A DNA stretch of 64,000 nt, taken from the NCBI RefSeq assembly GCF_016863315.1, contig NZ_BOOQ01000056.1, positions 1-64,000 on the forward strand, given 5' to 3'. Every line of letters begins with the position of its first letter. Within the stretch, counting starts at the first letter, position 1. The notes below the pieces were generated by a model that saw nothing but the letters and a program-made list of their open reading frames with translations, ran no database searches and had not been told where the DNA came from. A program made the position numbers and the translations under genes. Shown piece after piece: positions 1-64,000 of the stretch. Source of the stretch: Planotetraspora silvatica (GTDB lineage Bacteria; Actinomycetota; Actinomycetes; Streptosporangiales; Streptosporangiaceae).

Positions 1-34
1 ACTGAACGCGTCGGCCCTGGCGACTGTCCCTCGC

Positions 35-1102
35 CTATTTTGAACGGCCGAGCTCTTCGCGGAACAGCCGCGCCACGTTGGCCCCGAGCACCTTGGTCGC
101 ATCCGCCGCCGCCCAACCGCGGCGCATGAGCGCCTCCGTCACTGAGGGCAACCCCGAGGGGCCCTCCAATCCGGGAAGGTAGGTGATCGGGCCGTAGGCA
201 TCGAGCTCGCAGCAGGGTGGTGTCGTATCGGCGAACACCTCCTGGATGAAGTCAGGGCCGAGCCCGACGTGGTCAATGCCCGCGACCGAGGCCACGTGCT
301 CGATGTGGTCGACGAGACGGTCAACGGTGTGGTCGGTCTCGTGCAGATAGGGCGCGAAGAAGTTGACGCAGACGACACCGCCGAGCTGTGCGATGCCGCT
401 GATCTGGTCGTCGGTGAGATTCCGATGGTGGTCGCGTAGCGCGCGGGCGGAGGAGTGGGTGGCCAGCACCGGGCGAGTCGAGATCTCCAGGACGTGGTCG
501 ACGCCGGCGGCCCCGAGATGGCTGACGTCGAAGATCATGCCCATGCGCTCCATCTCCCCGACGGCCTCGACTCCTGCCAGGGTGAGCCGGCTGCCGGTGC
601 CGTCTTCGCCGCTGCCGTCGGCCAGTGCCGTACGGCCGAAGTGCGCAAGGGAGGCGACCCGCACACCGAGCCGGTGCATCGTCTCCAGCAACTCGATGTC
701 GTCACCGACTCCTGGAGCGCTTTCCAACGCCAGCACGAGCGCGATCCGGCCGGCGGCCAGGGCAGCGTCCATCTCGGCACCGTCGCGGCACATCATGACG
801 GTGTCCTGGTTCTCCCCGGCCAGCCGATGGGCGGCCTCGATCATCCGCAGTGTCTGGCGGAGCGCGCCTTCGGGTCGGTAGGCGTCGCCGATGAACACCG
901 GAAGCACCTGGACGTTCACGCCACCCGCACGAAGCTGGGGCAGCCAGCGCTCGCGGAAGAAGGACGCCCATCGCGGCACCGGACGCGCGACCACGGCCAT
1001 GAGCAGATCGTTGTGCGTGTCGGCGACTACGGCGTCCCGGTGCAGTTCGCGCCAGTCATTGCCTGCGGTCACAGGGACTTCACTTCCTTCGGCGATGCTC
1101 AC
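35..1102 (-). CDS. Membrane dipeptidase, peptidase family M19 (renal dipeptidase type)
   Basis: Zinc-dependent dipeptidase expected to split imported dipeptides; the family normally has two metals. Family metal sites are visible: the N-terminal THND (HxD) motif, the bridging Glu in LALESA, the His in ATHSSAR, and the His pair in RDHHRN. I chose the GTG at 1102-1100 because it forms a GTGA overlap with the stop of the upstream ATPase gene and gives a 355-aa protein, normal for M19. The open frame extends 98 codons further upstream, but that part lies inside the ATPase gene and has no family similarity. It is the last gene of the leftward peptide-transport operon, so transport and hydrolysis are co-expressed. 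No signal peptide is seen, so it probably acts in the cytoplasm. Confidence 0.92.
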
Positions 1103-2154
1103 AGGACGGGGACGGCTTCCGCGAAATGGCACGCCACCGGATGGCCCTGCCCGCGTTCGGCGAGTTCTGGCGTCTCCTGCCGGCAGCGAGCTTGCTGAGC
1201 GTCGTCGAGCCGGTCGGCGAACATCGGGCAACGGGTCCGGAACCGGCACCCGGACGGCGGATCCGTCGGGCTCGGCATCTCCCCGCTGACGACGATCCGC
1301 CGGCGTTCTCTCTCCTTGCGGGGATCCGGGATCGGGATGGCCGAGATGAGCGCTTGTGTGTAGGGGTGCGCCGGATTGGCGAACAACTCTTCGCACTCGC
1401 CCGTCTCGACGATCCGGCCGAGGTACATGACCGCGACCCGGTCCGCGACGTGGCGCACCACGGACAGATCGTGCGCCACGAACAGGTAGGCGAGGCCGAG
1501 GCGGCGCTGCAGGTCGTCGAGCAGGTTGACCACGCCGGCCTGGATCGACACGTCCAGTGCGGACACCGGCTCGTCGAGGACGAGAAGCTTCGGTTCGAGT
1601 GCGAGAGCGCGAGCGATGCCGATGCGCTGCCGTTGTCCGCCGGAAAACTCGTGCGGGTACCGGTTGCCGTGCTCGGAGTTGAGCCCGACGGTCCGCATGA
1701 GCTCGGCAACGTACTGGTGCCGGTCCTCCTTGTGCACCCCGTGGATGCGCAGCGGCTCGGCGATGATCTCGTACACCGTGAGCCGGGGATCCAGCGACGC
1801 CATGGGGTCCTGGAACACGATCTGCATCTGCCGGCGCAGTCGCCGCATTCGGTCCGGGGGCAGGTTGGCGAGGTCCTGGTCCTCGAAGAGGACCTGACCG
1901 GAGGTCGCGCGACGCAGGCCGAGCACGGCGCGGCTTGTGGTCGACTTGCCACAGCCGGACTCTCCGACGAGGCCCAGCGTCTCACCCGGGTAGATCTCGA
2001 ACGAGACGTCGCACACGGCGTGCACCGTGCCGGTCGTGCGTCCCAGCAGGCCGCGGCCGCGGACCGGGAAGTGCACCACCAGGTCCTGCACCGACAAGAT
2101 GGGCCGGAGGGCATCGGGGCTCCCAGGCGTCGCGTCGTGATCGATCGAGGTCAT
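1099..2154 (-). CDS. Oligo/dipeptide ABC transporter ATPase, OppF/DppF type
   Basis: Second nucleotide-binding subunit of the peptide importer. Walker A is GESGCGKST, the signature is [14 protein letters not shown], Walker B is [12 protein letters not shown], and the switch His lies in FVAHDLSVV. The C-terminal Opp/Dpp extension with clustered cysteines (CRFRTRCPM) is present. The start is the ATG at 2154-2152, which overlaps the previous stop as ATGA and is preceded by GGAAGGAG. The 76 codons further upstream in the open frame overlap the partner ATPase and are not coding. Product about 351 aa, typical for OppF. Confidence 0.95.
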
Positions 2155-3254
2155 GGGAGATCTCCTTCCCCGGTGGGCTCCCCGGCCGATGGCCGTCCAG
2201 GGTGGTCTTCGGTCCGCGCGTCCGCCGAGGTGGACGTGAACAGGTCGTGCGGCCGCACGCCGGCCAGGTCCTGGGAGAAGTGGCAGGCGGCACGGTGGGG
2301 ATGCGAGGTCACGGTCACGAGCGGGGGCTCCTCCCGTTCGCACCTGTCCTGAGCGATCGGGCACCGGGGGGTGAAGGGGCATCCGGCGGGCAGGTTGACC
2401 AGCGACGGCGGCGACCCGAGGATCGGGAGCAGCCGCTGCGACCTGCTCGCGTCCAGGCGCGGCACGCTCCCCAGCAAGCCCAGCGTGTACGGCATCCGCG
2501 GCCGGTAGTAGATGTCCTCGACGTCGCCGATCTCGACCGGCTTGCCGGCGTACATCACGAGAACCCGATCGGCCTGTCCCGCGACCACACCGAGGTCGTG
2601 CGTGATGAGGACCATCGCCGCGCCGGTCTCCTGCTGCGCGGTCCGCAGCGCGTCGAGAACCTGTGCCTGGACCGTGACGTCGAGTGCGGTGGTGGGTTCG
2701 TCTGCGATGATCACGTCGGGCTTGTTGGCCATGGCGATGGCGATGACGACCCGCTGCCGCACCCCTCCGGACAGCTCATATGGGTAGCTGTCGACCCGCT
2801 GCCCGGCGTTGGGGACGCCGACGGTGTCGAGTAGCTCCACCGCCCGCCTGCGGGCCTGCGCCTTCGACACGTCGTTGTGGGCCAGGATGGCCTCGGCCAC
2901 CTGGTAGCCGACCGTGTGGACCGGGTTCAGCGAGGTCATGGGATCCTGGAAGATCATGGCGATCTTGCTGCCGCGGAGCTTGTTGAGCCCGCTCTCCCGG
3001 AGGCCGACGAGCTCCTGCCCGCGGAAGCGGATCGAGCCGGTGATCCGCGCCGACCTGGGCAGCAGCCCCATGATGGCCATCGACGTCACCGACTTGCCCG
3101 ACCCCGACTCCCCGACGATGCCGAGGATCTCGCGTTCGCGCAGGCGGTAGCTCACCCCGCGGACAGCCTGGACCAGCCCGTCGTCGGTGGGGAAGCTCAC
3201 GGTCAGATCCTCGACGACCAGCACTTCCTCGCCCGTGGTTGCCGCAGTGCTCAT
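2151..3254 (-). CDS. Oligo/dipeptide ABC transporter ATPase, OppD/DppD type
   Basis: First nucleotide-binding subunit of the peptide importer, 367 aa. Walker [11 protein letters not shown]-loop [15 protein letters not shown], signature [16 protein letters not shown], Walker [13 protein letters not shown] and switch ITHDLGVVA are all intact. The oligopeptide-type C-terminal cysteine motif [14 protein letters not shown], which binds an iron-sulfur cluster in some relatives, is present. The signature has GVRQR rather than the commoner GMRQR, a conservative change. It overlaps the permease gene upstream and the second ATPase downstream by ATGA, so the subunits are translationally coupled. Confidence 0.95.
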
Positions 3255-4219
3255 GAGCGCACCCTTGTCTGGGTCGGGTCGAACGCGTCTCTCAGACCGT
3301 CACCGATGAAGTTGATGCTAAGAACGATGAGGATGATGAACGCTCCGGGGAAGTAGAACAGCCACGGCCGGGTGGACACGGCGGTCTGCGCCTGGCTCAC
3401 CAACAGGCCGAGTGAGGTGTCCGGCGGCCGCACCCCGAATCCGATGAAGGACAGGCCGGTCTCGGACAGGATCGCCGCCGCGACGAGGATCGTGACGCTC
3501 ACGATGACCGGGCCCATCACGTTGGGCACGAGGTGGCCGAAGATGATCCGCCGGTCCCGCGCGCCCAGCGCGCGAGCGGCCTCGATGAACTCCTTCTCGC
3601 GCAGGGACAGGACCGAGCCGCGCACGACCCGCGCGACGATCGGCCAGGTGAGCGCCGCCAGGATGATCCCGATGAAGAACCAACTGCCAGCGGACGTGCC
3701 GACCTGGGCGCCGAGGATGGCGGCGACCGCGATGGTCGGGAAGGTGAGTACCAGGTCGACGAAGCGCATCATGAGCGTGTCCGACACGCCCCGGTAGTAA
3801 CCGGCGATCGCTCCGTATACCGTGCCGACGCAGGTCGCGGCGAGCGCGACGAACAGCGCGATCTCCAGCGACCGCTGGGTCCCCCGCATCACCATGGCCA
3901 TCAGGTCGATGCCGGTGGAGTCGGTGCCGAAGGGGTGTCGCAGCGAAGGCGGCGCGGAGATGTCAGGGGTCAGCTGGTCGTAGGAGTAGTGCCAGAGCGT
4001 CGCACCGGCGAAGGCGAACAGCACCACCGCGACGAAGACCACCAGGCTGGCGACCGCGAGCTTGTGCCGCAGAAAACGGCGCAGGATCAGGCGGCCCTGT
4101 GAACGTGCCTCCACGGTGAACTCGCGGTCCTGGCCCGCGGGCCTCGCGGAGACGCCTCTCGTCGGCGTCACCCTCACCGCCCGTGGCCCATGATCCTCCT
4201 CCGGCTGGGTGCTAGGCAT
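3251..4219 (-). CDS. Peptide ABC transporter permease, DppC/OppC type
   Basis: Inner-membrane permease with an N-terminal cytoplasmic tail of about 70 residues, a first membrane helix (VASLVVFVAVVLFAFAG) and the binding-protein-dependent transport domain. The EAA loop is visible as EFIEAARALGARDRRIIFGH, which docks the ATPases. I use the ATG at 4219, which overlaps the dppB stop by 8 bp and has GAGG upstream; an ATG nine codons earlier lies further inside dppB. The gene overlaps dppD by ATGA. Length 322 aa, normal for the family. Confidence 0.94.
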   Translation of the reverse strand: MPSTQPEEDHGPRAVRVTPTRGVSARPAGQDREFTVEARSQGRLILRRFLRHKLAVASLVVFVAVVLFAFAGATLWHYSYDQLTPDISAPPSLRHPFGTDSTGIDLMAMVMRGTQRSLEIALFVALAATCVGTVYGAIAGYYRGVSDTLMMRFVDLVLTFPTIAVAAILGAQVGTSAGSWFFIGIILAALTWPIVARVVRGSVLSLREKEFIEAARALGARDRRIIFGHLVPNVMGPVIVSVTILVAAAILSETGLSFIGFGVRPPDTSLGLLVSQAQTAVSTRPWLFYFPGAFIILIVLSINFIGDGLRDAFDPTQTRVRS

Positions 4220-5189
4220 AGCGGATCCTCGGGTCGAGTACGGCATAGAGCAGGTCGGCTATCAAGTTCATCAAGATCACAGCGGTGCCCGCGATGAGCA
4301 GCCAGGCCAGCACCGGATAGACGTCACGAAGCCGGATGGAGGTGAGCAGGAGGTCGCCCATGCCGTGCCACTGGAACACCGTCTCGGTGACGATGGCACC
4401 GGAGAAGAAGGCGGCGAAGTCCAGCGACATCACGGTCACCATGGGCGCGAGCGCGGTGCGCAGCGCATGACGCACCAGCACGTGCCTGCGGGGCAGGCCC
4501 TTCGCCCTGGCCAGCCGGACGTAGTCACTGCCGAGCACCTCGAGCATGGACGCGCGGTTGAACCGGCTCCATGAGGCGAACGATGTGATCGCCAGCACAA
4601 TGGTGGGCAGGATGAGATGCCCGACGATGTCACCGATCTGTGCTCCCAGCCCGCCGGTGGTCTCGATCGACCGGTCCCCGATCGTGTAGAAGATCACACG
4701 ACCGGTCTGTAGGTTGAAGTTGACCGCGAGCTGCTTGAGCAGGATCGCGAACCAGAAAACCGGCATCGCGAGGAACAGGAAGCCGATTCCGGTGAGCGTG
4801 TAGTCGAGCGGCGAGTACTGCCTGGCCGCGCTCACGACACCGACGATGCCCGCGATGATGGCGGCGAGCAGGACCGCCAGCAGCACCAGCCGGATCGTCA
4901 CCCCGAAGCGGGTCAGGATCTCGTGCCCGATGTTGATGTTCTGCACCGACGGGCCGAAGTCGCCGTGCGGGATCCCGCTGATCCAGTGCCAATAGCGCTC
5001 CAGCAGCGGCTGGTCAAGCCGCAGCTCGTGGGCCTGGGCGCGGAGCACGGACTCCGGCGGGGGAGGTTGTCGCGCGCGCAGCTCTGCGAGCGGGTCGCCG
5101 GACAGCGACACCATGAGGAACACCAGGAAGGTGGAGATCAGCAGGACCGGAATCGAGATGAGCAGGCGCCGAACGGCGTAGGCGAACAT
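4212..5189 (-). CDS. Peptide ABC transporter permease, DppB/OppB type
   Basis: Partner permease, 325 aa. It starts with the family-typical MFAYAVRRLL followed by a membrane helix (IPVLLISTFLVFLMV), and has the EAA-like loop DYVRLARAKGLPRRHVLVRH. The ATG at 5189 has GGGAAGGAG upstream. It is separated from the binding-protein gene by about 200 bp that contains a strong hairpin, so permease levels are probably set below those of the binding protein. Confidence 0.94.
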   Translation of the reverse strand: MFAYAVRRLLISIPVLLISTFLVFLMVSLSGDPLAELRARQPPPPESVLRAQAHELRLDQPLLERYWHWISGIPHGDFGPSVQNINIGHEILTRFGVTIRLVLLAVLLAAIIAGIVGVVSAARQYSPLDYTLTGIGFLFLAMPVFWFAILLKQLAVNFNLQTGRVIFYTIGDRSIETTGGLGAQIGDIVGHLILPTIVLAITSFASWSRFNRASMLEVLGSDYVRLARAKGLPRRHVLVRHALRTALAPMVTVMSLDFAAFFSGAIVTETVFQWHGMGDLLLTSIRLRDVYPVLAWLLIAGTAVILMNLIADLLYAVLDPRIRYA

Positions 5190-5252
5190 TGTGTGGTCTC
5201 CTTCCCACCGTCCGAGACGGGGGCGACTTCGGGGTCACCGTCACCGGGTCGC

Positions 5253-5290
5253 GGCCCGGCCGTACCCCGGGGCGGGGGCACGGCCTGGCC
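5253..5290 (-). terminator. GC-rich hairpin between binding-protein and permease genes (attenuator candidate)
   Basis: Arms 5253-5263 and 5280-5290 pair at 10 of 11 positions around a 16-base G/C-rich loop. There is no U-tract. Placed after the solute-binding-protein gene and before dppB, it could stabilise the upstream message or cause partial termination, the usual way binding protein is made in excess. Confidence 0.4.
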
Positions 5291-5390
5291 GCGAGGATTG
5301 CGACTCTTCGTGGGGGGCCTGACTGCACTTCGACAGTCAGGGCGCGTTGCGCGTGATGGCCCCGGAGCCGCCATCTGACCATGCGGGAGG

Positions 5391-7190
5391 CTAGCTGCCG
5401 GAGGCGAGCAGGCCCCACTCGGCCATGTTGTACGTCGGGCCGATGTAGTTGGCGTTGCTCCGGATGCCGCCGTACTTGCTGCTGTAGGCGAACAGGGCCG
5501 GCCGCTGGTAGAGCGGCAGCGAGACGGCGTCCTCGGAGATCTGCTTGTCCGCGTTGTTGAGGTCGGTCGTCACCGCCGCCGGGTCCAGGTTGGTGACCGA
5601 GTCCTTCAACCACTTGTCCACGTCGGCGTTGCCGTAGTTGGCGATGTTGTTGCCGCAGTACGTCACGCCCTTCGGGCACGACAGGTAGATCGGAGCGTTG
5701 ATCGCCGCGGGGAACGACGAGCCGACCCAGGCGAACACGATGATGTCGTAGTCGTAGTGCGAGTCCTGGTGGACCTGGCTGGCGCCCAGGTTGTCCGTCG
5801 GCTCGACGTTGACCGTGATGCCGAGCGGCTTGGCGTACGAGGCGAACAGCGTGCCCTCGGTCTGACGCAGCTGGTTGCCCGCCGTGTAGACGAACCGCAG
5901 TGCGGGGACCGGCTTGCCGTCCGGCGCGACCAGCTTGGTGCCGACGCCGGTGTAACCCGCGCTCTGCAGGATCTGCTTGGCCTTGGCGACATCGGCCTTG
6001 CCGAAGCCGAGCGCGCCGACGTTGTCCTGGTAGCCCTGCTGCTGGGGCATGAAGAAGTGGCTGTTCAGCGGCTTGATGCTGGAGTCCATCTGACCGACAG
6101 TGCGGTCGATGATGCCCTGGGTGTCGACCGCGGTGAACAAGGCCTGCCGCAGCGCGTCACCGGCCGGGCTCTGCCCGAGGAACGGGTTGTTCAGGTTGAA
6201 CTCGAAATGCTCCCAGAAGAAGCTCTGATCGAGCTGGTAGTTGACCCCCTGGAGCTGCTTCAGCTGGTTGAGCAGGTCGACCTGAGGCGCCGGGTTGATC
6301 GCCTGGACCTCGTTGTTCTGGAGGGCAGGGACCTCCTGGGTGGCATCGGTAATGATGCGGAAGATCACCTGGTCCAGGTTCGGGCCCTGGCCGTACCAGC
6401 TGGTGTTCTTCGCCTCGATGACGGCCTGGTTGGCCTGGAACTGCTTGACCGTGTACGGCCCGCCGGACCATGTCGGCGGCTTGTCGGCGAAGCCATGGTT
6501 GAAGCTCTGCGCGAGCCCCGCCGCCGTCTTGATGTCACCGTAGGTGGCGGCGATGTGCGCGGGCATCAGGAAGCTGAACAGCGTCTGCCACGCCGCGAAC
6601 GGCTTGTCGAACACCACGGTCACGGTCTTGCCGCCGTCGGATCCGGTGACGGACTTGATCTGGTCGTAGCCGGCGTTGTACGCCACCTCGCACTTGGGGC
6701 AGTCCTTGGCGTTCTGGGTCTTCCACAGGTAGGAGAATTCATCGGCGCTGATCGGTGTGTTGTCCGACCAGACGGCCTTGGGGTTGATCTTGTAGACGAT
6801 CGTCTGCGGGCTCGTCGACGTCTGGGTGGCGCTCACCATCAGGTCGGTGTTGAGCTTCATGGTCTGCATGTCGGGCTGCGGAACGAAGACGCTGGGCATG
6901 ACGCCCGAGACAGCCTCCATGGACTGCACAGTGCTTCCGATGGGCGTCAGCGGGTTCCAGTTGTCGACGTTCGCCTCGAGGACGTACGTGAGGCTCCCGC
7001 CTGACTTGACCGGACCGTTGTTGACCGTGTTCGCGTCGCCCTGAATCTGCTTCGCGGCACCCGTGTCACCACCGCCCGCCGCTCCTGTACCGGTGGCGGC
7101 ACCGGAGCATGCCGACATGGCGAGGCTGAGCGCGAGCGCGCCGACCACCATGCCGAGGCCCGTCACCGGACGACTCCGACCTTCTCTCAT
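5391..7190 (-). CDS. Peptide-binding lipoprotein, ABC transporter family 5 (SBP_bac_5)
   Basis: Extracellular ligand-binding component of the importer, 599 aa. A basic N-terminus and hydrophobic segment lead to a lipobox ending at Cys28 (AMSAC), so the protein is lipid-anchored outside the membrane. The low-complexity Gly/Ala/Thr linker after the Cys is typical of actinobacteria. The body has the family-5 pattern: VYKINPKAVWSDNTPIS near residue 145, a KNTSWYGQGP segment and a long C-terminal lobe. AAGGA precedes the ATG. It is the first transport gene after the regulator. Confidence 0.93.
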   Translation of the reverse strand: MREGRSRPVTGLGMVVGALALSLAMSACSGAATGTGAAGGGDTGAAKQIQGDANTVNNGPVKSGGSLTYVLEANVDNWNPLTPIGSTVQSMEAVSGVMPSVFVPQPDMQTMKLNTDLMVSATQTSTSPQTIVYKINPKAVWSDNTPISADEFSYLWKTQNAKDCPKCEVAYNAGYDQIKSVTGSDGGKTVTVVFDKPFAAWQTLFSFLMPAHIAATYGDIKTAAGLAQSFNHGFADKPPTWSGGPYTVKQFQANQAVIEAKNTSWYGQGPNLDQVIFRIITDATQEVPALQNNEVQAINPAPQVDLLNQLKQLQGVNYQLDQSFFWEHFEFNLNNPFLGQSPAGDALRQALFTAVDTQGIIDRTVGQMDSSIKPLNSHFFMPQQQGYQDNVGALGFGKADVAKAKQILQSAGYTGVGTKLVAPDGKPVPALRFVYTAGNQLRQTEGTLFASYAKPLGITVNVEPTDNLGASQVHQDSHYDYDIIVFAWVGSSFPAAINAPIYLSCPKGVTYCGNNIANYGNADVDKWLKDSVTNLDPAAVTTDLNNADKQISEDAVSLPLYQRPALFAYSSKYGGIRSNANYIGPTYNMAEWGLLASGS

Positions 7191-7300
7191 CGCGTGTCCT
7201 TCGTCGATCTTCCGGCCCCGGAGGGCCTACTGCGAACTGGGGGTTGGGGGTACGGAACATTCAGAACGGTCTCGGCAGAGCCGAACCATCGAGGATGAGG

Positions 7301-8020
7301 TCAGCCGGAATCGGAACCCGTGCCGTCGGCCAGTCCGGCCCACATCCCGCGGGCGTGCCTGATGTGCTGGGCCATCAGGCGCTCAGCCCTATCGGCGTCA
7401 CCGGCTTCGACGGCGTCGAGCAGCAGTTCGTGCTCGCGCGCGGAGTCGATCAGATCGGGCGTGCCCATCATCTGCTGGAGGCCGTGTAGCCGGGTCTGGT
7501 TGCGCAGCCGCCCCACGATCTCCACGAGGTAGCGGTTGCCCGCCTTCGCGAGCAGGCCCAGGTGCAGGTCGTGGTCGTGGGCGATGAACGCGACCATGTC
7601 GCCGCCCGCCGCGCTCTGCTCCGTCTCCTTGGCCAAAGCCCGCAGTTCCGACAGGTCGTGGGTCGGCCGGGCGGCGGCGAGGTCCCGTACGGCCGGCACC
7701 TCGAGCATCGAGCGGATGCTGACCACCGCGTCCAGGTCCTCGTCGGTGAGGGTGCGGATCCGGAACCCGCGGTTGCGTACGACGTCGACGAGCTCTTCAT
7801 TGGCCAGGTCGAGGATCGCCTCCCGCACCGGGGTCACGGAGACGCCCAGCTGAGCGGCGATGCTGCCGATCGAGTAGAGCTCACCGGCGACGAGTGTGCC
7901 GGTGATGATCCGCGCTCTGATCAGCCGGGCCGCCTCGTCCCGCAGGCTGGTCCGCGCCAGGACACCCAGCTCTCCCTGCCCGGGCTCGGCACCGTCGCCG
8001 AGCCCGCCACCGGCCGTCAC
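7301..8020 (-). CDS. GntR-family regulator, FadR/FCD subfamily
   Basis: 239-aa transcription factor. A winged HTH (residues about 25-90, with LGVSVTPVREAILDLANEEL) is followed by an all-helical FCD ligand domain. Candidate metal/ligand residues are in HDHDLHLGLL, REHELLLDAVE and QHIRHARG. The GTG at 8020 is the furthest upstream plausible start; a later start is possible. It lies between the transport operon and a divergent hydrolase operon, so it most likely controls both in response to a peptide or amino-acid breakdown product. Repression is the commoner mode in this subfamily, but that is inference. Confidence 0.9.
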   Translation of the reverse strand: MTAGGGLGDGAEPGQGELGVLARTSLRDEAARLIRARIITGTLVAGELYSIGSIAAQLGVSVTPVREAILDLANEELVDVVRNRGFRIRTLTDEDLDAVVSIRSMLEVPAVRDLAAARPTHDLSELRALAKETEQSAAGGDMVAFIAHDHDLHLGLLAKAGNRYLVEIVGRLRNQTRLHGLQQMMGTPDLIDSAREHELLLDAVEAGDADRAERLMAQHIRHARGMWAGLADGTGSDSG

Positions 8021-8068
8021 GCCTGGCCACCGGGGCTGGTGTGGTCACACGATCCTGAGTGCAAGGTG

Positions 8069-8096
8069 TCATGCATGAGGTGTAAGGTACTACACC
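8069..8096. promoter_or_regulatory. Candidate operator for the GntR regulator, two adjacent palindromes
   Basis: A 10-bp perfect palindrome (TCATGCATGA, 8069-8078) abuts an inverted repeat GGTGTA-6-TACACC (8079-8096). The right repeat contains TAAGGT at 8083-8088, a plausible -10 hexamer for the rightward hydrolase operon, so a bound protein would block that promoter. The site lies about 50 bp upstream of the regulator start, fitting shared divergent control. Confidence 0.5.
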
Positions 8097-8218
8097 GTAA
8101 ACAGACGGACAAGCAGGGGGAAAGCTGATCAAAAGCTGGCCTTCCGTCATTACTCCGGAACGGCCGCCGGCGTAACGCCCCGAACCTCGCTGACCGAACG
8201 CTGAAGGACAGGCAGCAC

Positions 8219-9913
8219 ATGACCTCGCCAGGCACTGAAGAAAACGTGCGACAGGAACTCAACATCCCGGTGGCAATGCGTGACGGCGTGGTGCTCGTCG
8301 CCGATGTATACCGGCCCGACACCGAAACACCCGTCCCGGTCATCGTCGCCCGCACGCCGTACGGGAAGAACACCGAGTTCGCCTACCGCAAGGCGATGTG
8401 GTGGGCCCGGCACGGTTACGCGTTCCTGTGGATGGACGTGCGGGGACGCGGTGACTCGGAGGGGAGCTTCCGGCCGCACCGCGACGAGCCGCTCGACGGC
8501 TACGACACCATCGAGTGGGCCGCCCAGCAGCCGTGGTGCGACGGACAGGTCGTCACGTGGGGCCAGTCCTATCTTGGCTACGACCAGTGGCTCACCGCGG
8601 TCGAGCAGCCGCCGAGCCTGAAGGCGATGATCGTCTACGTGCCGCCGTCCGATCCCTTCGTGGAGTGGCCGACCGGCGTGCACCTGCCGATGGAGGTGTG
8701 CTGGTTCCGGCTGATCGACGGCCGTTCCTACCAGTACATCGAGGGCATCGACTGGGACGCGGTCTACGAGCACCTGCCGCTGCTCACCCTGGACGAGCGC
8801 GCGGGATTCAGCAGCAAGCACTGGCGGGACGACCTCTCCCACCTGCCGTCGGACACCGAGTACTGGGGTCCCAAGTACTACCAGCACCGGATCGGCAACG
8901 TCGACGTGCCGACCATGCACGTCACCGGCTGGTACGACGACGTGCAGCCGGCGACCTTCATCAACTTCACCCGGATGACCCGGCAGGCGCCGTCCGAGGA
9001 GACCCAGCGCGCCCAGCGGCTCGTCGTCGGCCCATGGGACCACGGCCTCACCCGGCGGCGCGAGCGGACCCTCGGCCCGATCGACTTCGGCCCCGGCGCC
9101 GACTTCGACCTCGACGGCCACGAGCTGCGCTGGCTCGACCACTTCATCAAGGGCCGGGACAACGGCGCCGACGCCGACCCGCGTGCGCAGCTGTTCATCA
9201 TGGGCGAGAACCAGTGGCGCAGCGAAGACGAGTGGCCCATCGCGCGCACCAACTACACCTCGCTGTACTTGTCCAGCGGCGGCAACGCCAACACCCGGTT
9301 CGGTGACGGCTCGCTGACCTGGGAGGTGCCGGGCGCCGACGAGCCCGCCGACACCTACCGCTACGACCCCGCCGATCCGGTGCCGTACATCACCTCGTCG
9401 ACCTCACACCAGATCGGCGGACCGGACGACTACCGCGAGATCGAAGAGCGCGCCGACGTCCTCGTCTACTCCACCTCCGTGCTGGAGACCGACCTGGAGG
9501 TGACCGGCCCGGTACGGCTGAAGCTGTTCGCCTCCAGCGACGCGATCGACACCGACTTCACCGCCAAGCTCCTCGACGTGCACCCGGACGGCTTCTGCCA
9601 GCGCCTGCAGGACGGCATCGTCCGCGGCCGCTACCGCGAGGGGCTGGACGAGGAGCGGTTCCTCACGCCCGGCGAGGTGCACGAGTTCGAGATCCACCTG
9701 TGGAACACCTCGCAGGTCTTCCGCGCCGGCCACCAGATCCGGCTGGAGATCTCGTCGAGCACCTTCCCGAAGTACGACAGGAACCTGAACACCGGCGGGC
9801 CGCTGGCGACCGGAGTGGAGAGCAAGGTCGCCGAGAACAGCGTCTGGCACAACCAGGCCTACCCCTCACAGCTGATCCTCCCCGTGATCCCCGCGGCCGG
9901 CGCGACCAGCTGA
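8219..9913 (+). CDS. CocE/NonD-family serine hydrolase (X-Pro dipeptidyl-peptidase S15 type)
   Basis: 564-aa alpha/beta hydrolase. The nucleophile elbow is WGQSYLG, matching the GxSYxG pattern of the family. The candidate acid is Asp in WYDDVQPATF and the His is in VVGPWDHG. The C-terminal jelly-roll domain (residues about 340-560; ETDLEVTGPVRLKLFASS) is the X-Pro dipeptidase C domain. Members are X-prolyl peptidases, acyl esterases or glutaryl acylases; the surrounding peptide and proline genes favour a peptidase or N-acyl hydrolase acting on proline-containing substrates. No signal peptide is seen. First gene of the rightward operon. Confidence 0.88.
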   Translation: MTSPGTEENVRQELNIPVAMRDGVVLVADVYRPDTETPVPVIVARTPYGKNTEFAYRKAMWWARHGYAFLWMDVRGRGDSEGSFRPHRDEPLDGYDTIEWAAQQPWCDGQVVTWGQSYLGYDQWLTAVEQPPSLKAMIVYVPPSDPFVEWPTGVHLPMEVCWFRLIDGRSYQYIEGIDWDAVYEHLPLLTLDERAGFSSKHWRDDLSHLPSDTEYWGPKYYQHRIGNVDVPTMHVTGWYDDVQPATFINFTRMTRQAPSEETQRAQRLVVGPWDHGLTRRRERTLGPIDFGPGADFDLDGHELRWLDHFIKGRDNGADADPRAQLFIMGENQWRSEDEWPIARTNYTSLYLSSGGNANTRFGDGSLTWEVPGADEPADTYRYDPADPVPYITSSTSHQIGGPDDYREIEERADVLVYSTSVLETDLEVTGPVRLKLFASSDAIDTDFTAKLLDVHPDGFCQRLQDGIVRGRYREGLDEERFLTPGEVHEFEIHLWNTSQVFRAGHQIRLEISSSTFPKYDRNLNTGGPLATGVESKVAENSVWHNQAYPSQLILPVIPAAGATS

Positions 9914-9980
9914 GCCTGTGATCAGCGTGCCCCTAACTCCCGAATCCCCACCCCGACCTCCCCACCACGAGGAGAGAACT

Positions 9981-10988
9981 GTGCTCGAGATCAGCACCGT
10001 CGACTACCACACCGCAGGAGAGCCGTTCAGGATCGTCACCGGCGGCGCGCCCGACCTGCACGGTTCCACCGTGCTGGACCGCCGGGGGAACGCCGCGGCC
10101 GTCGAGCCCGACCGGGTGCGGCGACTGCTGGTCCATGAGCCCCGGGGCCACGCTGACATGTACGGCTGTTTCGTCACCCCGCCGGACGACGACGGTGCGT
10201 CGTTCGGCGCGGTGTTCTTCCACAAGGACGGCTATTCCACCGCGTGCGGGCACGGCACCATCGCACTCGGCGTCTGGGCGGTCGAGACCGGCCGGGTCGA
10301 CGCGCCGCCGGACGGCGAGGTGACGATCTGGATCGATGTGCCGTCCGGCCGGGTTGCCGCCGTGGTCCAGGTGTCCGGCGGGAAGCCGCGGTCGGTGCGG
10401 TTCCGCAACATCCCGGCATTCGTCCACGCGCGTGACGTGACCGTGGACACCGAGGCCGGCGCCGTGCCGGTCGACATCGCCTACGGCGGCGCGTTCTACG
10501 CCTCGGTCCCGGCGGATCGGTTCGGTGCGACCGTCACCCCGGGCGACCTCCCCCGGCTGATCGCACTGAGCCGCCAGATCAGGTCCGCGCTCGACGCCCG
10601 CCAGGCCGCCGAGCACCCCGCGGATCCCCGCCTGTCCGGCATATACGGCGTGACGTTCTATGAGGACCTGCCCCGTCCCGCGGAAGGCGGCGCACATCAG
10701 CGCAGTTGCACCGTCTTCGCCGACGGCGAGGTGGACAGGTCGCCATGCGGCAGCGGGACCTCCGCCAGGCTGGCGCTTCTCGCCGACGAGGGCCGCCTGA
10801 GCGACGGGCCACTGGTCCACGACAGCGTTGTGGGGACGAGATTCCTCGGACGCGTTCTCGGCACCGAGACCACGCTGGGACGGGCCGGCTACCGCACCGA
10901 GGTCGAGGGCATGGCCTTCCGCACCGGTGAGCACCTTTTTGTACTTGACAGCGACGACCCGCTCGGCGAAGGCTTCACTCTGCGATGA
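9981..10988 (+). CDS. Proline racemase / 4-hydroxyproline 2-epimerase family enzyme
   Basis: Cofactor-independent racemase family, 335 aa from the GTG at 9981, which has GAGGAGAG upstream; the open frame begins at 9918 but that part is not conserved. Both catalytic cysteines are present: CGHG in STACGHGTIAL and the second in VDRSPCGSGT. Two cysteines are expected for a racemase or epimerase, whereas trans-3-hydroxy-L-proline dehydratases have Thr in place of one. Likely substrates are proline or 4-hydroxyproline. It overlaps the next gene by ATGA. Confidence 0.9.
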   Translation: MLEISTVDYHTAGEPFRIVTGGAPDLHGSTVLDRRGNAAAVEPDRVRRLLVHEPRGHADMYGCFVTPPDDDGASFGAVFFHKDGYSTACGHGTIALGVWAVETGRVDAPPDGEVTIWIDVPSGRVAAVVQVSGGKPRSVRFRNIPAFVHARDVTVDTEAGAVPVDIAYGGAFYASVPADRFGATVTPGDLPRLIALSRQIRSALDARQAAEHPADPRLSGIYGVTFYEDLPRPAEGGAHQRSCTVFADGEVDRSPCGSGTSARLALLADEGRLSDGPLVHDSVVGTRFLGRVLGTETTLGRAGYRTEVEGMAFRTGEHLFVLDSDDPLGEGFTLR

Positions 10989-11902
10989 CCCACCCGCCCT
11001 ACGTCGACCTACCGGCCATCACCGCCGCCGTGTCTCTCCCCGCCGCGATGGACGCTCTGGAGGAGGCGCTGCGCGCGGGATGGCCGGGGCAGGACCCGCT
11101 GCGCACGTCGGTTCCGACGCGGTCGGGCGAGTTCCTGCTCATGCCGAGCGAGGGACCACGCTACGTGGGGATCAAAGTCATCACCGTCGCGCCGGACAAC
11201 CCCACCCGGCGACTCCCCCGCATCCAAGGCGTCTACGTCCTGCATGACGCCGACTCGATGACCCCGCTGGCGCTGTTCGACGCCGCCGCACTCACCATGC
11301 TCCGGACGCCCGCGGTGTCGGCCGTCGCCACGAGACATCTGGCCCGGCCGGACGCCACCGAACTGGTCGTGGCCGGCACCGGACCTCAAGCGCTCGGCCA
11401 CGTCCACGCCATGCGGGCGGTGCGTCCCATCGAGCGGGTCGGCGTCGTCGGGCGCACGCCCGAGTCGACCGCCGCCTTCGCCCAGAAGTTGGGCGACCTG
11501 GAGATACCGGCCTACGCGGCCGGCGCCGAGGACGTGCGGAAGGCTCATGTCCTGTGCCTGTGCACGACGGCCCGCAGCCCGGTCGTGCCGGACACGTGGA
11601 TCGGCGATCAGGCGCATCTCAACGTCGTCGGCTCGCACGAGCCCACGGCACGCGAGGTGGAGACCGCGACCGTGGCGCGGAGCCACGTCGTCGTCGAGTC
11701 ACGTGAGGCCGCGCTCGCCGAAGCGGGAGATCTGGTGATGGCACTGGCGGACGGCGTTCCGCCGTCGGTCATCATCGCCGATCTGGCCGAACTCGTCCGC
11801 GGCGCGACCGTGGACACCGCTGGGATCACCCTCTTCAAGTCCGTGGGAACCGGCTGGGAGGATCTCGTGGTGGCCGCGCTCGCCTACGAGCGACTCTCGT
11901 AA
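10985..11902 (+). CDS. Ornithine cyclodeaminase / mu-crystallin family protein
   Basis: 305-aa NAD(P)-binding enzyme. The substrate lysine lies in GIKVITVAPDN and the Rossmann glycine motif is AGTGPQALGH. Family members include ornithine cyclodeaminase, alanine dehydrogenase and delta1-pyrroline-2-carboxylate reductase. Next to a proline racemase-family gene and a peptide importer, a pyrroline-2-carboxylate reductase role in proline or hydroxyproline breakdown is most attractive; this is inference. The ATG overlaps the upstream stop. Last gene of the rightward operon. Confidence 0.87.
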   Translation: MTHPPYVDLPAITAAVSLPAAMDALEEALRAGWPGQDPLRTSVPTRSGEFLLMPSEGPRYVGIKVITVAPDNPTRRLPRIQGVYVLHDADSMTPLALFDAAALTMLRTPAVSAVATRHLARPDATELVVAGTGPQALGHVHAMRAVRPIERVGVVGRTPESTAAFAQKLGDLEIPAYAAGAEDVRKAHVLCLCTTARSPVVPDTWIGDQAHLNVVGSHEPTAREVETATVARSHVVVESREAALAEAGDLVMALADGVPPSVIIADLAELVRGATVDTAGITLFKSVGTGWEDLVVAALAYERLS

Positions 11903-11949
11903 CGCGGCACGTATCCGGATCGGTCCCCGTCACGAACGCCATGGCCGTC

Positions 11950-11987
11950 AATCCTTCCTCCGCGGCGCCGTACGCGGAGGAAGGATT
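11950..11987. terminator. Perfect 15-bp hairpin terminator, probably bidirectional
   Basis: Arms 11950-11964 and 11973-11987 are perfectly complementary around an 8-base loop. It lies 48 bp after the rightward operon and 150 bp after the leftward defence operon, so it can stop both converging transcripts. Confidence 0.85.
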
Positions 11988-12003
11988 ATGGGACTGCGAG
12001 AGT

Positions 12004-12144
12004 ATGACGCGCCGATTGGCTGCCACACTGACGCCGCTCCACGATGTAACCCTGGAGAGGCTCGCTCTGCTTCGCGACGATCCGGCGGAGTATCTCGACG
12101 TTCAGGACGCCGCGGCGGAGCGACTCAACCAGGCGATCAGGTAG
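12004..12144 (+). CDS. Small ORF, doubtful
   Basis: A 46-codon frame beginning MTRRLAATL and rich in Leu, Asp and Arg. It sits after the terminator, lacks a convincing ribosome site and overlaps the last 8 bp of the convergent helicase gene. It may be a remnant or chance. Confidence 0.15.
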   Translation: MTRRLAATLTPLHDVTLERLALLRDDPAEYLDVQDAAAERLNQAIR

Positions 12145-15100
12145 CAACGGCGAGGCCTCGGCCGTCCAACAGGGAACGAAGCACCATTACAGCTGTACCT
12201 CGGCTGAGGTCTTCGTGGTAGCGCTGGTTGCGGAAGCTCCTCAGGCACCCATAGCAGGATGTCTCCTCCCCGCATTCGCAGTTGGCCACCCGGGAAAGTG
12301 CGGACTCAGCAACCTGCTCGAGCGAGCGTGCGATACGAAGGACGCTGCCCGCCCCTCCGGGCACGGCGTCGAACATGACGATCCCGAGCCGACCTCCCGG
12401 CCGGGCGAACAGAGCACCGTCGATGTCGTCGCGGCTCAACTCCAAGCGCTCTGCCGCACCTTCGAGCAGCGCGTACAGGGCTGAACGCCAGTGCACAGGG
12501 CCGGCGGACGGCGGCATCGCGAGATGGTCGAAGCTCAGGTCCAGAATGTCGGTCTCGTAGGGATGTGCGAGCGATCGCAGCTGAAGCGGGCCGGTGCAGT
12601 CCGTGCCGCGCAGCAGGTGGGTGTGCGTCTTGCCAGTCTTCGCTCCCAGGGGAACTCCGGCGCCGCACCAGTCGCAGATCAGGTAGCCGACCCCCGTGGT
12701 GCCCTCCGAGACGGCGATCAGCCGGCCACGTGATCCGGCACTCCCGCGCACGGTCCCGCCGTTCGCAGTCTTCCAGGTGAACTCTTCGACCTCCTCCGCC
12801 GCCAGGGACAGGACATGCGTGGCCCCGTTCCAGCTGCGCCTGGGCGGCGTGGTCGTGGTCTTGGACGCCTTGGCCTCGGCGACGAACCCGAACTCGGGCA
12901 CGTAGTACTGCCGGGGCGCGCTTCTCGCGACGTTCGAACACAGAGGACAAATGGGGTCGAGCTCGTCGTCGCTTTCCCGGTAGTGCTGGCAGTGCTCGCA
13001 GATCGCGTAGAACTTGCCGACAAGCTCCCGGTCCGGCAGTCGGTACACCCCTCCAGACCGCCACAGCAGACCGCCCGCCACGACCTCGGCGCCGGGTGCG
13101 TACTCGTAGATCGCAGCCGACAGGTCCCGGGTGAGTTCCAGCTTGGCCCCGACCGCCTCGCCGGAGTAGCTGGTGCGCAGCTCGACGGTGTCGACCGGGA
13201 ATCCGTACTTGGGCAGCACGTTCCGATTCGCGAGATAGCCGAGCAGATCTCGCTGGGTGAGCGTGTTGATCGTCTTCGCGTATCGGGCCACAAGATGGTC
13301 CTTGCGCTCCTCGTACGCCTTGCGGCGACGCTCTTCGAAGATCTCCACATCGAGGGTGAGCTGCCGCCCGACCTCGTCCAGCAGGCGGGCCAGTTCGTCC
13401 ACCCATTCGCCGGTGTTGACGCCGATTTCGCGCTGGACCCCGGGTGGGAGCACCCGCATCAGAGATTGGAGGACTTCCCGCGGAACTGGTGTAAGGAACG
13501 ATCGAACACGCGACGCAGGTGCGCCCTTACCGCCGGGAAGGAAGAAGTCCCCCGCAGTGCTCCACGTCTCCCCCGTCGTCTGCCTGGCGTCACGGAAGAA
13601 CGCAGAGAGCGCAATCGAGTGAGCATGTCGCCGATCGATGCGCTCATTTCCGAGCGGCACGTACGGCGCCCGCACCTTGCCCGCGATCATCGACACGGGG
13701 TCCTGGAACCGGGACAGGTCATGGGAGCGTCGCTGCGCGTAAGTGACCACAAGAGCCGCCGAGTCGGTACGCCGTCCTGCCCGCCCCGCCCGCTGCACGT
13801 AGTTGGCCGTTGTCGGTGGCATGTTGCGCAGTACCACCGACTGCAGCTCGCCCACGTCGACGCCGAGTTCGAACGTGGTCGAGCAGGACAGCATGTTGAC
13901 CTCGCCCCGCAGGAACTTCTGCTGGATGTCCGCCGCTTCGAGGCTGGTCCACTGGGCCGTGTGCTCGCGGGCGACCAGAGGCACCGGCGTCACCGACCGG
14001 TAAACGGATCGGTAGTGATTGTCGTCCTCACCGGCGACCGGAACGGGGAAGGACTCGAGCGTGCCCCCGCATCTCATCGTCGGGCATACTCCGCGGACGG
14101 ATACGGCCGAGACACGCCGGCACACTCCGCACCGATACACAGGACTGTCGACGGGTGAAAGCCGCAGCCACGTGTGATCCACCTGCCGGACCGTCCCCAG
14201 CCCCCGGACAGTCTCGGAGGCGAGCCACCCGTAGCGTTGCGCGGTGATCACCTTCCAACAGCCACGGAGCACATCCTTCGGGTCGGCGTCGGACCCAAGC
14301 GCTGTGAGCACCCGCTGGACATAGTCCAGGCGCCGGTTGACACCGCGTGTGGGCAACCAGCTGAGCACCTTCCGGGTCGGCTCGGATCCGTCCTCGCGAA
14401 CGAAGAGCGGCCCAAGCCGCGGGGCGAATGCCTCATCTCGCGGATCGACCTCGTCGGGCATGTGGAGCACTCCGGACTGGCGTAGCGTACGCAACAGTTC
14501 CGACAGCAGTCCCCAACATTCGTCGTCGGACAGCCCGAGGGCTTTCAACCCGGCTGGGGTCGGCCACCGGGACTCGCGGTCGAGGTCGACACGGATCAAG
14601 CCGAGCCCTTCCAGGGACTGCCGATCGTCCATCGCGACGAGTTCCTGCATGATCCACAGCGCGACCTCGCGTTCGCGCTGCTGCCTCGTCATACGCCGCT
14701 CGAACACGTGGGCGCGGTCAGCCGCCTTGGCGACGTAGAACGTCAGGTCCGCCACGCTGACCGCCTCGCCGTCGCGGGTGGCCGCCTGCAATCCTTCCAG
14801 GAGGAGCCGCCGATGCTGGATGCTCGCGTAGCTCGACTCGAAGTACGGGGCGAAGAACGCGGCGGCCTGCCTGCTGTCGCTGAAGGACAGCAGCTTGCGG
14901 CCCTCTCCCGGTTGATCGGCGATCTCGTCCTTGCTGGCTGGTGGCAGCGCTTGATAGAGGGCGGTTGCCAGAACGGCTACCGCCGCGTCGTTGCCGCTCT
15001 CGAAGAGCCGGACCGAGCCTGGGCCTCGTGCGCCGCAGACGCCGCAGCCCTGTGGCGAGTCGTGGAGGGTCCTGATTCTGTGGACCGGCCAGAGCGAGGT

Positions 15101-16795
15101 CTCAGAACACTCATTCCGCAAGCAGCCCAGAGGACGATGAGACCCAGCGTGCAGTGCGCCGCAGGTTGGGCACAGATAGGCCATGTCGGCCTTGATTTCC
15201 GGCGTGCCCTCGATGTCCTCGTCGTCCTCGTCGGCGACCACCGGGGCGTCACCCAGAAGCAGCCACACTCGCTGCTCGTCCTGCCTGATCCTCGGAGCGA
15301 AGACATAACCACCATCGCCGTGCCGTACCGCCCCGACCAGGTGGACGGCGCCGCAGCGTTTGCAGGCGCCGAACTCGAACATGGCGCCCTGGCATGTGCC
15401 GCAGATCTCGTGGCGACCTAGCGACACGTGCGGCCCGCTGCCGGTAAGGCAGGTGAAGGCGCCCTCGGTTGCTCTCGCGAACAGGTGGTACCGGGCCGAA
15501 AGCACGGGCGAGGCCGACAGGTCACGTACCCTGCTGCCAACGGCGACCACAGCTGCCAGCGACTCCGCCGGCCGGTCCGCGGGGTCGAACAGCAGCGGCG
15601 CCAGCTCTCCGAACATCTGAGGGCCTGCGGCGAGACGCTCACGTAGGTCGGCCATGCCCTGTTCGTGCGCCAAGACGAACCCGGGGTCGTCACCGACGAA
15701 GCCGCGTTCCTTGGCCAGCACCAAGATCTCCGAGCCGGGGTCCTCCGCCTGCGCGAGCTGCCGGTAAAGCTCGGCCGGCAGCGGCCCCCAAAACGGCGCC
15801 ACCGGGAGCTGCACCCGGCTGGCACGCACGAGGTCCCGCCGAGAGACGTCCTCGGGGACCCACTCGAATGACGCGTCGAACAGCTTGGTGGCAAAGTCGG
15901 TGACGGCCGTGGGATTGTCGCCCACGGTCGCACTCGTGGCGATGCACTGCAGTGGCTGGTCCGGCGCGACACGATCGTGCAGGCGGCGCAGCAGCATGGC
16001 AAGCTCAGCGGCCTTGGCGCCGTCGTAGACATGGGCCTCGTCCAGCGCGATGAATCGCCAGCTCCGCCCCTCGAACAGATCCAGGTCGGCCGGGCGGAGC
16101 AACAGGTACTCGAGCATCGCGTAGTTGGTCAGCAGGATGTGGGGTGGGGCTGCCCGCATCTCGTCACGACTGAGCAACTCGTTCGGCAACCGCTGCGCAC
16201 CCGGATTGAGCGCCTCAAAGGTCTCCGCGGCTACGCGGGCGCTTGCTGGCGTGTCGCCGGTGTAGCGGCCGAAGGTGATCTGCGGGACCTGCGCGAGAAG
16301 CTGCCGGAGGCGCTTGAGCTGGTCGTTGGCCAGCGCGTTCATCGGGTAGAGCAGCAGAGCCCGCACACCGGGGCCGAGCTCACCGCGCGAATGCTCGGCG
16401 ATGAGGGAGTTCAGGATCGGCAGCAAGAAGCTCTCGGTCTTGCCGGACCCGGTACCCGTGGCGACCACGATGTTCCGCCCGCGCGCCGCCTTCCGCAGAG
16501 CCTGCTCCTGGTGCTTGTACAGGGGCCGATCCAGCGGCAGCTCCGGACCGCCCAGCGCTGTGAAAGCCGGGTCGAGCACACCCTCCCTGATGAGCTGACG
16601 TGGGGTCGCCCCCGTCGCGTACGGCGGGGTGGCCTCCAGCAGTGGCCCCTTGGTCAGCATGGGGCTGCGGGTGATCTCGGCTGCCAGCGCCTCGGCGATG
16701 CGGGGCTCACGGACCGGTAACAGGGAGCGCAGGTAACGGCGGTAGCTCTCGACGATCAGCCCGCTGGTGGACAACGCGTCCAGAGTATTGGTCAC
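12137..16795 (-). CDS. Giant DEAD/DEAH helicase with C-terminal DUF1998 cysteine cluster (DruE / DrmA-DrmB-like)
   Basis: 1552-aa superfamily 2 helicase of the COG1205 type. Walker A is ATGTGSGKT at about 112-120, the DEAH box is at 252-255, motif III is TSAT, and the second RecA lobe shows TTFELGVDVGEL and VQRAGRAGRR. Many paired cysteines form likely zinc sites (CGTC...CKRC, CPTC, CGVC, CEHC...CPLC, CDWC). The C-terminus has the DUF1998 signature CECGEETSCYGCL from residue 1506. In DISARM the helicase (DrmA) and DUF1998 protein (DrmB) are separate; in Druantia DruE they are one chain, as here. It starts by ATGA overlap with the 1112-aa gene. Role: DNA translocation or unwinding in an anti-phage complex, by inference from family and context. 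Confidence 0.85.
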   Translation of the reverse strand: MTNTLDALSTSGLIVESYRRYLRSLLPVREPRIAEALAAEITRSPMLTKGPLLEATPPYATGATPRQLIREGVLDPAFTALGGPELPLDRPLYKHQEQALRKAARGRNIVVATGTGSGKTESFLLPILNSLIAEHSRGELGPGVRALLLYPMNALANDQLKRLRQLLAQVPQITFGRYTGDTPASARVAAETFEALNPGAQRLPNELLSRDEMRAAPPHILLTNYAMLEYLLLRPADLDLFEGRSWRFIALDEAHVYDGAKAAELAMLLRRLHDRVAPDQPLQCIATSATVGDNPTAVTDFATKLFDASFEWVPEDVSRRDLVRASRVQLPVAPFWGPLPAELYRQLAQAEDPGSEILVLAKERGFVGDDPGFVLAHEQGMADLRERLAAGPQMFGELAPLLFDPADRPAESLAAVVAVGSRVRDLSASPVLSARYHLFARATEGAFTCLTGSGPHVSLGRHEICGTCQGAMFEFGACKRCGAVHLVGAVRHGDGGYVFAPRIRQDEQRVWLLLGDAPVVADEDDEDIEGTPEIKADMAYLCPTCGALHAGSHRPLGCLRNECSETSLWPVHRIRTLHDSPQGCGVCGARGPGSVRLFESGNDAAVAVLATALYQALPPASKDEIADQPGEGRKLLSFSDSRQAAAFFAPYFESSYASIQHRRLLLEGLQAATRDGEAVSVADLTFYVAKAADRAHVFERRMTRQQREREVALWIMQELVAMDDRQSLEGLGLIRVDLDRESRWPTPAGLKALGLSDDECWGLLSELLRTLRQSGVLHMPDEVDPRDEAFAPRLGPLFVREDGSEPTRKVLSWLPTRGVNRRLDYVQRVLTALGSDADPKDVLRGCWKVITAQRYGWLASETVRGLGTVRQVDHTWLRLSPVDSPVYRCGVCRRVSAVSVRGVCPTMRCGGTLESFPVPVAGEDDNHYRSVYRSVTPVPLVAREHTAQWTSLEAADIQQKFLRGEVNMLSCSTTFELGVDVGELQSVVLRNMPPTTANYVQRAGRAGRRTDSAALVVTYAQRRSHDLSRFQDPVSMIAGKVRAPYVPLGNERIDRRHAHSIALSAFFRDARQTTGETWSTAGDFFLPGGKGAPASRVRSFLTPVPREVLQSLMRVLPPGVQREIGVNTGEWVDELARLLDEVGRQLTLDVEIFEERRRKAYEERKDHLVARYAKTINTLTQRDLLGYLANRNVLPKYGFPVDTVELRTSYSGEAVGAKLELTRDLSAAIYEYAPGAEVVAGGLLWRSGGVYRLPDRELVGKFYAICEHCQHYRESDDELDPICPLCSNVARSAPRQYYVPEFGFVAEAKASKTTTTPPRRSWNGATHVLSLAAEEVEEFTWKTANGGTVRGSAGSRGRLIAVSEGTTGVGYLICDWCGAGVPLGAKTGKTHTHLLRGTDCTGPLQLRSLAHPYETDILDLSFDHLAMPPSAGPVHWRSALYALLEGAAERLELSRDDIDGALFARPGGRLGIVMFDAVPGGAGSVLRIARSLEQVAESALSRVANCECGEETSCYGCLRSFRNQRYHEDLSRGTAVMVLRSLLDGRGLAVAT

Positions 16796-19700
16796 TGCAT
16801 CTCCGTATTCGCCCGGCTGACCAACAGCTCGGCCAGCACGAGATCAATGGTCACGAGATCGGGAGCGATGGCCGCCAGCCGGGTCCAGTCGGCGCGAAAA
16901 GTCTGCTCCGCCGTACGGCACTGCGCGTCGCCCCGGGCGGCAAGCCGCGCGACCATCGCGAAGGCGATCGACGCAGCCGGGAGGCTACGCCATCCTCCTA
17001 GCCCCTCCGGATTCCTGCGCTGGTCAAGCTGCGGAAGGAGGTCTAACCGCTCGGCCCGGCGCAGCACAGCATCGGCGGTCTTGACGGCGTACAACGCCAT
17101 GCTGCCGACCTCTCGGGCGCCCGCCTCGCCGCGCGCGTCGAACAGCCGCCGTGCCGCCGACGCACGGGTATCGGCGTCGAGGAGGGCCCGGGGGACGACG
17201 TTCGCTGCGCGCCAAATGCCTTCAATCTGCTGAGGGGTCATGTGGACCAGCCGGTCGGCGTCCGCCCCGAAGCGGCCCACGCCGACGAACGGGTCGGCTC
17301 CATCGGCCACGATCTCCCTGAGTACCTCGCCACACTGCCGCTCGGCTGCGGCGAAACAATCCTCGTCCTGCAAGCCGCCCGCGAGCGCGGCGACCGCCGG
17401 CACGACCGGCCACATCCTTCTTGCGGCGTCCGCGTTCACCGTGGCCGGTACGGCTGTCGCGGCCAAGCCTGAGGAGATCAGACAGGCCAGAGTGCGCGCG
17501 GGCTTCAGGCCAAGGCCGACCAGTGCGCTCTGAGCGTCGAAAGGACGCCGCTGAATCGGCTGCGAACAGGTCATGAGGAACCGCTGCAGATCGGAGGCAG
17601 GCCGCAGCCGCTCCGCCAGGTCGATCATCATCCAGACACGCCACAGACCGTCGACTTCATCGGGGAAGTCGCCTTCTCCCGAGATGAAACGCGCCAGCGC
17701 CGTCTCCTCCGGGTCATCGGAGATGACGTGTCCGTCTCCGCCCACCATGAGGTACTGCTTGGGCCAGCGTGGCCACTCCACGGGCACCCACGGGTCGTCC
17801 ACCTGCAACAGCACCAGCAGCGGCCCGGCATCGCGCAACTCGAGAGGTAACGGGACCGACCCGTCAGCATCTACCGGCTCGACTATTGGCTCGCGCCAGG
17901 GCGCGGTGGACGCGTAGATGCCCGCCGTGAGCCCGTCCACCGGCACGTGGTCGACGAGCCGGAGGTGATCTCCCTCGCGTTCAGCCGCGTGTGCGAGCTG
18001 GCGCGGCCGTACGCTCCCGACCCGGATGACGTCGCTGCCGACCTCAAGGAGAAGGTCGGCCAGCTTGTGCTCGGCAATGGTGTCGGCGATCTTCACGAGG
18101 TCGAACCGGGCCGTCCCCTCCTGCGGCCGCCCGCTCGCCGGCAGGTCCTGTACAACATTGCCCCCGACGACGACGTGCAACGAGGGCAGCGCGAAACGTG
18201 TCTCGGGCACGCGGACGAGCAGGGCTCCAGGTGCATCGGCGAACGAGTCGGCGGGAATGCGCAGCGGTCCAGCCCGCCAGATGGGCGACTCGGCCTCTCG
18301 CTCGTGCATGACCTCGACGCGAGGCGGCGTGACGACCAGCGGCTCCGTCTGCTCACCAGTCCGATACTCCGCGATCGCCGCCAAATCTGCCGAGCCGTAT
18401 GAGATGGCCCGCGGCGCTGCCTGCGCCCCCACTGCCGCGGTGAGCTCCGCCTTCCCCTGGGCGAGCCCGGCCGCGCCGAAGAGGCGCACCCGCGGAGTGA
18501 AGCGGGCGCCAAGTCCTTCCGCGACGAAGACCGTCCGCTTTGCCCCGCGGCCCAGCGGTCCACGGACCACGATGTCGAAGGCTCCCAAGACCGGGCGGCT
18601 GGGGAACGCGTCTTCGATCTCGGTGATCGACAAGGGGCCGCTGATCGTGTGGCTGCTGGACATGACCGCCTCGTCGCTCCCGACCCGGCGGACGTCGACC
18701 TGCCAGGTCGTCTCGGCTCCCTCCTGGCCTGGAAGCCAGACCTCTGGCATCTTCGCGTAGACGGGACTCCCATACGGCGTGGTGACACCGGCGACGGGAT
18801 CGCCGGTCACGATCCGCGGACGGGTATAGCCGCGGACGGGCCTGCGGCTGCCGGGAAGCCCGGCCAGCCCCAGCGACCGGACGCCTTCCAGGGAGACTTG
18901 CCGCAGCCGCCACCCCGTCCAGCCCAGCGGCAACTGCCCCTCGATGGTCACGGCCAGCGGGCCGTCCGTTGTGAGCTCGTGCTCGCCGGGATAGGCGACC
19001 CAGACCACGTCCGGTGGCAGTGGCATCGTCGCGGGAAGCCGTCTGCCATCCTCAGCGAACACCAGCATCGGCGCAGCCGGGTCGATCACCTGCAGCTCGG
19101 TTTGGTGCTGCCAGCCCGCCAGCGCGACGACGGCGGTCCGCACCGGCTTGAGCAGGCTGAAGTTCGTGGCGGGCGCGGCCTCGGCCACCCCCACCCACTG
19201 AGCGCGGCTGCGCACCGTGCTGATGACCCCGTCGGCTGTCACGGTCCACGTCGCCAGACCGTCAGGCGTGTCGCCGACCGCAGGCAGGACAACCTCGACG
19301 CCACGACCGAACGGATCGAGGGCGATCCGGGGCCGTTCCGCCCTGGTGCGGCTCTCCCCCGATGAGCTCGGAACACTGAGGTCGAGCTGTCGCTCGGCCG
19401 CCAGTTCCTGGGCGCGGGCCAGCACCCGGGGTGGAAGCGCAACGCCATCGAGGTCCGGAGCCGGATCCCTGAGCCGGTCGAGCAGGTCGAAGGTGCGCTC
19501 CACGAAGTCCAACGCGAACTCCGTGCCGTGCTGCAGGAACCTGCGGGCCGGCACATCGAGGTTGTCGAGCCGGTGTTCAGTCCCGGGCGACGTCGCCCAG
19601 GCAAGGAACGCCTCGGCGTCGAGCCCCCGGTCGCTCACTCTGCGATGGGCGATGAGGCGGAAATAGTCCTCCAGGCAGTACGTGGGAATGCCGGTGTGCA

Positions 19701-20130
19701 TGAGGATCGGGCCGACGTACGGCATCGGCATGCCCTGGAACGTCGGCATGCCAAGGGCGTCAACCGCGTTGGCGAAGCCCTTACCCCAGGTGGCCTGCTC
19801 CTCAGGCAGTCCCCGGTATCCGACGGCAGTCCAGAGATCTCGCCAGAACTCCCCGCGCCGGTAATGGCGGGCGGCGACGGCCGTCATGGCCACGGCCACG
19901 CAGGCAGGCCATCGCGTGAAGAAGGTGTGTGGCTTGCGCCCGCTGGCGAGCCACTTCGAGTAAACCCTGCCGAGGACGGCTGCGACCTGCTCGCTGTGCC
20001 CGTCCTTGATGTCGACCTCGGCGACTAGGGAGGAGCCACGCAGCCGTTTCGACCATGCCCCCTCCCGGAGGTTCAGCAGCTCGGTAGCGCCGACCTTCCT
20101 GGCAGGACTTCCGTCTTCAGCCTCCGCCAT
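16792..20130 (-). CDS. Large protein of unknown fold, partner of the DUF1998 helicase (possible DruH analogue)
   Basis: 1112 aa; I recognise no catalytic motif. The N-terminus (VGATELLNLREGAW) recurs in the stub at 22324-22575. After it comes an aromatic and Arg-rich segment (about 65-115: HTFFTRWPACVAVAM, HYRRGEFWRDLW), then a long region predicted to be mostly beta-strand (about 270-780), then a helical C-terminus. Size and tight ATGA coupling to a helicase-DUF1998 gene recall the large DruH partner of Druantia type III, but I cannot confirm homology by eye. GAGG lies before the ATG. The 53-bp gap to the DUF262 gene is the widest spacing in this half of the operon. Confidence 0.8.
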   Translation of the reverse strand: MAEAEDGSPARKVGATELLNLREGAWSKRLRGSSLVAEVDIKDGHSEQVAAVLGRVYSKWLASGRKPHTFFTRWPACVAVAMTAVAARHYRRGEFWRDLWTAVGYRGLPEEQATWGKGFANAVDALGMPTFQGMPMPYVGPILMHTGIPTYCLEDYFRLIAHRRVSDRGLDAEAFLAWATSPGTEHRLDNLDVPARRFLQHGTEFALDFVERTFDLLDRLRDPAPDLDGVALPPRVLARAQELAAERQLDLSVPSSSGESRTRAERPRIALDPFGRGVEVVLPAVGDTPDGLATWTVTADGVISTVRSRAQWVGVAEAAPATNFSLLKPVRTAVVALAGWQHQTELQVIDPAAPMLVFAEDGRRLPATMPLPPDVVWVAYPGEHELTTDGPLAVTIEGQLPLGWTGWRLRQVSLEGVRSLGLAGLPGSRRPVRGYTRPRIVTGDPVAGVTTPYGSPVYAKMPEVWLPGQEGAETTWQVDVRRVGSDEAVMSSSHTISGPLSITEIEDAFPSRPVLGAFDIVVRGPLGRGAKRTVFVAEGLGARFTPRVRLFGAAGLAQGKAELTAAVGAQAAPRAISYGSADLAAIAEYRTGEQTEPLVVTPPRVEVMHEREAESPIWRAGPLRIPADSFADAPGALLVRVPETRFALPSLHVVVGGNVVQDLPASGRPQEGTARFDLVKIADTIAEHKLADLLLEVGSDVIRVGSVRPRQLAHAAEREGDHLRLVDHVPVDGLTAGIYASTAPWREPIVEPVDADGSVPLPLELRDAGPLLVLLQVDDPWVPVEWPRWPKQYLMVGGDGHVISDDPEETALARFISGEGDFPDEVDGLWRVWMMIDLAERLRPASDLQRFLMTCSQPIQRRPFDAQSALVGLGLKPARTLACLISSGLAATAVPATVNADAARRMWPVVPAVAALAGGLQDEDCFAAAERQCGEVLREIVADGADPFVGVGRFGADADRLVHMTPQQIEGIWRAANVVPRALLDADTRASAARRLFDARGEAGAREVGSMALYAVKTADAVLRRAERLDLLPQLDQRRNPEGLGGWRSLPAASIAFAMVARLAARGDAQCRTAEQTFRADWTRLAAIAPDLVTIDLVLAELLVSRANTEMQ

Positions 20131-20183
20131 TTCAGGCCTCGACGCGATTAGTCATGACAAGTACCACTATTCCTAGATACGGA

Positions 20184-22181
20184 TCATTCGATGTTGGTGA
20201 CGGGGAAGGGGATCGGCTCGCCCTCCCACGGGCGAGGCTCGATGCTGAGGCACTGGGACAGCGGCTGGGCGTCGCCCTTCTCACGGTCCAGCGTCTTGCG
20301 CCAGGCCTCGATGGTCCCCGACACGACGAACGGCCCAATCGGAATCGTGAGGGTGTCGCTCTCGACGCGGACTGGGACGATCTCCTTCGATATTTCGATG
20401 TCGCTGTCCAATCCGCCGTCGGCGGCCTCGATGGCGGCTTCGAGTTCGGCAAGGCCGAGCGAGCCGGTCCATTCGAAGTCCTCTCCGGTGGCCCTGGCCA
20501 CGATCTGACCGGAGTCCCACGAGCTCTGGAAGAGCTGGAACTCCAGAGCGCAACCCGCGAGGGGATCCGCCTCAGTCACATCCTCGTCCAGCCACTTCGG
20601 CCGGTAGCGGTCTATCAGCGCGGTCATCGCGTCGGCCAGCAGCGCACGGCGGGCGTTCAGGAAGTCCCGGTAGGCATCGGCGTGCCGCAGATTCTCGTCG
20701 TACGGCACGAAGTGCGCGGCCAACTCCGCCTTGGTCAGCGGCTGCTTCTGGTCGGTGAAGTAGTCGCTCGGAGACCGGTCACTGATCTTTCGATTCGCCT
20801 TTCCGGAGATGAATGCCAGGTTGGCCAGGTCATTGATCTCGGTCTTGCTGTAGCTGCCGGGGTGGTTCTTCAGGGTGGCCTGCGGATGGATGTGGTGGTA
20901 TTCGAGCTTCTGGCCGGCTTCAGCCGTGGCGGAGATCTCGGTGCCGTACCACCAGTCGTGTGCGCCGGCGTGCTTGGCAACGAGGTAGCTGAGGAAGAAA
21001 TACGGGCTGCCGACTGTGCGCCCGACCAGATCCTGAGGAGTCACCTCGATGCGCGCGCCTCGGATGCCGAGGTTGCCCAGCAGCTGCTTAACCGGCTCAC
21101 TCTCGCGCGCGGCGGGAATGTCCTGACCCAGTCGGGTGTCAGCCGAACTGCTGTAGCGGTTGCGGATGTTGGCGAGCAGGAACCAGTAGATGATGCCGTT
21201 GGTCGTGTCCTCGTCCATTGGCTCGTCCGGGCGCTCGCCGAGCAGCACGATGAGCGGAAGCAGCGCGACGTGCGAGGGGATCAGGTTGCTGTTGCCGACC
21301 TTCAGATTTTCGCGGAGCAGTGGGATGAGGTGACGCAGGCCTCGCTGGACGGTGGCCCAGCCGGTCTCGAGCTCTTCATCGCTGGCCGCGATCAGCCGTC
21401 CATGTGACCACGTGGACAGGCCTCGGCCGAGCACCGTGCCCGTCAGTGCACGAGTGAGGAACGTGACGTCGAGATCCTGGTAGTGCTTCTTGGCCCAGTG
21501 CTCAGCCTCCTCTTCCAGCTTCTCCAGCGTCCCGGGCCAACGAGCGGAGAGCGTCGCGAGCGCGAGGTCGCTGGTCTTGAGCGGGCGTCCGCTGTTCACC
21601 CGGACGAAGATCTGTGCGATCTCGTCGTACGGAAACTCGGTGAGGATCTCCATGTGGAACGCCCTGGAGCGGATCGCGGCCAGCCTGCCCACGCGCTCCC
21701 CAATGAGGTCCGGATCAAGCGCGGGGACGGCGTTGTGGAGGCTCGTGACGAGGGGGAACTGCTTGACACCGGGCCGGACGATCTCGTAGACCTTGATCCA
21801 CCTGGGATCTTTGGCCGTCGCCGCACTCTGGTTCTGGAACGACTCGGTCTCGACGTTGAAGACGATCTGGGCGTCCTTGTGATCATTGAGCACCCGGTGC
21901 AGCGAAGTCAGGCGCTGCTGCCCGTCGAGAAGGTAGAGCGGCTGTACGGCGGGCTGGCCCTGGGTTTTACCGATCGCGAGCCAGCGCGTGGCCGGCGCCT
22001 CCGTCGTTCTCCAGAACAGCAGCGACCCGGTCGGATAGCCGCGGTAGAGCGACTCGACCAGCTTTGCGACCTGGGTCGGCTTCCAGACGTAGCCCCGCTG
22101 GATCTCCGGCAGCAGGATCTCCTTGCTGGAGATCTGCCCCACCAGGGTCTGGACGTCTTTTTCTGCCTTCTCGACCGGCAT
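20184..22181 (-). CDS. DUF262-DUF1524 protein, single-chain GmrSD-type (type IV) restriction enzyme candidate
   Basis: 665 aa. The N-terminal DUF262 domain shows IQRGYVW (28-34), LDGQQRLTSL (85-94) and FVRVNSGRPLKTSDLALA, the NTP-binding, ParB-like part of GmrS. A DUF1524/HNH-like nuclease site follows: HHIHP at 429-433 with N450...NLAFIS and N463. The last 150 residues are unrelated and may sense substrate. The family cuts phage DNA with modified cytosines. GGAGCTCGC precedes the ATG. It sits between a diverged stub of the downstream gene and that gene itself, so it looks inserted as cargo. DUF262 proteins are frequent riders in defence islands. Confidence 0.88.
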   Translation of the reverse strand: MPVEKAEKDVQTLVGQISSKEILLPEIQRGYVWKPTQVAKLVESLYRGYPTGSLLFWRTTEAPATRWLAIGKTQGQPAVQPLYLLDGQQRLTSLHRVLNDHKDAQIVFNVETESFQNQSAATAKDPRWIKVYEIVRPGVKQFPLVTSLHNAVPALDPDLIGERVGRLAAIRSRAFHMEILTEFPYDEIAQIFVRVNSGRPLKTSDLALATLSARWPGTLEKLEEEAEHWAKKHYQDLDVTFLTRALTGTVLGRGLSTWSHGRLIAASDEELETGWATVQRGLRHLIPLLRENLKVGNSNLIPSHVALLPLIVLLGERPDEPMDEDTTNGIIYWFLLANIRNRYSSSADTRLGQDIPAARESEPVKQLLGNLGIRGARIEVTPQDLVGRTVGSPYFFLSYLVAKHAGAHDWWYGTEISATAEAGQKLEYHHIHPQATLKNHPGSYSKTEINDLANLAFISGKANRKISDRSPSDYFTDQKQPLTKAELAAHFVPYDENLRHADAYRDFLNARRALLADAMTALIDRYRPKWLDEDVTEADPLAGCALEFQLFQSSWDSGQIVARATGEDFEWTGSLGLAELEAAIEAADGGLDSDIEISKEIVPVRVESDTLTIPIGPFVVSGTIEAWRKTLDREKGDAQPLSQCLSIEPRPWEGEPIPFPVTNIE

Positions 22182-22323
22182 GCGAGCTCCGTGTCATCAG
22201 TTGGGGGCCTGACCGCGCCTGGCATGATCAATTGTTGATGCGAGTTTCCCGTACAAGTGCATCGAGCTGAGCGGACCGTTGATTACAGAAAGTCGTGATC
22301 ACGGCTTCCCGTCGGCTCCGTTC

Positions 22324-22575
22324 TCAGAGTCCGGGGTACACGCCTGCCCGTGCGGAGCGGACAGGCATACAACCCGGCTCACCGATCCTCGTCGTAGTCA
22401 CTCTGATAGTGGTCGGTGCGCCACAGGCCGTCGCGGACGGCGATGCCAGTGATGGCGACGGTGACACGTCCACCTCACACGCCCAGGACGACCCGCGTAG
22501 CCGCCGCGACCAAGCCTGCTCACCTAGGTCGAGCAGCTCGGTAGCGCCGACCTTCTTCACCGGCTGGGCGCTCAT
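22324..22575 (-). pseudogene. Truncated, diverged copy of the 5' end of the 1112-aa gene
   Basis: 83-codon frame. Residues 7-40 (KVGATELLDLGEQAW...RRLRGSS...EVDV) match residues 11-45 of the 1112-aa protein at about 70% identity, and 24 bases around the shared VGATELL region are identical at DNA level. After that the frame becomes Arg/Thr/Pro-rich and unrelated. The ATG overlaps the CoiA-like stop as ATGA, the coupling expected if a full gene once followed here. I read it as the stump left after rearrangement, although a short coupled peptide could still be made. Confidence 0.75.
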
Positions 22576-24707
22576 GACGCTGTCCCTGCAGGTTCAGCGC
22601 CATCGGACATCTGGGAGACCTCGGCAAGCCACTGCGCGCTCCGTTCGAGCTGCTGACGCTCGTTGGAGTTCGCGCCACCTCCCTCCTCTTTCATGAGAAG
22701 GTGCGTGCCCTCGCTGAGCAGTGTCCGTGCCACTGCGATGTTCCCGGCCAGTTCGGCTTGCTGCAACTGATCGACGATCTCCTGCAGCCTCACACTGGAC
22801 TGCCGAGGAGATGTCCGATCAGGTTTTGGCGCGGCGCCCCTAGCCGAGCTCACCTCAACTGCACGTTTTTGCCTGGCGTTCAACCACTTCTCGTGTTCCG
22901 CGAGCAGCCGAAGCTCATAGCGAAGGTCGAGATCCTGGTTGGCAGGCGAAGTCAGCAGACGACGGAGTTCGTCTGTCGCGTTCTGCACCTCTCGCGCGTT
23001 CGACGATGATTTAGCTCGATTTATCACCTTGTTAAGAGATGCGCACTTGTCCACGAGTGCCCAGTCGGGCTTTCTCGAGGAGTCAGCTCGCACGAGCGCG
23101 GGCTGGCGGAACGCCTCGATCTTGGCAAAGTGTTTCCGGAGCTTTGGATGCGATGCAGCCTCGGCGAGGATGGCGGCATTGGATTCGAGCAGCTTAACGA
23201 TGCCGCAGTGGTCACCTTTTCCGCTCGCCAGCCTCAGATCGGCGATGAGCTTCAGCATGCTGCGACGGAGCCGCTCCTCTGGCCCCGGTCCAGAGCTCTC
23301 CAGCTCATTGTTCTTCGAAACCTGGTGCGCCTTGACAGGCCTGGCCGCCACTACCGGCGTCTCCTGGGGGGCGAGACGGGCCGTTCGCGCACGGGCCTCC
23401 CTCAACCACATCTCGCTCGCTCGGAGAAACTGGACCTGATGTTCGAAGCTCGAATTATGCACGGACACCCGCGCCAAGGTCTTCCTGTAACTGTCGATCG
23501 CTCGCTGCACTTCCGGCAGGTTCATGGCCCCCATGGCCGTCTGGATACGCTTCGCGAGCAGAAGGCAATTGTCTCGGACATCCTGCTCGATGCTCTTGTT
23601 CGCATCCGCCTTCGCGACCGGAGCCGACGGAAGGGAGCCCGGTGCCGTCACCTGCGTTGGAACGGGCGTCGACACCTCGGTTGACTGATGCTGGACCAGC
23701 CCGGCGCTGAAGATGGTCCAGACTGGCGAGAGCTGTCCCTGCCAGATCCCAGCGTCGACCGACGCGGGCTCGACCAGGGAGTACGGCTGACCAACTGCGA
23801 GATCCAGGCGGCCGGGAACCATGATGCGGGCGTTGATCGGCTCACCATCGCCGATGATGACGTCAACCGTGGCGACGTGGGAGTTGGGCGGGATTCGTGG
23901 CCCCGAAATTGGCCTGGTGAGCGGTTCTTGTGGGCGGACGATGATGTCCTTGACCGCCAACGGGAATCCCGGGAGAGCTGCCGTCGTCGTTCCGGCGGGA
24001 GGTCGCCGGCTGGCCCGAACCTTGCGCAGAAGTGGTGTCACGACTCCCTTCGCGGTGATCTCGCAGTCGTCGAGGCTGCTCCACTGAAGGTCGCCGTCGC
24101 TGGTCTCCGTGCCGACCTTGACGACGCGTGCGGCCCCCTTCCCCTCCTCGCATCGGACCCGCAGCGCATAGCCGTCACGCTCAAGCAGATACTTGCTGGT
24201 CCTGGTCGCGGTGGGCCCAAGCATCCAGTCGACGTGCTCGAACTGGGCGCGCAGCACGTCGTCCTGTTGCTCCCATTCATCGGGAGAAAGGTTGACGAAC
24301 TGGACCTTGATGGCGGACTTGGTCTGACGACGACGGACGAGCAGATCCATGCACCGTCCAGCCTCGAGCCGTCCCTCGAATCGGGGTCGCTCGGTCAGGC
24401 CCGAGCTCAGACCTCGATGGATGAAGAGGTGGTCGGCACTGTCGGCGCCGAGGTAACGGCGCTCGCATTCGGGGGCCGTCCCCTTGGTGTCGGGGAAATG
24501 CGCGAAGTGACAGACCCGGTCACCGTAGAGCTTGTCCATCAGCCGCCAACCGCAGCCGCCGATCAGTACACCGCAGTAGAACTTTCGCCCTCGGTACCTG
24601 GACAGGTACGCTTCCGCTTCCTTGCGCTCGGTCGGCAGCGACAGGGGGCGATCGGAGTCGGGGCTGCCGAGCACTGCGGTTTGCACCCGGCGAGTGTCTT
24701 GCACCAT
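22572..24707 (-). CDS. CoiA-like nuclease-fold protein with helical C-terminus
   Basis: 711 aa. The N-terminal third has the CoiA layout: a Cys pair (YCGVLIGGCGW), CHFAHFP, an SADHLFIHRGL segment, then RCMDLLV and AIKVQFVNLSPDEWEQQ. CoiA proteins have a PD-(D/E)XK-like site with R-x-D and (I/V)E(I/V)Q; here the Glu is Lys, so catalysis may be altered. The middle is a beta-rich stretch and the C-terminal half is helical, with repeats of roughly 90 residues containing Leu-rich helices (DLRLASGKG, YELRLLAEHEKWL). GAGGA lies before the ATG. It sits between the DUF499 ATPase and the stub, separated by 96 bp from the former. Function unknown; nucleic-acid binding is a fair guess. Confidence 0.72.
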   Translation of the reverse strand: MVQDTRRVQTAVLGSPDSDRPLSLPTERKEAEAYLSRYRGRKFYCGVLIGGCGWRLMDKLYGDRVCHFAHFPDTKGTAPECERRYLGADSADHLFIHRGLSSGLTERPRFEGRLEAGRCMDLLVRRRQTKSAIKVQFVNLSPDEWEQQDDVLRAQFEHVDWMLGPTATRTSKYLLERDGYALRVRCEEGKGAARVVKVGTETSDGDLQWSSLDDCEITAKGVVTPLLRKVRASRRPPAGTTTAALPGFPLAVKDIIVRPQEPLTRPISGPRIPPNSHVATVDVIIGDGEPINARIMVPGRLDLAVGQPYSLVEPASVDAGIWQGQLSPVWTIFSAGLVQHQSTEVSTPVPTQVTAPGSLPSAPVAKADANKSIEQDVRDNCLLLAKRIQTAMGAMNLPEVQRAIDSYRKTLARVSVHNSSFEHQVQFLRASEMWLREARARTARLAPQETPVVAARPVKAHQVSKNNELESSGPGPEERLRRSMLKLIADLRLASGKGDHCGIVKLLESNAAILAEAASHPKLRKHFAKIEAFRQPALVRADSSRKPDWALVDKCASLNKVINRAKSSSNAREVQNATDELRRLLTSPANQDLDLRYELRLLAEHEKWLNARQKRAVEVSSARGAAPKPDRTSPRQSSVRLQEIVDQLQQAELAGNIAVARTLLSEGTHLLMKEEGGGANSNERQQLERSAQWLAEVSQMSDGAEPAGTAS

Positions 24708-24803
24708 TCATCCTCACGAAGGTCGGGTCTCAACGTGCCGGTTGCGGCGCTAGACGGGTATAGGCGATCGGACACGGGCCGGTCGACGCCGGCCCGTGCC
24801 AGT

Positions 24804-27800
24804 TCACCGATCCTCGAAGCCGAACTGGTCGAACTTCAGGACCTTGGCGTTCTCGGAAACGATGCGGACCTTGTCCTCGGGGAAGCCGTCGGCCCGCTTT
24901 GCCCTGATCTCGATTGCCAGCTCCAGCTCAACACCGTCGACCGCGCTCAGGTGCTGGACGAGCTCGGTGTAGATCTTGGTGAAGCTTTTCTGCGGCAGCT
25001 CGGGGTTGAGCTTGACCGCGCCGAAGAAACGGACGTTCTTCGGACCAGGCGGCGTGACGTCTCCGCCACCCGGCTGGCCGCCGCCCGTCTGGCCGGCGGA
25101 CCCGCCGGTCTGCCCCTCACTACCGCCGCTGCCTGAGCCGTCCCCGCCGCCCGCATTACCGCCACCGGCCCCTCCGGCACCTCCGCCGGCCGGCACTTGC
25201 TCTGCCTCCCGCTGGGCGATCGCCAAGTCAGGCCTGACAAGCATCGTGCCGTCCGTGATCTGCCCGAACCGGCCTGTCGGCGGCACGGCCAAGCCCTCGA
25301 ATCGCGTGCCGTCGTGGCCTGTGGCGAGGGCGAAGCCGGTGGCCTCCCAGTCGAACTCGTCCAGCCCGGCGAGAATGCCGCTGTCGAGCACGACCCGGTC
25401 GCGCAGCCGTGGCAGATACGGGTACCGGCAGTAGTAGCTCCACAGCTCCTCGACGGAGATGTGGCCCCTTTCCCAGACGCTGGCAAGCGGCCCGTCCAGG
25501 TTTCCCCTGATGACGGAGGCAGCCTGGACGGTCCGGAGCGCGTCGCGCTGTCGAAGCTTGGCGCTCACCCGCTCGGCCAGTCGATCCTTGCTGCCGTCGG
25601 CCTTCTCCGTCTGCCAGGTGATGTGGGCACCCGGCTGCTGGTCGGGCAGGAACGCCCAGAAGTAGGTCTCCCTGATCCGCAGGTCCACGGCCTGGTCGGC
25701 GTTGGAACGCCGGGTCTCGACCTGCTTGATCTGCTGAGCCCCCAGGTCCAGCTCCTCGGTACGACCGGAGATGTTGTCCCAGGCGAGGTAATCCCGTACG
25801 GCTTGGCCGAGCTCCTCCATCCGCTTGGCGTCGCCGGCCAGGAAGACGAGCATGTTCCGGTTGATCCGCTGCGAGGATCCCCGCGTGTCCAGCACGTTCT
25901 GTGCGAAGACACGGGCCGAGGACTTGTCGTCTCCCTTGGCGTGCACGAACTTCGGATGCAAAATCACCAGCCGAGCGTCGCCTGTGTCGGGCACATCCTG
26001 GCTGTCATCCGTGACGTGCACGGCCGCGAAATCGCTGCGGACCTTGGGCTCCTTGGTGCGCAGCCGCGTGACGATCTCGAGCCACACGTCCTCCTGGTAC
26101 AGCCTCTCGCCGTAGTCCTTGGCTGTGCGGGTGACCGAGGCCTGTGTGTCGAACCAGTAGCGCGCGCCGTCCACGTAGACGAAGGTCGCTCGGTCGGTGA
26201 GGACGTGCAGCGCGGAGCCGAAGTTGCCGACGACGTCGCCGGGGATGGCCACGCCGAGCCAGAGGTTCTGCTGTTCGACGCCCTTGTGCTGTTTGGTCAG
26301 CGTCGGTGCGGCCCCGAGGAACAGCGTCCTGGCGAGGCGCCGCGTCAGGGCGCGCTTGCCGAAGACGGTGCGCTCCTTGTCGATCTGCACGGGGGTCGCC
26401 GTCTCGCTGTCGACGTCGGTCTCGAGCACGGTCTTCCAGTTGTCCTGGAGGTACTGCGTGAGCTCGCTCGCCACCGCCGGGTCGTTCAGCGGGACCGACC
26501 CCGGCATGATCAGCGGCCCGGCGTCCTGCGCCACCCAGAGCTTGTGGATCACTGTGCTCATCAGCCGCAGCACGCCACGGGTCCGCTGGAACCGGTCCAG
26601 GGTCGACCAGTCCTCATACAGGCGGTCGAACAGCTCAGGGTGGATGGGGTAGGCATTGGCGATTCGCTGCTCGTACGACGTCTCCGAGCACTCCCGGGGG
26701 AACTCGCCCTTGTGGTCGTTGTAGAACTTCCAGAACTGCTTGGCGATCGCCCCGATCTCGGCCTTGGCCCTGGCATCGGGCTCCTCGAACAGCCGCCGCC
26801 GTACGATCTCAAACGACTCATGCGCCCGGGCCGGCTGCCACTGCTGCGCAACGCGTCGGATCACGTTCTGCAAGCGGTCCAGCGCTGCCTGGCCGTTGAC
26901 GCCACCAACCTCGAGTGCGCTACCCATGATCGCGTCCTCCGTCTCACCGTGGCTCGAGGCGGGGATGGAGACGACGAGCAGCGCGCCCGGAACGGCCTTG
27001 ACCTGCTCGGAGATGGTCTGCGCGAACGTGAACTGGGTGTCGAAGGTCCCGGCGGGGAGGTCATCGCGCCCGTAGAGCTGCCGGGCGTAGGCGACCCACT
27101 CATCGATGAGGATCAGACACGGTGAATAGCGCGCGATGACCTCGCGTAGCGCGTCCCCCGGGTTGGTGTGCGCCTCGTCGGCGACTCTGACCATCTCGTA
27201 CGCCTCACGGCCACCGAGTTGCCAGGCCAGCTCTCCCCAGAGGGTGTGGGCATGTGTGCCGTCGTTCTTGACCTTGCCCGCCGCCGGGTCGATGTGGTTG
27301 CCGACGAGCGCGGCCCGGTTGACTTTCCCACCGACCGCGCTGGTGTCGATGTCCCCCAGCAGGTCGACGACCTCCTGCGGGAACTCGTGCATCGGCGTGC
27401 CGGAGAACATGTGCCACAACGCCAGCATCGAGTGGGTCTTGCCGCCGCCGAAGTTGGTCTGCAGGTTCCAGACCGGGGTGGCGTTCATGTCGCCGCCGAC
27501 CCGGGCGACTGCCTTTCGAAGGAGATCCTGCAGACCCTCGGTGAGGTACGTACGGCGGAAGAACTGGACCGGGTCGGTGTACTCCTCGCTGCTGCTCTCC
27601 CCGATCGACACCATGTGCAGGTCGGCGGCGAACTCGGCGGCGTCCAGCTTGCCCGCGGCCACATCCGGGTGCGGGTTGATGATCTCCCGCCACGGCTTCA
27701 ACCCGTTGGCTTCGATCGTGGGCATGGATGTGACGGCACTGGAGGCCTTACGGGTCTCGCTGTCGTAAAGGCTGCGCTGGTGGTCCAGCCGCAGCTTGCG

Positions 27801-28193
27801 CACCTCCTCCGCCCGATCCATCGCACCGACGGCGGTCAGCAGCCGCTCCATCGTGTCGAGGCCCCGGTAGGTGTCGTCAGCGGAGAACGGCTTGGTGTGC
27901 GCCCACTTGTTGCCGACCTCTTTCAGCTCGCCGGCGAAATTCTGCTCCACCCGCGAAAGCCGGTCCTTGAAGACTCGCCACTCCTCGACGATGACCCGCA
28001 GCAGGAACCGCACGTCGGTCTTCTCGTAGACCTTGTTCGTCCCGTGCTTCGCCGCGTCCCGCGCCTGAAGGACCTCCACCCAGTCCTTACTGCCGGGCAT
28101 GGCCATGTCCATCATCATGTCGACGAAGGGCTCCAGCCCCGCCCCGAGGACTTCCAGCCCGCGGCCGATCCTGTCCCTGTTGCTGAGTGCCAT
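24804..28193 (-). CDS. DUF499 AAA-type ATPase with Swt1-like HEPN N-terminus
   Basis: 1129 aa from the ATG at 28193, five bases after the methyltransferase stop and preceded by AGAGGA; the longer open frame to 28286 overlaps the methyltransferase and is not coding. Residues 1-125 resemble the Swt1-type HEPN helical domain (VGNKWAHTKPFSADDTYR). Walker A is NFGGGKTHS at about 247-255 and Walker B is CLILIDEWVAY. A Gly/Ser/Thr/Pro linker, roughly residues 1000-1050, joins a short C-terminal domain. DUF499 ATPases co-occur with DUF1156 methyltransferases. Inferred role: nucleotide-driven motor or switch in the restriction-like complex. Confidence 0.87.
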   Translation of the reverse strand: MALSNRDRIGRGLEVLGAGLEPFVDMMMDMAMPGSKDWVEVLQARDAAKHGTNKVYEKTDVRFLLRVIVEEWRVFKDRLSRVEQNFAGELKEVGNKWAHTKPFSADDTYRGLDTMERLLTAVGAMDRAEEVRKLRLDHQRSLYDSETRKASSAVTSMPTIEANGLKPWREIINPHPDVAAGKLDAAEFAADLHMVSIGESSSEEYTDPVQFFRRTYLTEGLQDLLRKAVARVGGDMNATPVWNLQTNFGGGKTHSMLALWHMFSGTPMHEFPQEVVDLLGDIDTSAVGGKVNRAALVGNHIDPAAGKVKNDGTHAHTLWGELAWQLGGREAYEMVRVADEAHTNPGDALREVIARYSPCLILIDEWVAYARQLYGRDDLPAGTFDTQFTFAQTISEQVKAVPGALLVVSIPASSHGETEDAIMGSALEVGGVNGQAALDRLQNVIRRVAQQWQPARAHESFEIVRRRLFEEPDARAKAEIGAIAKQFWKFYNDHKGEFPRECSETSYEQRIANAYPIHPELFDRLYEDWSTLDRFQRTRGVLRLMSTVIHKLWVAQDAGPLIMPGSVPLNDPAVASELTQYLQDNWKTVLETDVDSETATPVQIDKERTVFGKRALTRRLARTLFLGAAPTLTKQHKGVEQQNLWLGVAIPGDVVGNFGSALHVLTDRATFVYVDGARYWFDTQASVTRTAKDYGERLYQEDVWLEIVTRLRTKEPKVRSDFAAVHVTDDSQDVPDTGDARLVILHPKFVHAKGDDKSSARVFAQNVLDTRGSSQRINRNMLVFLAGDAKRMEELGQAVRDYLAWDNISGRTEELDLGAQQIKQVETRRSNADQAVDLRIRETYFWAFLPDQQPGAHITWQTEKADGSKDRLAERVSAKLRQRDALRTVQAASVIRGNLDGPLASVWERGHISVEELWSYYCRYPYLPRLRDRVVLDSGILAGLDEFDWEATGFALATGHDGTRFEGLAVPPTGRFGQITDGTMLVRPDLAIAQREAEQVPAGGGAGGAGGGNAGGGDGSGSGGSEGQTGGSAGQTGGGQPGGGDVTPPGPKNVRFFGAVKLNPELPQKSFTKIYTELVQHLSAVDGVELELAIEIRAKRADGFPEDKVRIVSENAKVLKFDQFGFEDR

Positions 28194-28198
28194 CGTGG

Positions 28199-30988
28199 TC
28201 AGTCCTCTTCGGGGGTAAGGTCGAGGGTCTGCTGCGTGTTCATGATTGGTACGGCGGTGCGGGACGCCTTCTCGATCTCCGACCAAGCCGAGCCGAGCCC
28301 GTTGAAGAGCAGAGCGGTTTGGGCCCAGTTGCGCCGCTCGCAGATCGAGAAGAGCAGATAGGCAAGCTCCTTGGCTGTGTCGAGGTCGACCCGGCTCTTG
28401 GCGGCGGCCATCAGCTGCCCGGCAGCCTCGATGCCCTGCTCGTCGAGTCGCTTAGCTAGGTGCATGGCCACTTCCCAGACCGAGATCCGATCATCGGCCA
28501 ACGGGTCGTAGGTTTCGGGCAATTCGCCGGGACTCAAGAGCTGCACGATCCCAGCTCGTGCCTTGAGCACGCCAGAGCGGTCAAGCCCCGCCACGGAAGT
28601 GTCCAAGGCCTTGGACAGCGTCTCAGCCTGTCCGTACTTGCCCTCGTCGAAGCCGTGGGTCTCAAACCACTTGATGCAGAATCGGGTGTCCGAATCGAAG
28701 TCGCCCTCCTGCTCAGAAAGCACCTCAGCCAGGATCTGGTTGATCAGGATTAGCGCCGCCCGCACGCTCATCGGAGAGCCATCCGATTCGGTCACCCGGG
28801 CATAGCGAGAAAATACCGCCATCCCGGGTCCAATCGCCGCCTGCGCTAAGTCCACCGGAGCGATCCCACCCTGCTGCACTTCCTTTAACGCACCGGGGAG
28901 CTCCGCTTTAAGCGTGTTGATCAACGCTCGTCGGTCGATTACGCCCGCATCTTCCGGGCGAGGCCGACACGCAAGAACAACCGATGAAGCGAGCGCGTTG
29001 CTGACCATGCCACGCATACGTGTTGCCATCTCGGTCCGCATAGGCCACGTGGCCGTAATCGCCCAGCCAGAACGAATCATTCCCTCCAGCAGGGTCTCCC
29101 AGCCAGTTGACGCCTCGCCAACGTCATCACTCTCTGCCTGTTTGAATGCATAAAAGACTGTCGTTGGGTAGAGAACAATGGCCTCTCGCCGAATGCTGCT
29201 AAAGACCTGCCGGAATCCTTCCTCGAAGAATTGAGTAGCCTGTTCTTTACCGCCTCGCCGATACTGATCCGCAACGAGCTCTCCTGATTTTGGTGTCAGG
29301 AGTGTTCCGAGCAGGTCAGAGAAGACGTCCCCAAGCGAGCGACGCAACCAGACGTAGAAGAAGTCAGAGAGATCCGCATACGCAACATTGTCATAGTATG
29401 GCGGATCAGTCGATATAATGACATTTGAGTAGTCTCTTTTGGTGGCATCCCACTGAGAAGCGACGGCCAGACCGAGTCCAGGTACGCCCCCGAGAACCTT
29501 GCAAACCCCATCGATGATGCCCGACCAATCCCCGCCTGCTCCGGCATATGGAGAGACTTCCGCGAAGTCCCAAACCATTGGGATTGCCTGTCGGCCAAAC
29601 GCCTGGGCGCTCTTGTCAGCATCAGGCCGCCAACGAGCCTGTGTGCAATGAAATACAGCAGCTTTACTTGCAGCTAATGCCAGATATAGAGCAGCGGAGT
29701 CAGCATAAGCTACCGCACCGGTTCCTCCATGAACGAGGGAATCGCCATGGGGAATCTCCGCAGCAAGGGCATCAGCAAGAATATTTTGCCGAGCCTCACC
29801 AACGAGGCTATTGAGAGTAGTAAGCATGACGAGTTGACGGTTGGTGAACAGGTCTGCCCACTCGGTCATCCCGTAGCCCTGCACACGAAAACCGAGAGCT
29901 TGATCCGGAAGCTCTCCATCGGGCACATCGTTTGGCCGTTCGACCTTAGCGACCTGCTCATGCTCGTCAGTTGGGGCCAGGTAGTAGCGCATCCGAGGGC
30001 CTTCAGCGGCAATGGCCATAAGCTGAGCGTCCATCCGCCCTGCTTTGCCCTCAGCGCGGATATAGGTTAGCGGAACCGGGGTGTTGCAAATCATGCACAC
30101 GCCACCGTTACGGCCAACAACTCCTTCCCGAGGCTGTCCCTTAGGGCCGCGGATTTCGAAACGTACACGCTTGCCTTCCACGACCGGTTCAACGTAGCGC
30201 TCCTTGCCCTTCTTCTTTCCAAGCCAGAAGGAGTGGACCAGCGGCATGGTGCCACCACAAGCTGGGTTAGGGCATGTGACCGTACGTGCCCAGATCCAGG
30301 CGATGACGTTAGCTTCGGTGCCATCCTCCAGCTTCGCCTTCGGGTAAAGGTGACCGATGCGCTTCTCCGTCTCGTCACGCATCCACTGACCGTAGCGACG
30401 AACGTCCTCGGCAAGGCCCGTCGCTCCAGGCCAGTCACCCATCCGCGATTCGGCAGCCCCGGGGAACACCGGCGGCTGCCCCGCCCACTTCGGGGGGATC
30501 TCGATGAGGGCCTTGTTGATAAGGACCGGGACCGGGTTCAAGTCGGAGGCATGAGCCTCCAGGCCGAGCCGCTGGGCTTCCAGCGGGATCGAGCCGCCAC
30601 CCGCGAACGGGTCGAGGATGGGCGGCGGGTTTCCCTCGCAGGACTTCATGATTTCGGCGTGGGCCTCTTCGTACAACGCCTTGTCATTGACGTTGTCCCA
30701 GTCGACCAGTCGCTCGATGATGTTGAAGAGCCTCTTGCGCTCTAGGAGCACGTCTTCATCAGAAGGGAACTCGTCCGGACGCGAGGACGGGTCGTCCACG
30801 AGTTGTGCGAAGAGCACAGCCCTGCAGGCAGCCAGCGGGCGGCGAGCCCACCACAGGTGGAGCGTGGACGGGTGGCCATGCCTGATCGACTTCTCACGAG
30901 CCGACTGCTTGTTGATCTCCTCCAGCGGCAGCGCGACCTCGATCAGCTTCTTGCGGGGGGTGCCGTTCGATCCGGTCCCACTGCTCAT
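28199..30988 (-). CDS. DUF1156 adenine-specific DNA methyltransferase with Zn ribbon (DrmMI-like)
   Basis: 929 aa. The N-terminal DUF1156 domain begins LIEVALPLEEINKQSAREK. The SAM motif DPFAGGGS is at 126-133, a split zinc ribbon at CPNPAC (239-244) and CMIC (298-301), and the catalytic DPPYYDN at 528-534. The long insert between motifs I and IV is normal for COG1743. It should methylate adenine N6 and so mark self DNA for the helicases and nucleases around it. Start chosen at the ATG at 30988 (ATGA overlap, GAGGAGGAG upstream) rather than 31012. The second half (29,000-30,000) is visibly less GC-rich than its neighbours, suggesting transfer. Confidence 0.9.
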   Translation of the reverse strand: MSSGTGSNGTPRKKLIEVALPLEEINKQSAREKSIRHGHPSTLHLWWARRPLAACRAVLFAQLVDDPSSRPDEFPSDEDVLLERKRLFNIIERLVDWDNVNDKALYEEAHAEIMKSCEGNPPPILDPFAGGGSIPLEAQRLGLEAHASDLNPVPVLINKALIEIPPKWAGQPPVFPGAAESRMGDWPGATGLAEDVRRYGQWMRDETEKRIGHLYPKAKLEDGTEANVIAWIWARTVTCPNPACGGTMPLVHSFWLGKKKGKERYVEPVVEGKRVRFEIRGPKGQPREGVVGRNGGVCMICNTPVPLTYIRAEGKAGRMDAQLMAIAAEGPRMRYYLAPTDEHEQVAKVERPNDVPDGELPDQALGFRVQGYGMTEWADLFTNRQLVMLTTLNSLVGEARQNILADALAAEIPHGDSLVHGGTGAVAYADSAALYLALAASKAAVFHCTQARWRPDADKSAQAFGRQAIPMVWDFAEVSPYAGAGGDWSGIIDGVCKVLGGVPGLGLAVASQWDATKRDYSNVIISTDPPYYDNVAYADLSDFFYVWLRRSLGDVFSDLLGTLLTPKSGELVADQYRRGGKEQATQFFEEGFRQVFSSIRREAIVLYPTTVFYAFKQAESDDVGEASTGWETLLEGMIRSGWAITATWPMRTEMATRMRGMVSNALASSVVLACRPRPEDAGVIDRRALINTLKAELPGALKEVQQGGIAPVDLAQAAIGPGMAVFSRYARVTESDGSPMSVRAALILINQILAEVLSEQEGDFDSDTRFCIKWFETHGFDEGKYGQAETLSKALDTSVAGLDRSGVLKARAGIVQLLSPGELPETYDPLADDRISVWEVAMHLAKRLDEQGIEAAGQLMAAAKSRVDLDTAKELAYLLFSICERRNWAQTALLFNGLGSAWSEIEKASRTAVPIMNTQQTLDLTPEED

Positions 30989-33900
30989 ACCGGTGCTCCT
31001 CCTCGTGCCCATTCCTTGTTCCAGTCGCCAACCAGGTCGGTTGCGGAGAAATCGCCGAAATCAACATCCCTGAAGGGATCGGCGACGTACCGCACCTCGT
31101 CACGCTTCGCTCCGTCCGGATGCACACTTACGAGCGCAAGCCGGAAGTTGGAGCCCGAGTTCTTACCTGTCAGGACTTCCGTGCGTGTGACGTGGAAGTC
31201 CGGCGCGCCGTTTACACGGCCTTTAATTTCGATGAAGATCCAGTGGTCGTCGACGGTCCGAGACCGGACGTCGAAGCCGGGGTTGCTGTGCGGCATCTCC
31301 TCCGGAAGCCGGCCGAGCTTGCGCTCCTCGGCCAGCACGCGCTCGACCGCACGGCGCTCCACGGCAGCCGTCTCACGCGCGTACGCCTCCACCGGGCCGG
31401 TACGCAGGCCCATCAGCCGGTCCAGCAGACCCTGCGGCACGACCAGCGCGGCCCCGGCCACCGTCGGTGCTTTGACCTGCAGAAGCTGGGCCTGGTCGAG
31501 GTCGGCCATCCGGCGCTCCAGCCGGGCCTCCAGCGCCCGTGCGCGTTTCTCGGCGGTCTCCGGCCGGATCTTCAGCACCTTGCCTGCCAGCTCGGCGTCG
31601 AGCAGGTCGGCATGCCGGGTGTCCCAGTAGTTGATCTCCTGGAGGAGGCGCTGCCGTACCAGAGAGCGAGTGCGCGCGGTCTGGGCGGCGAGGCGCTCGC
31701 GAAGCTCGCCGATGAACGTGGCGAGTCCGTGCTCGACGGCCCAAGCGACCGCGACGTCCTCCACCCCGCCGGCCAGCCAGTCCTCCCCCAGCACCGCACC
31801 GACAGCGGCACGTTCCTGCTCGGTCGCGGGCGCGTAGTCCAGGTACGGCGCGGCCCCGGCCGTACGTGCCGAAGCTGGGCCGATCTCCACGAAGTCGAAG
31901 CGCTTGGCGATGACGCGTGCGTCGCCGTCAGCGACCTCCTGGGAGACCGCGACCAGCAGGTGCGGCTCTTCCCCCACGTCGCGCCTGTCGACCAGCACCG
32001 CGCCCTGTTTGAGCTGCGTGCCGTACCGCTCGATGACCAGCGAGACCACCGCGTCGAGCAGCGGGTGGCCGGGGGCGAGCAGGTCGGCGCGGGGCCGGCC
32101 GGCGGGCCGCACCAGGTCTCGGTCGAACGTGACGCGCTCGTAGCGCCGCAGGACCGGGACGCCCACCCTGATCTGGCGGTCGTGCTCGACCAGGTCGCCC
32201 GGCACATGCGTGATCTCGTAGCGGCCCGACTCCCGCTCGGAGATGCGCCCGCCGAGCAGCTTGAACGCCGCGAGGAAGAACGCCTTGACGTAGTGCGGCT
32301 GCAGGCGGCGGGCGCGGGCCTCCTCCATGCGCAGCCGCCACGCGGCCACGTCGCTCTCGTCGAGCTTGTGATGCGCCAGCGACCGCTCGGCCATCAGCTT
32401 GTCCAGGCCCTCGCCGACGGAGGAGTCGATGACCTGGTTGAGCCGGTCGCGGACTTCCGGCCGGTCGCCGTACTGGATGGCCTCCATGAGGAGCTTGCGC
32501 AGCGGCTCGCCCTGGAACGCCTCGCCGAGGACGTCGAAGACCTTCCCCTTGTACGCGCGGCGCTGCTCGTCGATTTTGTCGAGGATGCGTACGAATACGG
32601 CGCCTTCGCGGGTGTCGGCGGCGACGAGGTTCCACAGGTGGCAAACCTCGGTCTGCCCGATGCGGTGGATGCGGCCGAAGCGCTGCTCGATCCGGTTCGG
32701 GTTCCACGGCAGGTCGTAGTTCACCATGAGATGGGCGCGCTGAAGGTTCAGTCCCTCCCCCGCCGCGTCCGTGGCGACCAGGACCTGACAGGCCTTGTCC
32801 TGGGTGAACAGCTCCTTGATGCGGCGTCGCTGGTCGCGGGAGACGCCGCCGTGGATCGCGACCACGGCTTCATCGCGGCCGATGAGACCGCGGATGCGGT
32901 CAACGAGGTATTCGAGCGTGTCCTTGTGCTCGGTGAAGACGATCAGCTTGCGTGGGCCGCCGTCGGTGTCGCGGATCAGGGCGTGGCTCTGCAGCAACTC
33001 CGACAGCTCGGTCCATTTGCGGTCGGTGCCGAGGTTTCGCACCCGGCGTGCAACCTCGACGAGGTCGGTGAGGATGCCGATCTCCTTGTCGAGCTCGGCG
33101 ATGGTCTGCGCCGTCGTCGCGGCGTCGACCACGTCGTCTTCGAGCTCCTCGACGTCGGTGCTGGGCATGTCGTCGAGCTCGGTGTCCAGCTCGGTGACGT
33201 CCTTGCCGAGCAGGACGGCGAGGCGCAGCTTCAGGCGGCCATCCGGCTCGTGTCTGCCGGTGGCCAGCTCGTGGCGGAGCTGCTGGAGGCGCTTGTGGCG
33301 GCGTTCGAGCGACTTGAGAATCGCCTCGGGGCTGGAGGCGAGGCGGCGCTGGAGGACCGTGAGCGCGAAGCCGACCGTGTTGCCGCGGCGCCCCTCGCCT
33401 TGCGCGGCGAGCTGCTGGGCCTTGCCCATCTGCTCGCGGACATATTCGGTGACGACCTCGTAGAGCTCACGCTCGGCGTCGGACAGCTCGTAGGGGACGG
33501 TGTAGGCGCGGCGCTCGGGGAACAGCGGCTTGCCTTCGAAGGTGAGCAGGTCTTCCTTCACCATGCGCCGCATGAGGCCGTCGGTGTCGGCCGAGCTGAT
33601 GCCCTCACGGTATTTGCCCTCGAACCGGTCGGAGTCGAGCAGGCCCATGAAGAGCTGGAAGTCGGCCTCGCTGCCGGCGTGCGGGGTCGCGGTCATCAGC
33701 AGCAGGTGGCGGGCGTGGCGGCCGAGGAGCTCCCCGAGCTGGTAGCGCTTGGTCTTCTTCAGCTCCTCGCCGAAGTAGCGAGCGGACATGCGGTGCGCCT
33801 CGTCGACCACGACCAGGTCCCAGTCGCTCTGGCTGAGCTGCTCCTGCAACTCCTCGCTGCGGGAGAGCTGATCCATCCGGGCGATCAGCAGAGGATGGCG

Positions 33901-34494
33901 CTCGAATGCGCTCTGGTCGAGCTGCTCCTCGACGAGCTGGCGGGTGAGCAGCGTGAAGCGCAGGCCGAACTTCTCGAGCAGCTCCTCCTGCCACTGCTCG
34001 ACCAGGCCGCCGGGTGCGACGATCATGCAACGTTCCAGGTCGCCCCGGAGCATCAGCTCCTTGATGTAGAGCCCGGCCATGATGGTCTTTCCGGCGCCCG
34101 GGTCGTCGGCCAGAACGAAGCGCAGCGGGGACCGGTCCAGCAACTCGCCGTAGACCGCCTGGATCTGGTGCGGCAGCGGTTCGAGATCGCTCGTGGTGAC
34201 GGCGAGCATGGGGTCGAAGCGCGCGGCCATACGGATGCGCAGTGCCTCGGCGGCCAGCTTGAAGAGCGCGCCGTCGCCGTCGAAGGCATAGGCGGCCGAT
34301 TTCTCGCGCAGGACAAGCTGGGGCTCGTGGTCGCGGTAGAGAAGCTGGTCGGCCACGCCGCTGTCGGTGCGGTAGGTGAGGTTGACCGCGTTCGAGCCAT
34401 ACCACTTGACCGCGACAACGGACACGTCACCGGTCGGCGTCACTCCGCCCACGACGGCGCCCGGCGTCAGGTCTTCCAGCCTGACGCTGGTCAT
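30985..34494 (-). CDS. SNF2-family helicase with C-terminal DUF3883 nuclease-fold domain (DrmD-like)
   Basis: 1169 aa, first gene of the operon. Walker A ADDPGAGKT is at 129-137, DEAH at 231-234, MTATPHAGSEAD follows, and the second lobe carries VATDAAGEGLNLQ and QRFGRIHRIGQ. A helical region spans about 690-1040. From residue 1071, NPGFDV with FIEIKGR gives D1075, E1089 and K1091, a D-x(13)-ExK arrangement of the Mrr/PD-(D/E)XK type; DUF3883 domains have this fold. DrmD of class 1 DISARM is a similar SNF2 helicase beside a COG1743 methyltransferase. No clear Shine-Dalgarno precedes the ATG. Confidence 0.88.
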   Translation of the reverse strand: MTSVRLEDLTPGAVVGGVTPTGDVSVVAVKWYGSNAVNLTYRTDSGVADQLLYRDHEPQLVLREKSAAYAFDGDGALFKLAAEALRIRMAARFDPMLAVTTSDLEPLPHQIQAVYGELLDRSPLRFVLADDPGAGKTIMAGLYIKELMLRGDLERCMIVAPGGLVEQWQEELLEKFGLRFTLLTRQLVEEQLDQSAFERHPLLIARMDQLSRSEELQEQLSQSDWDLVVVDEAHRMSARYFGEELKKTKRYQLGELLGRHARHLLLMTATPHAGSEADFQLFMGLLDSDRFEGKYREGISSADTDGLMRRMVKEDLLTFEGKPLFPERRAYTVPYELSDAERELYEVVTEYVREQMGKAQQLAAQGEGRRGNTVGFALTVLQRRLASSPEAILKSLERRHKRLQQLRHELATGRHEPDGRLKLRLAVLLGKDVTELDTELDDMPSTDVEELEDDVVDAATTAQTIAELDKEIGILTDLVEVARRVRNLGTDRKWTELSELLQSHALIRDTDGGPRKLIVFTEHKDTLEYLVDRIRGLIGRDEAVVAIHGGVSRDQRRRIKELFTQDKACQVLVATDAAGEGLNLQRAHLMVNYDLPWNPNRIEQRFGRIHRIGQTEVCHLWNLVAADTREGAVFVRILDKIDEQRRAYKGKVFDVLGEAFQGEPLRKLLMEAIQYGDRPEVRDRLNQVIDSSVGEGLDKLMAERSLAHHKLDESDVAAWRLRMEEARARRLQPHYVKAFFLAAFKLLGGRISERESGRYEITHVPGDLVEHDRQIRVGVPVLRRYERVTFDRDLVRPAGRPRADLLAPGHPLLDAVVSLVIERYGTQLKQGAVLVDRRDVGEEPHLLVAVSQEVADGDARVIAKRFDFVEIGPASARTAGAAPYLDYAPATEQERAAVGAVLGEDWLAGGVEDVAVAWAVEHGLATFIGELRERLAAQTARTRSLVRQRLLQEINYWDTRHADLLDAELAGKVLKIRPETAEKRARALEARLERRMADLDQAQLLQVKAPTVAGAALVVPQGLLDRLMGLRTGPVEAYARETAAVERRAVERVLAEERKLGRLPEEMPHSNPGFDVRSRTVDDHWIFIEIKGRVNGAPDFHVTRTEVLTGKNSGSNFRLALVSVHPDGAKRDEVRYVADPFRDVDFGDFSATDLVGDWNKEWARGGAPV

Positions 34495-34833
34495 CGGGGA
34501 CTACCCAGAAGCGAGTAATGCCGATGCCTCACGATTTGGGGTGGTCCTTCCTGATCAATCAGAAGGTAGCGGACAGCTTTTGATTCAGCCTGAAAGAACT
34601 CATGAGATACGGAAATTCACATAAGTCCGTAACTGTACGACGTGTAATCAAAAAACACCGTTTAGTAACCGACGTCAATGGCCGCGCAACACAGGACGGC
34701 CATGGAGGGGGTCGAAAACGGAGAGCATGGACTTAAGACGCAAATAGCCTCAAGTCGCGATCACTTTACTCTGGCTTTGCCATGGGCACAAGTCTTCTGG
34801 ATGTGTACTTAGTTCACCCAGTCGGCAGTCCGG
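34495..34833. other. Intergenic region ahead of the defence operon
   Basis: 339 bp, AT-richer than either flank, between the kinase stop and the helicase start. It must hold the kinase terminator and a promoter for the 22-kb operon. I see no confident -35/-10 pair and only weak inverted repeats (for example GACTT...AAGTC near 34728-34753). No ORF is credible. Confidence 0.5.
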
Positions 34834-36387
34834 CTAGCCCATGGACAGTCGGGAGAGGCTGGCGCGGACTCGGCTCGCCTCGTGATGCTCGGAGCCATAC
34901 ACCCGAGTGAGGTCTTCCAGCAGGCCGGAAAGGGTTTCGCGGGCACGGCTGGCGTCACCCATGCCTAGCTCCAGCAGGCCGATCTGCCGCCGAAGCTCCA
35001 TCGGACGAGGGTCCAGACTGCCGTAGAAATTTTCCTCGTCTTCCAGCAGCCGGCGCAGCCCGGCCAGTGCCTGTCCGGTCTCGCCCAGCAGCGCCTGACA
35101 GGTGGCCTCCTGCCGGCGGCAGTGCAGGACGCGCTCGTCACGGGGGCCGTGCCTCATGGCCAGATCCCGATAGAGCTCGCCGAAGGCGACGGCCGCCTGG
35201 CGGTAATCGTTGCCCTCGAACAGCACTTCGGCCAGGTGCAGCCGGAGAGCGATCACGTCGTCGTCGACCCGGCCCAGCAGACGGCTCGCGGGCGCGACGA
35301 CCGCGTCGAGCACCTCGACCGCCTGGCCGTACCGGGACTGCCGGGCCAAGGCGTCGGCCTCCTCACGCGCCCGGGCGATGTCGCCGCGGCTGAACTCCGC
35401 GTCATCGGGCTCGGCCGGGTCAGGAACCGAGACGAGCGTGACAGCCACCGGCGCCTCATCAGTGATTCGGCCGATCACCCCCGCGTACATGCGCAGCGAA
35501 CTTGGTGGCGGATCCACGTATCCGAGCATCGGAACCAGCCGGGGTGCGAACGGCACCAGCGCCGAATAGATCTCCTCGGCGTGCGCGGGCCGGTCCTCCG
35601 CACGCTTGGCCAGCAGCCGCAGGACCAGCCGGTCGAGCTCCGCCGGCACCTCCGGACGCGACTCCCGGATCGGGCGAGGAGCCTCGTTCACCTGCCGTTC
35701 AAAGATGGCGAACTCGGTGGGACCGTCGAACAGCCGGTGTCCCGTGAGGATCTCGTGCAGGACCAGGCCGAGGGCATAGAAGTCGCTCTGCGGCCCCACC
35801 GTGGCTGCCCGGATCTGCTCGGGAGACATGTAGGCGGGCGTCCCGAGCACGGTCCCGGTCCGGGTGAGTTTGGTCAGCTCTGGGTCATGGAACATGGCCA
35901 GGCCGAAGTCGAGCACCTTGACGCCCCCGTCGGAGCCGAGCATCAGGTTGGACGGCTTGAGGTCGCGGTGAAATACGCCCCTACCGTGCGCGGCCTGGAG
36001 GACTGCGGCGACCTGGGCGGCAATGGCGGCGGCCCACGGCACAGGGAGCGGACCCTGCTCGGCCAGGACGTCCTCCACGGTGGCGCCCTCGACGTACTGC
36101 ATGACGATGAACGGTCGCAGTCCGCCATTGGCATCCTCGTATACATCGGCGTCGTAGATGGCCGGGGTTCCGGGGTGCTCCAGCTTGGCCATGATCCGCG
36201 CCTCATGGCGGAAACGCTGCTCCAAGGCCTCGTCGTGCCTACCGAAGGGAAAGCGGATCAGCTTGACGGCGACCCTGCGGTCGAGCTTCTGGTCGTAACC
36301 CACGTAGACAGCGCCCATGCCGCCCTGACCGAGCGGGAGGGCGCCCAGTTCGTAACGGCCGCAGATGATCGTCCGCCCCGCAGACAC
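34834..36387 (-). CDS. Soluble Hanks-type Ser/Thr protein kinase with TPR-like tail
   Basis: 517 aa. Glycine loop [10 protein letters not shown], catalytic Lys42 in [14 protein letters not shown] at 140-147, DFG at 160-162 and [10 protein letters not shown] are all intact. From about residue 330 the tail is helical with TPR-like pairs ([35 protein letters not shown]). There is no membrane helix or PASTA repeat, so it is not a cell-wall-sensing PknB. The GTG start has GGGAGGGG upstream. It follows a methylase gene by 136 bp and precedes the defence operon, so regulation of or by those enzymes is likely. Confidence 0.92.
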
Positions 36388-36523
36388 GCGCCCCTCCCAA
36401 GAGCCGGTTTATGGGGCAAAGGTACACCTGATGCGCAGACAGGATGATCGTGTCCGTCCAATGCAGAGCTGACCTGGCAGGCCCGGGAGTGCGAGCACCC
36501 GCGGTCTTGTCTCTCCGCGCGGA

Positions 36524-38479
36524 TCAGGTCGAGGGTTGCAGGGATCCGTCGGCTATGCCGTCGAAGCCGAGCCGTACGAGGCTCTCCCCCAGGTTTTGCA
36601 CCTCTCGAAGCGCGTCCTCCAGTACGCCCAGCCTTCGGAACGCCTCGCCGTACCGTCGCTGATCCTCGAGCGGGACGCGCGGGATCGGGGCGCGGCGCGG
36701 ATCGATCCGGGTCGAGGCCGAGGACGCACGAGCCGTGCCTGCGCTTCCCGCAGTGCGAATGAATCCGGCCAGGAAGTGGGGATCGACCCGAGTTCGGTCG
36801 ACCCGGAACAGGTAGAGCTGTGGACCGAGCAGCGCGCCTCCTTCATGGAGCACCCGGGCGACAGTCTCACTCACCAGAGCGGGGACCACCACGTCGCCCG
36901 GCTCGGTGATGATCGCTCCCGGCTCTCCCTTCCCCTTACCCGTGGGCGGCCGGCCGACCCGGACATCCTTGACGGTCAGCGCGGGAAGATCGCCGCTGCT
37001 CGTGTCGGTCTTCAGCGGAGCTTGGTGCAGCGTGGCCGCTCCCATCCTGACCAGGTCACCGACCGTCGCCATCGGGACATCTCGGTGCCCTACAGTCGGG
37101 GCTAAATCGGGCACCATCTCCGCGATGCTGTCCAACACGGCCACCGCGCGTTCCTTCATCGACGTGAACGTGCCCCCATGGTCGGCCGGTGGACTGATGT
37201 AGCGGGAGGGGCTGACGTCAACGTCATCGTCGAGTAGGTCGAGAAGTGGTACGGCACGGCAGCGGTTCGGGAGGTCAGGCGTTCTGTCGGGATCCTGAGC
37301 GAATGCGGCCCAGGCAGGAGCGGCTATCGACAATTCGGCCGACGCGTCCACCATGAGCACGTGAAACAGCGGGCGTTCACCCGCTACGGGCCGTCTGAGC
37401 ACCCATAAATCCGGCGCCTGGCTGGAAGCAGCAGCTCCAGCCGTCACAGTAATCACTGCCCTGAGCGCTCCAGCCCGCAGAAGGTTGGCCCGTATCCGCC
37501 GGCCCGCTCGGCGGCTTGCGGCGAGAGCCGGCATCATGATCACGACGCTTCGGCCTGGATTGACGTGAGCCAGACAGTGTTGCACCCACGCGAGTTCGGA
37601 CTCACTACGCGGCGGCAGGCCGTACTCCCAGCGCGGATCGCTGGCCAACTCCTCGTACCCCCAGGCGCGTTCGTTGAAGGGCGGATTGCACACGACCGCG
37701 TCCACCAGCCGTCCCCGAAAGGCGTCGGCGCGGAGCGAGTCGGTTGCGGCGATCTCCACGACACGACCGCGTAGCAGCAGACGGGCCGCCGCGATTGATG
37801 CCGGGGCCTGACCGATCTCCTCGCCAAGCAGCGATTCGGCATCGCCGGCAGTGGCGAGCAACGTGCCCAGACCACACGCCGGGTCGAGCACGCTTCCTCC
37901 CGTTACGCCGGCCAGCTCGATCATGAGGTCGGCGACATCCTCGGGTGTGATCAGCAGACGTCGGGAGTGCGCCTCGACGTAGCGGTCGCAGAGGAAGTCG
38001 AATGCCGCAGAGTGCCCCTGTTCCGCGCCGAACTCGGCAACTTGCCGGATCACCGTGGGGTCCAAGTCAGCGGGGAGTGCACCAGGTAGCTCCGGAACTG
38101 TGGCAACGATCGCAGCGTGGACCTTCTTCGTGAGGTCCTTGTCACTTTCGCGTGCCAACGAGCGCCAGCCAGACGGGGCGCGCTGGAGGTAGAGCAGAAA
38201 CGCTCCGATGAAGCCGACCGTATCCCCCAGCCGCAGGTCGTCCCCGATCGCGCGCAGACGTTGCCAGATGCGATCGCCGAGGGAAACTTCGAAGTCCTTG
38301 CCGTGGCGGGCCAGCCAAGTTTCGACGTCTGAGAGCAGAAAAAGAGGGCTGGTTGCGGTTCCGCCTGCGGGCTCAGGAAAGTCCTCGTAGCGGCGACGCC
38401 AGTTGCTCACCGCGGCCCGCCCGACATCGGCCAACCGCGCGATGTCGCTGGCGGCCACCATCGCGTCGTTCCGGGTCAT
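36524..38479 (-). CDS. HTH-N6 adenine methylase-specificity fusion, intact NPPF
   Basis: 651 aa. An N-terminal HTH (SDIARLADVGRAAVSNWRRR, 11-30) is followed by a type I HsdM-like domain with DPACGLGTLL (199-208) and NPPF (265-268). The last 200 residues resemble half of an HsdS subunit: a target-recognition segment, the P-x-P-L/R-V-P-L-E-D-Q motif and a closing helix (YGEAFRRLGVLEDALREV). This layout predicts a self-contained sequence-specific methylase. No HsdR-like gene is adjacent, so it is solitary or works with the kinase or the big operon. It is paralogous to 42001-43848. Confidence 0.88.
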   Translation of the reverse strand: MTRNDAMVAASDIARLADVGRAAVSNWRRRYEDFPEPAGGTATSPLFLLSDVETWLARHGKDFEVSLGDRIWQRLRAIGDDLRLGDTVGFIGAFLLYLQRAPSGWRSLARESDKDLTKKVHAAIVATVPELPGALPADLDPTVIRQVAEFGAEQGHSAAFDFLCDRYVEAHSRRLLITPEDVADLMIELAGVTGGSVLDPACGLGTLLATAGDAESLLGEEIGQAPASIAAARLLLRGRVVEIAATDSLRADAFRGRLVDAVVCNPPFNERAWGYEELASDPRWEYGLPPRSESELAWVQHCLAHVNPGRSVVIMMPALAASRRAGRRIRANLLRAGALRAVITVTAGAAASSQAPDLWVLRRPVAGERPLFHVLMVDASAELSIAAPAWAAFAQDPDRTPDLPNRCRAVPLLDLLDDDVDVSPSRYISPPADHGGTFTSMKERAVAVLDSIAEMVPDLAPTVGHRDVPMATVGDLVRMGAATLHQAPLKTDTSSGDLPALTVKDVRVGRPPTGKGKGEPGAIITEPGDVVVPALVSETVARVLHEGGALLGPQLYLFRVDRTRVDPHFLAGFIRTAGSAGTARASSASTRIDPRRAPIPRVPLEDQRRYGEAFRRLGVLEDALREVQNLGESLVRLGFDGIADGSLQPST

Positions 38480-38668
38480 TCATCATCCCCGGATAAGCGG
38501 ACCGCAGGCTGGCAACTCGCGCACACCAGCATTCCAGCTCGCCGGGTATGGCTGACTTCGCCTCGCCCTGCCATGTGCGCTACCTCAAAACTCTTGGCTG
38601 CGTATGGCCGTCGACTTGGTCCTGTGCATTCGGCTCACTATATGACCATCGCGTCGTTGCGGGGTCAT
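38457..38668. repeat. Imperfect direct repeat of the methylase start region
   Basis: 38457-38479 (the first 23 bases of the methylase gene, on its complement) recurs as 38645-38668 with 14 identical bases followed by a near match and one insertion. The upstream copy runs into a stop after a few codons. It is probably a remnant of a duplicated or replaced 5' end. Confidence 0.45.
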
Positions 38669-38853
38669 GAACGACGTGCGGTCTGGACTACACCGGGCTG
38701 TGGATGACGATGCGACCTGGAGCGCGAGCAACTGTCCGTCGTCAATGCGCTGCGAGCTCACCAGTCTCGGCCGAACCGATGCTCGAAGCCGTCCGCGACA
38801 CGGCTTACCGTCGCGCCCGGCGGTGATGGTCGCGTTCGGCGGCCATCACCGCG
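38480..38853. other. Intergenic region without intact gene
   Basis: 374 bp between the methylase start and the LCP gene end. Apart from the repeat copy at 38645-38668 I see no ORF with family similarity and no strong hairpin. The methylase promoter presumably lies here. Confidence 0.4.
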
Positions 38854-39869
38854 TCATTGGACGAGGGAGACGTCGTTGAGTCCACCATTGTCGGCAAAGT
38901 AGCGGTCGAGCGTGTCGTCTCTGACAGCCGCGGAGAGTGCGGCGGATGCGTCCTGGTCCAGCCGGACGATGCTCGCCCCCTTGACCATTCCGGTGCCCGC
39001 TACGGGCATCGTGGTCGAGAGCAGGTCCCCGGCCCGAATGTCCCGCAGTTCAAGCGCCAGGTCTCTGAGCGTGCCGATGCTGACCTCCGAGTCCACCGTT
39101 ATGGACTTGGTCGTCGCCTGCAGGAACGCGTCGAGCTTGAAGGGGTTCGTCAGCGTGCCCTTGCTGATGGCCTTCTTGGCCATGGCGCTGAGGAACGCCT
39201 GCTGGCGCTTGATCCGGTCGAAGTCTCCGCCGGGCAGGCCATAGCGCTGCCGTACGAATAGCATCGCCCGCTCGCCTTCGAGATGGACGTTCCCCTGCTT
39301 CCAGGTGATGTCGTTGGCGGAGTCGTGGACATCGCGTGCCACGTAGACATCGACGCCTCCCAACGCGTTACTCATCGTGATGAAGCCGTTGAAATCAAGC
39401 GCGGCGAAATGGTCGATCCGCACCTTGGTGAGCTTCTCCACTGTCTTGATGAGCAGTCGGGGCCCCCGTATGCGTAGGCGGCGTTGATCTTGTCCGTTCC
39501 GTGGCCGGGGATCGGGACATAGGAGTCGCGCGGGATCCCGATCAGGAAGATCCGCTTCCTGTCGGCTGGAATGTGGGCGATCATGATGCTGTCAGACCGC
39601 TGGAAGCCCGACTCCGCAGGGCGCCGGTCGGCACCGATGACCAGCCAGTTCTGTGCAGATCCGACCACCTTCGCGGGCCGGTCCCCCTCCGTGGGGAAGA
39701 CCTGCGGTACCCGCTGGATGTTGGAGTCGTAGGTGTACTGGCGTTGCATGGCCACGGCGAATATCGCCGCAATCGGAAGGAAGACGAGCGCCGCGATGAT
39801 CAGCACACGGCGCCGACGACTGGTGGGCCGCTTGGACTCAGCGTCAAGGAGGGGTTCCGTGATGGTCAT
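38854..39869 (-). pseudogene. LytR-CpsA-Psr (LCP) glycopolymer transferase, frameshifted
   Basis: Two overlapping frames together make a complete LCP protein of about 338 aa. The 5' frame (start 39869) has a cytoplasmic basic tail, one membrane helix (RVLIIAALVFLPIAAIFAVA), NWLVIGADRR and IPRDSYVPIPGHGTDKINAAYAYGGP. The 3' frame continues with LLIKTVEKLTKVRIDHFAA, LEGERAMLFVRQRYG and DFDRIKRQQAFL. One base is missing near 39450 within GGGGGCCCC. The functional Arg and Asp residues survive in separate frames. LCP enzymes move glycopolymers from lipid carriers to peptidoglycan, fitting the polysaccharide synthase upstream. Either a recent null mutation, a phase-variable tract or a sequencing error. 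Confidence 0.82.
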
Positions 39870-40022
39870 CGGGGCCGCCTGGGGAGAGGAGCGGAAGGGT
39901 TTCGCGGACGCTAGCCCATAAGGGAATCTTCACAATTAACGGATGGCGGCCGCGCGGCCGCGTCGTAGCCAGGAGGTGGTGGAACTCTCGCTCAATCGCT
40001 TTTCTGTGATTCCACCAGCGGG

Positions 40023-41321
40023 TCAAGCGACCATGGACAGGGACGACTCGTCCACCGACGGGCCGCGCGTCACCCACCCCTTACGGGTAGCGGTGAACGC
40101 CGCGTGCCACATGGCCGGGCGGATCACTCCGTACTGCAGCAGGAGCAGGAACGGGGTGCCGATCAGCCAGGTCGCGATCCTGGCCCCCGGGCCGACGTTC
40201 GGCCGCCGGAAGGCGTACTTGGACCCGATGATGTAGGTCAGGCCGAGCCAGTACAGCGCACCCTCCCACGGGAACGGTTTGCCGAGGATCGGGGCGCCGA
40301 TGCACATCCACAGCAGCGCTACCGGGTTGATCGCCGACATGGCCATGGCGTAGATCCGCCAGGCCGTCGGCAGCGGGCGCAGGTTCGAGACCTCCCACAG
40401 GGCGTAGATCCAGTAGGACCGATACCACCGGGTGCGCTGGCGGTAGGCCGTGCGGATCGTCTCCGGCATGTCGGTGAACACCCAGGCCTCGTCGACCGCG
40501 ACCGTCTGGCCACGCTGTAGGGCGTAGTGGGTGAGCCGCCGGTCATCTCCGACGGTGCCGGAGTCGAGGTAGTCGTCCAGGTTATCCAGGACCAAGTCGG
40601 CCCGGTAGAGGGACAGGGCGCCCGAGCACGGGGCGACCACGCCCATCCGGGACCGGGCCGCGCGCTGGGTCAGGCAGGCCGAGACCATCTCCAGGTCGAG
40701 CATCCGGGTCAGGAGGTTCTTGGTGCGGTTCCTGAGCATCGGCAGGCCGGTGGCGGCCTGGACCTTCGGGTCCGACATCGCCCGCAGCAGGTGCCGGATG
40801 GCCCGGCGGTCGACCACACTGTCGCTGTCCACGGTCAGGATGAAGTCGGCCCGCCCCCGGCCGTGGTCCCGCGCCCAGCGCAACTCGCGTAGCACGAACG
40901 CCTGCGCTTCCCGCTTCCCGCCGTTCTCGCGCCGATGCATGAAGACGAACGGGTGGGCGAACGGTACGGCAGGGGTGCTGGACCCGTCGTCGACCACGTG
41001 GATCTCGTCCGGCGGCCGGGTCGAGTTGAGCAGTGCGGCGATGGTGGAGTGGAGGGCCTCGGTGTTCTCGTTGTAGGACGGGACAATGCAGACCACGCGT
41101 CCCTTGGCGGGCGGCAGGTGGGTGAACCGGCGCGGGTAGACCGTCGACCCCAGAATCGCGATCAGCACGCCAGTGGTGAGCAGGTAGATGCCTCCGGCCT
41201 CCCACCGGCCGGGGTCGCCGAGGAAGGTTCGGAAGCTGATGATCCAGGCAACGGCGGCGCCCAGGACGATCAGACCGGCAGCGATCCTGCGGGCCTTCTC
41301 GTTCTCCTTACGGCGCCTCAC
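40023..41321 (-). CDS. Family 2 glycosyltransferase, hyaluronan-synthase-like membrane protein
   Basis: 432 aa from the GTG at 41321 (GTGA overlap with the small peptide gene; GGAG upstream). Two N-terminal membrane helices precede a GT2 domain with IVPSYNENTEALHS, VDDGS, the DSDS metal site in TVDSDSVVD, GDDRR and the QRTRWYRSYW processivity motif; further helices follow (MAMSAINPVALLWMCIG). This is the layout of processive synthases such as HasA. The open frame extends upstream to 41738 but that part is not conserved. It probably makes and exports a surface glycan. Confidence 0.9.
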   Translation of the reverse strand: MRRRKENEKARRIAAGLIVLGAAVAWIISFRTFLGDPGRWEAGGIYLLTTGVLIAILGSTVYPRRFTHLPPAKGRVVCIVPSYNENTEALHSTIAALLNSTRPPDEIHVVDDGSSTPAVPFAHPFVFMHRRENGGKREAQAFVLRELRWARDHGRGRADFILTVDSDSVVDRRAIRHLLRAMSDPKVQAATGLPMLRNRTKNLLTRMLDLEMVSACLTQRAARSRMGVVAPCSGALSLYRADLVLDNLDDYLDSGTVGDDRRLTHYALQRGQTVAVDEAWVFTDMPETIRTAYRQRTRWYRSYWIYALWEVSNLRPLPTAWRIYAMAMSAINPVALLWMCIGAPILGKPFPWEGALYWLGLTYIIGSKYAFRRPNVGPGARIATWLIGTPFLLLLQYGVIRPAMWHAAFTATRKGWVTRGPSVDESSLSMVA

Positions 41322-41452
41322 CGCGATCTCCGCTTCCGGGTGGCGAATCGGTAGACGAGCAGACCGACGACGACGATGACAGCGACGCCGGTCAGGATCC
41401 ACGACAGGACGGTGGATGATCCCGGGGGGGCCATCGCGGCCAGATGCTCCAT
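41318..41452 (-). CDS. 44-aa single-pass membrane peptide coupled to the glycan synthase
   Basis: Starts at the ATG at 41452 with GAAGGGAA upstream and ends in a TGA that overlaps the GT2 start (GTGA). The sequence has a short polar N-terminus, one helix (SWILTGVAVIVVVGLLVY) and a basic tail (RFATRKRRSR), so N-out/C-in topology is likely. Its size and coupling suggest a small subunit or assembly partner of the synthase. I do not recognise a named family. Confidence 0.7.
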   Translation of the reverse strand: MEHLAAMAPPGSSTVLSWILTGVAVIVVVGLLVYRFATRKRRSR

Positions 41453-41590
41453 GGAACGTTCCCTTCAGTCCAACTGGCGCACTGTTGTGAACCAAGGCCA
41501 CAGCCGCTGCGTAAGTTACCAAGGAATACAGAAGGGTGCTAACCTCACGTGTCATTACGAAACAGAAAATTCGACGCTTCACCCCTGGGG

Positions 41591-41966
41591 GCAAAGGTGG
41601 TCGTCTTCGATCTGACGGGGATCGGGTCGGGTTACGTGGGGATGCCGCTCGCCCAGGAGGCCACGGCCGCCGGCCTGCAGGTGGCAAGGCTTGGGTGTCG
41701 ATCCAAGTCAGGTGAACGCGCTGAACGCCAGCCATCACCTATATCGACGACCTGACCGACGCCGGCCCCACGCTTCCAATGACGCAACGCCGCCGCTGGC
41801 ACGTTCCACAGCATCGCGATCTAGGTGCCAACGCCGCCGAACCAAAACCACCACCGTGGCCTGCCCACCGTCGAAGACGCGACCAGGCAGGCCCGTGGGC
41901 CGGCGCCTGCAGTCGGGAAGGGCACCCGTGAGGCCGAGATGACCAAGCTGCTCGAGAACACCTGCT
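41591..41966 (+). pseudogene. Decayed nucleotide-sugar dehydrogenase (UDP-glucose/UDP-ManNAc family)
   Basis: Three short matches in different frames follow the family order: the NAD-binding start KVVVFDL...GSGYVGMPLAQEA, then GVDPSQVNALNASHH, then REAEMTKLLENT near 41950, which belongs to the central domain. About 300 codons of a 420-codon gene are missing and the reading frame is broken at least twice. Such an enzyme would supply a uronic acid to the neighbouring hyaluronan-synthase-like GT2. The remnant ends just before the methylase at 42001. Confidence 0.65.
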
Positions 41967-42000
41967 GGGCGCGCGGACGAAGGGGAGTCGCCCCTCCGGT

Positions 42001-43848
42001 TCAGGGCGGTCCGAGCGCTCCGGTGGCATACCCGATCGCGATCGAAGTCACCGTCATATGGCCGGTGGTTCGGACCTCCCGCAGCGCGTCGTCGAATTCG
42101 GCGATCCTCCGGAAGGCGTTGCCGTACCGGCGCTGCTCCTCCAAGGTCACGCGCGGCACTTGGCCTCGGCGCGGATCGAATCGACTCATGCCAGATTGCG
42201 TTCCGCCGCCTGACGTGGCGGACAAGGCTTGCAGGAATCCCGCGAGAAAGTACGCGTCGATTCGGTCTGGATCAGGCCGCAGCAAGGTGAGGCGTGGGCC
42301 GAGAAGCAGACCGCCTTCTTTGATAACCCTGGCGGCTAGCTCTCCTCCTCCTACGCCGATCACCACATCTCCGGGTTCGATGGCGATGCGATTCTCGGGG
42401 TGGGTCCGCGCCCGCACCGTGGCTCCGGCGAACAGGTCATGGTCGGTGAGAACGAGTTGACCCGAGCCGTCGATCTGGAAACGGCCGGCCTGCTGGACAC
42501 CCAGCGCTCCGATCCGCTCGAGTTCGGAGATGTCGACCATCGGCATCGACTTGCCCGTGCCAGGGACGGCCTCCGGGATGAGCTCGGACAGCCGTTGGAG
42601 ATTACGGACCAGGCTCTCCCGGATGGCGTGGAAGTCGCCCGCCGATACCTGATCCCCTGTGCCGACATACCTGGCCGGCGTCACATCGACGTCCTGGTCG
42701 AGCAGTTCGATGATCGGAACGGTACGGCTCTCACCCGGCCGGTCAACGTCTCGCTCGGGATCCGCCTGGAATTCCCGCCAACTATCGAGAGTCGCGTCGA
42801 AGGTTTCCGGTTCGGCCTCGGCCATCAACACCCGAGATGGCATACGGCCGTCGTCGGCCGGCTTCCGCAGGATCCAGACATGCACGGGAAGTCCCGTGCC
42901 GGAGGCGATCTTCGCAGGCAGGCCGATCACCGCTTGAAGAGTTCCCCCTCGGAGAAGGTTGCTACGGATACGCCGGCCCGACCGACGGCTTGCCGCAACT
43001 GCAGGCATCAGCAGGACCGCGATACCGCCCGGCTTCAGATGCGCGAGCGCATGTTGCACCCACGCGAGCTCGGACTCCGTCTTCGGCGGCAAGCCGTATT
43101 CCCAGCGCGGATCATGCACCAGGTCGTCGAAGCCCCAATTACGTTCATTGAAGGGCGGATGACATACGACGGCATCGACGCCGGCATCCGGCCACGCGTC
43201 ATGTCGCAGGGAGTCCCCCGCTCGCACCTCGCCAGCGAGTCCAGACAGCGCCAGACGTGTCTGTGCCAGTCGCGCCAAGTACTCCTCGGATTCCTGCCCG
43301 TTCACACTTTCAGCCGCGTTCATTGCGGTCAGAAGGATCCCAAGGCCGCAGGCAGGATCAAGGACCGATCGGATGTCGGGACCGGCCAGCTTGGCCATGA
43401 AGTCCGCCACCTGATGTGGCGTCTCGGCCAGCCGACGAGAGTGGACATCGGCATAACGGTCCAAGAGAAATCTCGCGGCGTCAGCATTCCCCTGCTCGGC
43501 GGCGTATTGCATGGTGAGCCTCCACGCAGACTGCGGCACGATCCGGGGCTTGCCATGGCCGCTCAAGACTTCAGCAGCCTCAGCCACAACCTCTCCGAGT
43601 CGAAGGTCGTCGGCAGCGGAACGGATCTCCTGCCAGGCACGTTCCCTTAAGGGCAACTCCTCGACCTTGCCCTGCTCGAGCAGCCATGCCTCAACTGCCT
43701 TCAGCAAGAACGCCGGGCTGGTCGCAGTTCCACCGACCGGTTCGGGGAAGTCCTCGTAACGCCGGCGCCAGTTGCTCACAGCCGCACGGCCGACCCCGGC
43801 TATCCGCGCGATTTCGACCGCAGTGACAGTGGCTTCGTCGCCCGTCAT
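42001..43848 (-). CDS. HTH-methylase-specificity fusion paralogue with HPPF in place of NPPF
   Basis: 615 aa from the ATG at 43848, chosen for the GGAGG 7 bp upstream; the frame extends 24 codons further. Same architecture as 36524-38479 and clearly paralogous: HTH VEIARIAGVGRAAVSNWRRR, DPACGLGILL at 165-174, and a C-terminal half-HsdS with VPRVTLEEQRRYGNAFRR. Motif IV reads CHPPFNER (codon CAT), where the sister has CNPPFNER (codon AAT). Asn or Asp at this position contacts the target adenine amino group, so methylation may be lost. The reading frame is intact and well conserved, so a DNA-binding, regulatory or heteromeric role is plausible. Confidence 0.86.
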   Translation of the reverse strand: MTGDEATVTAVEIARIAGVGRAAVSNWRRRYEDFPEPVGGTATSPAFLLKAVEAWLLEQGKVEELPLRERAWQEIRSAADDLRLGEVVAEAAEVLSGHGKPRIVPQSAWRLTMQYAAEQGNADAARFLLDRYADVHSRRLAETPHQVADFMAKLAGPDIRSVLDPACGLGILLTAMNAAESVNGQESEEYLARLAQTRLALSGLAGEVRAGDSLRHDAWPDAGVDAVVCHPPFNERNWGFDDLVHDPRWEYGLPPKTESELAWVQHALAHLKPGGIAVLLMPAVAASRRSGRRIRSNLLRGGTLQAVIGLPAKIASGTGLPVHVWILRKPADDGRMPSRVLMAEAEPETFDATLDSWREFQADPERDVDRPGESRTVPIIELLDQDVDVTPARYVGTGDQVSAGDFHAIRESLVRNLQRLSELIPEAVPGTGKSMPMVDISELERIGALGVQQAGRFQIDGSGQLVLTDHDLFAGATVRARTHPENRIAIEPGDVVIGVGGGELAARVIKEGGLLLGPRLTLLRPDPDRIDAYFLAGFLQALSATSGGGTQSGMSRFDPRRGQVPRVTLEEQRRYGNAFRRIAEFDDALREVRTTGHMTVTSIAIGYATGALGPP

Positions 43849-44219
43849 CTCCGGCCTCCGTCCCCATCGCATCTGACGTGTCATTGCAAACGTACGTGAC
43901 CTACATAATCGTGGATCCATACGGATGCATGTGCCAGATGCGCAACTGCGCCGCCCGTGACTCCTGAACCTCCCCTGCCCGGCTCAGATGCCCAGCCGCT
44001 CTTGGCGACAGCCCCCCACAAGGCGCGCATGCCACGAGCCAAGGCGGATTGGGGGCGCGGGCTTCTTCTCGATCACCAAGCTACAGGGACAAGACAAGGT
44101 GCTGCCCACCAGTGCGATCTGCCCGACCGATCCAATGACCGGTGGCCGGTGATCGCGCGCAGCTTGGCCGGAGTTGTGGTCGGCTGGGCGGCCTGGGTGA
44201 GGCTCACCGACGAAGGTGC
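43849..44219. other. Intergenic region without recognisable gene
   Basis: 371 bp upstream of the second methylase. ORFs here show no family similarity and have weak starts. The promoter of the methylase presumably lies between 43849 and 43950, a less GC-rich stretch; I cannot place it exactly. Confidence 0.4.
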
Positions 44220-44450
44220 TCAGACCGGGATGCCATCGAGCAACTCGCGTGCCGCAGGATCAAGGAACGTCAACCAGATCAGATTGTCTTGTGTACTCGA
44301 ACACCCTGAAGGGATCGGCGGCCGCCACCCGGTTATCGGGCCAGAATGTCCAACCGGTGGTGCCACCACGGAAATGGACGCATCACCCCATTCTCGATGA
44401 ACCGCAGCACATGCGGGCTGACCTGATCCGCACGGAAGGCCCGCTCCGCC
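44220..44450 (-). pseudogene. Unidentified decayed gene, C-terminal remnant
   Basis: On the minus strand, pieces in three frames line up without overlap: HVLRFIENGVMRPFPWWHHR, then DNRVAAADPFRVFEYT, then NLIWLTFLDPAARELLDGIP ending at a TGA (44222-44220). Composition looks like real protein, and the joins need two frameshifts. I do not recognise the family. Confidence 0.45.
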
Positions 44451-44552
44451 GCCGCCGGCGGCCGCGCGCGGCGGCCTCGGCCTGACGTGTCGTACCGGAA
44501 CGCCGCTAAGCTGCGTCCCCGTTTCCCAGGTCGCAGGCCAAGATCAGTAGCC

Positions 44553-44595
44553 GATTTCCCTGACAGCGCGGGTTCGATGCCCCTCATTCGCTCCA
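44553..44595 (+). pseudogene. 3'-end remnant of a tRNA-Gly gene (candidate old attachment site)
   Basis: From an anticodon-loop-like TTTCCC through AGCGCGGGTTCGAT and CATTCGCTCCA the sequence tracks the 3' half of actinobacterial tRNA-Gly(CCC) and ends in CCA. T-stem pairing is broken by GCCCC where TCCCG is expected, and no 5' half is present, so it is not a functional tRNA. Integrative elements that recombine at tRNA genes leave such 3' copies at the far junction. Confidence 0.6.
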
Positions 44596-44836
44596 TCAGC
44601 AAAGTCCCCGGTCAGGGACAGATCCCCCGACTCGGGCCTCGAGCTTTCCTGAGATCGATCACCCGTGCCGCCCTCGTGAAGAACGTCAGCAGATCGCTGA
44701 TCATCAGGTTGGAAAATGGCACGCATTTGTCTCACTATTGCAGGAATGAGAGAAGTGCCAACCAGCCGTCCCGAGAGGTAGTCGCCAGAGGACGACTTCG
44801 GTGAGATCAACCGTCTTATAGACCCCCTCGGATTTC

Positions 44837-45166
44837 TTAGTTTAGGGAAGCGTTGGGGAACCCAGCACCTGGGTACCGAGGCCATGCCTGCTTTCCGCAG
44901 TGCGGGCAGTAGTACGGAGACACGCCCTCGAACATGAACATGTCCGGCAGGTAAGTGCCGAACCAGTTCCACAGTTGTCCGATGAGGTAGGACGCCAGGC
45001 GCAGCGTGTGCATGAACACCCCGTAGTCCTCGCGCGAAAGCGAGGCACTGAGGAGAACCTTGTGCATGCTCGGTGAGCCGACTAGTCGGACGAGATAGAG
45101 TGCCAGCTCCTGGAGGTCCTCACGGGCCTCTTCAGACACATGGTTAGGTCTCGGTTCGTCCATCAT
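44837..45166 (-). CDS. 109-aa protein with C-terminal half zinc ribbon
   Basis: Starts at the ATG at 45166, with AGGAGGGGG eight bases upstream; the frame extends 60 codons further but that part has poor composition. The protein is helical and rich in Leu (EDLQELALYLVRLVGSP, VFMHTLRLASYLIGQLWNWF), then YYCPHCGKQ, one CxxC knuckle that would need a second pair from a partner or dimer. No family recognised. It lies beside a tRNA remnant and gene fragments, so it may be cargo of a lost element, but its ribosome site and promoter look maintained. Confidence 0.7.
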   Translation of the reverse strand: MMDEPRPNHVSEEAREDLQELALYLVRLVGSPSMHKVLLSASLSREDYGVFMHTLRLASYLIGQLWNWFGTYLPDMFMFEGVSPYYCPHCGKQAWPRYPGAGFPNASLN

Positions 45167-45218
45167 TGACCCCCTCCTGGCGTGACATTGGCGGGATGAC
45201 CACGACTTCGCGGTGCTT

Positions 45219-45254
45219 GTATACGGTATACGTTGAAACTTGAACGACTCAAGT
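45219..45254 (-). promoter_or_regulatory. Promoter/operator region of the 109-aa gene
   Basis: Reading leftward there is TTGAGT, a 16-bp spacer and TATACC, a reasonable promoter about 20 bp before the ribosome site region. Two symmetric elements overlay it: an inverted repeat ACTTGA-5-TCAAGT (45238-45254) and GTATACGGTATAC (45219-45231). A repressor could bind either one. Confidence 0.45.
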
Positions 45255-45373
45255 AAACCGGCTGCCAACCTGTCGGAGTTACTTACTTCTTTACGGTTGC
45301 ATGAGGTGCTGTCAGCCCGCCCACGGCGGGCAAATTGCAAGGTCAATGTGGTTTCACGTACACTTAAGGTAGA

Positions 45374-45655
45374 TCAACGGCAAAATTGGTAGCTGCGCGC
45401 TGCGAGAGATCTGACTTCCCGGCGGGTCCCATTAAAAACGGCCGACGAGGATGGCCGGTTCTGAACCGGTCGATCGCCCCGCGGTACTACCCGGTGCCCA
45501 CCGACGGCCCCTCCGGAGAGATCTTCCGCGCCGCCGGCACCGTGCACGCCGGACAACACCGTGAGCCGCGGCCCGTCGTCGCGCCCCTGGATGTCGAAGT
45601 GCGGAATGTCGAGCTCGTCGAGTCCTGGGACGCTCAGAAGCCGGCGAGTGATCAT
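45374..45655 (-). pseudogene. N-terminal fragment, succinylglutamate desuccinylase/aspartoacylase family
   Basis: The first 45 residues carry the family start (LDELDIPHFDIQGRDDGPRL then TVLSGVHGA, the latter covering the first zinc-ligand region normally VHGxE). The rest is frameshifted and about 250 residues are missing. The start overlaps the upstream hydrolase stop as ATGA, so the two were once an operon. Confidence 0.6.
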
Positions 45656-46143
45656 CGCTTCACCTCGAGATCTGGCAAAGCCTCGGCGAGGAAGTCGCGC
45701 ATCGTCTGCTGGAACAGCTCCGCCTCCTCGAACTGCGGCGAGCGCCGCACAAGCTTGGACTTCGGGATGAGTGAGGCGATTGTCTCCGACGACGACACCT
45801 GCGTCACCCAGTCGTGGCGGCCCACGGTGACGAGAGTGGGGCAGGTGACGGACGGAAGCTGCGGCTTGACGTCATATATCGGCGCGTTCTGCTGGAAGCA
45901 CCAGTTGTGCGCCTCGTGACGGTAGATGCCGGCCTCGACTCGAGCCGACGCCTTCACCGGGTCGTACTCGAAGTTGTACAACGGGATCAGCTCGGCCCTG
46001 CGGGCCTTGAGATCCTCGTCGTCGTGGATCCGGCCGGTCCAGTACTGCTCGTAGTTCTCCCAATTGAGCTCCACCCGGGTCTGCTTGCGCGCGTTCTCGT
46101 GGGCGAGCTTCAAGTTGTTCCAGTCCGGCGAGGTATCGCGCAC
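45652..46143 (-). pseudogene. C-terminal fragment of an alpha/beta hydrolase (proline iminopeptidase-like)
   Basis: 163 codons matching the end of the alpha/beta hydrolase fold: a cap-domain stretch (NWENYEQYWTGRIHDDEDL), the strand and acid-loop region CPTLVTVGRHDWVTQ, and the closing helix. The nucleophile half is absent and the upstream DNA belongs to an unrelated galactosidase fragment, so the gene is truncated by a deletion junction near 46140. Confidence 0.65.
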
Positions 46144-46460
46144 CCGGTCCGCCGGTCGACGAGGACGGGACCGAGTAGGCCCTTGTGCCGGCCGATGCCC
46201 GGCCCGTAGTTCACCCGGCCAAGATTCTCGACCAGGACCTCCAGGCGTACGACATCGCCAGTTCCGCGTACTGGGAGTTCCGGGTCACCGGAGTCGGCGA
46301 CGCCGAGGACGGTGCCGTCGCTGAAGACCAGGGCTCGGTCGCGTACGTCGGTAAGGACGAGCCGGTGCTCGCCCGCCGGGATGCGCGGGCGCGCGGTGTG
46401 CAGGACCATACCCGCGTCTAGCCCGAGCTGCTCGAACGAGGCCGGGCGCGGGCCGGTCGA
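46110..46460 (-). pseudogene. C-terminal fragment of a GH35 beta-galactosidase
   Basis: The frame carries the family-35 C-terminal jelly-roll: ALVFSDGTVLGVAD, then VRLEVLVENLGRVNYGPGIG and RHKGLLGPVLVDRR. The catalytic barrel is missing. It is fused by deletion to the hydrolase remnant and abuts the WD40 ORF. Confidence 0.6.
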
Positions 46461-46477
46461 GGTGGGCGCCGGTCTCC

Positions 46478-46945
46478 GTGCGCCCTGTTGATGTCGCACA
46501 TCTCGGTGTCCGCACGAGTCACATCGATTACGAGAACCGAGTTGTGGCCCGTGCGACCTTGACGGGCCATATCGACGGCGTCGCGGCTGTGGTGTTCAGA
46601 CCCGATGGGACCGTCCTGGCCACTGTCTGCCGTGACAGGACCGCTCGTCTATGGGATGTCCGCAGCCCGTACACGCCTCGGCCGCTAGGCATCCTCGAAG
46701 GCCACACCGACTGGATTAGGGGCGTGGCATTCAGCCCTGATGGGATCGCCCTCGCCACTACCAGCGGCGACAAGGCGGTCCGGTTGTGGGACGTCCGCAG
46801 CCCCAACCGCCCCCAGCAACTCGCCGCGCTCAAGGGCCATAGCGCCTGGGTCTGGGGCGTGGCCTTCAGCCCTGACGGAACGACCCTCGCCACCGCCGGC
46901 GGCGATAACATCGTCCGGCTGTGGCGCGCCGCCGAAGGTGGATGA
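46478..46945 (+). CDS. WD40-repeat fragment, three repeats
   Basis: About 150 aa with three recognisable repeats (LTGHIDGVAAVVF...ARLWDV, LEGHTDWIRGVAFS...VRLWDV, LKGHSAWVWGVAFS...VRLW). A functional propeller needs about seven, so this is probably the 3' end of a larger NACHT- or kinase-WD40 gene whose 5' part was lost at the junction with the galactosidase fragment. No good start or ribosome site is visible. Confidence 0.6.
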   Translation: MRPVDVAHLGVRTSHIDYENRVVARATLTGHIDGVAAVVFRPDGTVLATVCRDRTARLWDVRSPYTPRPLGILEGHTDWIRGVAFSPDGIALATTSGDKAVRLWDVRSPNRPQQLAALKGHSAWVWGVAFSPDGTTLATAGGDNIVRLWRAAEGG

Positions 46946-47010
46946 CGGTGGTCGCGGATTGACGGTTCTGGTCATAGCGGCAATGCGGCTGAGTTGGGAG
47001 CTTGAGGTAC

Positions 47011-48120
47011 ATGAGTGACTGGTCATTGGCGATTGACTTCGGTACCTATTACACCTGCGCGACCATCATGGTGGATGACCGGGCCGAGGTTCTTGAGGTC
47101 GACGGCAGTCGATACCTGCCGTCCTTGGTGTACCGCGATGAGAACGGCGACCTGCTGACCGGGCGGCTTGCCACCAGCGCAGCAGCCGTCTCACCAGCGA
47201 ACGTCGCCCGGACCCCCAAACGCGCCCTCGCCCAGGGTGCACCGCTGCTGCTCGGCGGTACGCCGGTGGAGGCCGAAGACTTGGTCGCCGCCGTCCTGTC
47301 CACGATGGCCGCCGAGGCATCCCGGAGGGCAGGTGACGCGCCGCCCGAACAGGTCGTACTCACCCACCCGGCCGCCTGGGACGACCAGCAAATCGCCACC
47401 CTCGGCGAAGCCGCCAAACGGGCGAAACTGGCTCCGGTGCGGTTCGTCCCCGAACCGGTCGCCGCCGCCGCCTTCTACACCCAGACTGAGGACATTCCAG
47501 CCGGGACCCACGTGGCCGTCTATGACCTCGGCGGCGGATCCTTCGACGTAGCCGTGCTCCGCCGTACGGCCACCGGCTTCGACGTCGTCGCCCAAGGCGG
47601 CGACGACCACATCGGCGGCGAGGACTTCGACGAGGCCCTCTACGAACTGATCGCCGACCACGCCATGACGCACGACCCCAGCACGTGGGAGGAGCTCGCC
47701 CTCGGCACCACCGAACGAGCCGCCCGCGACCGGGCGATCCTGCACCGGGACATCACCGAGGCCAAGGAACTGCTTTCCGAAACCACCACCCGCAAAGTCA
47801 TCGCCGGAAACCTGCCGATCAGCGTCACACGCGCGGAGTTCGAAACCGCCATCAGCGACGACCTGCGCGCGACCATCACCACCTTCCAGGACGTGGTGAC
47901 CAGTGCAGGCCTGGCCGTCGACGAACTCGCAGCGGTCTACCTCACCGGCGGCTCCAGCCGCATCCCCCTCGTCAGCGACCTGCTCAGCCAACTCCTCAAC
48001 CGCACACCCGACCTGGCCGGCGATCCCAAAGCCGTCGTCGCCCGCGGCGCCCTTGCGCAACCGCGGATGGAATCCCTGGGAGGGCGTCTGGTCCAGGTTT
48101 TCACAAATCTGTTCGGGTAG
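47011..48120 (+). CDS. Hsp70-like ATPase-domain protein
   Basis: 369 aa from the ATG at 47011. It contains the actin/Hsp70 nucleotide-binding fold only: phosphate-1 AIDFGTYYT, connect FVPEPVAAAAFY, phosphate-2 VYDLGGGSFDVAVL, and adenosine site VYLTGGSSRIP. The usual substrate-binding domain and lid are absent. Such short Hsp70s sit beside dynamin-like GTPase genes in actinobacteria, as here, and may regulate membrane remodelling. Intact and frameshift-free although the next GTPase is broken. Confidence 0.87.
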   Translation: MSDWSLAIDFGTYYTCATIMVDDRAEVLEVDGSRYLPSLVYRDENGDLLTGRLATSAAAVSPANVARTPKRALAQGAPLLLGGTPVEAEDLVAAVLSTMAAEASRRAGDAPPEQVVLTHPAAWDDQQIATLGEAAKRAKLAPVRFVPEPVAAAAFYTQTEDIPAGTHVAVYDLGGGSFDVAVLRRTATGFDVVAQGGDDHIGGEDFDEALYELIADHAMTHDPSTWEELALGTTERAARDRAILHRDITEAKELLSETTTRKVIAGNLPISVTRAEFETAISDDLRATITTFQDVVTSAGLAVDELAAVYLTGGSSRIPLVSDLLSQLLNRTPDLAGDPKAVVARGALAQPRMESLGGRLVQVFTNLFG

Positions 48121-48229
48121 ACGGGAAAGATCTCTCGCCGAGGTCCCATGCACGGGTCGGCCTGGTAGGCATCGGCGGCATGCCCCCGTCGCCCGCTGGG
48201 CGCTGATCGAACCAATCATGACTGCCTAG

Positions 48230-48484
48230 CGGGCCGACCATGCCGACCTGGGCATCAGCAAGCCCGTCCATGGCCGGCAGCGCTTCGTCGTCATTGCCGA
48301 CGGCCTTCGGGCGAGTGCGGCGGTGGCGGCGCTGGAGCGGATCGGCTGGGGCACCGTGTCGTCGGCTGAACGCACCGCCGTGGCGACGCTGCGGGATGGC
48401 CTGTTCGTCGGCTACTCCGACCGCGGCACCTGGGTGCGCCGCCCGGAGGTGATCGTGTACGTCATCGAGGACGAGGCGAAATGA
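48230..48484 (+). pseudogene. Start-less ORF between Hsp70-like and dynamin-like genes
   Basis: 84 codons open from a TAG at 48227 to a TGA that overlaps the GTPase start (ATGA). Composition is protein-like (RFVVIADGLRASAAVAALER, WVRRPEVIVYVIEDE), but no ATG or GTG occurs in the first 40 codons. It is likely the 3' end of a small coupled gene whose start was lost. Family unknown. Confidence 0.45.
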
Positions 48485-49877
48485 CCAACACGGGCGAAGT
48501 TCGCCGACTGCTGGGCGAGATGGCGAACGCCGCCGAGGAGTTCGGACGGGAAGAGGCCGCGCGGGCGGTGCGCGCGGAGCAGGCGCGGCTCGGCGCGGGC
48601 GCCGCGACAGTCGTCGTAGTGGGTGTGAAGCAGCGTGGCAAAAGCTCACTTATCAACGCGATCGTGGAGCGGCCCGGCCTGCTCCCGGTCGATGCGGACG
48701 TGGCGACCAACGTGCACCTGACGGTACGGCACGCCGACGAGCCGGTGGCCCACGTGTTCGAGGATGCCGACGAGGCGGGGCGCGTGATCCGGATCGACGA
48801 GATCGCCGAGTACGGCGCTCTCGATCCGGCAACCCAGGTCCCGCGTGACCCCGAAGTCAGGCATGTCGAGGTGGGCCTGCCGAGCCCGCTGCTGGCCGAG
48901 GCTGTGCCTGATCGACACGCCGGGCGTCGGCGGGCTCGTCGCGGGTCACACCGCCCTCACTTTGGCGGTCATCGAACGCGCGGACGCCCTACTGTTCGTC
49001 GTGAACGGATCGGGAGAGTTCACCGAGTCGGAGCTCCGGTTCCTCGCCCAGATCACAGACCGGACCTCGACGGTGGTCTTCGCACTGGCCCAGATCGACA
49101 AGTACGCCGAGTGGCAGAAGATCCTGGACCGAAACCGTGAGCTGCTTGCCCGGCATGCTCCGCGCTTCGCGAACGCCGCCTGGCATCCGGTCACCGCGCT
49201 GCGGTACGAGGAGTCCGTCGAAGCCGAAGCCGAAGCCGACGGGCGGCCGGACATCGCCGCTGACCGCAGGGCGAGCAGCGGCGGGTGGAGCCTCCTCGAC
49301 GGGCTACGCGAACGGGTGATCGTCCGCGCGGAGGCCGTACGCAGCGGGAACGCGTCCAGGTGGCCACGACAACGGTCGAGGACATCCACGCGGCGCAGGT
49401 CGCACTGCTGGAATCGCTTCAGGGAGATCCCGAGCTGGCACGGGCGGTGGCGAAGCGGAGTGACCGGCTCAAGCGGGTGCAGAGCACCAACGCGTCGTGG
49501 CGGACGCGTCTGCAGACCGAAATGGGGGATCTGGAACGGGACCTCCTCCACCGCTTCGGGCAGCTGCGCAACGATCTGATCACGGAAGCTGGCAACAAAA
49601 TCGCGGCCGGAACCCCGGAGGAGCTCCGCGGCTTCCCGCGGGAGCTCAATGCGTCGGTCGAGACCATGTGGCTGGACCTGGACGCCCGGCTTCGCAAGGG
49701 TGTGAGCGCCATCACCGTGTTCGTGCCGTACAGGAGGTCCTGTCCGAGTACGAGCGCATGGCCGCGGCCGCAGACGATGAGGTGGCGAAGAAGCGGGCGC
49801 TCATCAAGTGCGTGGACACGCTGGCCCGTCTGCGTGAACGGTGCGCCGCGCTGGCCGCCGGCCTGGCTTCGGTATGA
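48481..49877 (+). pseudogene. Dynamin-like GTPase with three frameshifts
   Basis: Joined frames give one GTPase of about 465 aa, the counterpart of 51054-52973. Frame 1 has the P-loop GVKQRGKSSLINAI. After a shift near 48900 comes CLIDTPGVGG, ADALLFVVNGSGEF and the TKxD-like AQIDKYAEW. After a second shift near 49340 the stalk follows (TTVEDIHAAQVALLESLQ), and a third near 49730 leads to VQEVLSEYERMAAAADDEV and the stop at 49877. Unlike 51054-52973 it has no C-terminal membrane segment. Three independent shifts indicate decay. Confidence 0.8.
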
Positions 49878-50082
49878 CCGAGTCCGACGACGACGGCTGG
49901 TGGCCGATGCCGCAGTTCCCGACACCGAACCCGATCAAGCGATCGGGCCGGACGACCTCGACGCCCTCCGGGCGGCGATCGGGTCCGCCCCGGTCGAGTC
50001 CATCCCCGAGGAGACCCGGCAAGGGATGATCCACGACAGCCGGCTCAGCGCCGGTGACCCCAACACACAGATGGGAGACAGC

Positions 50083-50208
50083 ATGTCCGAGACCTGGGAC
50101 GACGGCCACTACACGCCCGACGACGTGATCGAGGCGGCCGACCACACCGCATACCTGTCCATGGACGACTACATCCACGACAACAACGGCATGGAACCCG
50201 ACGCCTGA
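50083..50208 (+). CDS. 41-aa acidic small protein
   Basis: Starts at the ATG at 50083 with GGGAG eight bases upstream. Sequence MSETWDDGHYTPDDVIEAAD is followed by an equally acidic second half ending EPDA; net charge is strongly negative. It lies directly after the decayed GTPase, so it belongs to the Hsp70-dynamin module. Its MS(E/D)-start and Asp/Tyr-rich opening resemble the start of the peptidase-like gene on the other side (50901). Function unknown. Confidence 0.5.
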   Translation: MSETWDDGHYTPDDVIEAADHTAYLSMDDYIHDNNGMEPDA

Positions 50209-50278
50209 TCGCAGACACGACAACGGCCATCGGACCGGGACATGGGTTACGGACCGGCAATAGCCTTGTTGTCAGTTG

Positions 50279-50901
50279 TCACCAGGAGAAGTGGTCCCCC
50301 GCAACCACCCATGTAGTCGTCCGAGGCGGACCACACCTCCGCGAACTCTGACCAGGGGACGTGCTCGCCGGCGCCGTTCGGGCACCGGGATCGTTAAGGA
50401 CCACCTCGGGGCCGTCCGGAGTCGAGTAGTCGATGCCGATCACCTCGACCGCATGGTCAGCGATGTTCTCCTGGCCCGCCGGGTCGTCTGTGTGCCAGAT
50501 GTCGGACGAGTCGACCCCGGCGGTCATCGCATCGCCCCGGCACAGCGCGGCCTCCGGGTCTCCGAAGGTCGCCCCGTAAGTGCGGTCGACCGGCATGCCG
50601 TACGCCTGCAGAAGGTTGCCGACGTCGGTCATCGGCGTGCCGCCACCGGGCTGGTACCAGCCGTTCCGCATGGCGACCTCGGTCAGCTCCGCCTCGGTGT
50701 GGTCGACGCCGGTGAGCTCGTCCAGGACGAACTCCTGGGTGACGATCCCGCAGGTGTCGGGCCGCGCCTGCTGATGCCACCACCCCTCTGACCGCGCCGG
50801 GTCTCCCATGACCGCGCCGGCACGGCGACGGGTGGGTAACCGTACCCGGCATTCGGGCCGATCCCCGCCCCGCCGCTGTCGTAGTGATAGTCGTCCGACA
50901 A
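50279..50901 (-). pseudogene. C39-like papain-fold peptidase, frameshifted
   Basis: N-terminal frame MSDDYHYDSGGAGIG (from 50901), then after a shift near 50805 WWHQQARPDTCGIVTQEFVL with the candidate nucleophile Cys, LLQAYGMPV, and HAVEVIGID with the candidate His, then VVLNDPG. Two more shifts separate VPWSEFAEVWSASDDYM and the end. The order matches C39_2-type cysteine peptidase domains. Domain complete but reading frame broken three times. Confidence 0.65.
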
Positions 50902-50977
50902 GGAGTCGACCGCGAGCCTCCTGACCGACGGCAGCCGATGAGTTCACATGTTGGACGGCCCCCGAGCCTGGAATGTT

Positions 50978-51049
50978 TCACCGTCCCCACCGACCGGGCC
51001 AACCAGTGAAGGAGGTGCCGAAGTCGATGGCGAGGGTCCAGGTGCTCAT
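50978..51049 (-). pseudogene. Truncated Hsp70-like gene start
   Basis: MSTWTLAIDFGTSFT, the phosphate-1 loop of a short Hsp70 like that at 47011, followed by eight unrelated residues and a stop. The ATG is 4 bp after the GTPase stop, so an Hsp70 gene was once coupled here and all but its first 15 codons were deleted. Confidence 0.7.
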
Positions 51050-51053
51050 CGCG

Positions 51054-52973
51054 TCACACCCCGTCCGTGGTGAACCGGCGACGGAGGTCGCTGAGCTCGG
51101 CGCGACGACGGGCGAGGCGTTCCCGCTGTGCCGTGACCTCGGCACGCGGGGCCTCGCGTTCGATTTCAGCGATCTTGCGGTCGCGCTCGGATCTCGCCAG
51201 CGCTTCCTCCAGCTCGGCCTGCCGGACGGAGATCCGTTCCATGATGGCCGCCTCCACCTCCGCAACAACCTCTCGCAATGTCTCCTGGAGCGCGGGAGGC
51301 AGCGTCTCACGGACCTGGCGCAGCTTGTCGTCGGTCAGCCGGCGCAGTTCCTCCTTCGTCTTGGCGCCCCGGCCGAAGGCCCACGCCGCGGCCCCCGCGC
51401 CGACGGCGGCGACGACGACGACGCCCAGTCCGAGGCCGAGCTTGCCGTACTTGGACATCTTCAGAACCCCGTCGCCGGCGCGTTTGAGGAGGCCGCCGCC
51501 GACAGCACCGGCGGCGGAGCCGATTTTGATGAGCATCTCCTTGATCTGTTCCACCGACAGAGTCCCTCGGGCGGCTCCGTCGACCGGCCCGGGCCAGTCG
51601 ACGGGCTCTCCGAGACCTGCCTCCTGGCGCACGGCCTTGTCCCACTGGTCAAGCAGGATCCCCACCCGCGGGACGTGGACACCGTGGACGCCAAAGCCGT
51701 CGCCGAGCTCTCCGACGAGCTTCTCGGTGCCCGAGTGGACGGTGTTCTGCAAGTCGAGGACGAGGCCGCGGATCCCGTCGGCCAGGCTGCGCGGCACCTC
51801 TTTGAGTGCTTCCCGGCCACCTGAGTCGATCGCCTGCCGGGCCTGGTCGCCGAGCCGCCGAAGCCCCTCGTCCAGTTCGCGCCGGAGCGTAGACTCCAGC
51901 CGGCGGAAACCCGCGCTCAGTTCTGTTCGCCACTTGGCGCCTTTGCCCCGCAGCTCGGCCAGCTCGGCCTGGCGTGCACGCACCGAGGCGGCCAGCCCGG
52001 GGTCGAGCTCCAGCGAGCGCAGGCGCAGCTCCAGTTGCTGGTCGAGCGTGGTGATGACGGTGTCGGCGGTGCCGAGCACCGCCTTCAGCCGATCCGACGT
52101 GATGCGGAGCACCACGTTGTCACGCAGCTCGGCCAGCAGCGGCGCGAACCCGCTGCGCTCCATCAGGTCTGCCGCGCGTGCCTCCCGGCCCTGCTCTGCG
52201 GCTCGGTCGGCTTCCTGCTTGTAGCGGCTGCTCACCGCGTACCACGGCGCCGTCGCGAACCGCGACCCGCGCACGCGCAGCAGGCGGTGGTTCTCCTCGA
52301 GCGCGGCTCGCCACCCGTCGTGAGCTTTGTCGATCCCGGTCAGAACGAACAGGACCGTCTGAATGCGCTCGGTCGCGCGGTCCAGGAACGCGAGTTCCGA
52401 TGCGTGCAGCTCGCCGGCGCCGTTCACCACGAAGAGCAGCGCGTCGGCACGGTTGAGTGTGGCGAGCGTGATGTCGCTGTGCCCGGCGATGAGCCCGCCC
52501 ACGCCGGGCGTGTCCATCAGCACCAGCCCTTCGGACAGCAGAGGCGACGCCACGCCCAGCTCGACCCGCTCCACGCCCGGATGCCGGTCCTCCCCCGTCT
52601 TCGGGTCGACCGCGGCGGTCTCGTCGACGTACTCCGGTAGCTCGGCCGGCTTGATCTCTTTCTTGCCGTCCTCAAAGGCGCTGCCGTACACGACGGCCTG
52701 GTCCTCGTCGGCGTAGGACACCGCGACGTGTACCCGGGTGGAGATGTCCGTATCGATGGGCAGGAGCTGTCGGCGCCCCACCAGGGCGTTGATCAGCGAA
52801 CTCTTCCCTCGGTTCTTCTCGCCGACCACGACGACCGTTGAACCTGGCATCAGCGCCAGGGTGCATTCCTGAGCGAGAATCGTCGCGCTGTCGGTGTCTC
52901 CCACTTCCCGGGCCGTGTCGGCGACAGCCGCCACTGCCAAGATGACCTCGTCTGCGAGTGGATGCCGGGACAT
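51054..52973 (-). CDS. Dynamin-like GTPase with membrane helix and coiled-coil tail
   Basis: 639 aa from the ATG at 52973, which is well spaced from AAGGAG; the ATG three codons earlier is too close. P-loop GEKNRGKSS, G3 DTPGVGG, and G4-like TGIDK are present. The central helical stalk contains basic and Leu-rich helices, a hydrophobic hairpin follows (LGLGVVVVAAVGAGAAAWAF), and the last 110 residues are a charged coiled coil (EREAPRAEVTAQRERLARRR). It should bind and deform membrane on GTP hydrolysis. It is paired with the GTPase at 53037, as DynA/DynB and IniA/IniC are paired. Confidence 0.88.
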   Translation of the reverse strand: MSRHPLADEVILAVAAVADTAREVGDTDSATILAQECTLALMPGSTVVVVGEKNRGKSSLINALVGRRQLLPIDTDISTRVHVAVSYADEDQAVVYGSAFEDGKKEIKPAELPEYVDETAAVDPKTGEDRHPGVERVELGVASPLLSEGLVLMDTPGVGGLIAGHSDITLATLNRADALLFVVNGAGELHASELAFLDRATERIQTVLFVLTGIDKAHDGWRAALEENHRLLRVRGSRFATAPWYAVSSRYKQEADRAAEQGREARAADLMERSGFAPLLAELRDNVVLRITSDRLKAVLGTADTVITTLDQQLELRLRSLELDPGLAASVRARQAELAELRGKGAKWRTELSAGFRRLESTLRRELDEGLRRLGDQARQAIDSGGREALKEVPRSLADGIRGLVLDLQNTVHSGTEKLVGELGDGFGVHGVHVPRVGILLDQWDKAVRQEAGLGEPVDWPGPVDGAARGTLSVEQIKEMLIKIGSAAGAVGGGLLKRAGDGVLKMSKYGKLGLGLGVVVVAAVGAGAAAWAFGRGAKTKEELRRLTDDKLRQVRETLPPALQETLREVVAEVEAAIMERISVRQAELEEALARSERDRKIAEIEREAPRAEVTAQRERLARRRAELSDLRRRFTTDGV

Positions 52974-53036
52974 CTGAACCATTTCTCCTTCTGCCGATGA
53001 TCACCCCTTAGACGACGCGCCGGGGAGGAACGTTCC

Positions 53037-54629
53037 TTACAAGAGGGAGAAGTAAAGCGCCTCGAACATCTCGCGTACCACCGTGGTGTGCAGCCTGGCC
53101 CTTCGCGGAAGCGAAGCCTCCAGCATCTTCCATTCGCCGACGAGTTCGCCGATCCGCCTCCGCAGTTCCTCCGGCGAAGCGTCCTCAGGCAGCCCGACGC
53201 GCTGGGCGTCCGTCACACCCGCCATCAGCATGTGCAGCTGACCGGAGTTCTGGTCGGGCACCGGCAACACTCCGTCCGCCTGCGCCTGGGCGGCCTCCGC
53301 CAGCTCCACCCAGCGCATGGCGGGGTGCCGCGCGAGCTCCCGCAACAGGCCGCGCAGGCGACCCGCGACCTCTTGCTCGGCCGGACCGGCGAGCTCAACC
53401 GCCCTCCAGAGCGGGGCCATGGCGGCGTCGACGCGCAGCGGGTCGGCGCGCGTGACGAGCCGTTGCTGAACACGCTCCAGCAGCCGGTTGATGCCCGATC
53501 TCTCACACAGCGCGTCGCGGAGCGCCGACAGGTCCCGGGCGCCGCAGTCGATCGCGTCGACCGCCTGCCGGATCCCATAGATGGCGAGCAGATCGAGCAG
53601 CTCCTGACGCATCCCGGTGTCGACCGGGACGGTGTCCGGGGCCACCGACAGGAAATCCTCGTGATCGAAGAGCATTTCCTCGAGCGTGTCGCGGTCCGCG
53701 GCAGCGAGGACGCCCAGCGCGTGCCGGTGCTGCTCGGTCAGCCGCTCGGAGCGGGAGGTCTCCGCCAGCTTCGTGGCAACCGGGATCACCTCGGCCACCA
53801 AACCGGTCATCCGGCCGGCGGAACGGCCCGCGACCTTGTCCGCCTCTCGCCGCACCTCCTCCAGGTCGGTGCCCTCGGAAATCTGGTCGATCCTGGTGAG
53901 CACGCCCAGCACGTTCGCCGCCGACAAGCGCGACCCGCGCATCGTCTCCTGGAACTCCCTGAGCGCAGCCGCATCGCCCTCGCCCGGCTGGGGCATGGCG
54001 AGGATGAGCGCGTCGGCCTTGCGGATCGATGCCATCGAGTAGTCGTCAAGAGCGCTCACGGCGTCCCTGCCCGGCGTATCCATCAGGGTGAAGGCTCGGT
54101 CGATCGATTTGTTGGCCGCCTCGACGACGAGGTGGCTGACCTCGGAGTGGTCGTACGGCAGCGACTGCGGAACGCCGCCACCCACGCGAGACGGGATCGA
54201 TGCGGGAGGGCGGCCATCCTTGAAATGCACCCATACGCGGTTCATGTGGTAGCTCCTGAACCACGCGGAGACCAAGGTCGTCTCGGTTCCGCCGGTGGGC
54301 GCGAGGCGCTGACCGAGCAGGGCGTTGACCAGTGTCGACTTTCCGGCGTTCAGCCGTCCCCCGACGGCGACCACGAGGGTGTCGTCGGCGAGCCGTTCTG
54401 CCACAGAACCGACCGCGTCCGCGAAGGGGCCGGGCCGCAGTGCCGTCAACGCCTCCGCGCACATGCTGCGGACACGATGGCACAAGCCATATGTCGCTTC
54501 CTCCACACCAGCCTCCTCGCGGGCCGCTCGTCTCAGGGGGACGGCTCGCCCGGCACGGATTGTTCCTTCCATCGCCCAGGTCTTCAAGGTCGTCTCGAGG
54601 GTCGTCACGCACCGACCGCGGGGGAACAT
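53037..54629 (-). CDS. Dynamin-family GTPase, partner
   Basis: Up to 530 aa. P-loop GGRLNAGKST, G2 Thr in TGGTETTLVS, G3 DTPGRD and G4-like TRIDQ are present, and the C-terminal 250 residues are helical. No obvious membrane helix, so it may need its partner for membrane contact. The start is uncertain: the ATG at 54629 lacks a ribosome site and GTG 54608 or ATG 54572 are alternatives. It lies 63 bp upstream of the second GTPase in the same operon. Confidence 0.86.
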   Translation of the reverse strand: MFPRGRCVTTLETTLKTWAMEGTIRAGRAVPLRRAAREEAGVEEATYGLCHRVRSMCAEALTALRPGPFADAVGSVAERLADDTLVVAVGGRLNAGKSTLVNALLGQRLAPTGGTETTLVSAWFRSYHMNRVWVHFKDGRPPASIPSRVGGGVPQSLPYDHSEVSHLVVEAANKSIDRAFTLMDTPGRDAVSALDDYSMASIRKADALILAMPQPGEGDAAALREFQETMRGSRLSAANVLGVLTRIDQISEGTDLEEVRREADKVAGRSAGRMTGLVAEVIPVATKLAETSRSERLTEQHRHALGVLAAADRDTLEEMLFDHEDFLSVAPDTVPVDTGMRQELLDLLAIYGIRQAVDAIDCGARDLSALRDALCERSGINRLLERVQQRLVTRADPLRVDAAMAPLWRAVELAGPAEQEVAGRLRGLLRELARHPAMRWVELAEAAQAQADGVLPVPDQNSGQLHMLMAGVTDAQRVGLPEDASPEELRRRIGELVGEWKMLEASLPRRARLHTTVVREMFEALYFSLL

Positions 54630-54659
54630 CCGCCCCGCGACGCTCGTCCAACGTGTAGG

Positions 54660-54833
54660 TCAACCACTGTCGCGGCCGATCAGACCATTTGCCGCCGTCA
54701 CTGCCTTGGCAGCGGAGTACGAGCCGGTGCCCGGGCCGGCGAACCACGACAGCGCCGACAGGACATTCACGATTGCACCTCCGCCGTTGGCCCCGAGGAC
54801 GGGGCTGAACTCGCGGATCACGTCGAGCGTGCC
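54660..54833 (-). pseudogene. Short-chain dehydrogenase fragment
   Basis: 57 codons matching the SDR active-site region: GTLDVIREFSPVL, GAIVNVLSALSW with the catalytic Ser and SYSAAKA with the Tyr-x3-Lys. Both ends of the gene are missing. Confidence 0.55.
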
Positions 54834-54989
54834 CCACCGCCGCCTGACTACTACGCCCGGCACGACCCTGCTGCACATCAACACATGAAGTTCGCTGCCG
54901 CGTGCCCGGCAAATGTCTGATTTTCGGATTAGCACCAGCGTTAGCAAGATCGGCGATCGGCCAGAGTCAGCCGATGGCAAGCCGACCCG

Positions 54990-55565
54990 GAGCGCAGGGC
55001 CGCCAGGCCCGAGCACAGGAAGCTGCTCAACCTGCGGTGGTCCGTGGTCGACCTCGACGCCCCGGAGATCCGGATCACGGGCACCACCGCGGTGATCGAG
55101 GGTCAGCGGATCGAGGGAACGACCAAAAGCGGCAAATCCCGTGTGGTCAGCCTCGACAAGGACACGGCCGACGCCCTCCGGGAGCACCGGAAACACCAGC
55201 AGGAACAGCGCCTCTGCCTCGGCCCAACGTGGAAAGGGACCGATGACTACGTGTTCACCACCGGCTGGGGTGAGCCGATCTATCCCACAACGGTCACATC
55301 CCTGGTGCCCAACCTGATCGCGGCCCTCAACAATCCGAAGAACGGCCCCAAGCCAAAGAAGCCACTCCCCCACGCCCGACTACACGATCTGCGGCACCTA
55401 CACGCGACCACGCTCCTCCTGGCCGGCGTTCCCGTCCACGTCGTCGCGGCCCGACTCGGTCACGCAGACCCAGCGATCACACTCCGCGTGTACGCCCATG
55501 TGATCAATGAGCAGATGGCCAGCGCCGCTGACATCTTCGCCAACGCCGTCAAGAATTCCGCCTGA
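54990..55565 (+). pseudogene. Tyrosine recombinase (integrase), C-terminal remnant
   Basis: Catalytic-domain half with KLLNLRWSVVDLDAPEI, TTKSGKSRVVSL, HDLRHLHAT, and VVAARLGHADPAITLRVYAH with the nucleophile Tyr. The core-binding N-terminus and a clean first Arg box are missing; upstream frames are broken. Without the N-terminus it cannot integrate DNA. A GTG at 55044 could start a 173-aa peptide. Confidence 0.78.
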
Positions 55566-55579
55566 GAGTCCTCCCCCTA

Positions 55580-55613
55580 CCAGAGCGCTCTCCTGCATCG
55601 GAGCGCCCTCTGG
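55580..55613 (+). terminator. Hairpin after the integrase remnant
   Basis: Arms 55580-55590 and 55601-55613 pair over 11 bp with a 2-base bulge and a 10-base loop. It lies between the integrase stop and the convergent ATPase stop. Confidence 0.5.
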
Positions 55614-55650
55614 CCTTCGGTGACCAGGGGGTGGAATGGGCCATACATAA

Positions 55651-57060
55651 TCAGCCTAATGCACCATCATCGGTTTCCCCGGTTGTCGCGGCATCCACGA
55701 AGCCGAAAGGAGCAAAATCTTGCGCCTCGTTCAAAAATGGCGGGCGGGCCATAAGCGCATACACCACTCCTCCGCCGACCCCGACAAACTCCAACCGTCT
55801 TTGCCCATGCAAATTTGAAGAAGGTGGATCGAACCACAGGTGGACATAGCCAGTTGGCGCCTCGGCCAAATAAGCCAGATCGCTATCTGTGATGACGATA
55901 ACTTCCGACTGACTGGATGCGAGATATGTATCTGTAGCTGAGTCGCCATTTCGACGAGGAGTGTCGATGTCGACGTCGGGCAGATTTGTGTCTAGATATT
56001 CTCGAACGTAATCGGCTGTAGCTGAATCCTGAGTCGAGATTACAATTCGACGTCCATCTCTTATTTCTCGCCCTACGAAGGTCAGCGTCACCGCGAGCTT
56101 ATTGTCATCTTCGAGATCATCAAATCGATCCAGCAGCACATCAACTTGATCTTCTGGTGCAGGCGGAGAAATTCCCCATGCGGGGACCAGAGACTCCTCC
56201 TCCGCCCCCCTCTGCTCGAGAGCCTCAAATGCAACGCTACCTGCCGGCTCATCGATAGTCATAGGTCGCGGACGGTCGAGAATGCGGTGCGCTCCTGGCG
56301 CCACACGTCGATACTGTGAGGCCAATAGCGCAGCGCTGAAAGCGGCCCGACTAGACTCTGCTGCACGACGCACCGTAGGCATTGGTTCCCCGCGCAGCCT
56401 GCTGAAGTACTGGAAGCCTTCTGTAATAAGTTTCCGCTCCGGCTCTGAAATTTGATAAAGAAGGAGCGTGCGCTGGATAAGCGTGCCACCCTCTTCATCT
56501 GCCACACTGGGGATGTTCAACAAATGGCGCACATTGAAGTATTCGGGCAGCACTTTCGCGGGGTCGGACTGGTGTATCTGAGTTACTAGAACGAGACGCG
56601 GCGCTCTCGTTAGAAGAACAAACTCTCTCTTATCGCGATACGGCAAGAAACTGTCTATGATCGCGAGGTCGAACTCTCGTCCTTGAAGAGCCCCCAGGAG
56701 TGACGTCCGAAGTAGGTTATTGGCAATGATTAGGACGCCACCCTTATCGAAGGAGGAATGGTACATCCAGTTCCGCAACTCACGCCGATCTCGCAACATT
56801 GTTGCTGCGACCTTATATTCGCCGAGCAAGCGCGCCTGCTGAGTGACAAAGGGTGTGTCCGTTACGAACAGGATGGTGGCTCGGGGATTTTCCTCCAGAA
56901 AGGCAATGATTGAGCTAGCAAGTGTCCGACTCTTCCCGCTGCCGACTGGGGCATACAGGATCGCGCATTCCCCTAGGCCAAGGCCCGCGATGGCGTTAAT
57001 GACTGGCCGATATAGCTTCGCGTGGGAGCTTTGGATATTGTCCAGGTCGTCGGAGCTCAT
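55651..57060 (-). CDS. Helicase-like P-loop ATPase without DEAD box, coupled to CBS-HEPN protein
   Basis: 469 aa. Walker A APVGSGKSR is at 37-45 and a Walker B-like strand FDLAIIDSF at 130-138, where superfamily 2 helicases have DEAH. A second RecA-like lobe is suggested by RRIVISTQDSATADYVREYL (about 350-370), EVIVITDSDLAYLAEAP and HLWFDPPSS. The Glu of Walker B is replaced by Ser, so ATP binding is likely but hydrolysis may be weak or use another residue. The ATG overlaps the CBS-HEPN stop (ATGA). Its DNA is clearly less GC-rich than the flanks, a sign of transfer. I do not recognise a named family. Confidence 0.72.
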   Translation of the reverse strand: MSSDDLDNIQSSHAKLYRPVINAIAGLGLGECAILYAPVGSGKSRTLASSIIAFLEENPRATILFVTDTPFVTQQARLLGEYKVAATMLRDRRELRNWMYHSSFDKGGVLIIANNLLRTSLLGALQGREFDLAIIDSFLPYRDKREFVLLTRAPRLVLVTQIHQSDPAKVLPEYFNVRHLLNIPSVADEEGGTLIQRTLLLYQISEPERKLITEGFQYFSRLRGEPMPTVRRAAESSRAAFSAALLASQYRRVAPGAHRILDRPRPMTIDEPAGSVAFEALEQRGAEEESLVPAWGISPPAPEDQVDVLLDRFDDLEDDNKLAVTLTFVGREIRDGRRIVISTQDSATADYVREYLDTNLPDVDIDTPRRNGDSATDTYLASSQSEVIVITDSDLAYLAEAPTGYVHLWFDPPSSNLHGQRRLEFVGVGGGVVYALMARPPFLNEAQDFAPFGFVDAATTGETDDGALG

Positions 57061-57896
57061 CGCCGTTGACCCGCCTTTCTGCGAAGCTTACGTAGTACCC
57101 ATGACCGGGCAGTTGCTAACTTGCGGAGATCTTCTTCGTCGAGCTCGCGCCTGAAGTGGAACGCATCATTCCTGAGGGATCCGACAGGTCTGATTTCGTA
57201 ATTGAACATCTCGCGATTCGTGCCCATCAGCCCCGAGAACAGCGGCCAATTCTTGCTATTGGCCACGATCGTCACCTGCTCATCGAACGTCATCTGGTCC
57301 AGGCTAATCGGGAGGTGATCTTCGCGGCCCTTGTAGATGCCACCGAGACTGTTACGAGCGCACTCTGCAAGTTGCTCCGGAGTGACTGCTGCTCCAATCA
57401 GCGATCGAAGCCCAGTCTCTGTCTCCTTGAGCAGCATATATGGACTGGCTGCACGGTACAGGTAAGAGATAACGTCACTGCTCGTCACGATCCCTTGCAG
57501 GCGGTCAGGCTCGCCGACCAGGACGACGTCAGCGTCTTCCAGGGGTGCGAACAGCGTGTCGATAGGGTCCCCGGCTCTCACGAAGATCGCTGGCTCTATA
57601 AAATCATCGACCACCAGTGTTTCAGCGGTCCTCGTCTTCTCAAGCACCCAGCGGCTACCAAGGAGACGATCAGTGAAGGATCGGTACGAGAAGAGCCCTA
57701 GCACTTCGTTGCCCGCCACGACTGGCAACTGGTTGTAACCGCGCTCTCGCATGATCTTGAGCGCGTCAGGAATCGCGCATTCTGGCGGCACTATGACTGG
57801 TTGATCCTCGGAGAGGAGGGATGACACCCGATAGAACATATGTAGTTCGTCAATGGGTGCCTGGGCGGGAGGCGAGCCATCCTCGGTTTGGCTCAC
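57057..57896 (-). CDS. CBS-pair protein with C-terminal HEPN-like RNase motif
   Basis: 279 aa from a GTG with AGGAGGG six bases upstream. Two CBS motifs (about 30-80: VIVPPECAIPDALKIMRERG; about 98-150: IFVRAGDPIDTLFAPLEDAD, LQGIVTSSDVISYLYR) form a nucleotide-binding Bateman module. A helical C-terminus contains LRNDAFHFRREL, that is R242-N-D-A-F-H247, the R-X4-H motif with a polar residue after Arg that marks catalytic HEPN ribonucleases. A nucleotide-gated RNase is a reasonable reading. Promoter likely between 57897 and 57990. Confidence 0.75.
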   Translation of the reverse strand: MSQTEDGSPPAQAPIDELHMFYRVSSLLSEDQPVIVPPECAIPDALKIMRERGYNQLPVVAGNEVLGLFSYRSFTDRLLGSRWVLEKTRTAETLVVDDFIEPAIFVRAGDPIDTLFAPLEDADVVLVGEPDRLQGIVTSSDVISYLYRAASPYMLLKETETGLRSLIGAAVTPEQLAECARNSLGGIYKGREDHLPISLDQMTFDEQVTIVANSKNWPLFSGLMGTNREMFNYEIRPVGSLRNDAFHFRRELDEEDLRKLATARSWVLRKLRRKAGQRR

Positions 57897-57992
57897 ACGA
57901 CCCTCCTGCGACTCGCGACTGTTGGAGGAAGTTTAGTGGAGATGTGGGGGTATTTGCCTGGGATCTGTAGCTCTCAACCACCGCCTGGATAA

Positions 57993-58217
57993 GCGGTCGT
58001 CTCCTGGCTCATCGCCGAATGCCTCCGCCTCGCGCTCGACAAGCTGGCCGATCTGCGGCTGACTCAGTGTGCGCACATGCTCGGATTCCGCGGCCACTTC
58101 TCCACGCGGAGCCGCCGCTACTCCACAACCCTCGGCGATATCCGGGCCGAACGCCAGGAACACGCTCGTCACGACAAAATCACCACTGGGCGCAGCTATC
58201 CGGCACTGGAGGTTCTC
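57993..58217 (+). pseudogene. RepSA-type replication initiator, C-terminal remnant
   Basis: Frame opens after a TAA at 57990 and reads AECLRLALDKLADLRLTQCA then HMLGFRGHFSTRSRRYSTTL, the conserved tail of initiators of actinobacterial integrative elements such as pSAM2 relatives. All upstream domains are missing, and the frame continues into the xis gene without a stop. Confidence 0.7.
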
Positions 58218-58400
58218 ATGACCTCTGAGCTGCTCACCGTCCCTGAAGGTATGGCCGCGCTCAAGGTCAGCCGTTGGACCGTCTACTGCCTGATCCGCTC
58301 GGGCGAACTCCCCTCGGTAGTCGTGAACGTCCGCTGTCGACGCATCCCGGCCCTCGCCCTGGACGCCTACGTGACCCAGCTCTGTGAGGGGGCTGCCTAA
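58218..58400 (+). CDS. Excisionase-like HTH protein (Xis)
   Basis: 60 aa, ATG at 58218 with GGAGG seven bases upstream. A MerR/HTH_17-type fold: LLTVPEGMAALKVSRWTVYC, IRSGELPSVVVNVRCRRIP. In pSAM2-like elements xis sits between rep and int, exactly as here. It overlaps the integrase stub (TAATG). Confidence 0.8.
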   Translation: MTSELLTVPEGMAALKVSRWTVYCLIRSGELPSVVVNVRCRRIPALALDAYVTQLCEGAA

Positions 58401-58458
58401 TGGGCAAGCGCGCCAACGGAGAGGGCTCTGTCTTCCCGTACAAGGACATGAAAGCGCG
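58400..58458 (+). pseudogene. Integrase N-terminal stub
   Basis: MGKRANGEGSVFPYKD is the standard opening of integrases paired with this Xis. Similarity ends after about 17 codons, where DNA leading into IS3 remnants begins. The C-terminal half at 54990-55565 is not its continuation in place. Confidence 0.65.
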
Positions 58459-58601
58459 GGCGACTCCTGCCCAGCCCCACGGGCCTGCACAGAATCAAGA
58501 AGGAACCGACCGTCCGCTTTTCAGGCGGACCAATCACCCTGCTCAGATAGCGACAACCGTGGTCAGAGGAGTGTGGGCGATAGCCGTTCCCTCGCAAGGT
58601 C

Positions 58602-59255
58602 CTGGACCTGCTCAAGGGTGGCCTGACCGTTCAGCAGGTGGCCGCGGACCTGCAGATCAGCGACCAGACGATCTACAACTGGCACAAGCAGGACCGCATC
58701 GACGCAGGGCTCGAGCCCGGCATTACGTCTTCAGTTCAGGTCGAACTGGTCGCCGCCCGGCGACGGATTTCGGAGCTTGAAGCCGAACTGGCGGTGGCCC
58801 GGCGGGCCAGTGAGCTGTTGCGAGAGGTGGTATCCCCCAAAGGCGGTTCGAGGCCATCGCGGTGATGGCCGGCGAAGGGTTCCCGGTTCAGGTCTGCTGC
58901 CGGGTGATGGGGGTCTCGGAGTCGGGCTTCTACGCCTGGCGGACTCGTCCGCTCTCAGCCAGGGCGCTACGGCATGCCTGGCTCACCGACATGATCCGCG
59001 AGGTCCACACGGCCTCTCGATGCGTCTACGGCGCCGCCGGGTCCACGCCGAACTCACCCTCGGCCGCGGAATCGCGGTCGGATACGGCGCGGTCGCCATG
59101 CTGATGCATCGTGCCGGCATCAAGGGCCTGCCCGGCAACCACCGCCGGCGCCCGATTCCGCAGGTGCCGACCGCGACCGACATGGTCGATCGGCTGTTCG
59201 CCAGGGGTGGGCCGAACCAGTTGTGGGTCACCGATTTCTGGACGCATTGGCCGGT
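58602..59255 (+). mobile_element. IS3-family insertion sequence remnant
   Basis: OrfA part (58602-58857): FPRKVLDLLKGGLTVQQVAA, SDQTIYNWHKQDRID, then a Glu/Ala-rich leucine zipper. OrfB part follows after the usual frame change: PVQVCCRVMGVSESGFYAWR, then after a frameshift near 59025 RRVHAELTLGRGIAVGYG and GPNQLWVTD with the first Asp of the DDE triad. The second Asp and Glu regions are gone and I see no paired terminal repeats, so it is inactive. Confidence 0.75.
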
Positions 59256-59486
59256 CAAGTCGACTCCGCGCGCTGCGTCGGGCACATCTCCCGCCTCGTG
59301 GACAGCCTCAAACCCTACGGCTCACCTGAGGTCCTGGGTGGGGCCGGCCTGGTCGACGAGGCCGGCCGGCGCGCCGGCGAACCGCTATGCGCCCGCACAG
59401 TCGATCACATAAGTCGGTTGGTTCCTAATGCCCTTACCCCTCACGCCATACCTGCGGTGTCCGGCATACCGTTATAGCCAGATCTC

Positions 59487-59527
59487 TCCGGACTTTCGGC
59501 CGCACCTAGGTCCGCCGAAGGACCGGA
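59487..59527 (+). promoter_or_regulatory. Hairpin directly ahead of a small gene
   Basis: Arms 59487-59500 and 59514-59527 pair at 12 of 14 positions. The right arm ends at the start of the GAAGGGAGG ribosome site of the 42-aa gene, so it could be a terminator for upstream readthrough or modulate ribosome access. Confidence 0.4.
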
Positions 59528-59542
59528 AGGGAGGTTAGGCAT

Positions 59543-59671
59543 ATGCACGGTAGGCGCCAAGTGGGCGACAAGCGGGCAGACGCCGACGAGCCGCTGTGGC
59601 TGCTCGTCGCAGCTCGGTTCGCGGCTGAGCTGGCGAGAGTGTTGCTGGAGTGGCTCACAAAAGGGTCATGA
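59543..59671 (+). CDS. 42-aa basic/hydrophobic small protein
   Basis: ATG at 59543 with GGGAGG nine bases upstream. Sequence begins MHGRRQVGDKRADADEPLWL and ends with an amphipathic, Leu-rich helix (FAAELARVLLEWLTKGS). Bracketed by two hairpins, it is a self-contained unit of the mobile element. Function unknown. Confidence 0.5.
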   Translation: MHGRRQVGDKRADADEPLWLLVAARFAAELARVLLEWLTKGS

Positions 59672-59722
59672 CGGCCCTGGCGGGCTCACGATGAGGTGAG
59701 TCCCGCAGGACCGCCGACACAG

Positions 59723-59762
59723 GGTCCTCGTGTCTTGTGCCTGCCGGGCAGACACGGGGGCC
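59723..59762 (+). terminator. Terminator hairpin after the 42-aa gene
   Basis: Arms 59723-59735 and 59750-59762 pair at 11 Watson-Crick plus 2 wobble positions with a 14-base loop, about 50 bp after the small gene. Confidence 0.6.
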
Positions 59763-59831
59763 CGCCTTTCTCACACAGCTAATGTACCTCTTCGCTGGCG
59801 TCACCTACGAGATCGACCTGTCTAGCGCGAA

Positions 59832-59863
59832 CGGCCCGGATCCTCGCGAAAGGATCCGGGCCG
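59832..59863. terminator. Perfect 12-bp terminator hairpin
   Basis: Arms 59832-59843 and 59852-59863 are perfectly complementary with an 8-base loop. It lies about 80 bp past the end of the leftward lipoprotein gene and can act on either strand. Confidence 0.75.
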
Positions 59864-59941
59864 GGATCCGCCGCTACCTGACGGCGGGGGCACAGCGCAG
59901 GGGCGGGGCCGGCGGCGTCGCAGACGAATGCCGCCGGCCGG

Positions 59942-60478
59942 TCAGCTCGCCGGCGGCGAGACGTACGCGTCGACAATGACGCATTTGATCTTGTTGCCGG
60001 GGAAATCCTTCGGGTCCTCGATCTGGCCCCAATCTTTCAGCTTGGCCGTCTGCCCGGGGGCGATGTGGTCGGCACTCGCGTCGCCGCCCATGATCGCGTC
60101 ACCTGCGGTGTTCTGGTACTGCAGGGCGACGAACATCGACCCGTTGATCTGCGTCGCGTTCTTGACCCGCATCACGACGTCGAACTGCGTGTCGGGGTCG
60201 GCGATGTCGCCGTACGTCTCCCTGTACATGCGGCACGTGGTGATCTCCACCGACGCGGGGTCGATCTTGGCGAGCACGGCGCCGACGAGGTCGGTGTACG
60301 TCACGCCGTAGGGGGCCGAGGCCTGCGGCGTGGCCGTCTGCTCGGCCGGCGGTGTCGGTTCGGCCTGCGCTGCGAGTGCGTCCGGTGGCTGCACTGGCGG
60401 CGTGCCCTCGCCTGCGGCCGAACTGCAGGCGGTGAGGACGGATGCCGCCGCGGTGACGGCGAGCAGGGTGCGCTGCAT
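59942..60478 (-). CDS. Secreted lipoprotein with proline-rich linker
   Basis: 178 aa. Signal peptide with lipobox LTAC, Cys18. An Ala/Pro/Thr linker (about 20-55) precedes a beta-rich domain of about 115 residues with two further Cys (TTCRMYRETYG and IKCVIVD) that could form a disulfide, and FDVVMRVKNATQING, reminiscent of DUF4352-like immunoglobulin folds. Surface-anchored; function unknown. Possibly entry exclusion or host surface protein of the mobile element. Confidence 0.75.
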   Translation of the reverse strand: MQRTLLAVTAAASVLTACSSAAGEGTPPVQPPDALAAQAEPTPPAEQTATPQASAPYGVTYTDLVGAVLAKIDPASVEITTCRMYRETYGDIADPDTQFDVVMRVKNATQINGSMFVALQYQNTAGDAIMGGDASADHIAPGQTAKLKDWGQIEDPKDFPGNKIKCVIVDAYVSPPAS

Positions 60479-60558
60479 AGGGGGTGCTCCTTTTGTTGTG
60501 GAACGTTACAGAGGGACAGTGCGTGAGGGTTCCCGCACCGTACGACGCCAGCGGCGGC

Positions 60559-60849
60559 TCAGGTGGCGATTCGGTGCACGCCGTGACTCGACCAGTCGGC
60601 GCGGCGTAGGCGGGCGCCGGCCCCGCGGGGGCGACCCTTGCCGCGCTCGAACACGGGCAGGCCTCCCCCGACGTTCAGGTCGACGACGTGGTCGGTCTTG
60701 CGGGTGACGACGCCGGGCCGCCTCCGGGGCGTGCCGGTGCCGCCGTACCCGTTGTCGGCGGTGAGGAACGTGAGGGTGTCGCCGACCTCGACCTGATCGA
60801 ACGTCACGGCCTCGGCCGCGGCCTCGCCGGCGACCTGGTAGCCGCTCAC
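60559..60849 (-). CDS. 96-aa hypothetical protein, mobile-element cargo
   Basis: GTG start overlaps the previous stop (GTGA). A short beta-rich domain: VTFDQVEVGDTLTFLTADNG and RRRPGVVTRKTDHVVDLNVG suggest a small barrel, followed by an Arg/Gly-rich tail. No family recognised. Confidence 0.6.
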   Translation of the reverse strand: MSGYQVAGEAAAEAVTFDQVEVGDTLTFLTADNGYGGTGTPRRRPGVVTRKTDHVVDLNVGGGLPVFERGKGRPRGAGARLRRADWSSHGVHRIAT

Positions 60850-61103
60850 GCGCCGACCTCGAGCTCGAGCAGGGCCGCGGCGCGGACGTAGGCGCCGAAC
60901 GCCGACGGGGGCTCGGTCGCCATGGTGGCGAGCACGTGCGCGGTCGCCGCGGTGATGGCGCGGTCGCGGTCGGCGCCGGCGGCCTCGAGGGTCTCGGCGA
61001 TCGCCGTGATCCGGCGTGTGATCGTCTCGACGGTGCGGCGGGCGAGGTCGAGGTAGGCCGCGGCCGGCCTGGTCGACGGGCCGGCGGTCGCGGTGGCGTT
61101 CAT
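60846..61103 (-). CDS. 85-aa alanine-rich helical hypothetical protein
   Basis: Mostly helical, Ala/Thr/Arg-rich (YLDLARRTVETITRRITAIA). Coupled to the next gene by GTGA. Typical of small unannotated genes in actinobacterial conjugative elements. Confidence 0.6.
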   Translation of the reverse strand: MNATATAGPSTRPAAAYLDLARRTVETITRRITAIAETLEAAGADRDRAITAATAHVLATMATEPPSAFGAYVRAAALLELEVGA

Positions 61104-61125
61104 GGGGCGGGCCTTTCGGTGCCGG

Positions 61126-61353
61126 TCAGGAGGCGGCGCGGCCGGCGTAGGGCTCGACGAACAGGTCGGGGCGGTCGGGGAACACGTCGGCGAGGGTGGC
61201 GTCGGCCGGTGCGCTGTAGCGGGTACGCTCGCGCAGTTCGATGCCGTCGAACACGGCGACGTGGTACGTGATGCGGCCGGGCGTGTGGTTGGGCAGCGGG
61301 CGCAGGATTTCCCAGGCCTCTTGTGCGAGCTCGTCGCGCACGCCGTTGAGCAC
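61126..61353 (-). CDS. 75-aa hypothetical protein, possibly 5'-truncated
   Basis: GTG at 61353, but protein-like sequence (GRGRTWGDLVAGDVLVLNG) continues upstream in frame without a clear start, so the 5' end may be lost. Contains RITYHVAVFDGIELRERTRY, a beta-strand pair. It precedes the 85-aa gene by 22 bp. Confidence 0.5.
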   Translation of the reverse strand: MLNGVRDELAQEAWEILRPLPNHTPGRITYHVAVFDGIELRERTRYSAPADATLADVFPDRPDLFVEPYAGRAAS

Positions 61354-61564
61354 CAGGACGTCGCCGGCGACGAGGTCGCCCCACGTCCGCCCGCGCCCTG
61401 CTTGCTGCGATGTCGCCGGGCGCCGCCGCCAAGATGCAGCGCACGACGCTCACGGGAGAGAGGTCCCGATGGCTCCCCGCCGGGTAAGCCCGTCAGGCGC
61501 CCGTCTCCGTCAGACCGAAGGAAACCGGTGGTGACGGCGCCCTGAGCCGTGCACCCTGAATCCC

Positions 61565-62536
61565 ATGCTGATCACTCTTGAACCAGGCGCGAACCGCAAC
61601 AAGGTTGTCGAGACGCTGAACGAGGTAGCCGCGGAGGCCGGCGACCTCCTCAGCACGGACGGGGCAGGGCGGGAAATGCGCCTCGCCTACCTCAAATGGG
61701 TCAACAAGACCCGCGCCAAACTGCGCGGTCAGATCAGCAACGCCGACCTTGACCGACTGGTCACGACACCGCGGTACATAACCGTGCTGTCGATGCAGAT
61801 CACCGAGGCACCGATCGCGGTGAGGAAGAACCCGAACCCGCGGACTGGCCCGGCCTGGCTGCCTGTGAGCGGCCCGGACACCCTTCCGATCCGCAACATG
61901 ATCGAACTGGAGGTTGCCGAGCACATCCGCAGCCTGGAAGCGGCATCCGCAACGCTGAGGAAGTGGTCGGATCTGCTCGACTCGCTCGACCGGCCGGGCC
62001 ATTTCGTCATCGCGGACTCCAGCGTCTACTGCCACCACCCGTCCCGCCTGAACGCGTGGGAGGTGAGCGCAGACATCAACGTCCTGCCGTCCCACGACGT
62101 CCACCTGATCCTCCCGCTCGCGGTGCTGGACGAACTGGACCGGCAGAAGGACCGCGGCCAGGGCGGTGCCAGCACCAACGCCCGCGAGACTATCAAGCAG
62201 TTGGACAGCCTTCTGCCCAACGGAGTCGTCCGCCGCCGCGGCACCGCCCCGGAAAACCCGGCCTTCCCGCGCGGCGCGATTACCATGGACCTGTGGCCCG
62301 ACCCGGCCGGTCACATCCGGATGGTCCGCACCGACGACGAGATCATCGCGCGGGCGGTGGCGTTTCAGGCGCTCGCCGGACGCAGTGTGCACCTGCTGAC
62401 CGGGGACATCGGCATGTGCACCCGGGCGCGGATGGCCGGCCTGGACTCAACGCGGCTGGACATGCCCAACGCGACCCACAAGCCTCCGAAGGCGCCGCGC
62501 GGCGACAAGCACCCGGCACTCACCGGCAGCAACTGA
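61565..62536 (+). CDS. PIN-domain protein (PhoH-type PIN)
   Basis: 323 aa. A helical N-terminal region (1-150) precedes a PIN nuclease domain with the acidic set FVIADSSVY, AVLDELDRQKD, TDDEIIARAV and LLTGDIGMCTRARMAGL, giving four acidic positions for metal-dependent RNA cleavage. No antitoxin-like gene is adjacent, so it is not an obvious VapBC toxin; the length and LTGDIGM motif fit PIN domains of the PhoH/YacL kind. Likely single-strand RNase. Confidence 0.85.
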   Translation: MLITLEPGANRNKVVETLNEVAAEAGDLLSTDGAGREMRLAYLKWVNKTRAKLRGQISNADLDRLVTTPRYITVLSMQITEAPIAVRKNPNPRTGPAWLPVSGPDTLPIRNMIELEVAEHIRSLEAASATLRKWSDLLDSLDRPGHFVIADSSVYCHHPSRLNAWEVSADINVLPSHDVHLILPLAVLDELDRQKDRGQGGASTNARETIKQLDSLLPNGVVRRRGTAPENPAFPRGAITMDLWPDPAGHIRMVRTDDEIIARAVAFQALAGRSVHLLTGDIGMCTRARMAGLDSTRLDMPNATHKPPKAPRGDKHPALTGSN

Positions 62537-62837
62537 CACCCAGGCCACCGGTCAACGTACCGTTGACCTCGCCAGCCCTACCGGATCCACCGGCGACAGA
62601 TCGGCGCCCCACCGCTCGCCGTCTTGCCCGTCGGGTCGACTTGGTGGTCTTCCAGCGAAGTCCTCCAGCGGCCAGGTGCCCTTGCCGTACATGGCGATGG
62701 TGCGCCAGTAGCGCTGGAGCGTCTCGATACCCGGCGGTCGCAACAGGGCGAGCGTGCGCTTCGCCGTTCAGATGTCGGACACGCTGGAGGCTGCGACGGA
62801 GACGGATCCACTTTTTGGGGAGTCTGGAGCACCCGCC
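62537..62837. other. Interval with only short remnants
   Basis: A minus-strand frame (62552-62743) carries IETLQRYWRTIAMYGKGTWP followed by LEDFAG, protein-like but unidentified and without a clear start. Otherwise nothing recognisable. Confidence 0.35.
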
Positions 62838-63403
62838 GATCCTGGTCTCCTATTGACCCCGTCGCCAGGAAAGTCCGCCCGAATCTCGGTGATCAGCTTC
62901 GTCGGCCTGTCCGGTGAGGGACCGGCCCGATTCGTCAGCCGGCTACAAGCCGCTCTCTTTCCTGGTTCAAGGCGCATCCCACCGGGGAGCGTCCCCTGGG
63001 CGGTCTGCTGATCATGGACGAGGCTCAGAACTTCGTGCCGTCCGGCGGGCCGAACCCGAGTACAGAGAGCACGGTCGAGCTCATCCGTCAGATACGCAAG
63101 TACGGACTCGGCATAGTCCTCGCCTCGCAGGCACCCAAGGGAATCAATCACCAAGCGGTGGGCAATACGGCGAACCAGTTCATCGGCAGGCTGACCGTAA
63201 CCGTTCAGATCAACGCGGCTCAGACCATGGCACAGTCACGCAACGCATTCCTCGACAATCTCGGCGGTCTCCCGCTCGGCACCTTCTATGCCGCTGGCGA
63301 GGGAACCGCATTCAGCAAGATCCAGGTACCGATATGCCTCAGCCACCACGCCGGGCCTCTGCAGGAGGACGAGGTCGTCGCACGCGCCCGCCGCGGTGCC
63401 TGA
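62838..63403 (+). pseudogene. HerA/VirB4-like ATPase, C-terminal remnant with frameshift
   Basis: Frame 1 reads ARISVISFVGLSGEGPARFV and SRLQAALF; after loss of one base near 62958 frame 2 reads SWFKAHPTGERPLGGLLIMD (Walker B), EAQNFVPSGG, LIRQIRKYGLGIVLASQAPK (sensor region) and an arginine-rich end. Walker A and the N-terminal barrel are gone. It probably descends from a DNA-translocating ATPase of a mobile element or defence system. Confidence 0.65.
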
Positions 63404-63498
63404 CCCGGCCACGTTCCACCATGGAGCCTCGGCGCGCGTCGTCGGCCCTCGCCCGGATACAAACCGGCGCACGGTCGCGGCAGCGGGCGCTTACCGCG

Positions 63499-63720
63499 CT
63501 ACAACGAGGTCGACATCGGCAGGTCAATCCCGAGTAGCTTCAGCAACTCGGCCGTTGGGACCAAGTAGGCCACGCCCACACGGATGATGCGGCACGGGAA
63601 GTCGCCCTTCTTGGCCAGCTCATAAGCCTTCGTCCTGCCGATGCCAAGAGCTCGAGCGGCCGTAAGCAGGTCGATGGTGGCCGGTAGGTGCTGCAACTCC
63701 GCCAGCGTTAGGACCTTCAT
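63499..63720 (-). CDS. Excisionase-like HTH DNA-binding protein
   Basis: 73 aa. ATIDLLTAARALGIGRTKAY and ELAKKGDFPCRIIRVGVAYL form the HTH_17/Xis fold. The ATG overlaps the NlpC/P60 stop as ATGA. A second Xis-like gene in the window, this one typical of the end of an integrative element, with int expected to its left but absent. Confidence 0.78.
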   Translation of the reverse strand: MKVLTLAELQHLPATIDLLTAARALGIGRTKAYELAKKGDFPCRIIRVGVAYLVPTAELLKLLGIDLPMSTSL

Positions 63721-64000
63721 CTCTTCTCCAGGTAGCTAGCCGGCCGAGTGAACCCGACCACGTCAGAACGAGCGGAATAGGACGCATAACGGACCACGTC
63801 GCCGGTACGCGGCGCGTGAATCATCTGGCCGGGCTCGACCACCAGCCCGACGTGACCGGGCCCGCTGGAGTGGGGATGCATGAAGACCAGGTCGCCCGGC
63901 TGCTCCTGCCCGCGAGCGACCGCAGGTCCCTGACGCCACTGATCGGCGGCAACACGGGGAATCGCGATCCCCGCGGACTGAAACGCGCGCATCGTCAGAC
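63717..64000 (-). CDS. NlpC/P60 cysteine peptidase, C-terminal part (runs off the window)
   Basis: The frame is open to the window edge. LTMRAFQSAGIAIPRVAADQ, then PGDLVFMHPHSSGPGHVGLV with the catalytic His and MIHAPRTGDVVRY match NlpC/P60 peptidoglycan hydrolases. The catalytic Cys of the DCSGLT motif should lie just beyond position 64000. The ATG at 63992 is internal, not the start. In conjugative elements this is the tail of the transfer-associated wall hydrolase. Confidence 0.85.
   Translation of the reverse strand, partial: LTMRAFQSAGIAIPRVAADQWRQGPAVARGQEQPGDLVFMHPHSSGPGHVGLVVEPGQMIHAPRTGDVVRYASYSARSDVVGFTRPASYLEKR

Follow-up and report, generated by a model that had tools for sequence, protein, structure and literature searches.

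Genes of the cassette

The window, a 64-kb stretch of Planotetraspora silvatica DNA, contains a cassette of approximately 26 kb that lies on the minus strand throughout and encodes, in order, an N6-methylase, a protein kinase, HmaA, HmaB, HmaC, a CoiA-like protein, a GmrSD-type endonuclease, DruH and DruE, with a druH scar between the genes for the CoiA-like protein and GmrSD. A preliminary description had placed a coupled leftward operon of eight genes at 12137–34494. The ORF list bears out the positions and strand of its large ORFs, but this interval holds seven large intact genes, all on the minus strand, and the sole further candidate found is an 83-codon ORF at 22324–22575. The genes are coupled only in parts, as overlaps (HmaA/HmaB, 28 bp; coiA/druH remnant, 4 bp; druH/druE, 4 bp) are mixed with gaps of 5 bp (HmaB–HmaC), 53 bp (GmrSD–druH), 96 bp (HmaC–coiA) and, from the coordinates, 142 bp (remnant ORF–GmrSD). 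A scan of 20000–39000 returned one promoter-like site (1.9 expected) and nine terminator-like sites (9.0 expected), counts that are no better than chance and therefore uninformative on operon structure.

The unit reaches upstream to 38479, its two additional genes being set off by gaps of 339 and 136 bp. We include the kinase and N6-methylase genes in it because the block 12192–38652 is common to the window and Planotetraspora thailandica by blastn, whereas the compared flanks do not align. The methylase (36524–38479, minus strand) is the first gene of the unit and has a PF02384 domain with an NPPF motif (N6_Mtase, 8e-29; PADLOC MTase_I, 348 bits). It is thus a second methylase in a unit to which only one self-marking methylase had been ascribed. 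Its counterpart in P. thailandica (82%) is syntenic, as is a 43% relative in Microbispora rosea; in a further genome, G643, a 46% relative lies 4 kb upstream of the kinase, beyond the distance limit of our 18-locus Hma table. The Ser/Thr protein kinase (34834–36387, minus strand) shows HRDL and DFG motifs (Pkinase, 1.4e-42) and a TPR region. No tRNA was found within the 64-kb window, and a tRNA-anchored island was rejected on this basis. Searches of five genomes, including that of P. silvatica, with the flanks matched only parts of them in scattered places and did not demonstrate an empty site in the genus.

The HmaA, HmaB and HmaC profiles of PADLOC are matched near full length by three adjacent genes. 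HmaA (30985–34494, minus strand; 1425 bits over residues 4–1145) is a SNF2-type helicase with a C-terminal NOV_C domain (5e-15), which we take to be the DUF3883-type domain and which appears intact by motif. HmaB (28199–31012, minus strand; 1130 bits) is a DUF1156 N6-adenine methylase with DPFAG at residue 134 and DPPY at residue 536. Its hypervariable region, at about residues 400–550 (29363–29812, minus strand), falls between these motifs. Identity to P. thailandica is 42–50% here compared with 70–96% in the remainder, and blastn alignments break at 29413–29763 (P. thailandica), 29413–29812 (M. rosea) and 29413–30123 (G442); this region is presumed to be the target-recognition domain. HmaC (24804–28193, minus strand; 893 bits) is a DUF499 ATPase (5e-27) with an N-terminal HEPN_Swt1 domain (1.7e-31). 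Its start is probably 28193 rather than 28286, because relatives align from residue 32, a methionine. The DUF499 protein had been described as lying outside either canonical gene set; since it matches HmaC, the third Hma gene, it is not an extra gene.

Pfam confirms the domain labels of the preliminary description (SNF2/helicase with NOV_C, DUF1156, DUF499, GmrSD_N, and a DEAD helicase with MZB), but not its view that these genes form a class 1 DISARM-like half joined to a Druantia-like one. HmaA is a distant relative of DrmD, which would fit such a hybrid (384 bits in PADLOC; 368 bits in NCBIfam, where the cut-off is 610). However, the SNF2 protein in question reaches 1425 bits with HmaA, and the DruE-like helicase has only a weak DrmA match (59 bits in PADLOC). 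DrmMI is absent from all 13 PADLOC families matched by HmaB, nor do DrmB, DrmC and DrmMI figure in the family lists of the seven proteins, which for the two helicases show the best 25 of 48 and the best 25 of 57 matches. With distant DrmD and DrmA similarity alone, class 1 DISARM was rejected on profile scores, and we give a DISARM-1/Druantia hybrid almost no credence.

The HEPN_Swt1 domain of HmaC (27825–28163, minus strand) carries GNKWAH, and most relatives have an arginine where the glycine stands. In an alignment covering 13 of the 18 Hma loci, glycine replaces this arginine in all six kinase-associated copies, and the arginine is kept in six of the seven others. Because the change is also present in G675, a locus with no DruHE, it is the signature of a clade and not of the Hma–DruHE pairing. 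The altered HEPN domain accompanies the kinase-bearing Hma clade.

Downstream genes and the putative druH scar

The CoiA-like protein (711 aa; 22572–24707, minus strand) consists of a Cys/His-rich N-terminal domain (CG..GGCG, HFAH, SADHL) and a helical C-terminal part that is hypervariable. The name CoiA-like is founded solely on motifs; the protein has no match in PADLOC, Pfam or NCBIfam. One alignment column, presumably that of the expected acidic residue of a PD-(D/E)XK site, holds K, Q, A, R or C and is never acidic in the 15 CoiA-like proteins aligned. The other two of the three nuclease sites proposed earlier, NOV_C and the HNH of GmrSD, appear intact by motif. The predicted structure, built from three sequences, has a mean pLDDT of 52.7, with values below 50 in the N-terminal domain.

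The 5' end of a druH gene (22456–22575, minus strand) follows coiA, coupled to it by ATGA, and opens the 83-codon ORF with a druH-type start (61% over residues 7–44, E 4e-7). Compared with the intact druH copy, 23 of 33 residues are identical (score 117, whereas 500 shuffles of the start in M. rosea reached at most 44). P. thailandica probably also carries a weaker druH trace, which scores 44 with the intact druH of that species, where 500 shuffles reach at most 36. In M. rosea, the druH start is overlapped by the coiA stop (TAATG). We read the remnant behind coiA as a putative recombination scar.

GmrSD (20184–22181, minus strand) is here flanked by this scar and the intact druH, and no assignable gene is found in the 142 bp preceding it. 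A DUF262-DUF1524 protein had been described, domains that we take to be GmrSD_N and GmrSD_C. The first is clear (GmrSD_N, 8e-24, with DGQQR; PADLOC HEC-05, 133 bits). GmrSD_C scores 20.6 bits, under the Pfam cut-off of 23; nevertheless the YHHIHP motif is present. GmrSD lies downstream of Hma in 7 of the 18 Hma loci.

The remnant and the lost HEPN arginine could mean that the island is decaying and no longer under selection, and the truncated druH, together with the probable weaker trace in P. thailandica, speaks for this. However, the other frames are open across 26 kb, the helicase, methylase and kinase motifs are kept, and every cassette protein except CoiA (53%) is 79–97% identical to its P. 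thailandica counterpart. We consider decay highly improbable.

The last two genes correspond to the Druantia-like half of the preliminary description, which stands. The DruE-like protein (1552 aa; 12137–16795, minus strand) is a YprA-family helicase with an MZB/DUF1998 zinc domain (PADLOC DruE1, 575 bits; Pfam DEAD helicase and MZB), although the tree behind it carries long-branch warnings. No C-terminal nuclease was found in it by Pfam, and the protein ends 34 aa past MZB. The DruH-like protein (1112 aa; 16792–20130, minus strand) has no Pfam match and is predicted to consist of N-terminal helices, a central beta/Ig-like string and C-terminal helices (pLDDT 85.4, pTM 0.59); its Foldseek matches are mostly Ig-string proteins and the like, with low TM-scores. 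Neither pairwise BLAST nor a three-sequence profile found similarity to canonical DruH, and the PADLOC DruH models match none of the 21 family members scanned. The family profile, in contrast, aligns by hhalign with a canonical DruH profile (94.6%, E 7e-8, score 80.5), whereas 20 column shuffles score no higher than 24.4 and the reversed control scores 19.5. This canonical profile was built from the eight reference DruH genes minus L098, which is interrupted. A DruE-like gene comes next after DruH in 18 of 22 loci, the remaining four contigs ending first. Based on the hhalign score, the predicted fold and this gene order, the two proteins form what we judge to be a divergent Druantia III-like DruH–DruE pair; a new, unrelated helicase partner was rejected, as the 1112-aa protein matches canonical DruH by profile comparison. 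Of the DruE residue positions reported for Mycobacterium smegmatis, at best five of nine are matched in L019 (offset 0), five in the window (offset −15) and four in L021; for DruH, the matches are six of eleven in L021 (offset −9), five in L019 and three in the window. These residues weakly support membership of the same family. The divergent DruH family spans Actinomycetota, Chloroflexota, Planctomycetota and one Latescibacterota genome, and had no match in plasmids, phage records or viral contigs.

Recurrence and proposed organization

A failure to find the genes together elsewhere had been put forward as a refutation of the preliminary description, but the full gene set is found again in P. 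thailandica. A search for the combination found Hma and DruHE together in 5 of the 18 Hma loci examined: the window, P. thailandica, M. rosea, G442 and G643. Strand and order are alike in these five genomes, but the payload differs. CoiA and GmrSD both occur in the window and P. thailandica, CoiA alone in M. rosea, GmrSD alone in G442, and GmrSD with 7 kb of other genes in G643 (GmrSD in four loci, CoiA in three, both in two). By their labels the five composites all belong to one family, in which most of the searching was done. DruHE occurs without Hma in 27 of 32 DruH loci, and Hma without DruHE in 13 of 18, so neither needs the other. The DruH proteins of the composite loci form one clade in 0% of 200 bootstrap trees, a stand-alone copy (G473) falling among them. 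A single origin of these proteins, though possible, is not supported by the trees, and repeated assembly accounts for the pattern better than a long shared evolution.

These counts cover 18 of the 27 neighborhoods of DruH-bearing genomes, with G520, G451 and G498, which are contigs of L018, L020 and L025, each counted once. For HmaB-bearing genomes they cover 17 of 35 neighborhoods plus G400, the other 18 being distant or incomplete; on contig number, length and coordinates, G396 and G397 are treated as identical to G409 and G667. The table leaves aside L022, L023, L028 and L032, whose contigs end before DruE, and L029 and L033, which have little upstream DNA; the upstream DNA of each locus in it is at least 5.4 kb long (the value for G476).

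We propose, with moderate confidence, that the locus is a recurrent, modular, layered anti-phage cassette with an Hma core and an exchangeable payload; that the two systems within it are Hma and a Druantia III-like system is very likely. The core would be an Hma/type-1 BREX-related system in which self DNA is marked by HmaB, and probably by the upstream N6-methylase, HmaC scans DNA, and the HmaA helicase-nuclease attacks DNA that is unmarked. The genes downstream would be a replaceable payload, and the scars suggest that such parts are swapped in and out. Modified phage DNA escaping the first layer would be cut by GmrSD, and DruH–DruE would serve as a sensor-helicase layer acting later, to block phage replication or abort the infection. 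The layers would be largely autonomous, yet passed on, and probably also expressed, as a unit. The sequences show the identity, order and recurrence of the genes, the scars, and the hypervariable parts of HmaB and CoiA; we infer self-marking, the targets, co-transcription and the successive action of the layers, as well as any functional coupling of Hma and DruHE.

The same genes could instead be independent defense systems that sit side by side in a defense island, their order inherited and functionally meaningless. Each module is commoner alone, and the 142 bp before GmrSD hold no assignable gene. However, the constant strand and order in five genomes, the stop-start overlaps (coiA/druH in M. 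rosea, coiA/remnant in the window) and a block shared with a second Planotetraspora species in different flanks argue against mere adjacency, which we regard as possible but doubtful.

At the other extreme, the locus could be one integrated machine, in which HmaABC both marks and recognizes DNA and hands the substrate to DruE, replacing the canonical DruE nuclease, with the kinase gating the switch. DruE is indeed short (1552 aa, compared with 2104 aa in the canonical DruE of L091) and has no nuclease domain found by Pfam, and the HEPN arginine is lost in every kinase-associated locus, as though something else had assumed its effector role. Of the 18 Hma loci, six have the kinase upstream of HmaA: all five that carry DruHE and one of the 13 that do not (one-sided p 0.0007, a value that overstates the association because the loci are kin). 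Against this, the accessible text of PMC12458937 gives nuclease-less DruE as the commonest state in the type III-like branch generally, and G675 has the HEPN change without DruHE. We consider an integrated machine unlikely. More speculatively, and with considerable doubt, one lineage within Hma may have given up a built-in HEPN suicide RNase, leaving a fixed kinase-HmaABC core that docks exchangeable GmrSD, CoiA-like and DruH–DruE cassettes, with druH scars left behind, and a kinase that coordinates the marking, restriction and abortive layers. If this were true, all layers would share one trigger, and the locus would be a programmable multi-layer system.

The modular cassette that we favor is a clear case of whole defense systems joined in one unit with a recombination scar still legible, and cooperation between neighboring defense systems becomes testable within one natural locus. 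PADLOC would be expected to call Hma and a lone DruE here rather than a complete Druantia III. As its models miss the divergent DruH family, Druantia III-like systems are probably under-counted.

Comparison with known systems

Our literature search, which covered PMC12629846, PMC10273834 and PMC10855318 (in which both words occur) as index entries, found no prior account of an Hma–Druantia fusion, and Druantia together with DUF499 gave no literature match. The word Druantia is absent from the accessible text of PMC12839542.

From the portions available of PMC8565338 and PMC12839542, the Hma system of the former is the type-1 DUF499-centred BREX-related system of the latter. The window shares its helicase-nuclease, DUF1156 N6-methylase and DUF499 ATPase, which often has an N-terminal HEPN domain. 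HmaB is described as an m5C methylase in Payne 2021 (PMC8565338, same portion), but the DPPY motif of the window protein points to N6-adenine. The clade of the window locus has lost the HEPN arginine; however, the HEPN fusion occurs in 1370 of 2446 taxa according to that part of PMC12839542, and is thus optional, so that an absent arginine does not exclude membership of Hma. GmrSD has the GmrSD_N domain with DGQQR and the HNH-like C-terminal region of type IV/HEC-05 enzymes. HEC stands for Hma-embedded candidate in the excerpt of PMC12988326, and GmrSD-family nucleases are already described in the BREX literature as auxiliary effectors of BREX and BREX-related systems (PMC12839542, accessible text).

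The adjacent large DruH and YprA helicase with DUF1998 are those of Druantia III and its type III-like relatives, as far as described in the accessible text of PMC12458937, PMC13192584 and PMC13316683, the last of which terms MZB (PF09369) DUF1998. The same portion of PMC13316683 reports anti-phage activity through DruH–DruE contact for the M. smegmatis pair. In contrast to Druantia III, the C-terminal PLD-type nuclease was not found in the window DruE, a state that fits the type III-like branch; the window DruE is also shorter than that of L091, and the pair sits behind Hma. The window DruH is too divergent for PADLOC and is related to canonical DruH by remote homology alone, and is therefore filed as Druantia III-like.

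ARMADA, in the available part of PMC12458937, likewise places a YprA helicase beside a BrxHII/RapA-like helicase and an adenine methylase. However, the YprA protein of the window has no C-terminal Vsr match and pairs with DruH, for which reason ARMADA was rejected, and where ARMADA has a PglX-like methylase and a BrxHII-like helicase, the window has Hma-type proteins, together with DUF499. The locus appears to be novel in how it combines known systems, not in the type of system it represents.

Hma genes and the extent of the unit

The interval 12137-34494 of the window, previously described as an eight-gene operon joining DISARM-1-like and Druantia-like halves, is filled by seven large ORFs on the minus strand. 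The three upstream genes match the PADLOC profiles for HmaA (1425 bits), HmaB (1130 bits) and HmaC (893 bits) over nearly their full length. The preliminary description had based this half on the DISARM helicase DrmD. We reject that identity, as the same SNF2 helicase that scores 1425 bits against HmaA reaches only 384 bits against the PADLOC DrmD profile, and 368 bits against the NCBIfam DISARM DrmD model (cut-off 610). A HEPN_Swt1 domain (Pfam), earlier overlooked, lies at the N-terminus of HmaC. The HEPN motif arginine, which we take to be catalytic, is retained in 6 of 7 other aligned Hma loci, and the position is glycine in all six kinase-associated Hma loci.

Alignment of the window with Planotetraspora thailandica extends over 12192-38652. 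Beyond this interval no alignment was found in the 48 kb compared, except that another methylase gene matches in two short stretches. The genes originally assigned to 12137-34494 are present, but the boundary drawn was too small; upstream, the unit also takes in genes for a Ser/Thr kinase (34834-36387) and, further out, an N6-methylase (36524-38479). Between the two species HmaA is 97% identical, DruH 95% and DruE 94%. Only 42-50% identity is found across HmaB residues 400-550, where the blastn alignment breaks at residues 416-533, between the motifs DPFAG and DPPY. The recognition insert of HmaB-type methylases sits within the methylase core, according to PMC12839542.

A second N6-methylase (42001-43920, minus strand), also of the MTase_I family (353 bits, PADLOC), has approximately 71% DNA identity over 1794 bp to the methylase ahead of the kinase in Microbispora rosea. 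Because of this resemblance, two methylase types seem, from sequence comparison, to alternate ahead of the kinase. Further away are two adjacent dynamin-family GTPases of 642 and 530 aa (51054-54629, minus strand) and a further dynamin-like fragment (48481-49140, plus strand). The window's lowest G+C 2-kb block (0.56) falls at 56000-58500, where ORFs of 469, 279 and 185 aa yield one weak helicase-like match and one CBS domain.

A divergent DruH beside DruE

The last gene of the cassette (12137-16795) matches DruE1 with 575 bits and DruE3 with 565 bits in PADLOC. At the limits applied, neither PADLOC nor Pfam nor NCBIfam gives a match for the 1112-aa protein encoded ahead of it (16792-20130). 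A non-exhaustive peptide-pattern scan of the species-genome collection returned 62 stretches, 22 of which encode relatives, spanning Actinomycetota, Chloroflexota, Planctomycetota and other groups. A DruE-like gene is directly next in 18 of these loci, and in the remaining four the contig end comes first. The PADLOC DruH models match none of 21 scanned family members. A canonical DruH profile was assembled from seven proteins encoded at Druantia III loci on plasmids. One, from E. coli, was confirmed at 2539 bits in PADLOC; the other six are its tblastn relatives located beside DEAD helicases. Using hhalign, the 1112-aa family aligns with this profile over 498 columns, starting in the central region, with a probability of 94.6% (E 6.9e-8). 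The score is 80.5, compared with at most 24.4 for 20 column-shuffled controls and 19.5 for the reversed profile. We identify the 1112-aa protein as a divergent DruH; this tie, together with the DruE matches, bears out the Druantia-like downstream half. In a tree, the 15 DruE-like partners examined fall in a single clade, apart from four canonical DruE3 proteins (support 100/100, with long-branch warnings).

Recurrence, inserts and exchange

The arrangement earlier presented as one operon recurs elsewhere: the order kinase-HmaABC-...-DruH-DruE is also found in M. rosea and in two further comparison genomes (G442 and G643), and P. thailandica shares the window's layout. Within the DNA compared, 5 of 18 Hma loci, counting the window, have DruH-DruE downstream, and 5 of 32 DruH loci have Hma upstream. 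The kinase occurs in 6 of the 18 Hma loci, namely 5/5 with DruH-DruE and 1/13 without (one-sided p 0.0007, which overstates the case because the loci are kin). Since the methylase occurs in none of the 13 Hma loci lacking DruH-DruE, the methylase-kinase pair tracks DruH-DruE more than Hma. Of the 27 DruH loci that lack Hma, five have a related methylase nearby and four a related kinase.

The 665-aa protein (20184-22181) contains GmrSD_N and a weak GmrSD_C domain (Pfam). GmrSD follows Hma in 7 of 18 Hma loci, three of these without DruH-DruE. The CoiA-like 711-aa protein (22572-24707), present in 3 of 18, likewise matches no PADLOC, Pfam or NCBIfam model at the limits applied. Its Cys/His-rich domain is well conserved and its helical tail variable: identity to P. 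thailandica is 92-98% over residues 1-250, 48-54% over 251-350 and 0-38% beyond. In G494 (L068/L069, contig C26, joined coordinates 18058-27671) four large ORFs of 1086, 404, 352 and 538 aa immediately precede a coiA-like gene; the 538-aa product is related to an N6-methylase, and the set resembles a type I RM system in size and order only. This placement suggests that defence operons in general may carry CoiA-like proteins as accessories. The otherwise similar G643 locus (L204/L205) carries approximately 7 kb of extra genes between GmrSD and druH (joined coordinates 5200-12060). An insert of similar length separates HmaB from HmaC in G516 (L130/L131, joined coordinates 18417-25277), possibly as Hma-embedded cargo. 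Three proteins from each insert were compared with Pfam and have no matches.

A second DruH match in the window's own genome (residues 7-44, 61% identity) lies directly behind coiA and overlaps its stop. In M. rosea, whose locus yielded no GmrSD, the coiA stop has the same kind of overlap with the start codon region of a complete druH. In G442, HmaC is followed directly by GmrSD and then druH. In our reading, the window recombines M. rosea-like and G442-like layouts, with a coiA-druH junction cut inside druH and followed by a GmrSD-DruH-DruE block. However, the window's DruH is 64% identical to the M. rosea copy versus 59% to the G442 copy, which counts against a simple recombinant version. 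The druH trace is weaker in P. thailandica, scoring 44 to its own intact copy versus a shuffle maximum of 36. The DruH proteins of the loci that combine Hma with DruH-DruE form no single clade in the tree. G472 has no Hma beside its coiA-like gene, and the frame that comes immediately after that gene (L066/L067, contig C29, joined coordinates 17653-18105; 151 aa) begins like DruH (37.5%, E 2e-8) and ends like DruE (46%, E 3e-11). It looks like an independent deletion at the same place.

Proposed working and known systems

HmaB, and perhaps the N6-methylase upstream of the kinase, would mark self, and HmaC and HmaA would locate and cut unmarked DNA, as we infer from PMC12839542. GmrSD, judging from its family, would cut modified DNA escaping Hma. 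For relatives, PMC13316683 and PMC13192584 describe DruH as a sensor of late phage products and DruE as a block to replication; the proteins here would act likewise. The CoiA-like protein is, at a guess, a sensor or adaptor. Any mutual dependence of the Hma, GmrSD and DruH-DruE layers is putative.

In the AlphaFold2 model of DruH (mean pLDDT 85.4, pTM 0.59), a long beta region lies between N-terminal and C-terminal helices. Foldseek matched the model mostly to Ig-like domain strings, with low TM-scores. The layout of this predicted model resembles that of the cryo-EM DruH in PMC13192584. The window's DruE stops 34 aa past its zinc-domain match (Pfam), and PMC12458937 describes such an ending for the majority of the 'Druantia type III-like' branch. 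The open-licence papers searched yielded no description of an Hma-Druantia combination; both halves, Hma and Druantia, and GmrSD beside such systems are already published.

Follow-up and report, generated by a model that had tools for sequence, protein, structure and literature searches.

A composite Planotetraspora silvatica operon combining a complete Hma system with a GmrSD-type gene and a Druantia III-like pair

We find that positions 12137-34494 of the window (the whole 64,000-nt stretch of Planotetraspora silvatica DNA that was analysed) carry, on the minus strand, seven large co-directional ORFs that encode, from first to last, HmaA, HmaB, HmaC, a CoiA-like protein, a GmrSD-type enzyme, a protein in the DruH position, and DruE (Table 1). 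The operon brings known modules together in a new way, shows an exchange slot, and is probably a composite anti-phage operon with Hma, GmrSD, and DruE/partner layers. An initial annotation had described eight genes joining a DISARM-1-like half to a Druantia-like half; the span holds seven, and the presumed DISARM half is actually a complete Hma system. Its wider picture of a multi-helicase, restriction-like composite stands, and the domains that it named (SNF2 plus DUF3883, DUF1156 methyltransferase, DUF499, DUF262-DUF1524, and helicase-DUF1998) are matched by Pfam, with GmrSD_C below threshold.

Table 1. Features of the operon and of the adjoining part of the shared block
Feature	Position	Strand	Description	Basis
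HmaA	30985..34494	(-)	SNF2-type helicase + C-terminal NOV_C/DUF3883	PADLOC, Pfam, motifs
HmaB	28199..31012	(-)	DUF1156 adenine-N6-type DNA methylase	PADLOC, Pfam
HmaC	24804..28193	(-)	HEPN_Swt1 + DUF499 AAA+ ATPase	PADLOC, Pfam
CoiA-like accessory protein, 711 aa	22572..24707	(-)		CoiA_N in relatives, alignments
DruH 5' fragment, ~40 codons	22453..22575	(-)		genome search, HMM, shuffles
GmrSD-type (DUF262-DUF1524) HNH enzyme	20184..22181	(-)		Pfam, PADLOC HEC-05, motifs
DruH-position partner, 1112 aa	16792..20130	(-)		family recurrence, DruE adjoining
DruE, 1552 aa	12137..16795	(-)	YprA/DUF1998-type SF2 helicase	PADLOC, Pfam, motifs
Ser/Thr kinase with TPR	34834-36387	(-)		Pfam; same shared block as operon
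N6_Mtase gene	36524-38479	(-)		Pfam; same shared block as operon

HmaA and HmaB overlap by 28 bp and DruH and DruE by 4 bp, gaps of 96 bp and 53 bp separate HmaC from the CoiA-like gene and GmrSD from DruH, and HmaB and HmaC are closely spaced provided that HmaC begins at ATG 28193 (MALSNRDR...), which we chose among the start codons instead of TTG 28286. The 390-bp gap between the CoiA-like gene and GmrSD may weaken coupling, and the coupling described in the initial annotation is not borne out throughout. A 26-kb block (12192-38652), with flanks that do not align, is common to the window and Planotetraspora thailandica; it extends beyond the operon to include the kinase and N6 methylase genes, and best-segment identity within it is 94-97% for HmaA, GmrSD, DruH, and DruE.

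Judged by profiles and motifs, the first half of the operon is a complete Hma system (PADLOC 2021, PMC8565338), the same as the Type-1 BREX-Related (Type-1 BR) system (PMC12839542). HmaA, HmaB, and HmaC adjoin on one strand and match PADLOC models PDLC00659 (E=0, 1425 bits), PDLC00660 (E=0, 1130 bits), and PDLC00662 (E=5e-269, 893 bits), respectively. HmaA joins a SNF2/ResIII helicase to a NOV_C (DUF3883) domain (Pfam, E=5e-15) and contains GFDVRS at residue 1073 and EIKG at 1089, a PD-(D/E)xK-like ...EIK pattern; as we read the sequence, EIKG is a putative nuclease motif of a C-terminal PD-(D/E)xK-type domain. HmaB carries DUF1156 (Pfam, E=5e-31) and the N6-adenine-methylase motifs DPFAGGGS (at 134) and DPPYY (at 536). 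Its residues ~401-550 are hypervariable, with 42-50% identity to the P. thailandica copy versus 70-96% elsewhere, and divergence concentrated there between close relatives is as expected for a specificity swap. HmaC comprises HEPN_Swt1 and DUF499 domains (Pfam), and DUF499, initially regarded as foreign to both canonical sets (DISARM and Druantia), belongs to a defining Hma gene. The window shares with described Type-1 BR systems the HmaABC order, the HEPN-DUF499 protein, the PD-(D/E)xK-type helicase C terminus, and the DUF1156 methylase, but differs in that the CoiA-like gene, GmrSD, and the DruH/DruE-like pair come after.

The last two genes appear to form a Druantia III-like pair, consisting of a DruE without a C-terminal nuclease and the 1112-aa protein in the DruH position. 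DruE matches PADLOC DruE1 (575 bits) and DruE3 (565 bits) and has DEAD, Helicase_C, and MZB (DUF1998) domains (Pfam) with intact motifs; MZB ends at residue 1518 of 1552, and the 34 residues that remain, versus ~400 in E. coli and Rhodobacter DruE, hold no PLD nuclease, a III-A trait. As in Druantia type III and III-B (PMC12458937, PMC13192584, PMC13316683), a DUF1998-type DruE comes right after a ~1100-aa partner, and the III-like branch is reported to lack a nuclease domain in most cases (PMC12458937). The window departs from type III in the partner itself, which has no PADLOC, Pfam, or NCBIfam match, as its initial listing as an unknown implied. None of the 26 members of its family (alignment A2: the window plus 25 of 40 matches, with truncated, contig-edge, and duplicate ones excluded) matches any PADLOC model in a search with most matches above ~0.1 filtered out; E. 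coli and Rhodobacter DruH do. Alignment of the family with eight canonical DruH sequences is not significant (hhalign, E=0.06). With PDB sequence and profile searches also negative and the AF2 model unusable (pLDDT 31.7), we find no support for the protein as a DruH homologue, although the PDB result says little because the DruH entries of PMC13192584 are possibly missing from the PDB copy. Of the Druantia-like half originally proposed, the DruE-type helicase with a large partner remains. As the initial annotation anticipated, the PADLOC matches add up to neither a standard DISARM nor a standard Druantia, falling short of the latter because no DruH model matches.

Among 297 genomes of the order, 39 have a member of the 1112-aa family, fragments counted, and in 32 of these it is immediately followed by DruE; searches of viral contigs, and of plasmids with the 1112-aa protein as query, found no relatives. 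In a DruE tree built without L037 (a duplicate) and without matches <540 aa or <300 bits, the Hma-linked copies of the order form one clade (support 0.974), which points to few events.

Between the two halves, the GmrSD protein matches PADLOC HEC-05 ("Hma embedded candidate"; E=3e-39) and Pfam GmrSD_N, with a weak GmrSD_C match (20.6 bits, under the Pfam cut-off of 23), and contains DGQQR at 86 and the HNH-type HHIHP at 429. Inserts of this DUF262-DUF1524 kind are already known from Hma systems. The gene shares both domains and both motifs with HEC-05/GmrSD type IV enzymes and lies inside the Hma-led operon, but here the CoiA-like gene and a DruH scar stand between it and HmaC. The scar is a 5' fragment of DruH that fills part of the 390-bp gap, its ATG overlapping the stop of the CoiA-like gene (ATGA); it is recovered by genome search (E=4e-7) and HMM (E=8e-6), with a score reached by 0 of 500 shuffles. 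Its position after the CoiA-like gene indicates an exchange in which GmrSD came to lie between the CoiA-like gene and druH. We regard the stretch between hmaC and druH as an exchange slot: in the 15 of 25 HmaC genomes that score >800 bits (strong-HmaC genomes), HmaC is followed by a CoiA-like gene in 3, by GmrSD in 6, and by neither in 6. A candidate decayed DruH remnant in P. thailandica was discarded as weak, its score being reached by 4 of 500 shuffles.

The 711-aa CoiA-like protein itself has no family match (Pfam, PADLOC, NCBIfam). It comprises a CoiA_N-type Cys/His domain, a degenerate nuclease-like domain, a possible OB-like domain, and a variable helical C terminus. Of 20 family members (alignment A3, the window plus 19 of 44 matches), 8 match CoiA_N, the best with E 4.6e-6, and the window protein keeps the invariant Cys/His residues of its N-domain. 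The original name "CoiA-like" would apply at most to the N-terminal domain. CoiA_nuc is absent among the best 25 of 39 families listed for the members. The CoiA nuclease motif is E-x-Q/K, with a catalytic E; the corresponding column holds an acidic residue in 0 of the 20 aligned sequences, while two columns further on 14 sequences have Q and 2 have E. The protein is a poor nuclease candidate, and on the catalytic column we reject the possible nuclease site that the initial annotation had placed here. A fold search with an AF2 model (7 sequences, pLDDT 64.9) returned no PDB match at E<=0.001 (best 2.6e-3), and SSB-like and Cap4-like matches at E 4e-3 to 0.2. The adaptor and OB-fold hint derives solely from these fold matches; the likeliest role is that of an adaptor that binds DNA or ssDNA without catalysis.

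The full seven-gene order is found in one other of the 297 genomes (P. thailandica), with subsets in three more, so the genes do recur together outside the window. HmaABC and DruHE occur together in 5 of the 15 strong-HmaC genomes (window, G103, G100, G063, G104) and are directly joined in the first four; in G104 they are parted by a 6.9-kb insert whose six scanned ORFs, most on the other strand, show no defence-type match (alpha/beta hydrolase, HATPase, HTH-DUF5753, and three without a match). HmaC and DruH share a genome in six cases. This co-occurrence, computed with relatedness ignored, gives P=0.007 for the 15 strong-HmaC genomes and 0.09 for all 25, changing to 0.02 and 0.18 without the window and to 0.07 and 0.32 without both the window and P. 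thailandica; per genome, it is weak. At 16 Hma loci fetched elsewhere in the phylum, where several contigs end early, DruHE lies beside Hma in none, and one of them (G644) has Hma and DruHE on different contigs.

A second union lies on Rhodobacter sp. CZR27 plasmid NZ_CP023549.1, where HmaA (1561 bits), a 210-aa ORF, HmaB (1080), HmaC (948), DruH3 (95), and DruE3 (1694) follow one another on one strand with gaps of 1-26 bp. It shares with the window the three Hma genes followed by DruH and DruE, but has canonical DruH3/DruE3, a DruE with ~400 residues beyond MZB, and the ORF between HmaA and HmaB, and lacks both the CoiA-like gene and GmrSD. With a complete Hma and, behind it, a DruH3-DruE3 pair confirmed by profile, this plasmid suggests that the Hma-Druantia union arose at least twice. 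A text search of the literature found no description of Hma united with a Druantia-like pair, and the word Druantia is absent from the main text of PMC12839542.

By analogy with Type-1 BR (PMC12839542) and Druantia III (PMC13192584, PMC13316683), HmaB would methylate adenines (N6) in the host's own DNA as a self mark, its variable region choosing the site, HmaC would assemble a scanning complex, and HmaA would translocate along unmarked DNA and cut it via its C-terminal PD-(D/E)xK-type domain. GmrSD could be an added type IV-like HNH cutter against phages that evade Hma through DNA modification. DruE would be a 3'-to-5' helicase that has no nuclease domain of its own; together with the 1112-aa partner it would form a later layer aimed at phage DNA during replication, where either the partner or the other nucleases would do the cutting, and the CoiA-like protein might serve as the adaptor. 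Cooperation of the joined modules, which, like the enzymatic roles, layer order, and transfer, we infer, is plausible. A bolder version of this composite, which we put forward only tentatively, is that Hma and the Druantia III-type pair are a single integrated system. The two would have been joined at least twice, once in this actinobacterial lineage and once on the alphaproteobacterial plasmid. In this system, methylation-based discrimination by Hma feeds the DruH/DruE layer, and a dedicated hmaC-druH slot swaps nuclease or adaptor cassettes, supplying the missing nuclease in a nuclease-less DruE lineage.

Three other readings of the locus were weighed. It may instead be a defence island in the form of one operon, in which independent Hma, GmrSD, and Druantia-like systems share a promoter and travel jointly with no functional coupling. 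The modules do occur apart: no DruHE is present in the stretch fetched at 10 of 15 strong Hma loci (among them G227, which holds a DruE fragment), no Hma adjoins the DruH family member in the stretch fetched for 34 of 39 genomes, and the only CoiA-like loci fetched that show a match to HmaB, HmaC, or DruH are L037/L045, from a single organism, and L048. Per-genome co-occurrence is weak, and the joint occurrence could be simple stacking. Against this, the order is directly joined in four genomes, and the Rhodobacter genes are tightly packed, and we consider independence rather unlikely. A decaying or half-broken locus, some of whose parts may be non-functional after the exchange that left the DruH remnant, is improbable: the fragment in the 390-bp gap has counterparts in decayed DruH/DruE pieces elsewhere (G081, a DruH N-part fused to a DruE C-part; G051; G227), but all seven large frames are open, motifs are intact where tested, and HmaA, GmrSD, DruH, and DruE are 94-97% identical to those of P. 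thailandica over the best segment.

Least credible, and in our view almost certainly wrong, is an ARMADA- or DISARM-like single system of YprA helicase, BrxHII-like helicase, and methylase. ARMADA is described as a link between DISARM and Druantia that contains YprA, BrxHII-like, and PglX-like genes (Bell et al. 2025, PMC12458937); the window likewise has BrxHII-like and YprA-type SF2 helicases plus an adenine methylase, and HmaA also matches PADLOC BrxH and DrmD models. Its methylase, however, is DUF1156/HmaB and not PglX-like (1130 vs 13 bits), a HEPN-DUF499 ATPase is present, and DruE bears no Vsr-type domain because so few residues follow MZB. Class 1 DISARM resembles the window in a DrmD-related SNF2 helicase plus methylase, but the best DrmD model gives HmaA 384 bits versus 1425 for its Hma model, none of the five non-helicase proteins matches DrmB or DrmC (PADLOC), and, among the best 25 of 48 and best 25 of 57 matches of the two helicases, DrmA and DrmD are the only DISARM models. 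Membership in either system is rejected on these profiles and missing parts.

Hma and Druantia III (or a III-like pair), which are catalogued as separate systems, thus stand in one operon in two phyla, and cassette exchange between Hma and Druantia-like parts has left a visible record. Such unions may be under-counted because PADLOC 2023 models match the Hma genes, GmrSD, and DruE of the window but not the DruH-position partner. Druantia III is reported to act in synergy with other systems, and the locus offers a concrete setting in which to ask whether Hma is one of them.

An ORF scan divides the operon into seven long, head-to-tail frames; the initial annotation had counted eight genes, and no eighth large gene was found within 12137-34494. 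Of the gaps and overlaps computed for the operon, only the 390 bp between genes 4 and 5 form a large gap.

Features of the operon, its surroundings and related loci (window positions unless a locus is named)
Feature	Strand	Position	Content
Operon	minus	12137-34494	Genes 1 to 7, numbered in order of transcription
Gene 1, HmaA	minus		SNF2 helicase + NOV_C (Pfam)
Gene 2, HmaB	minus		DUF1156 methylase (Pfam)
Gene 3, HmaC	minus		HEPN-DUF499 ATPase (Pfam)
Gene 4	minus		711-aa protein (CoiA-like)
Gene 5, GmrSD	minus		DUF262-DUF1524 protein (Pfam)
Gene 6	minus		1112-aa protein (DruH-position partner)
Gene 7, DruE	minus		1552-aa helicase + MZB/DUF1998 (Pfam)
Scar		22453-22575	DruH 5' fragment
Block aligned with P. 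thailandica		12192-38652	DNA identity 83-93%
Unaligned within block		~22306-23691; 29413-29763	
Kinase/methylase genes		34834-36387; 36524-38479; 42001-43920	Ser/Thr kinase, N6 DNA methylase
Tandem GTPases		51054-52982; 53037-54629	Dynamin family
GC drop		56001-58000	55.9% (adjacent 2-kb steps 63.6% and 66.2%); ORFs include a CBS-domain protein
DruE fragment, genome G227		L167 443-574	N-terminal; ~7 kb downstream from Hma-GmrSD locus
DruH remnant, genome G051		L155 2154-2581	N- and C-terminal ends, middle absent
Rhodobacter ORF		L218 21484-22116	210 aa; no Pfam or PADLOC match

The first three genes, previously taken for a DISARM-1-like half, instead match the PADLOC models HmaA (1425 bits), HmaB (1130) and HmaC (893) far above DISARM models among the matches listed (DrmD, 384). 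The name Hma comes from PMC8565338, which places the system often near Septu and terms HmaB an m5C enzyme; contrary to that wording, the DPPYY motif and the PADLOC label of the window's HmaB both point to adenine. In PMC12839542, the trio is the Type-1 BREX-Related system, with the N6-methylase for self marking, the DUF499 ATPase as scanner, the helicase-nuclease as effector and HEPN as a possible back-up. Compared with its Planotetraspora thailandica counterpart, the window's HmaB is 42-50% identical over residues 401-550, against 70-96% for the remaining 50-residue bins, as would be expected if specificity had been swapped.

For the DUF262-DUF1524 protein there is a PADLOC match to HEC-05 (E=3e-39); HEC stands for “Hma embedded candidates” in a table of PMC10855318, and PMC12839542 counts GmrSD enzymes among the auxiliary nucleases in BREX and BR systems. 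The CoiA-like family occurs in 37/297 genomes of the order, which for this genus is Streptosporangiales (family Streptosporangiaceae), and in 94 plasmid records, 89 of them from Streptomyces. Its proposed role as a third nuclease is unlikely: despite seven residues invariant in 20/20 aligned sequences (Cys45, Cys52, His67, His70, Cys81, Asp92 and His93), the column in which we presume a nuclease motif to place its glutamate is acidic in 0/20.

As for the Druantia-like half, a DruE-type helicase (PADLOC, gene 7) with a partner is present, but we do not class the pair as Druantia III proper, because PADLOC models matched 0/26 members of the partner family and its profile is not significantly similar to that of eight canonical DruH; on these comparisons, we term the 1112-aa protein a DruH-position partner. 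Counting fragments, its family occurs in 39/297 genomes of the order (and in 4/396 of the phylum sample, including the window's own), with DruE immediately downstream in 32, only as a fused remnant in one (G081), and not seen within the ~2 kb fetched downstream in six (among them G051, with DruH fragments only). The window's DruE stops 34 residues past MZB, whereas those of E. coli and Rhodobacter run on for ~400 residues. According to Bell et al. (PMC12458937), the Druantia III-like branch mostly lacks a nuclease. By analogy with the E. coli system, in which DruE engages 3'-tailed DNA and DruH is a likely sensor (PMC13192584), and with the DruH-DruE pair that protects M. smegmatis (PMC13316683), the window's pair may work in a similar way.

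The arrangement that the initial annotation proposed seeking elsewhere recurs in one other genome of the 297, P. thailandica (NZ_BOOR01000033.1), as seven genes rather than eight. Partial versions are Hma-CoiA-DruH-DruE without GmrSD (G100), Hma-GmrSD-DruH-DruE without CoiA (G063), and Hma-GmrSD separated from DruH-DruE by a 6.9-kb insert (G104). HmaC is found at E<=1e-30 in 25/297 genomes, 15 of which exceed 800 bits; behind it, these 15 carry the CoiA-like gene (3), GmrSD (6) or neither (6). In the DruE tree, the Hma-linked copies form one clade (support 0.974) together with those of G279, whose Hma lies elsewhere in the genome, and G197, whose DruE locus is at a contig end. Per-genome co-occurrence of HmaC and DruH (six genomes) is weak, with P=0.007 for 15 HmaC genomes or 0.09 for 25; leaving out the window changes these values to 0.02 and 0.18, respectively; the argument for the union therefore rests on direct adjacency. 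In the phylum sample (HmaC in 29/396 genomes), none of the 16 Hma loci inspected outside the order, from 15 genomes, has DruH/DruE beside it, although several contigs end early.

A second union lies on a Rhodobacter sp. CZR27 plasmid (NZ_CP023549.1), where HmaA (1561 bits), a 210-aa ORF, HmaB (1080), HmaC (948), DruH3 (95) and DruE3 (1694) share one strand with gaps of 1-26 bp; it was the only one among eight loci opened (flanks 1.5-4 kb) from 19 plasmid records matching E. coli DruH. Since models recognise both halves here, the union does not depend on how the window's DruH-position gene is read. The two kinds of DruH differ, which speaks for independent unions rather than descent from an old common ancestor.

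The scar follows immediately on the window's CoiA-like gene, which its start overlaps at ATGA, and its ~40 codons show homology to the N-terminal end of DruH (23/33 identical, E=4e-7; score reached by 0/500 shuffles). At the corresponding position in G100, the CoiA-DruH junction is intact; in G081, an N-part of DruH fused to a C-part of DruE comes after the CoiA-like gene (0/500 shuffles for each part). Given these three loci, the simplest reading would be that CoiA, DruH and DruE formed an ancestral unit, which GmrSD entered by insertion or recombination.

Past the block shared with P. thailandica, only two short stretches align in the portion of its contig that was fetched, both inside the methylase gene at 42001-43920, and DNA resembling window 38854-39816 sits on another P. 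thailandica contig. The block, including the kinase and methylase genes at 34834-38479, probably moved as a unit. The kinase/methylase genes possibly belong to a Pgl-like family. Kinase and methylase matches lie near each other, often repeated, in 4/4 other genus genomes searched.

Text searches of open-licence papers found no description of an Hma-Druantia or DUF499-Druantia union. The operon is a new combination of known modules, and its history of exchange is still readable.
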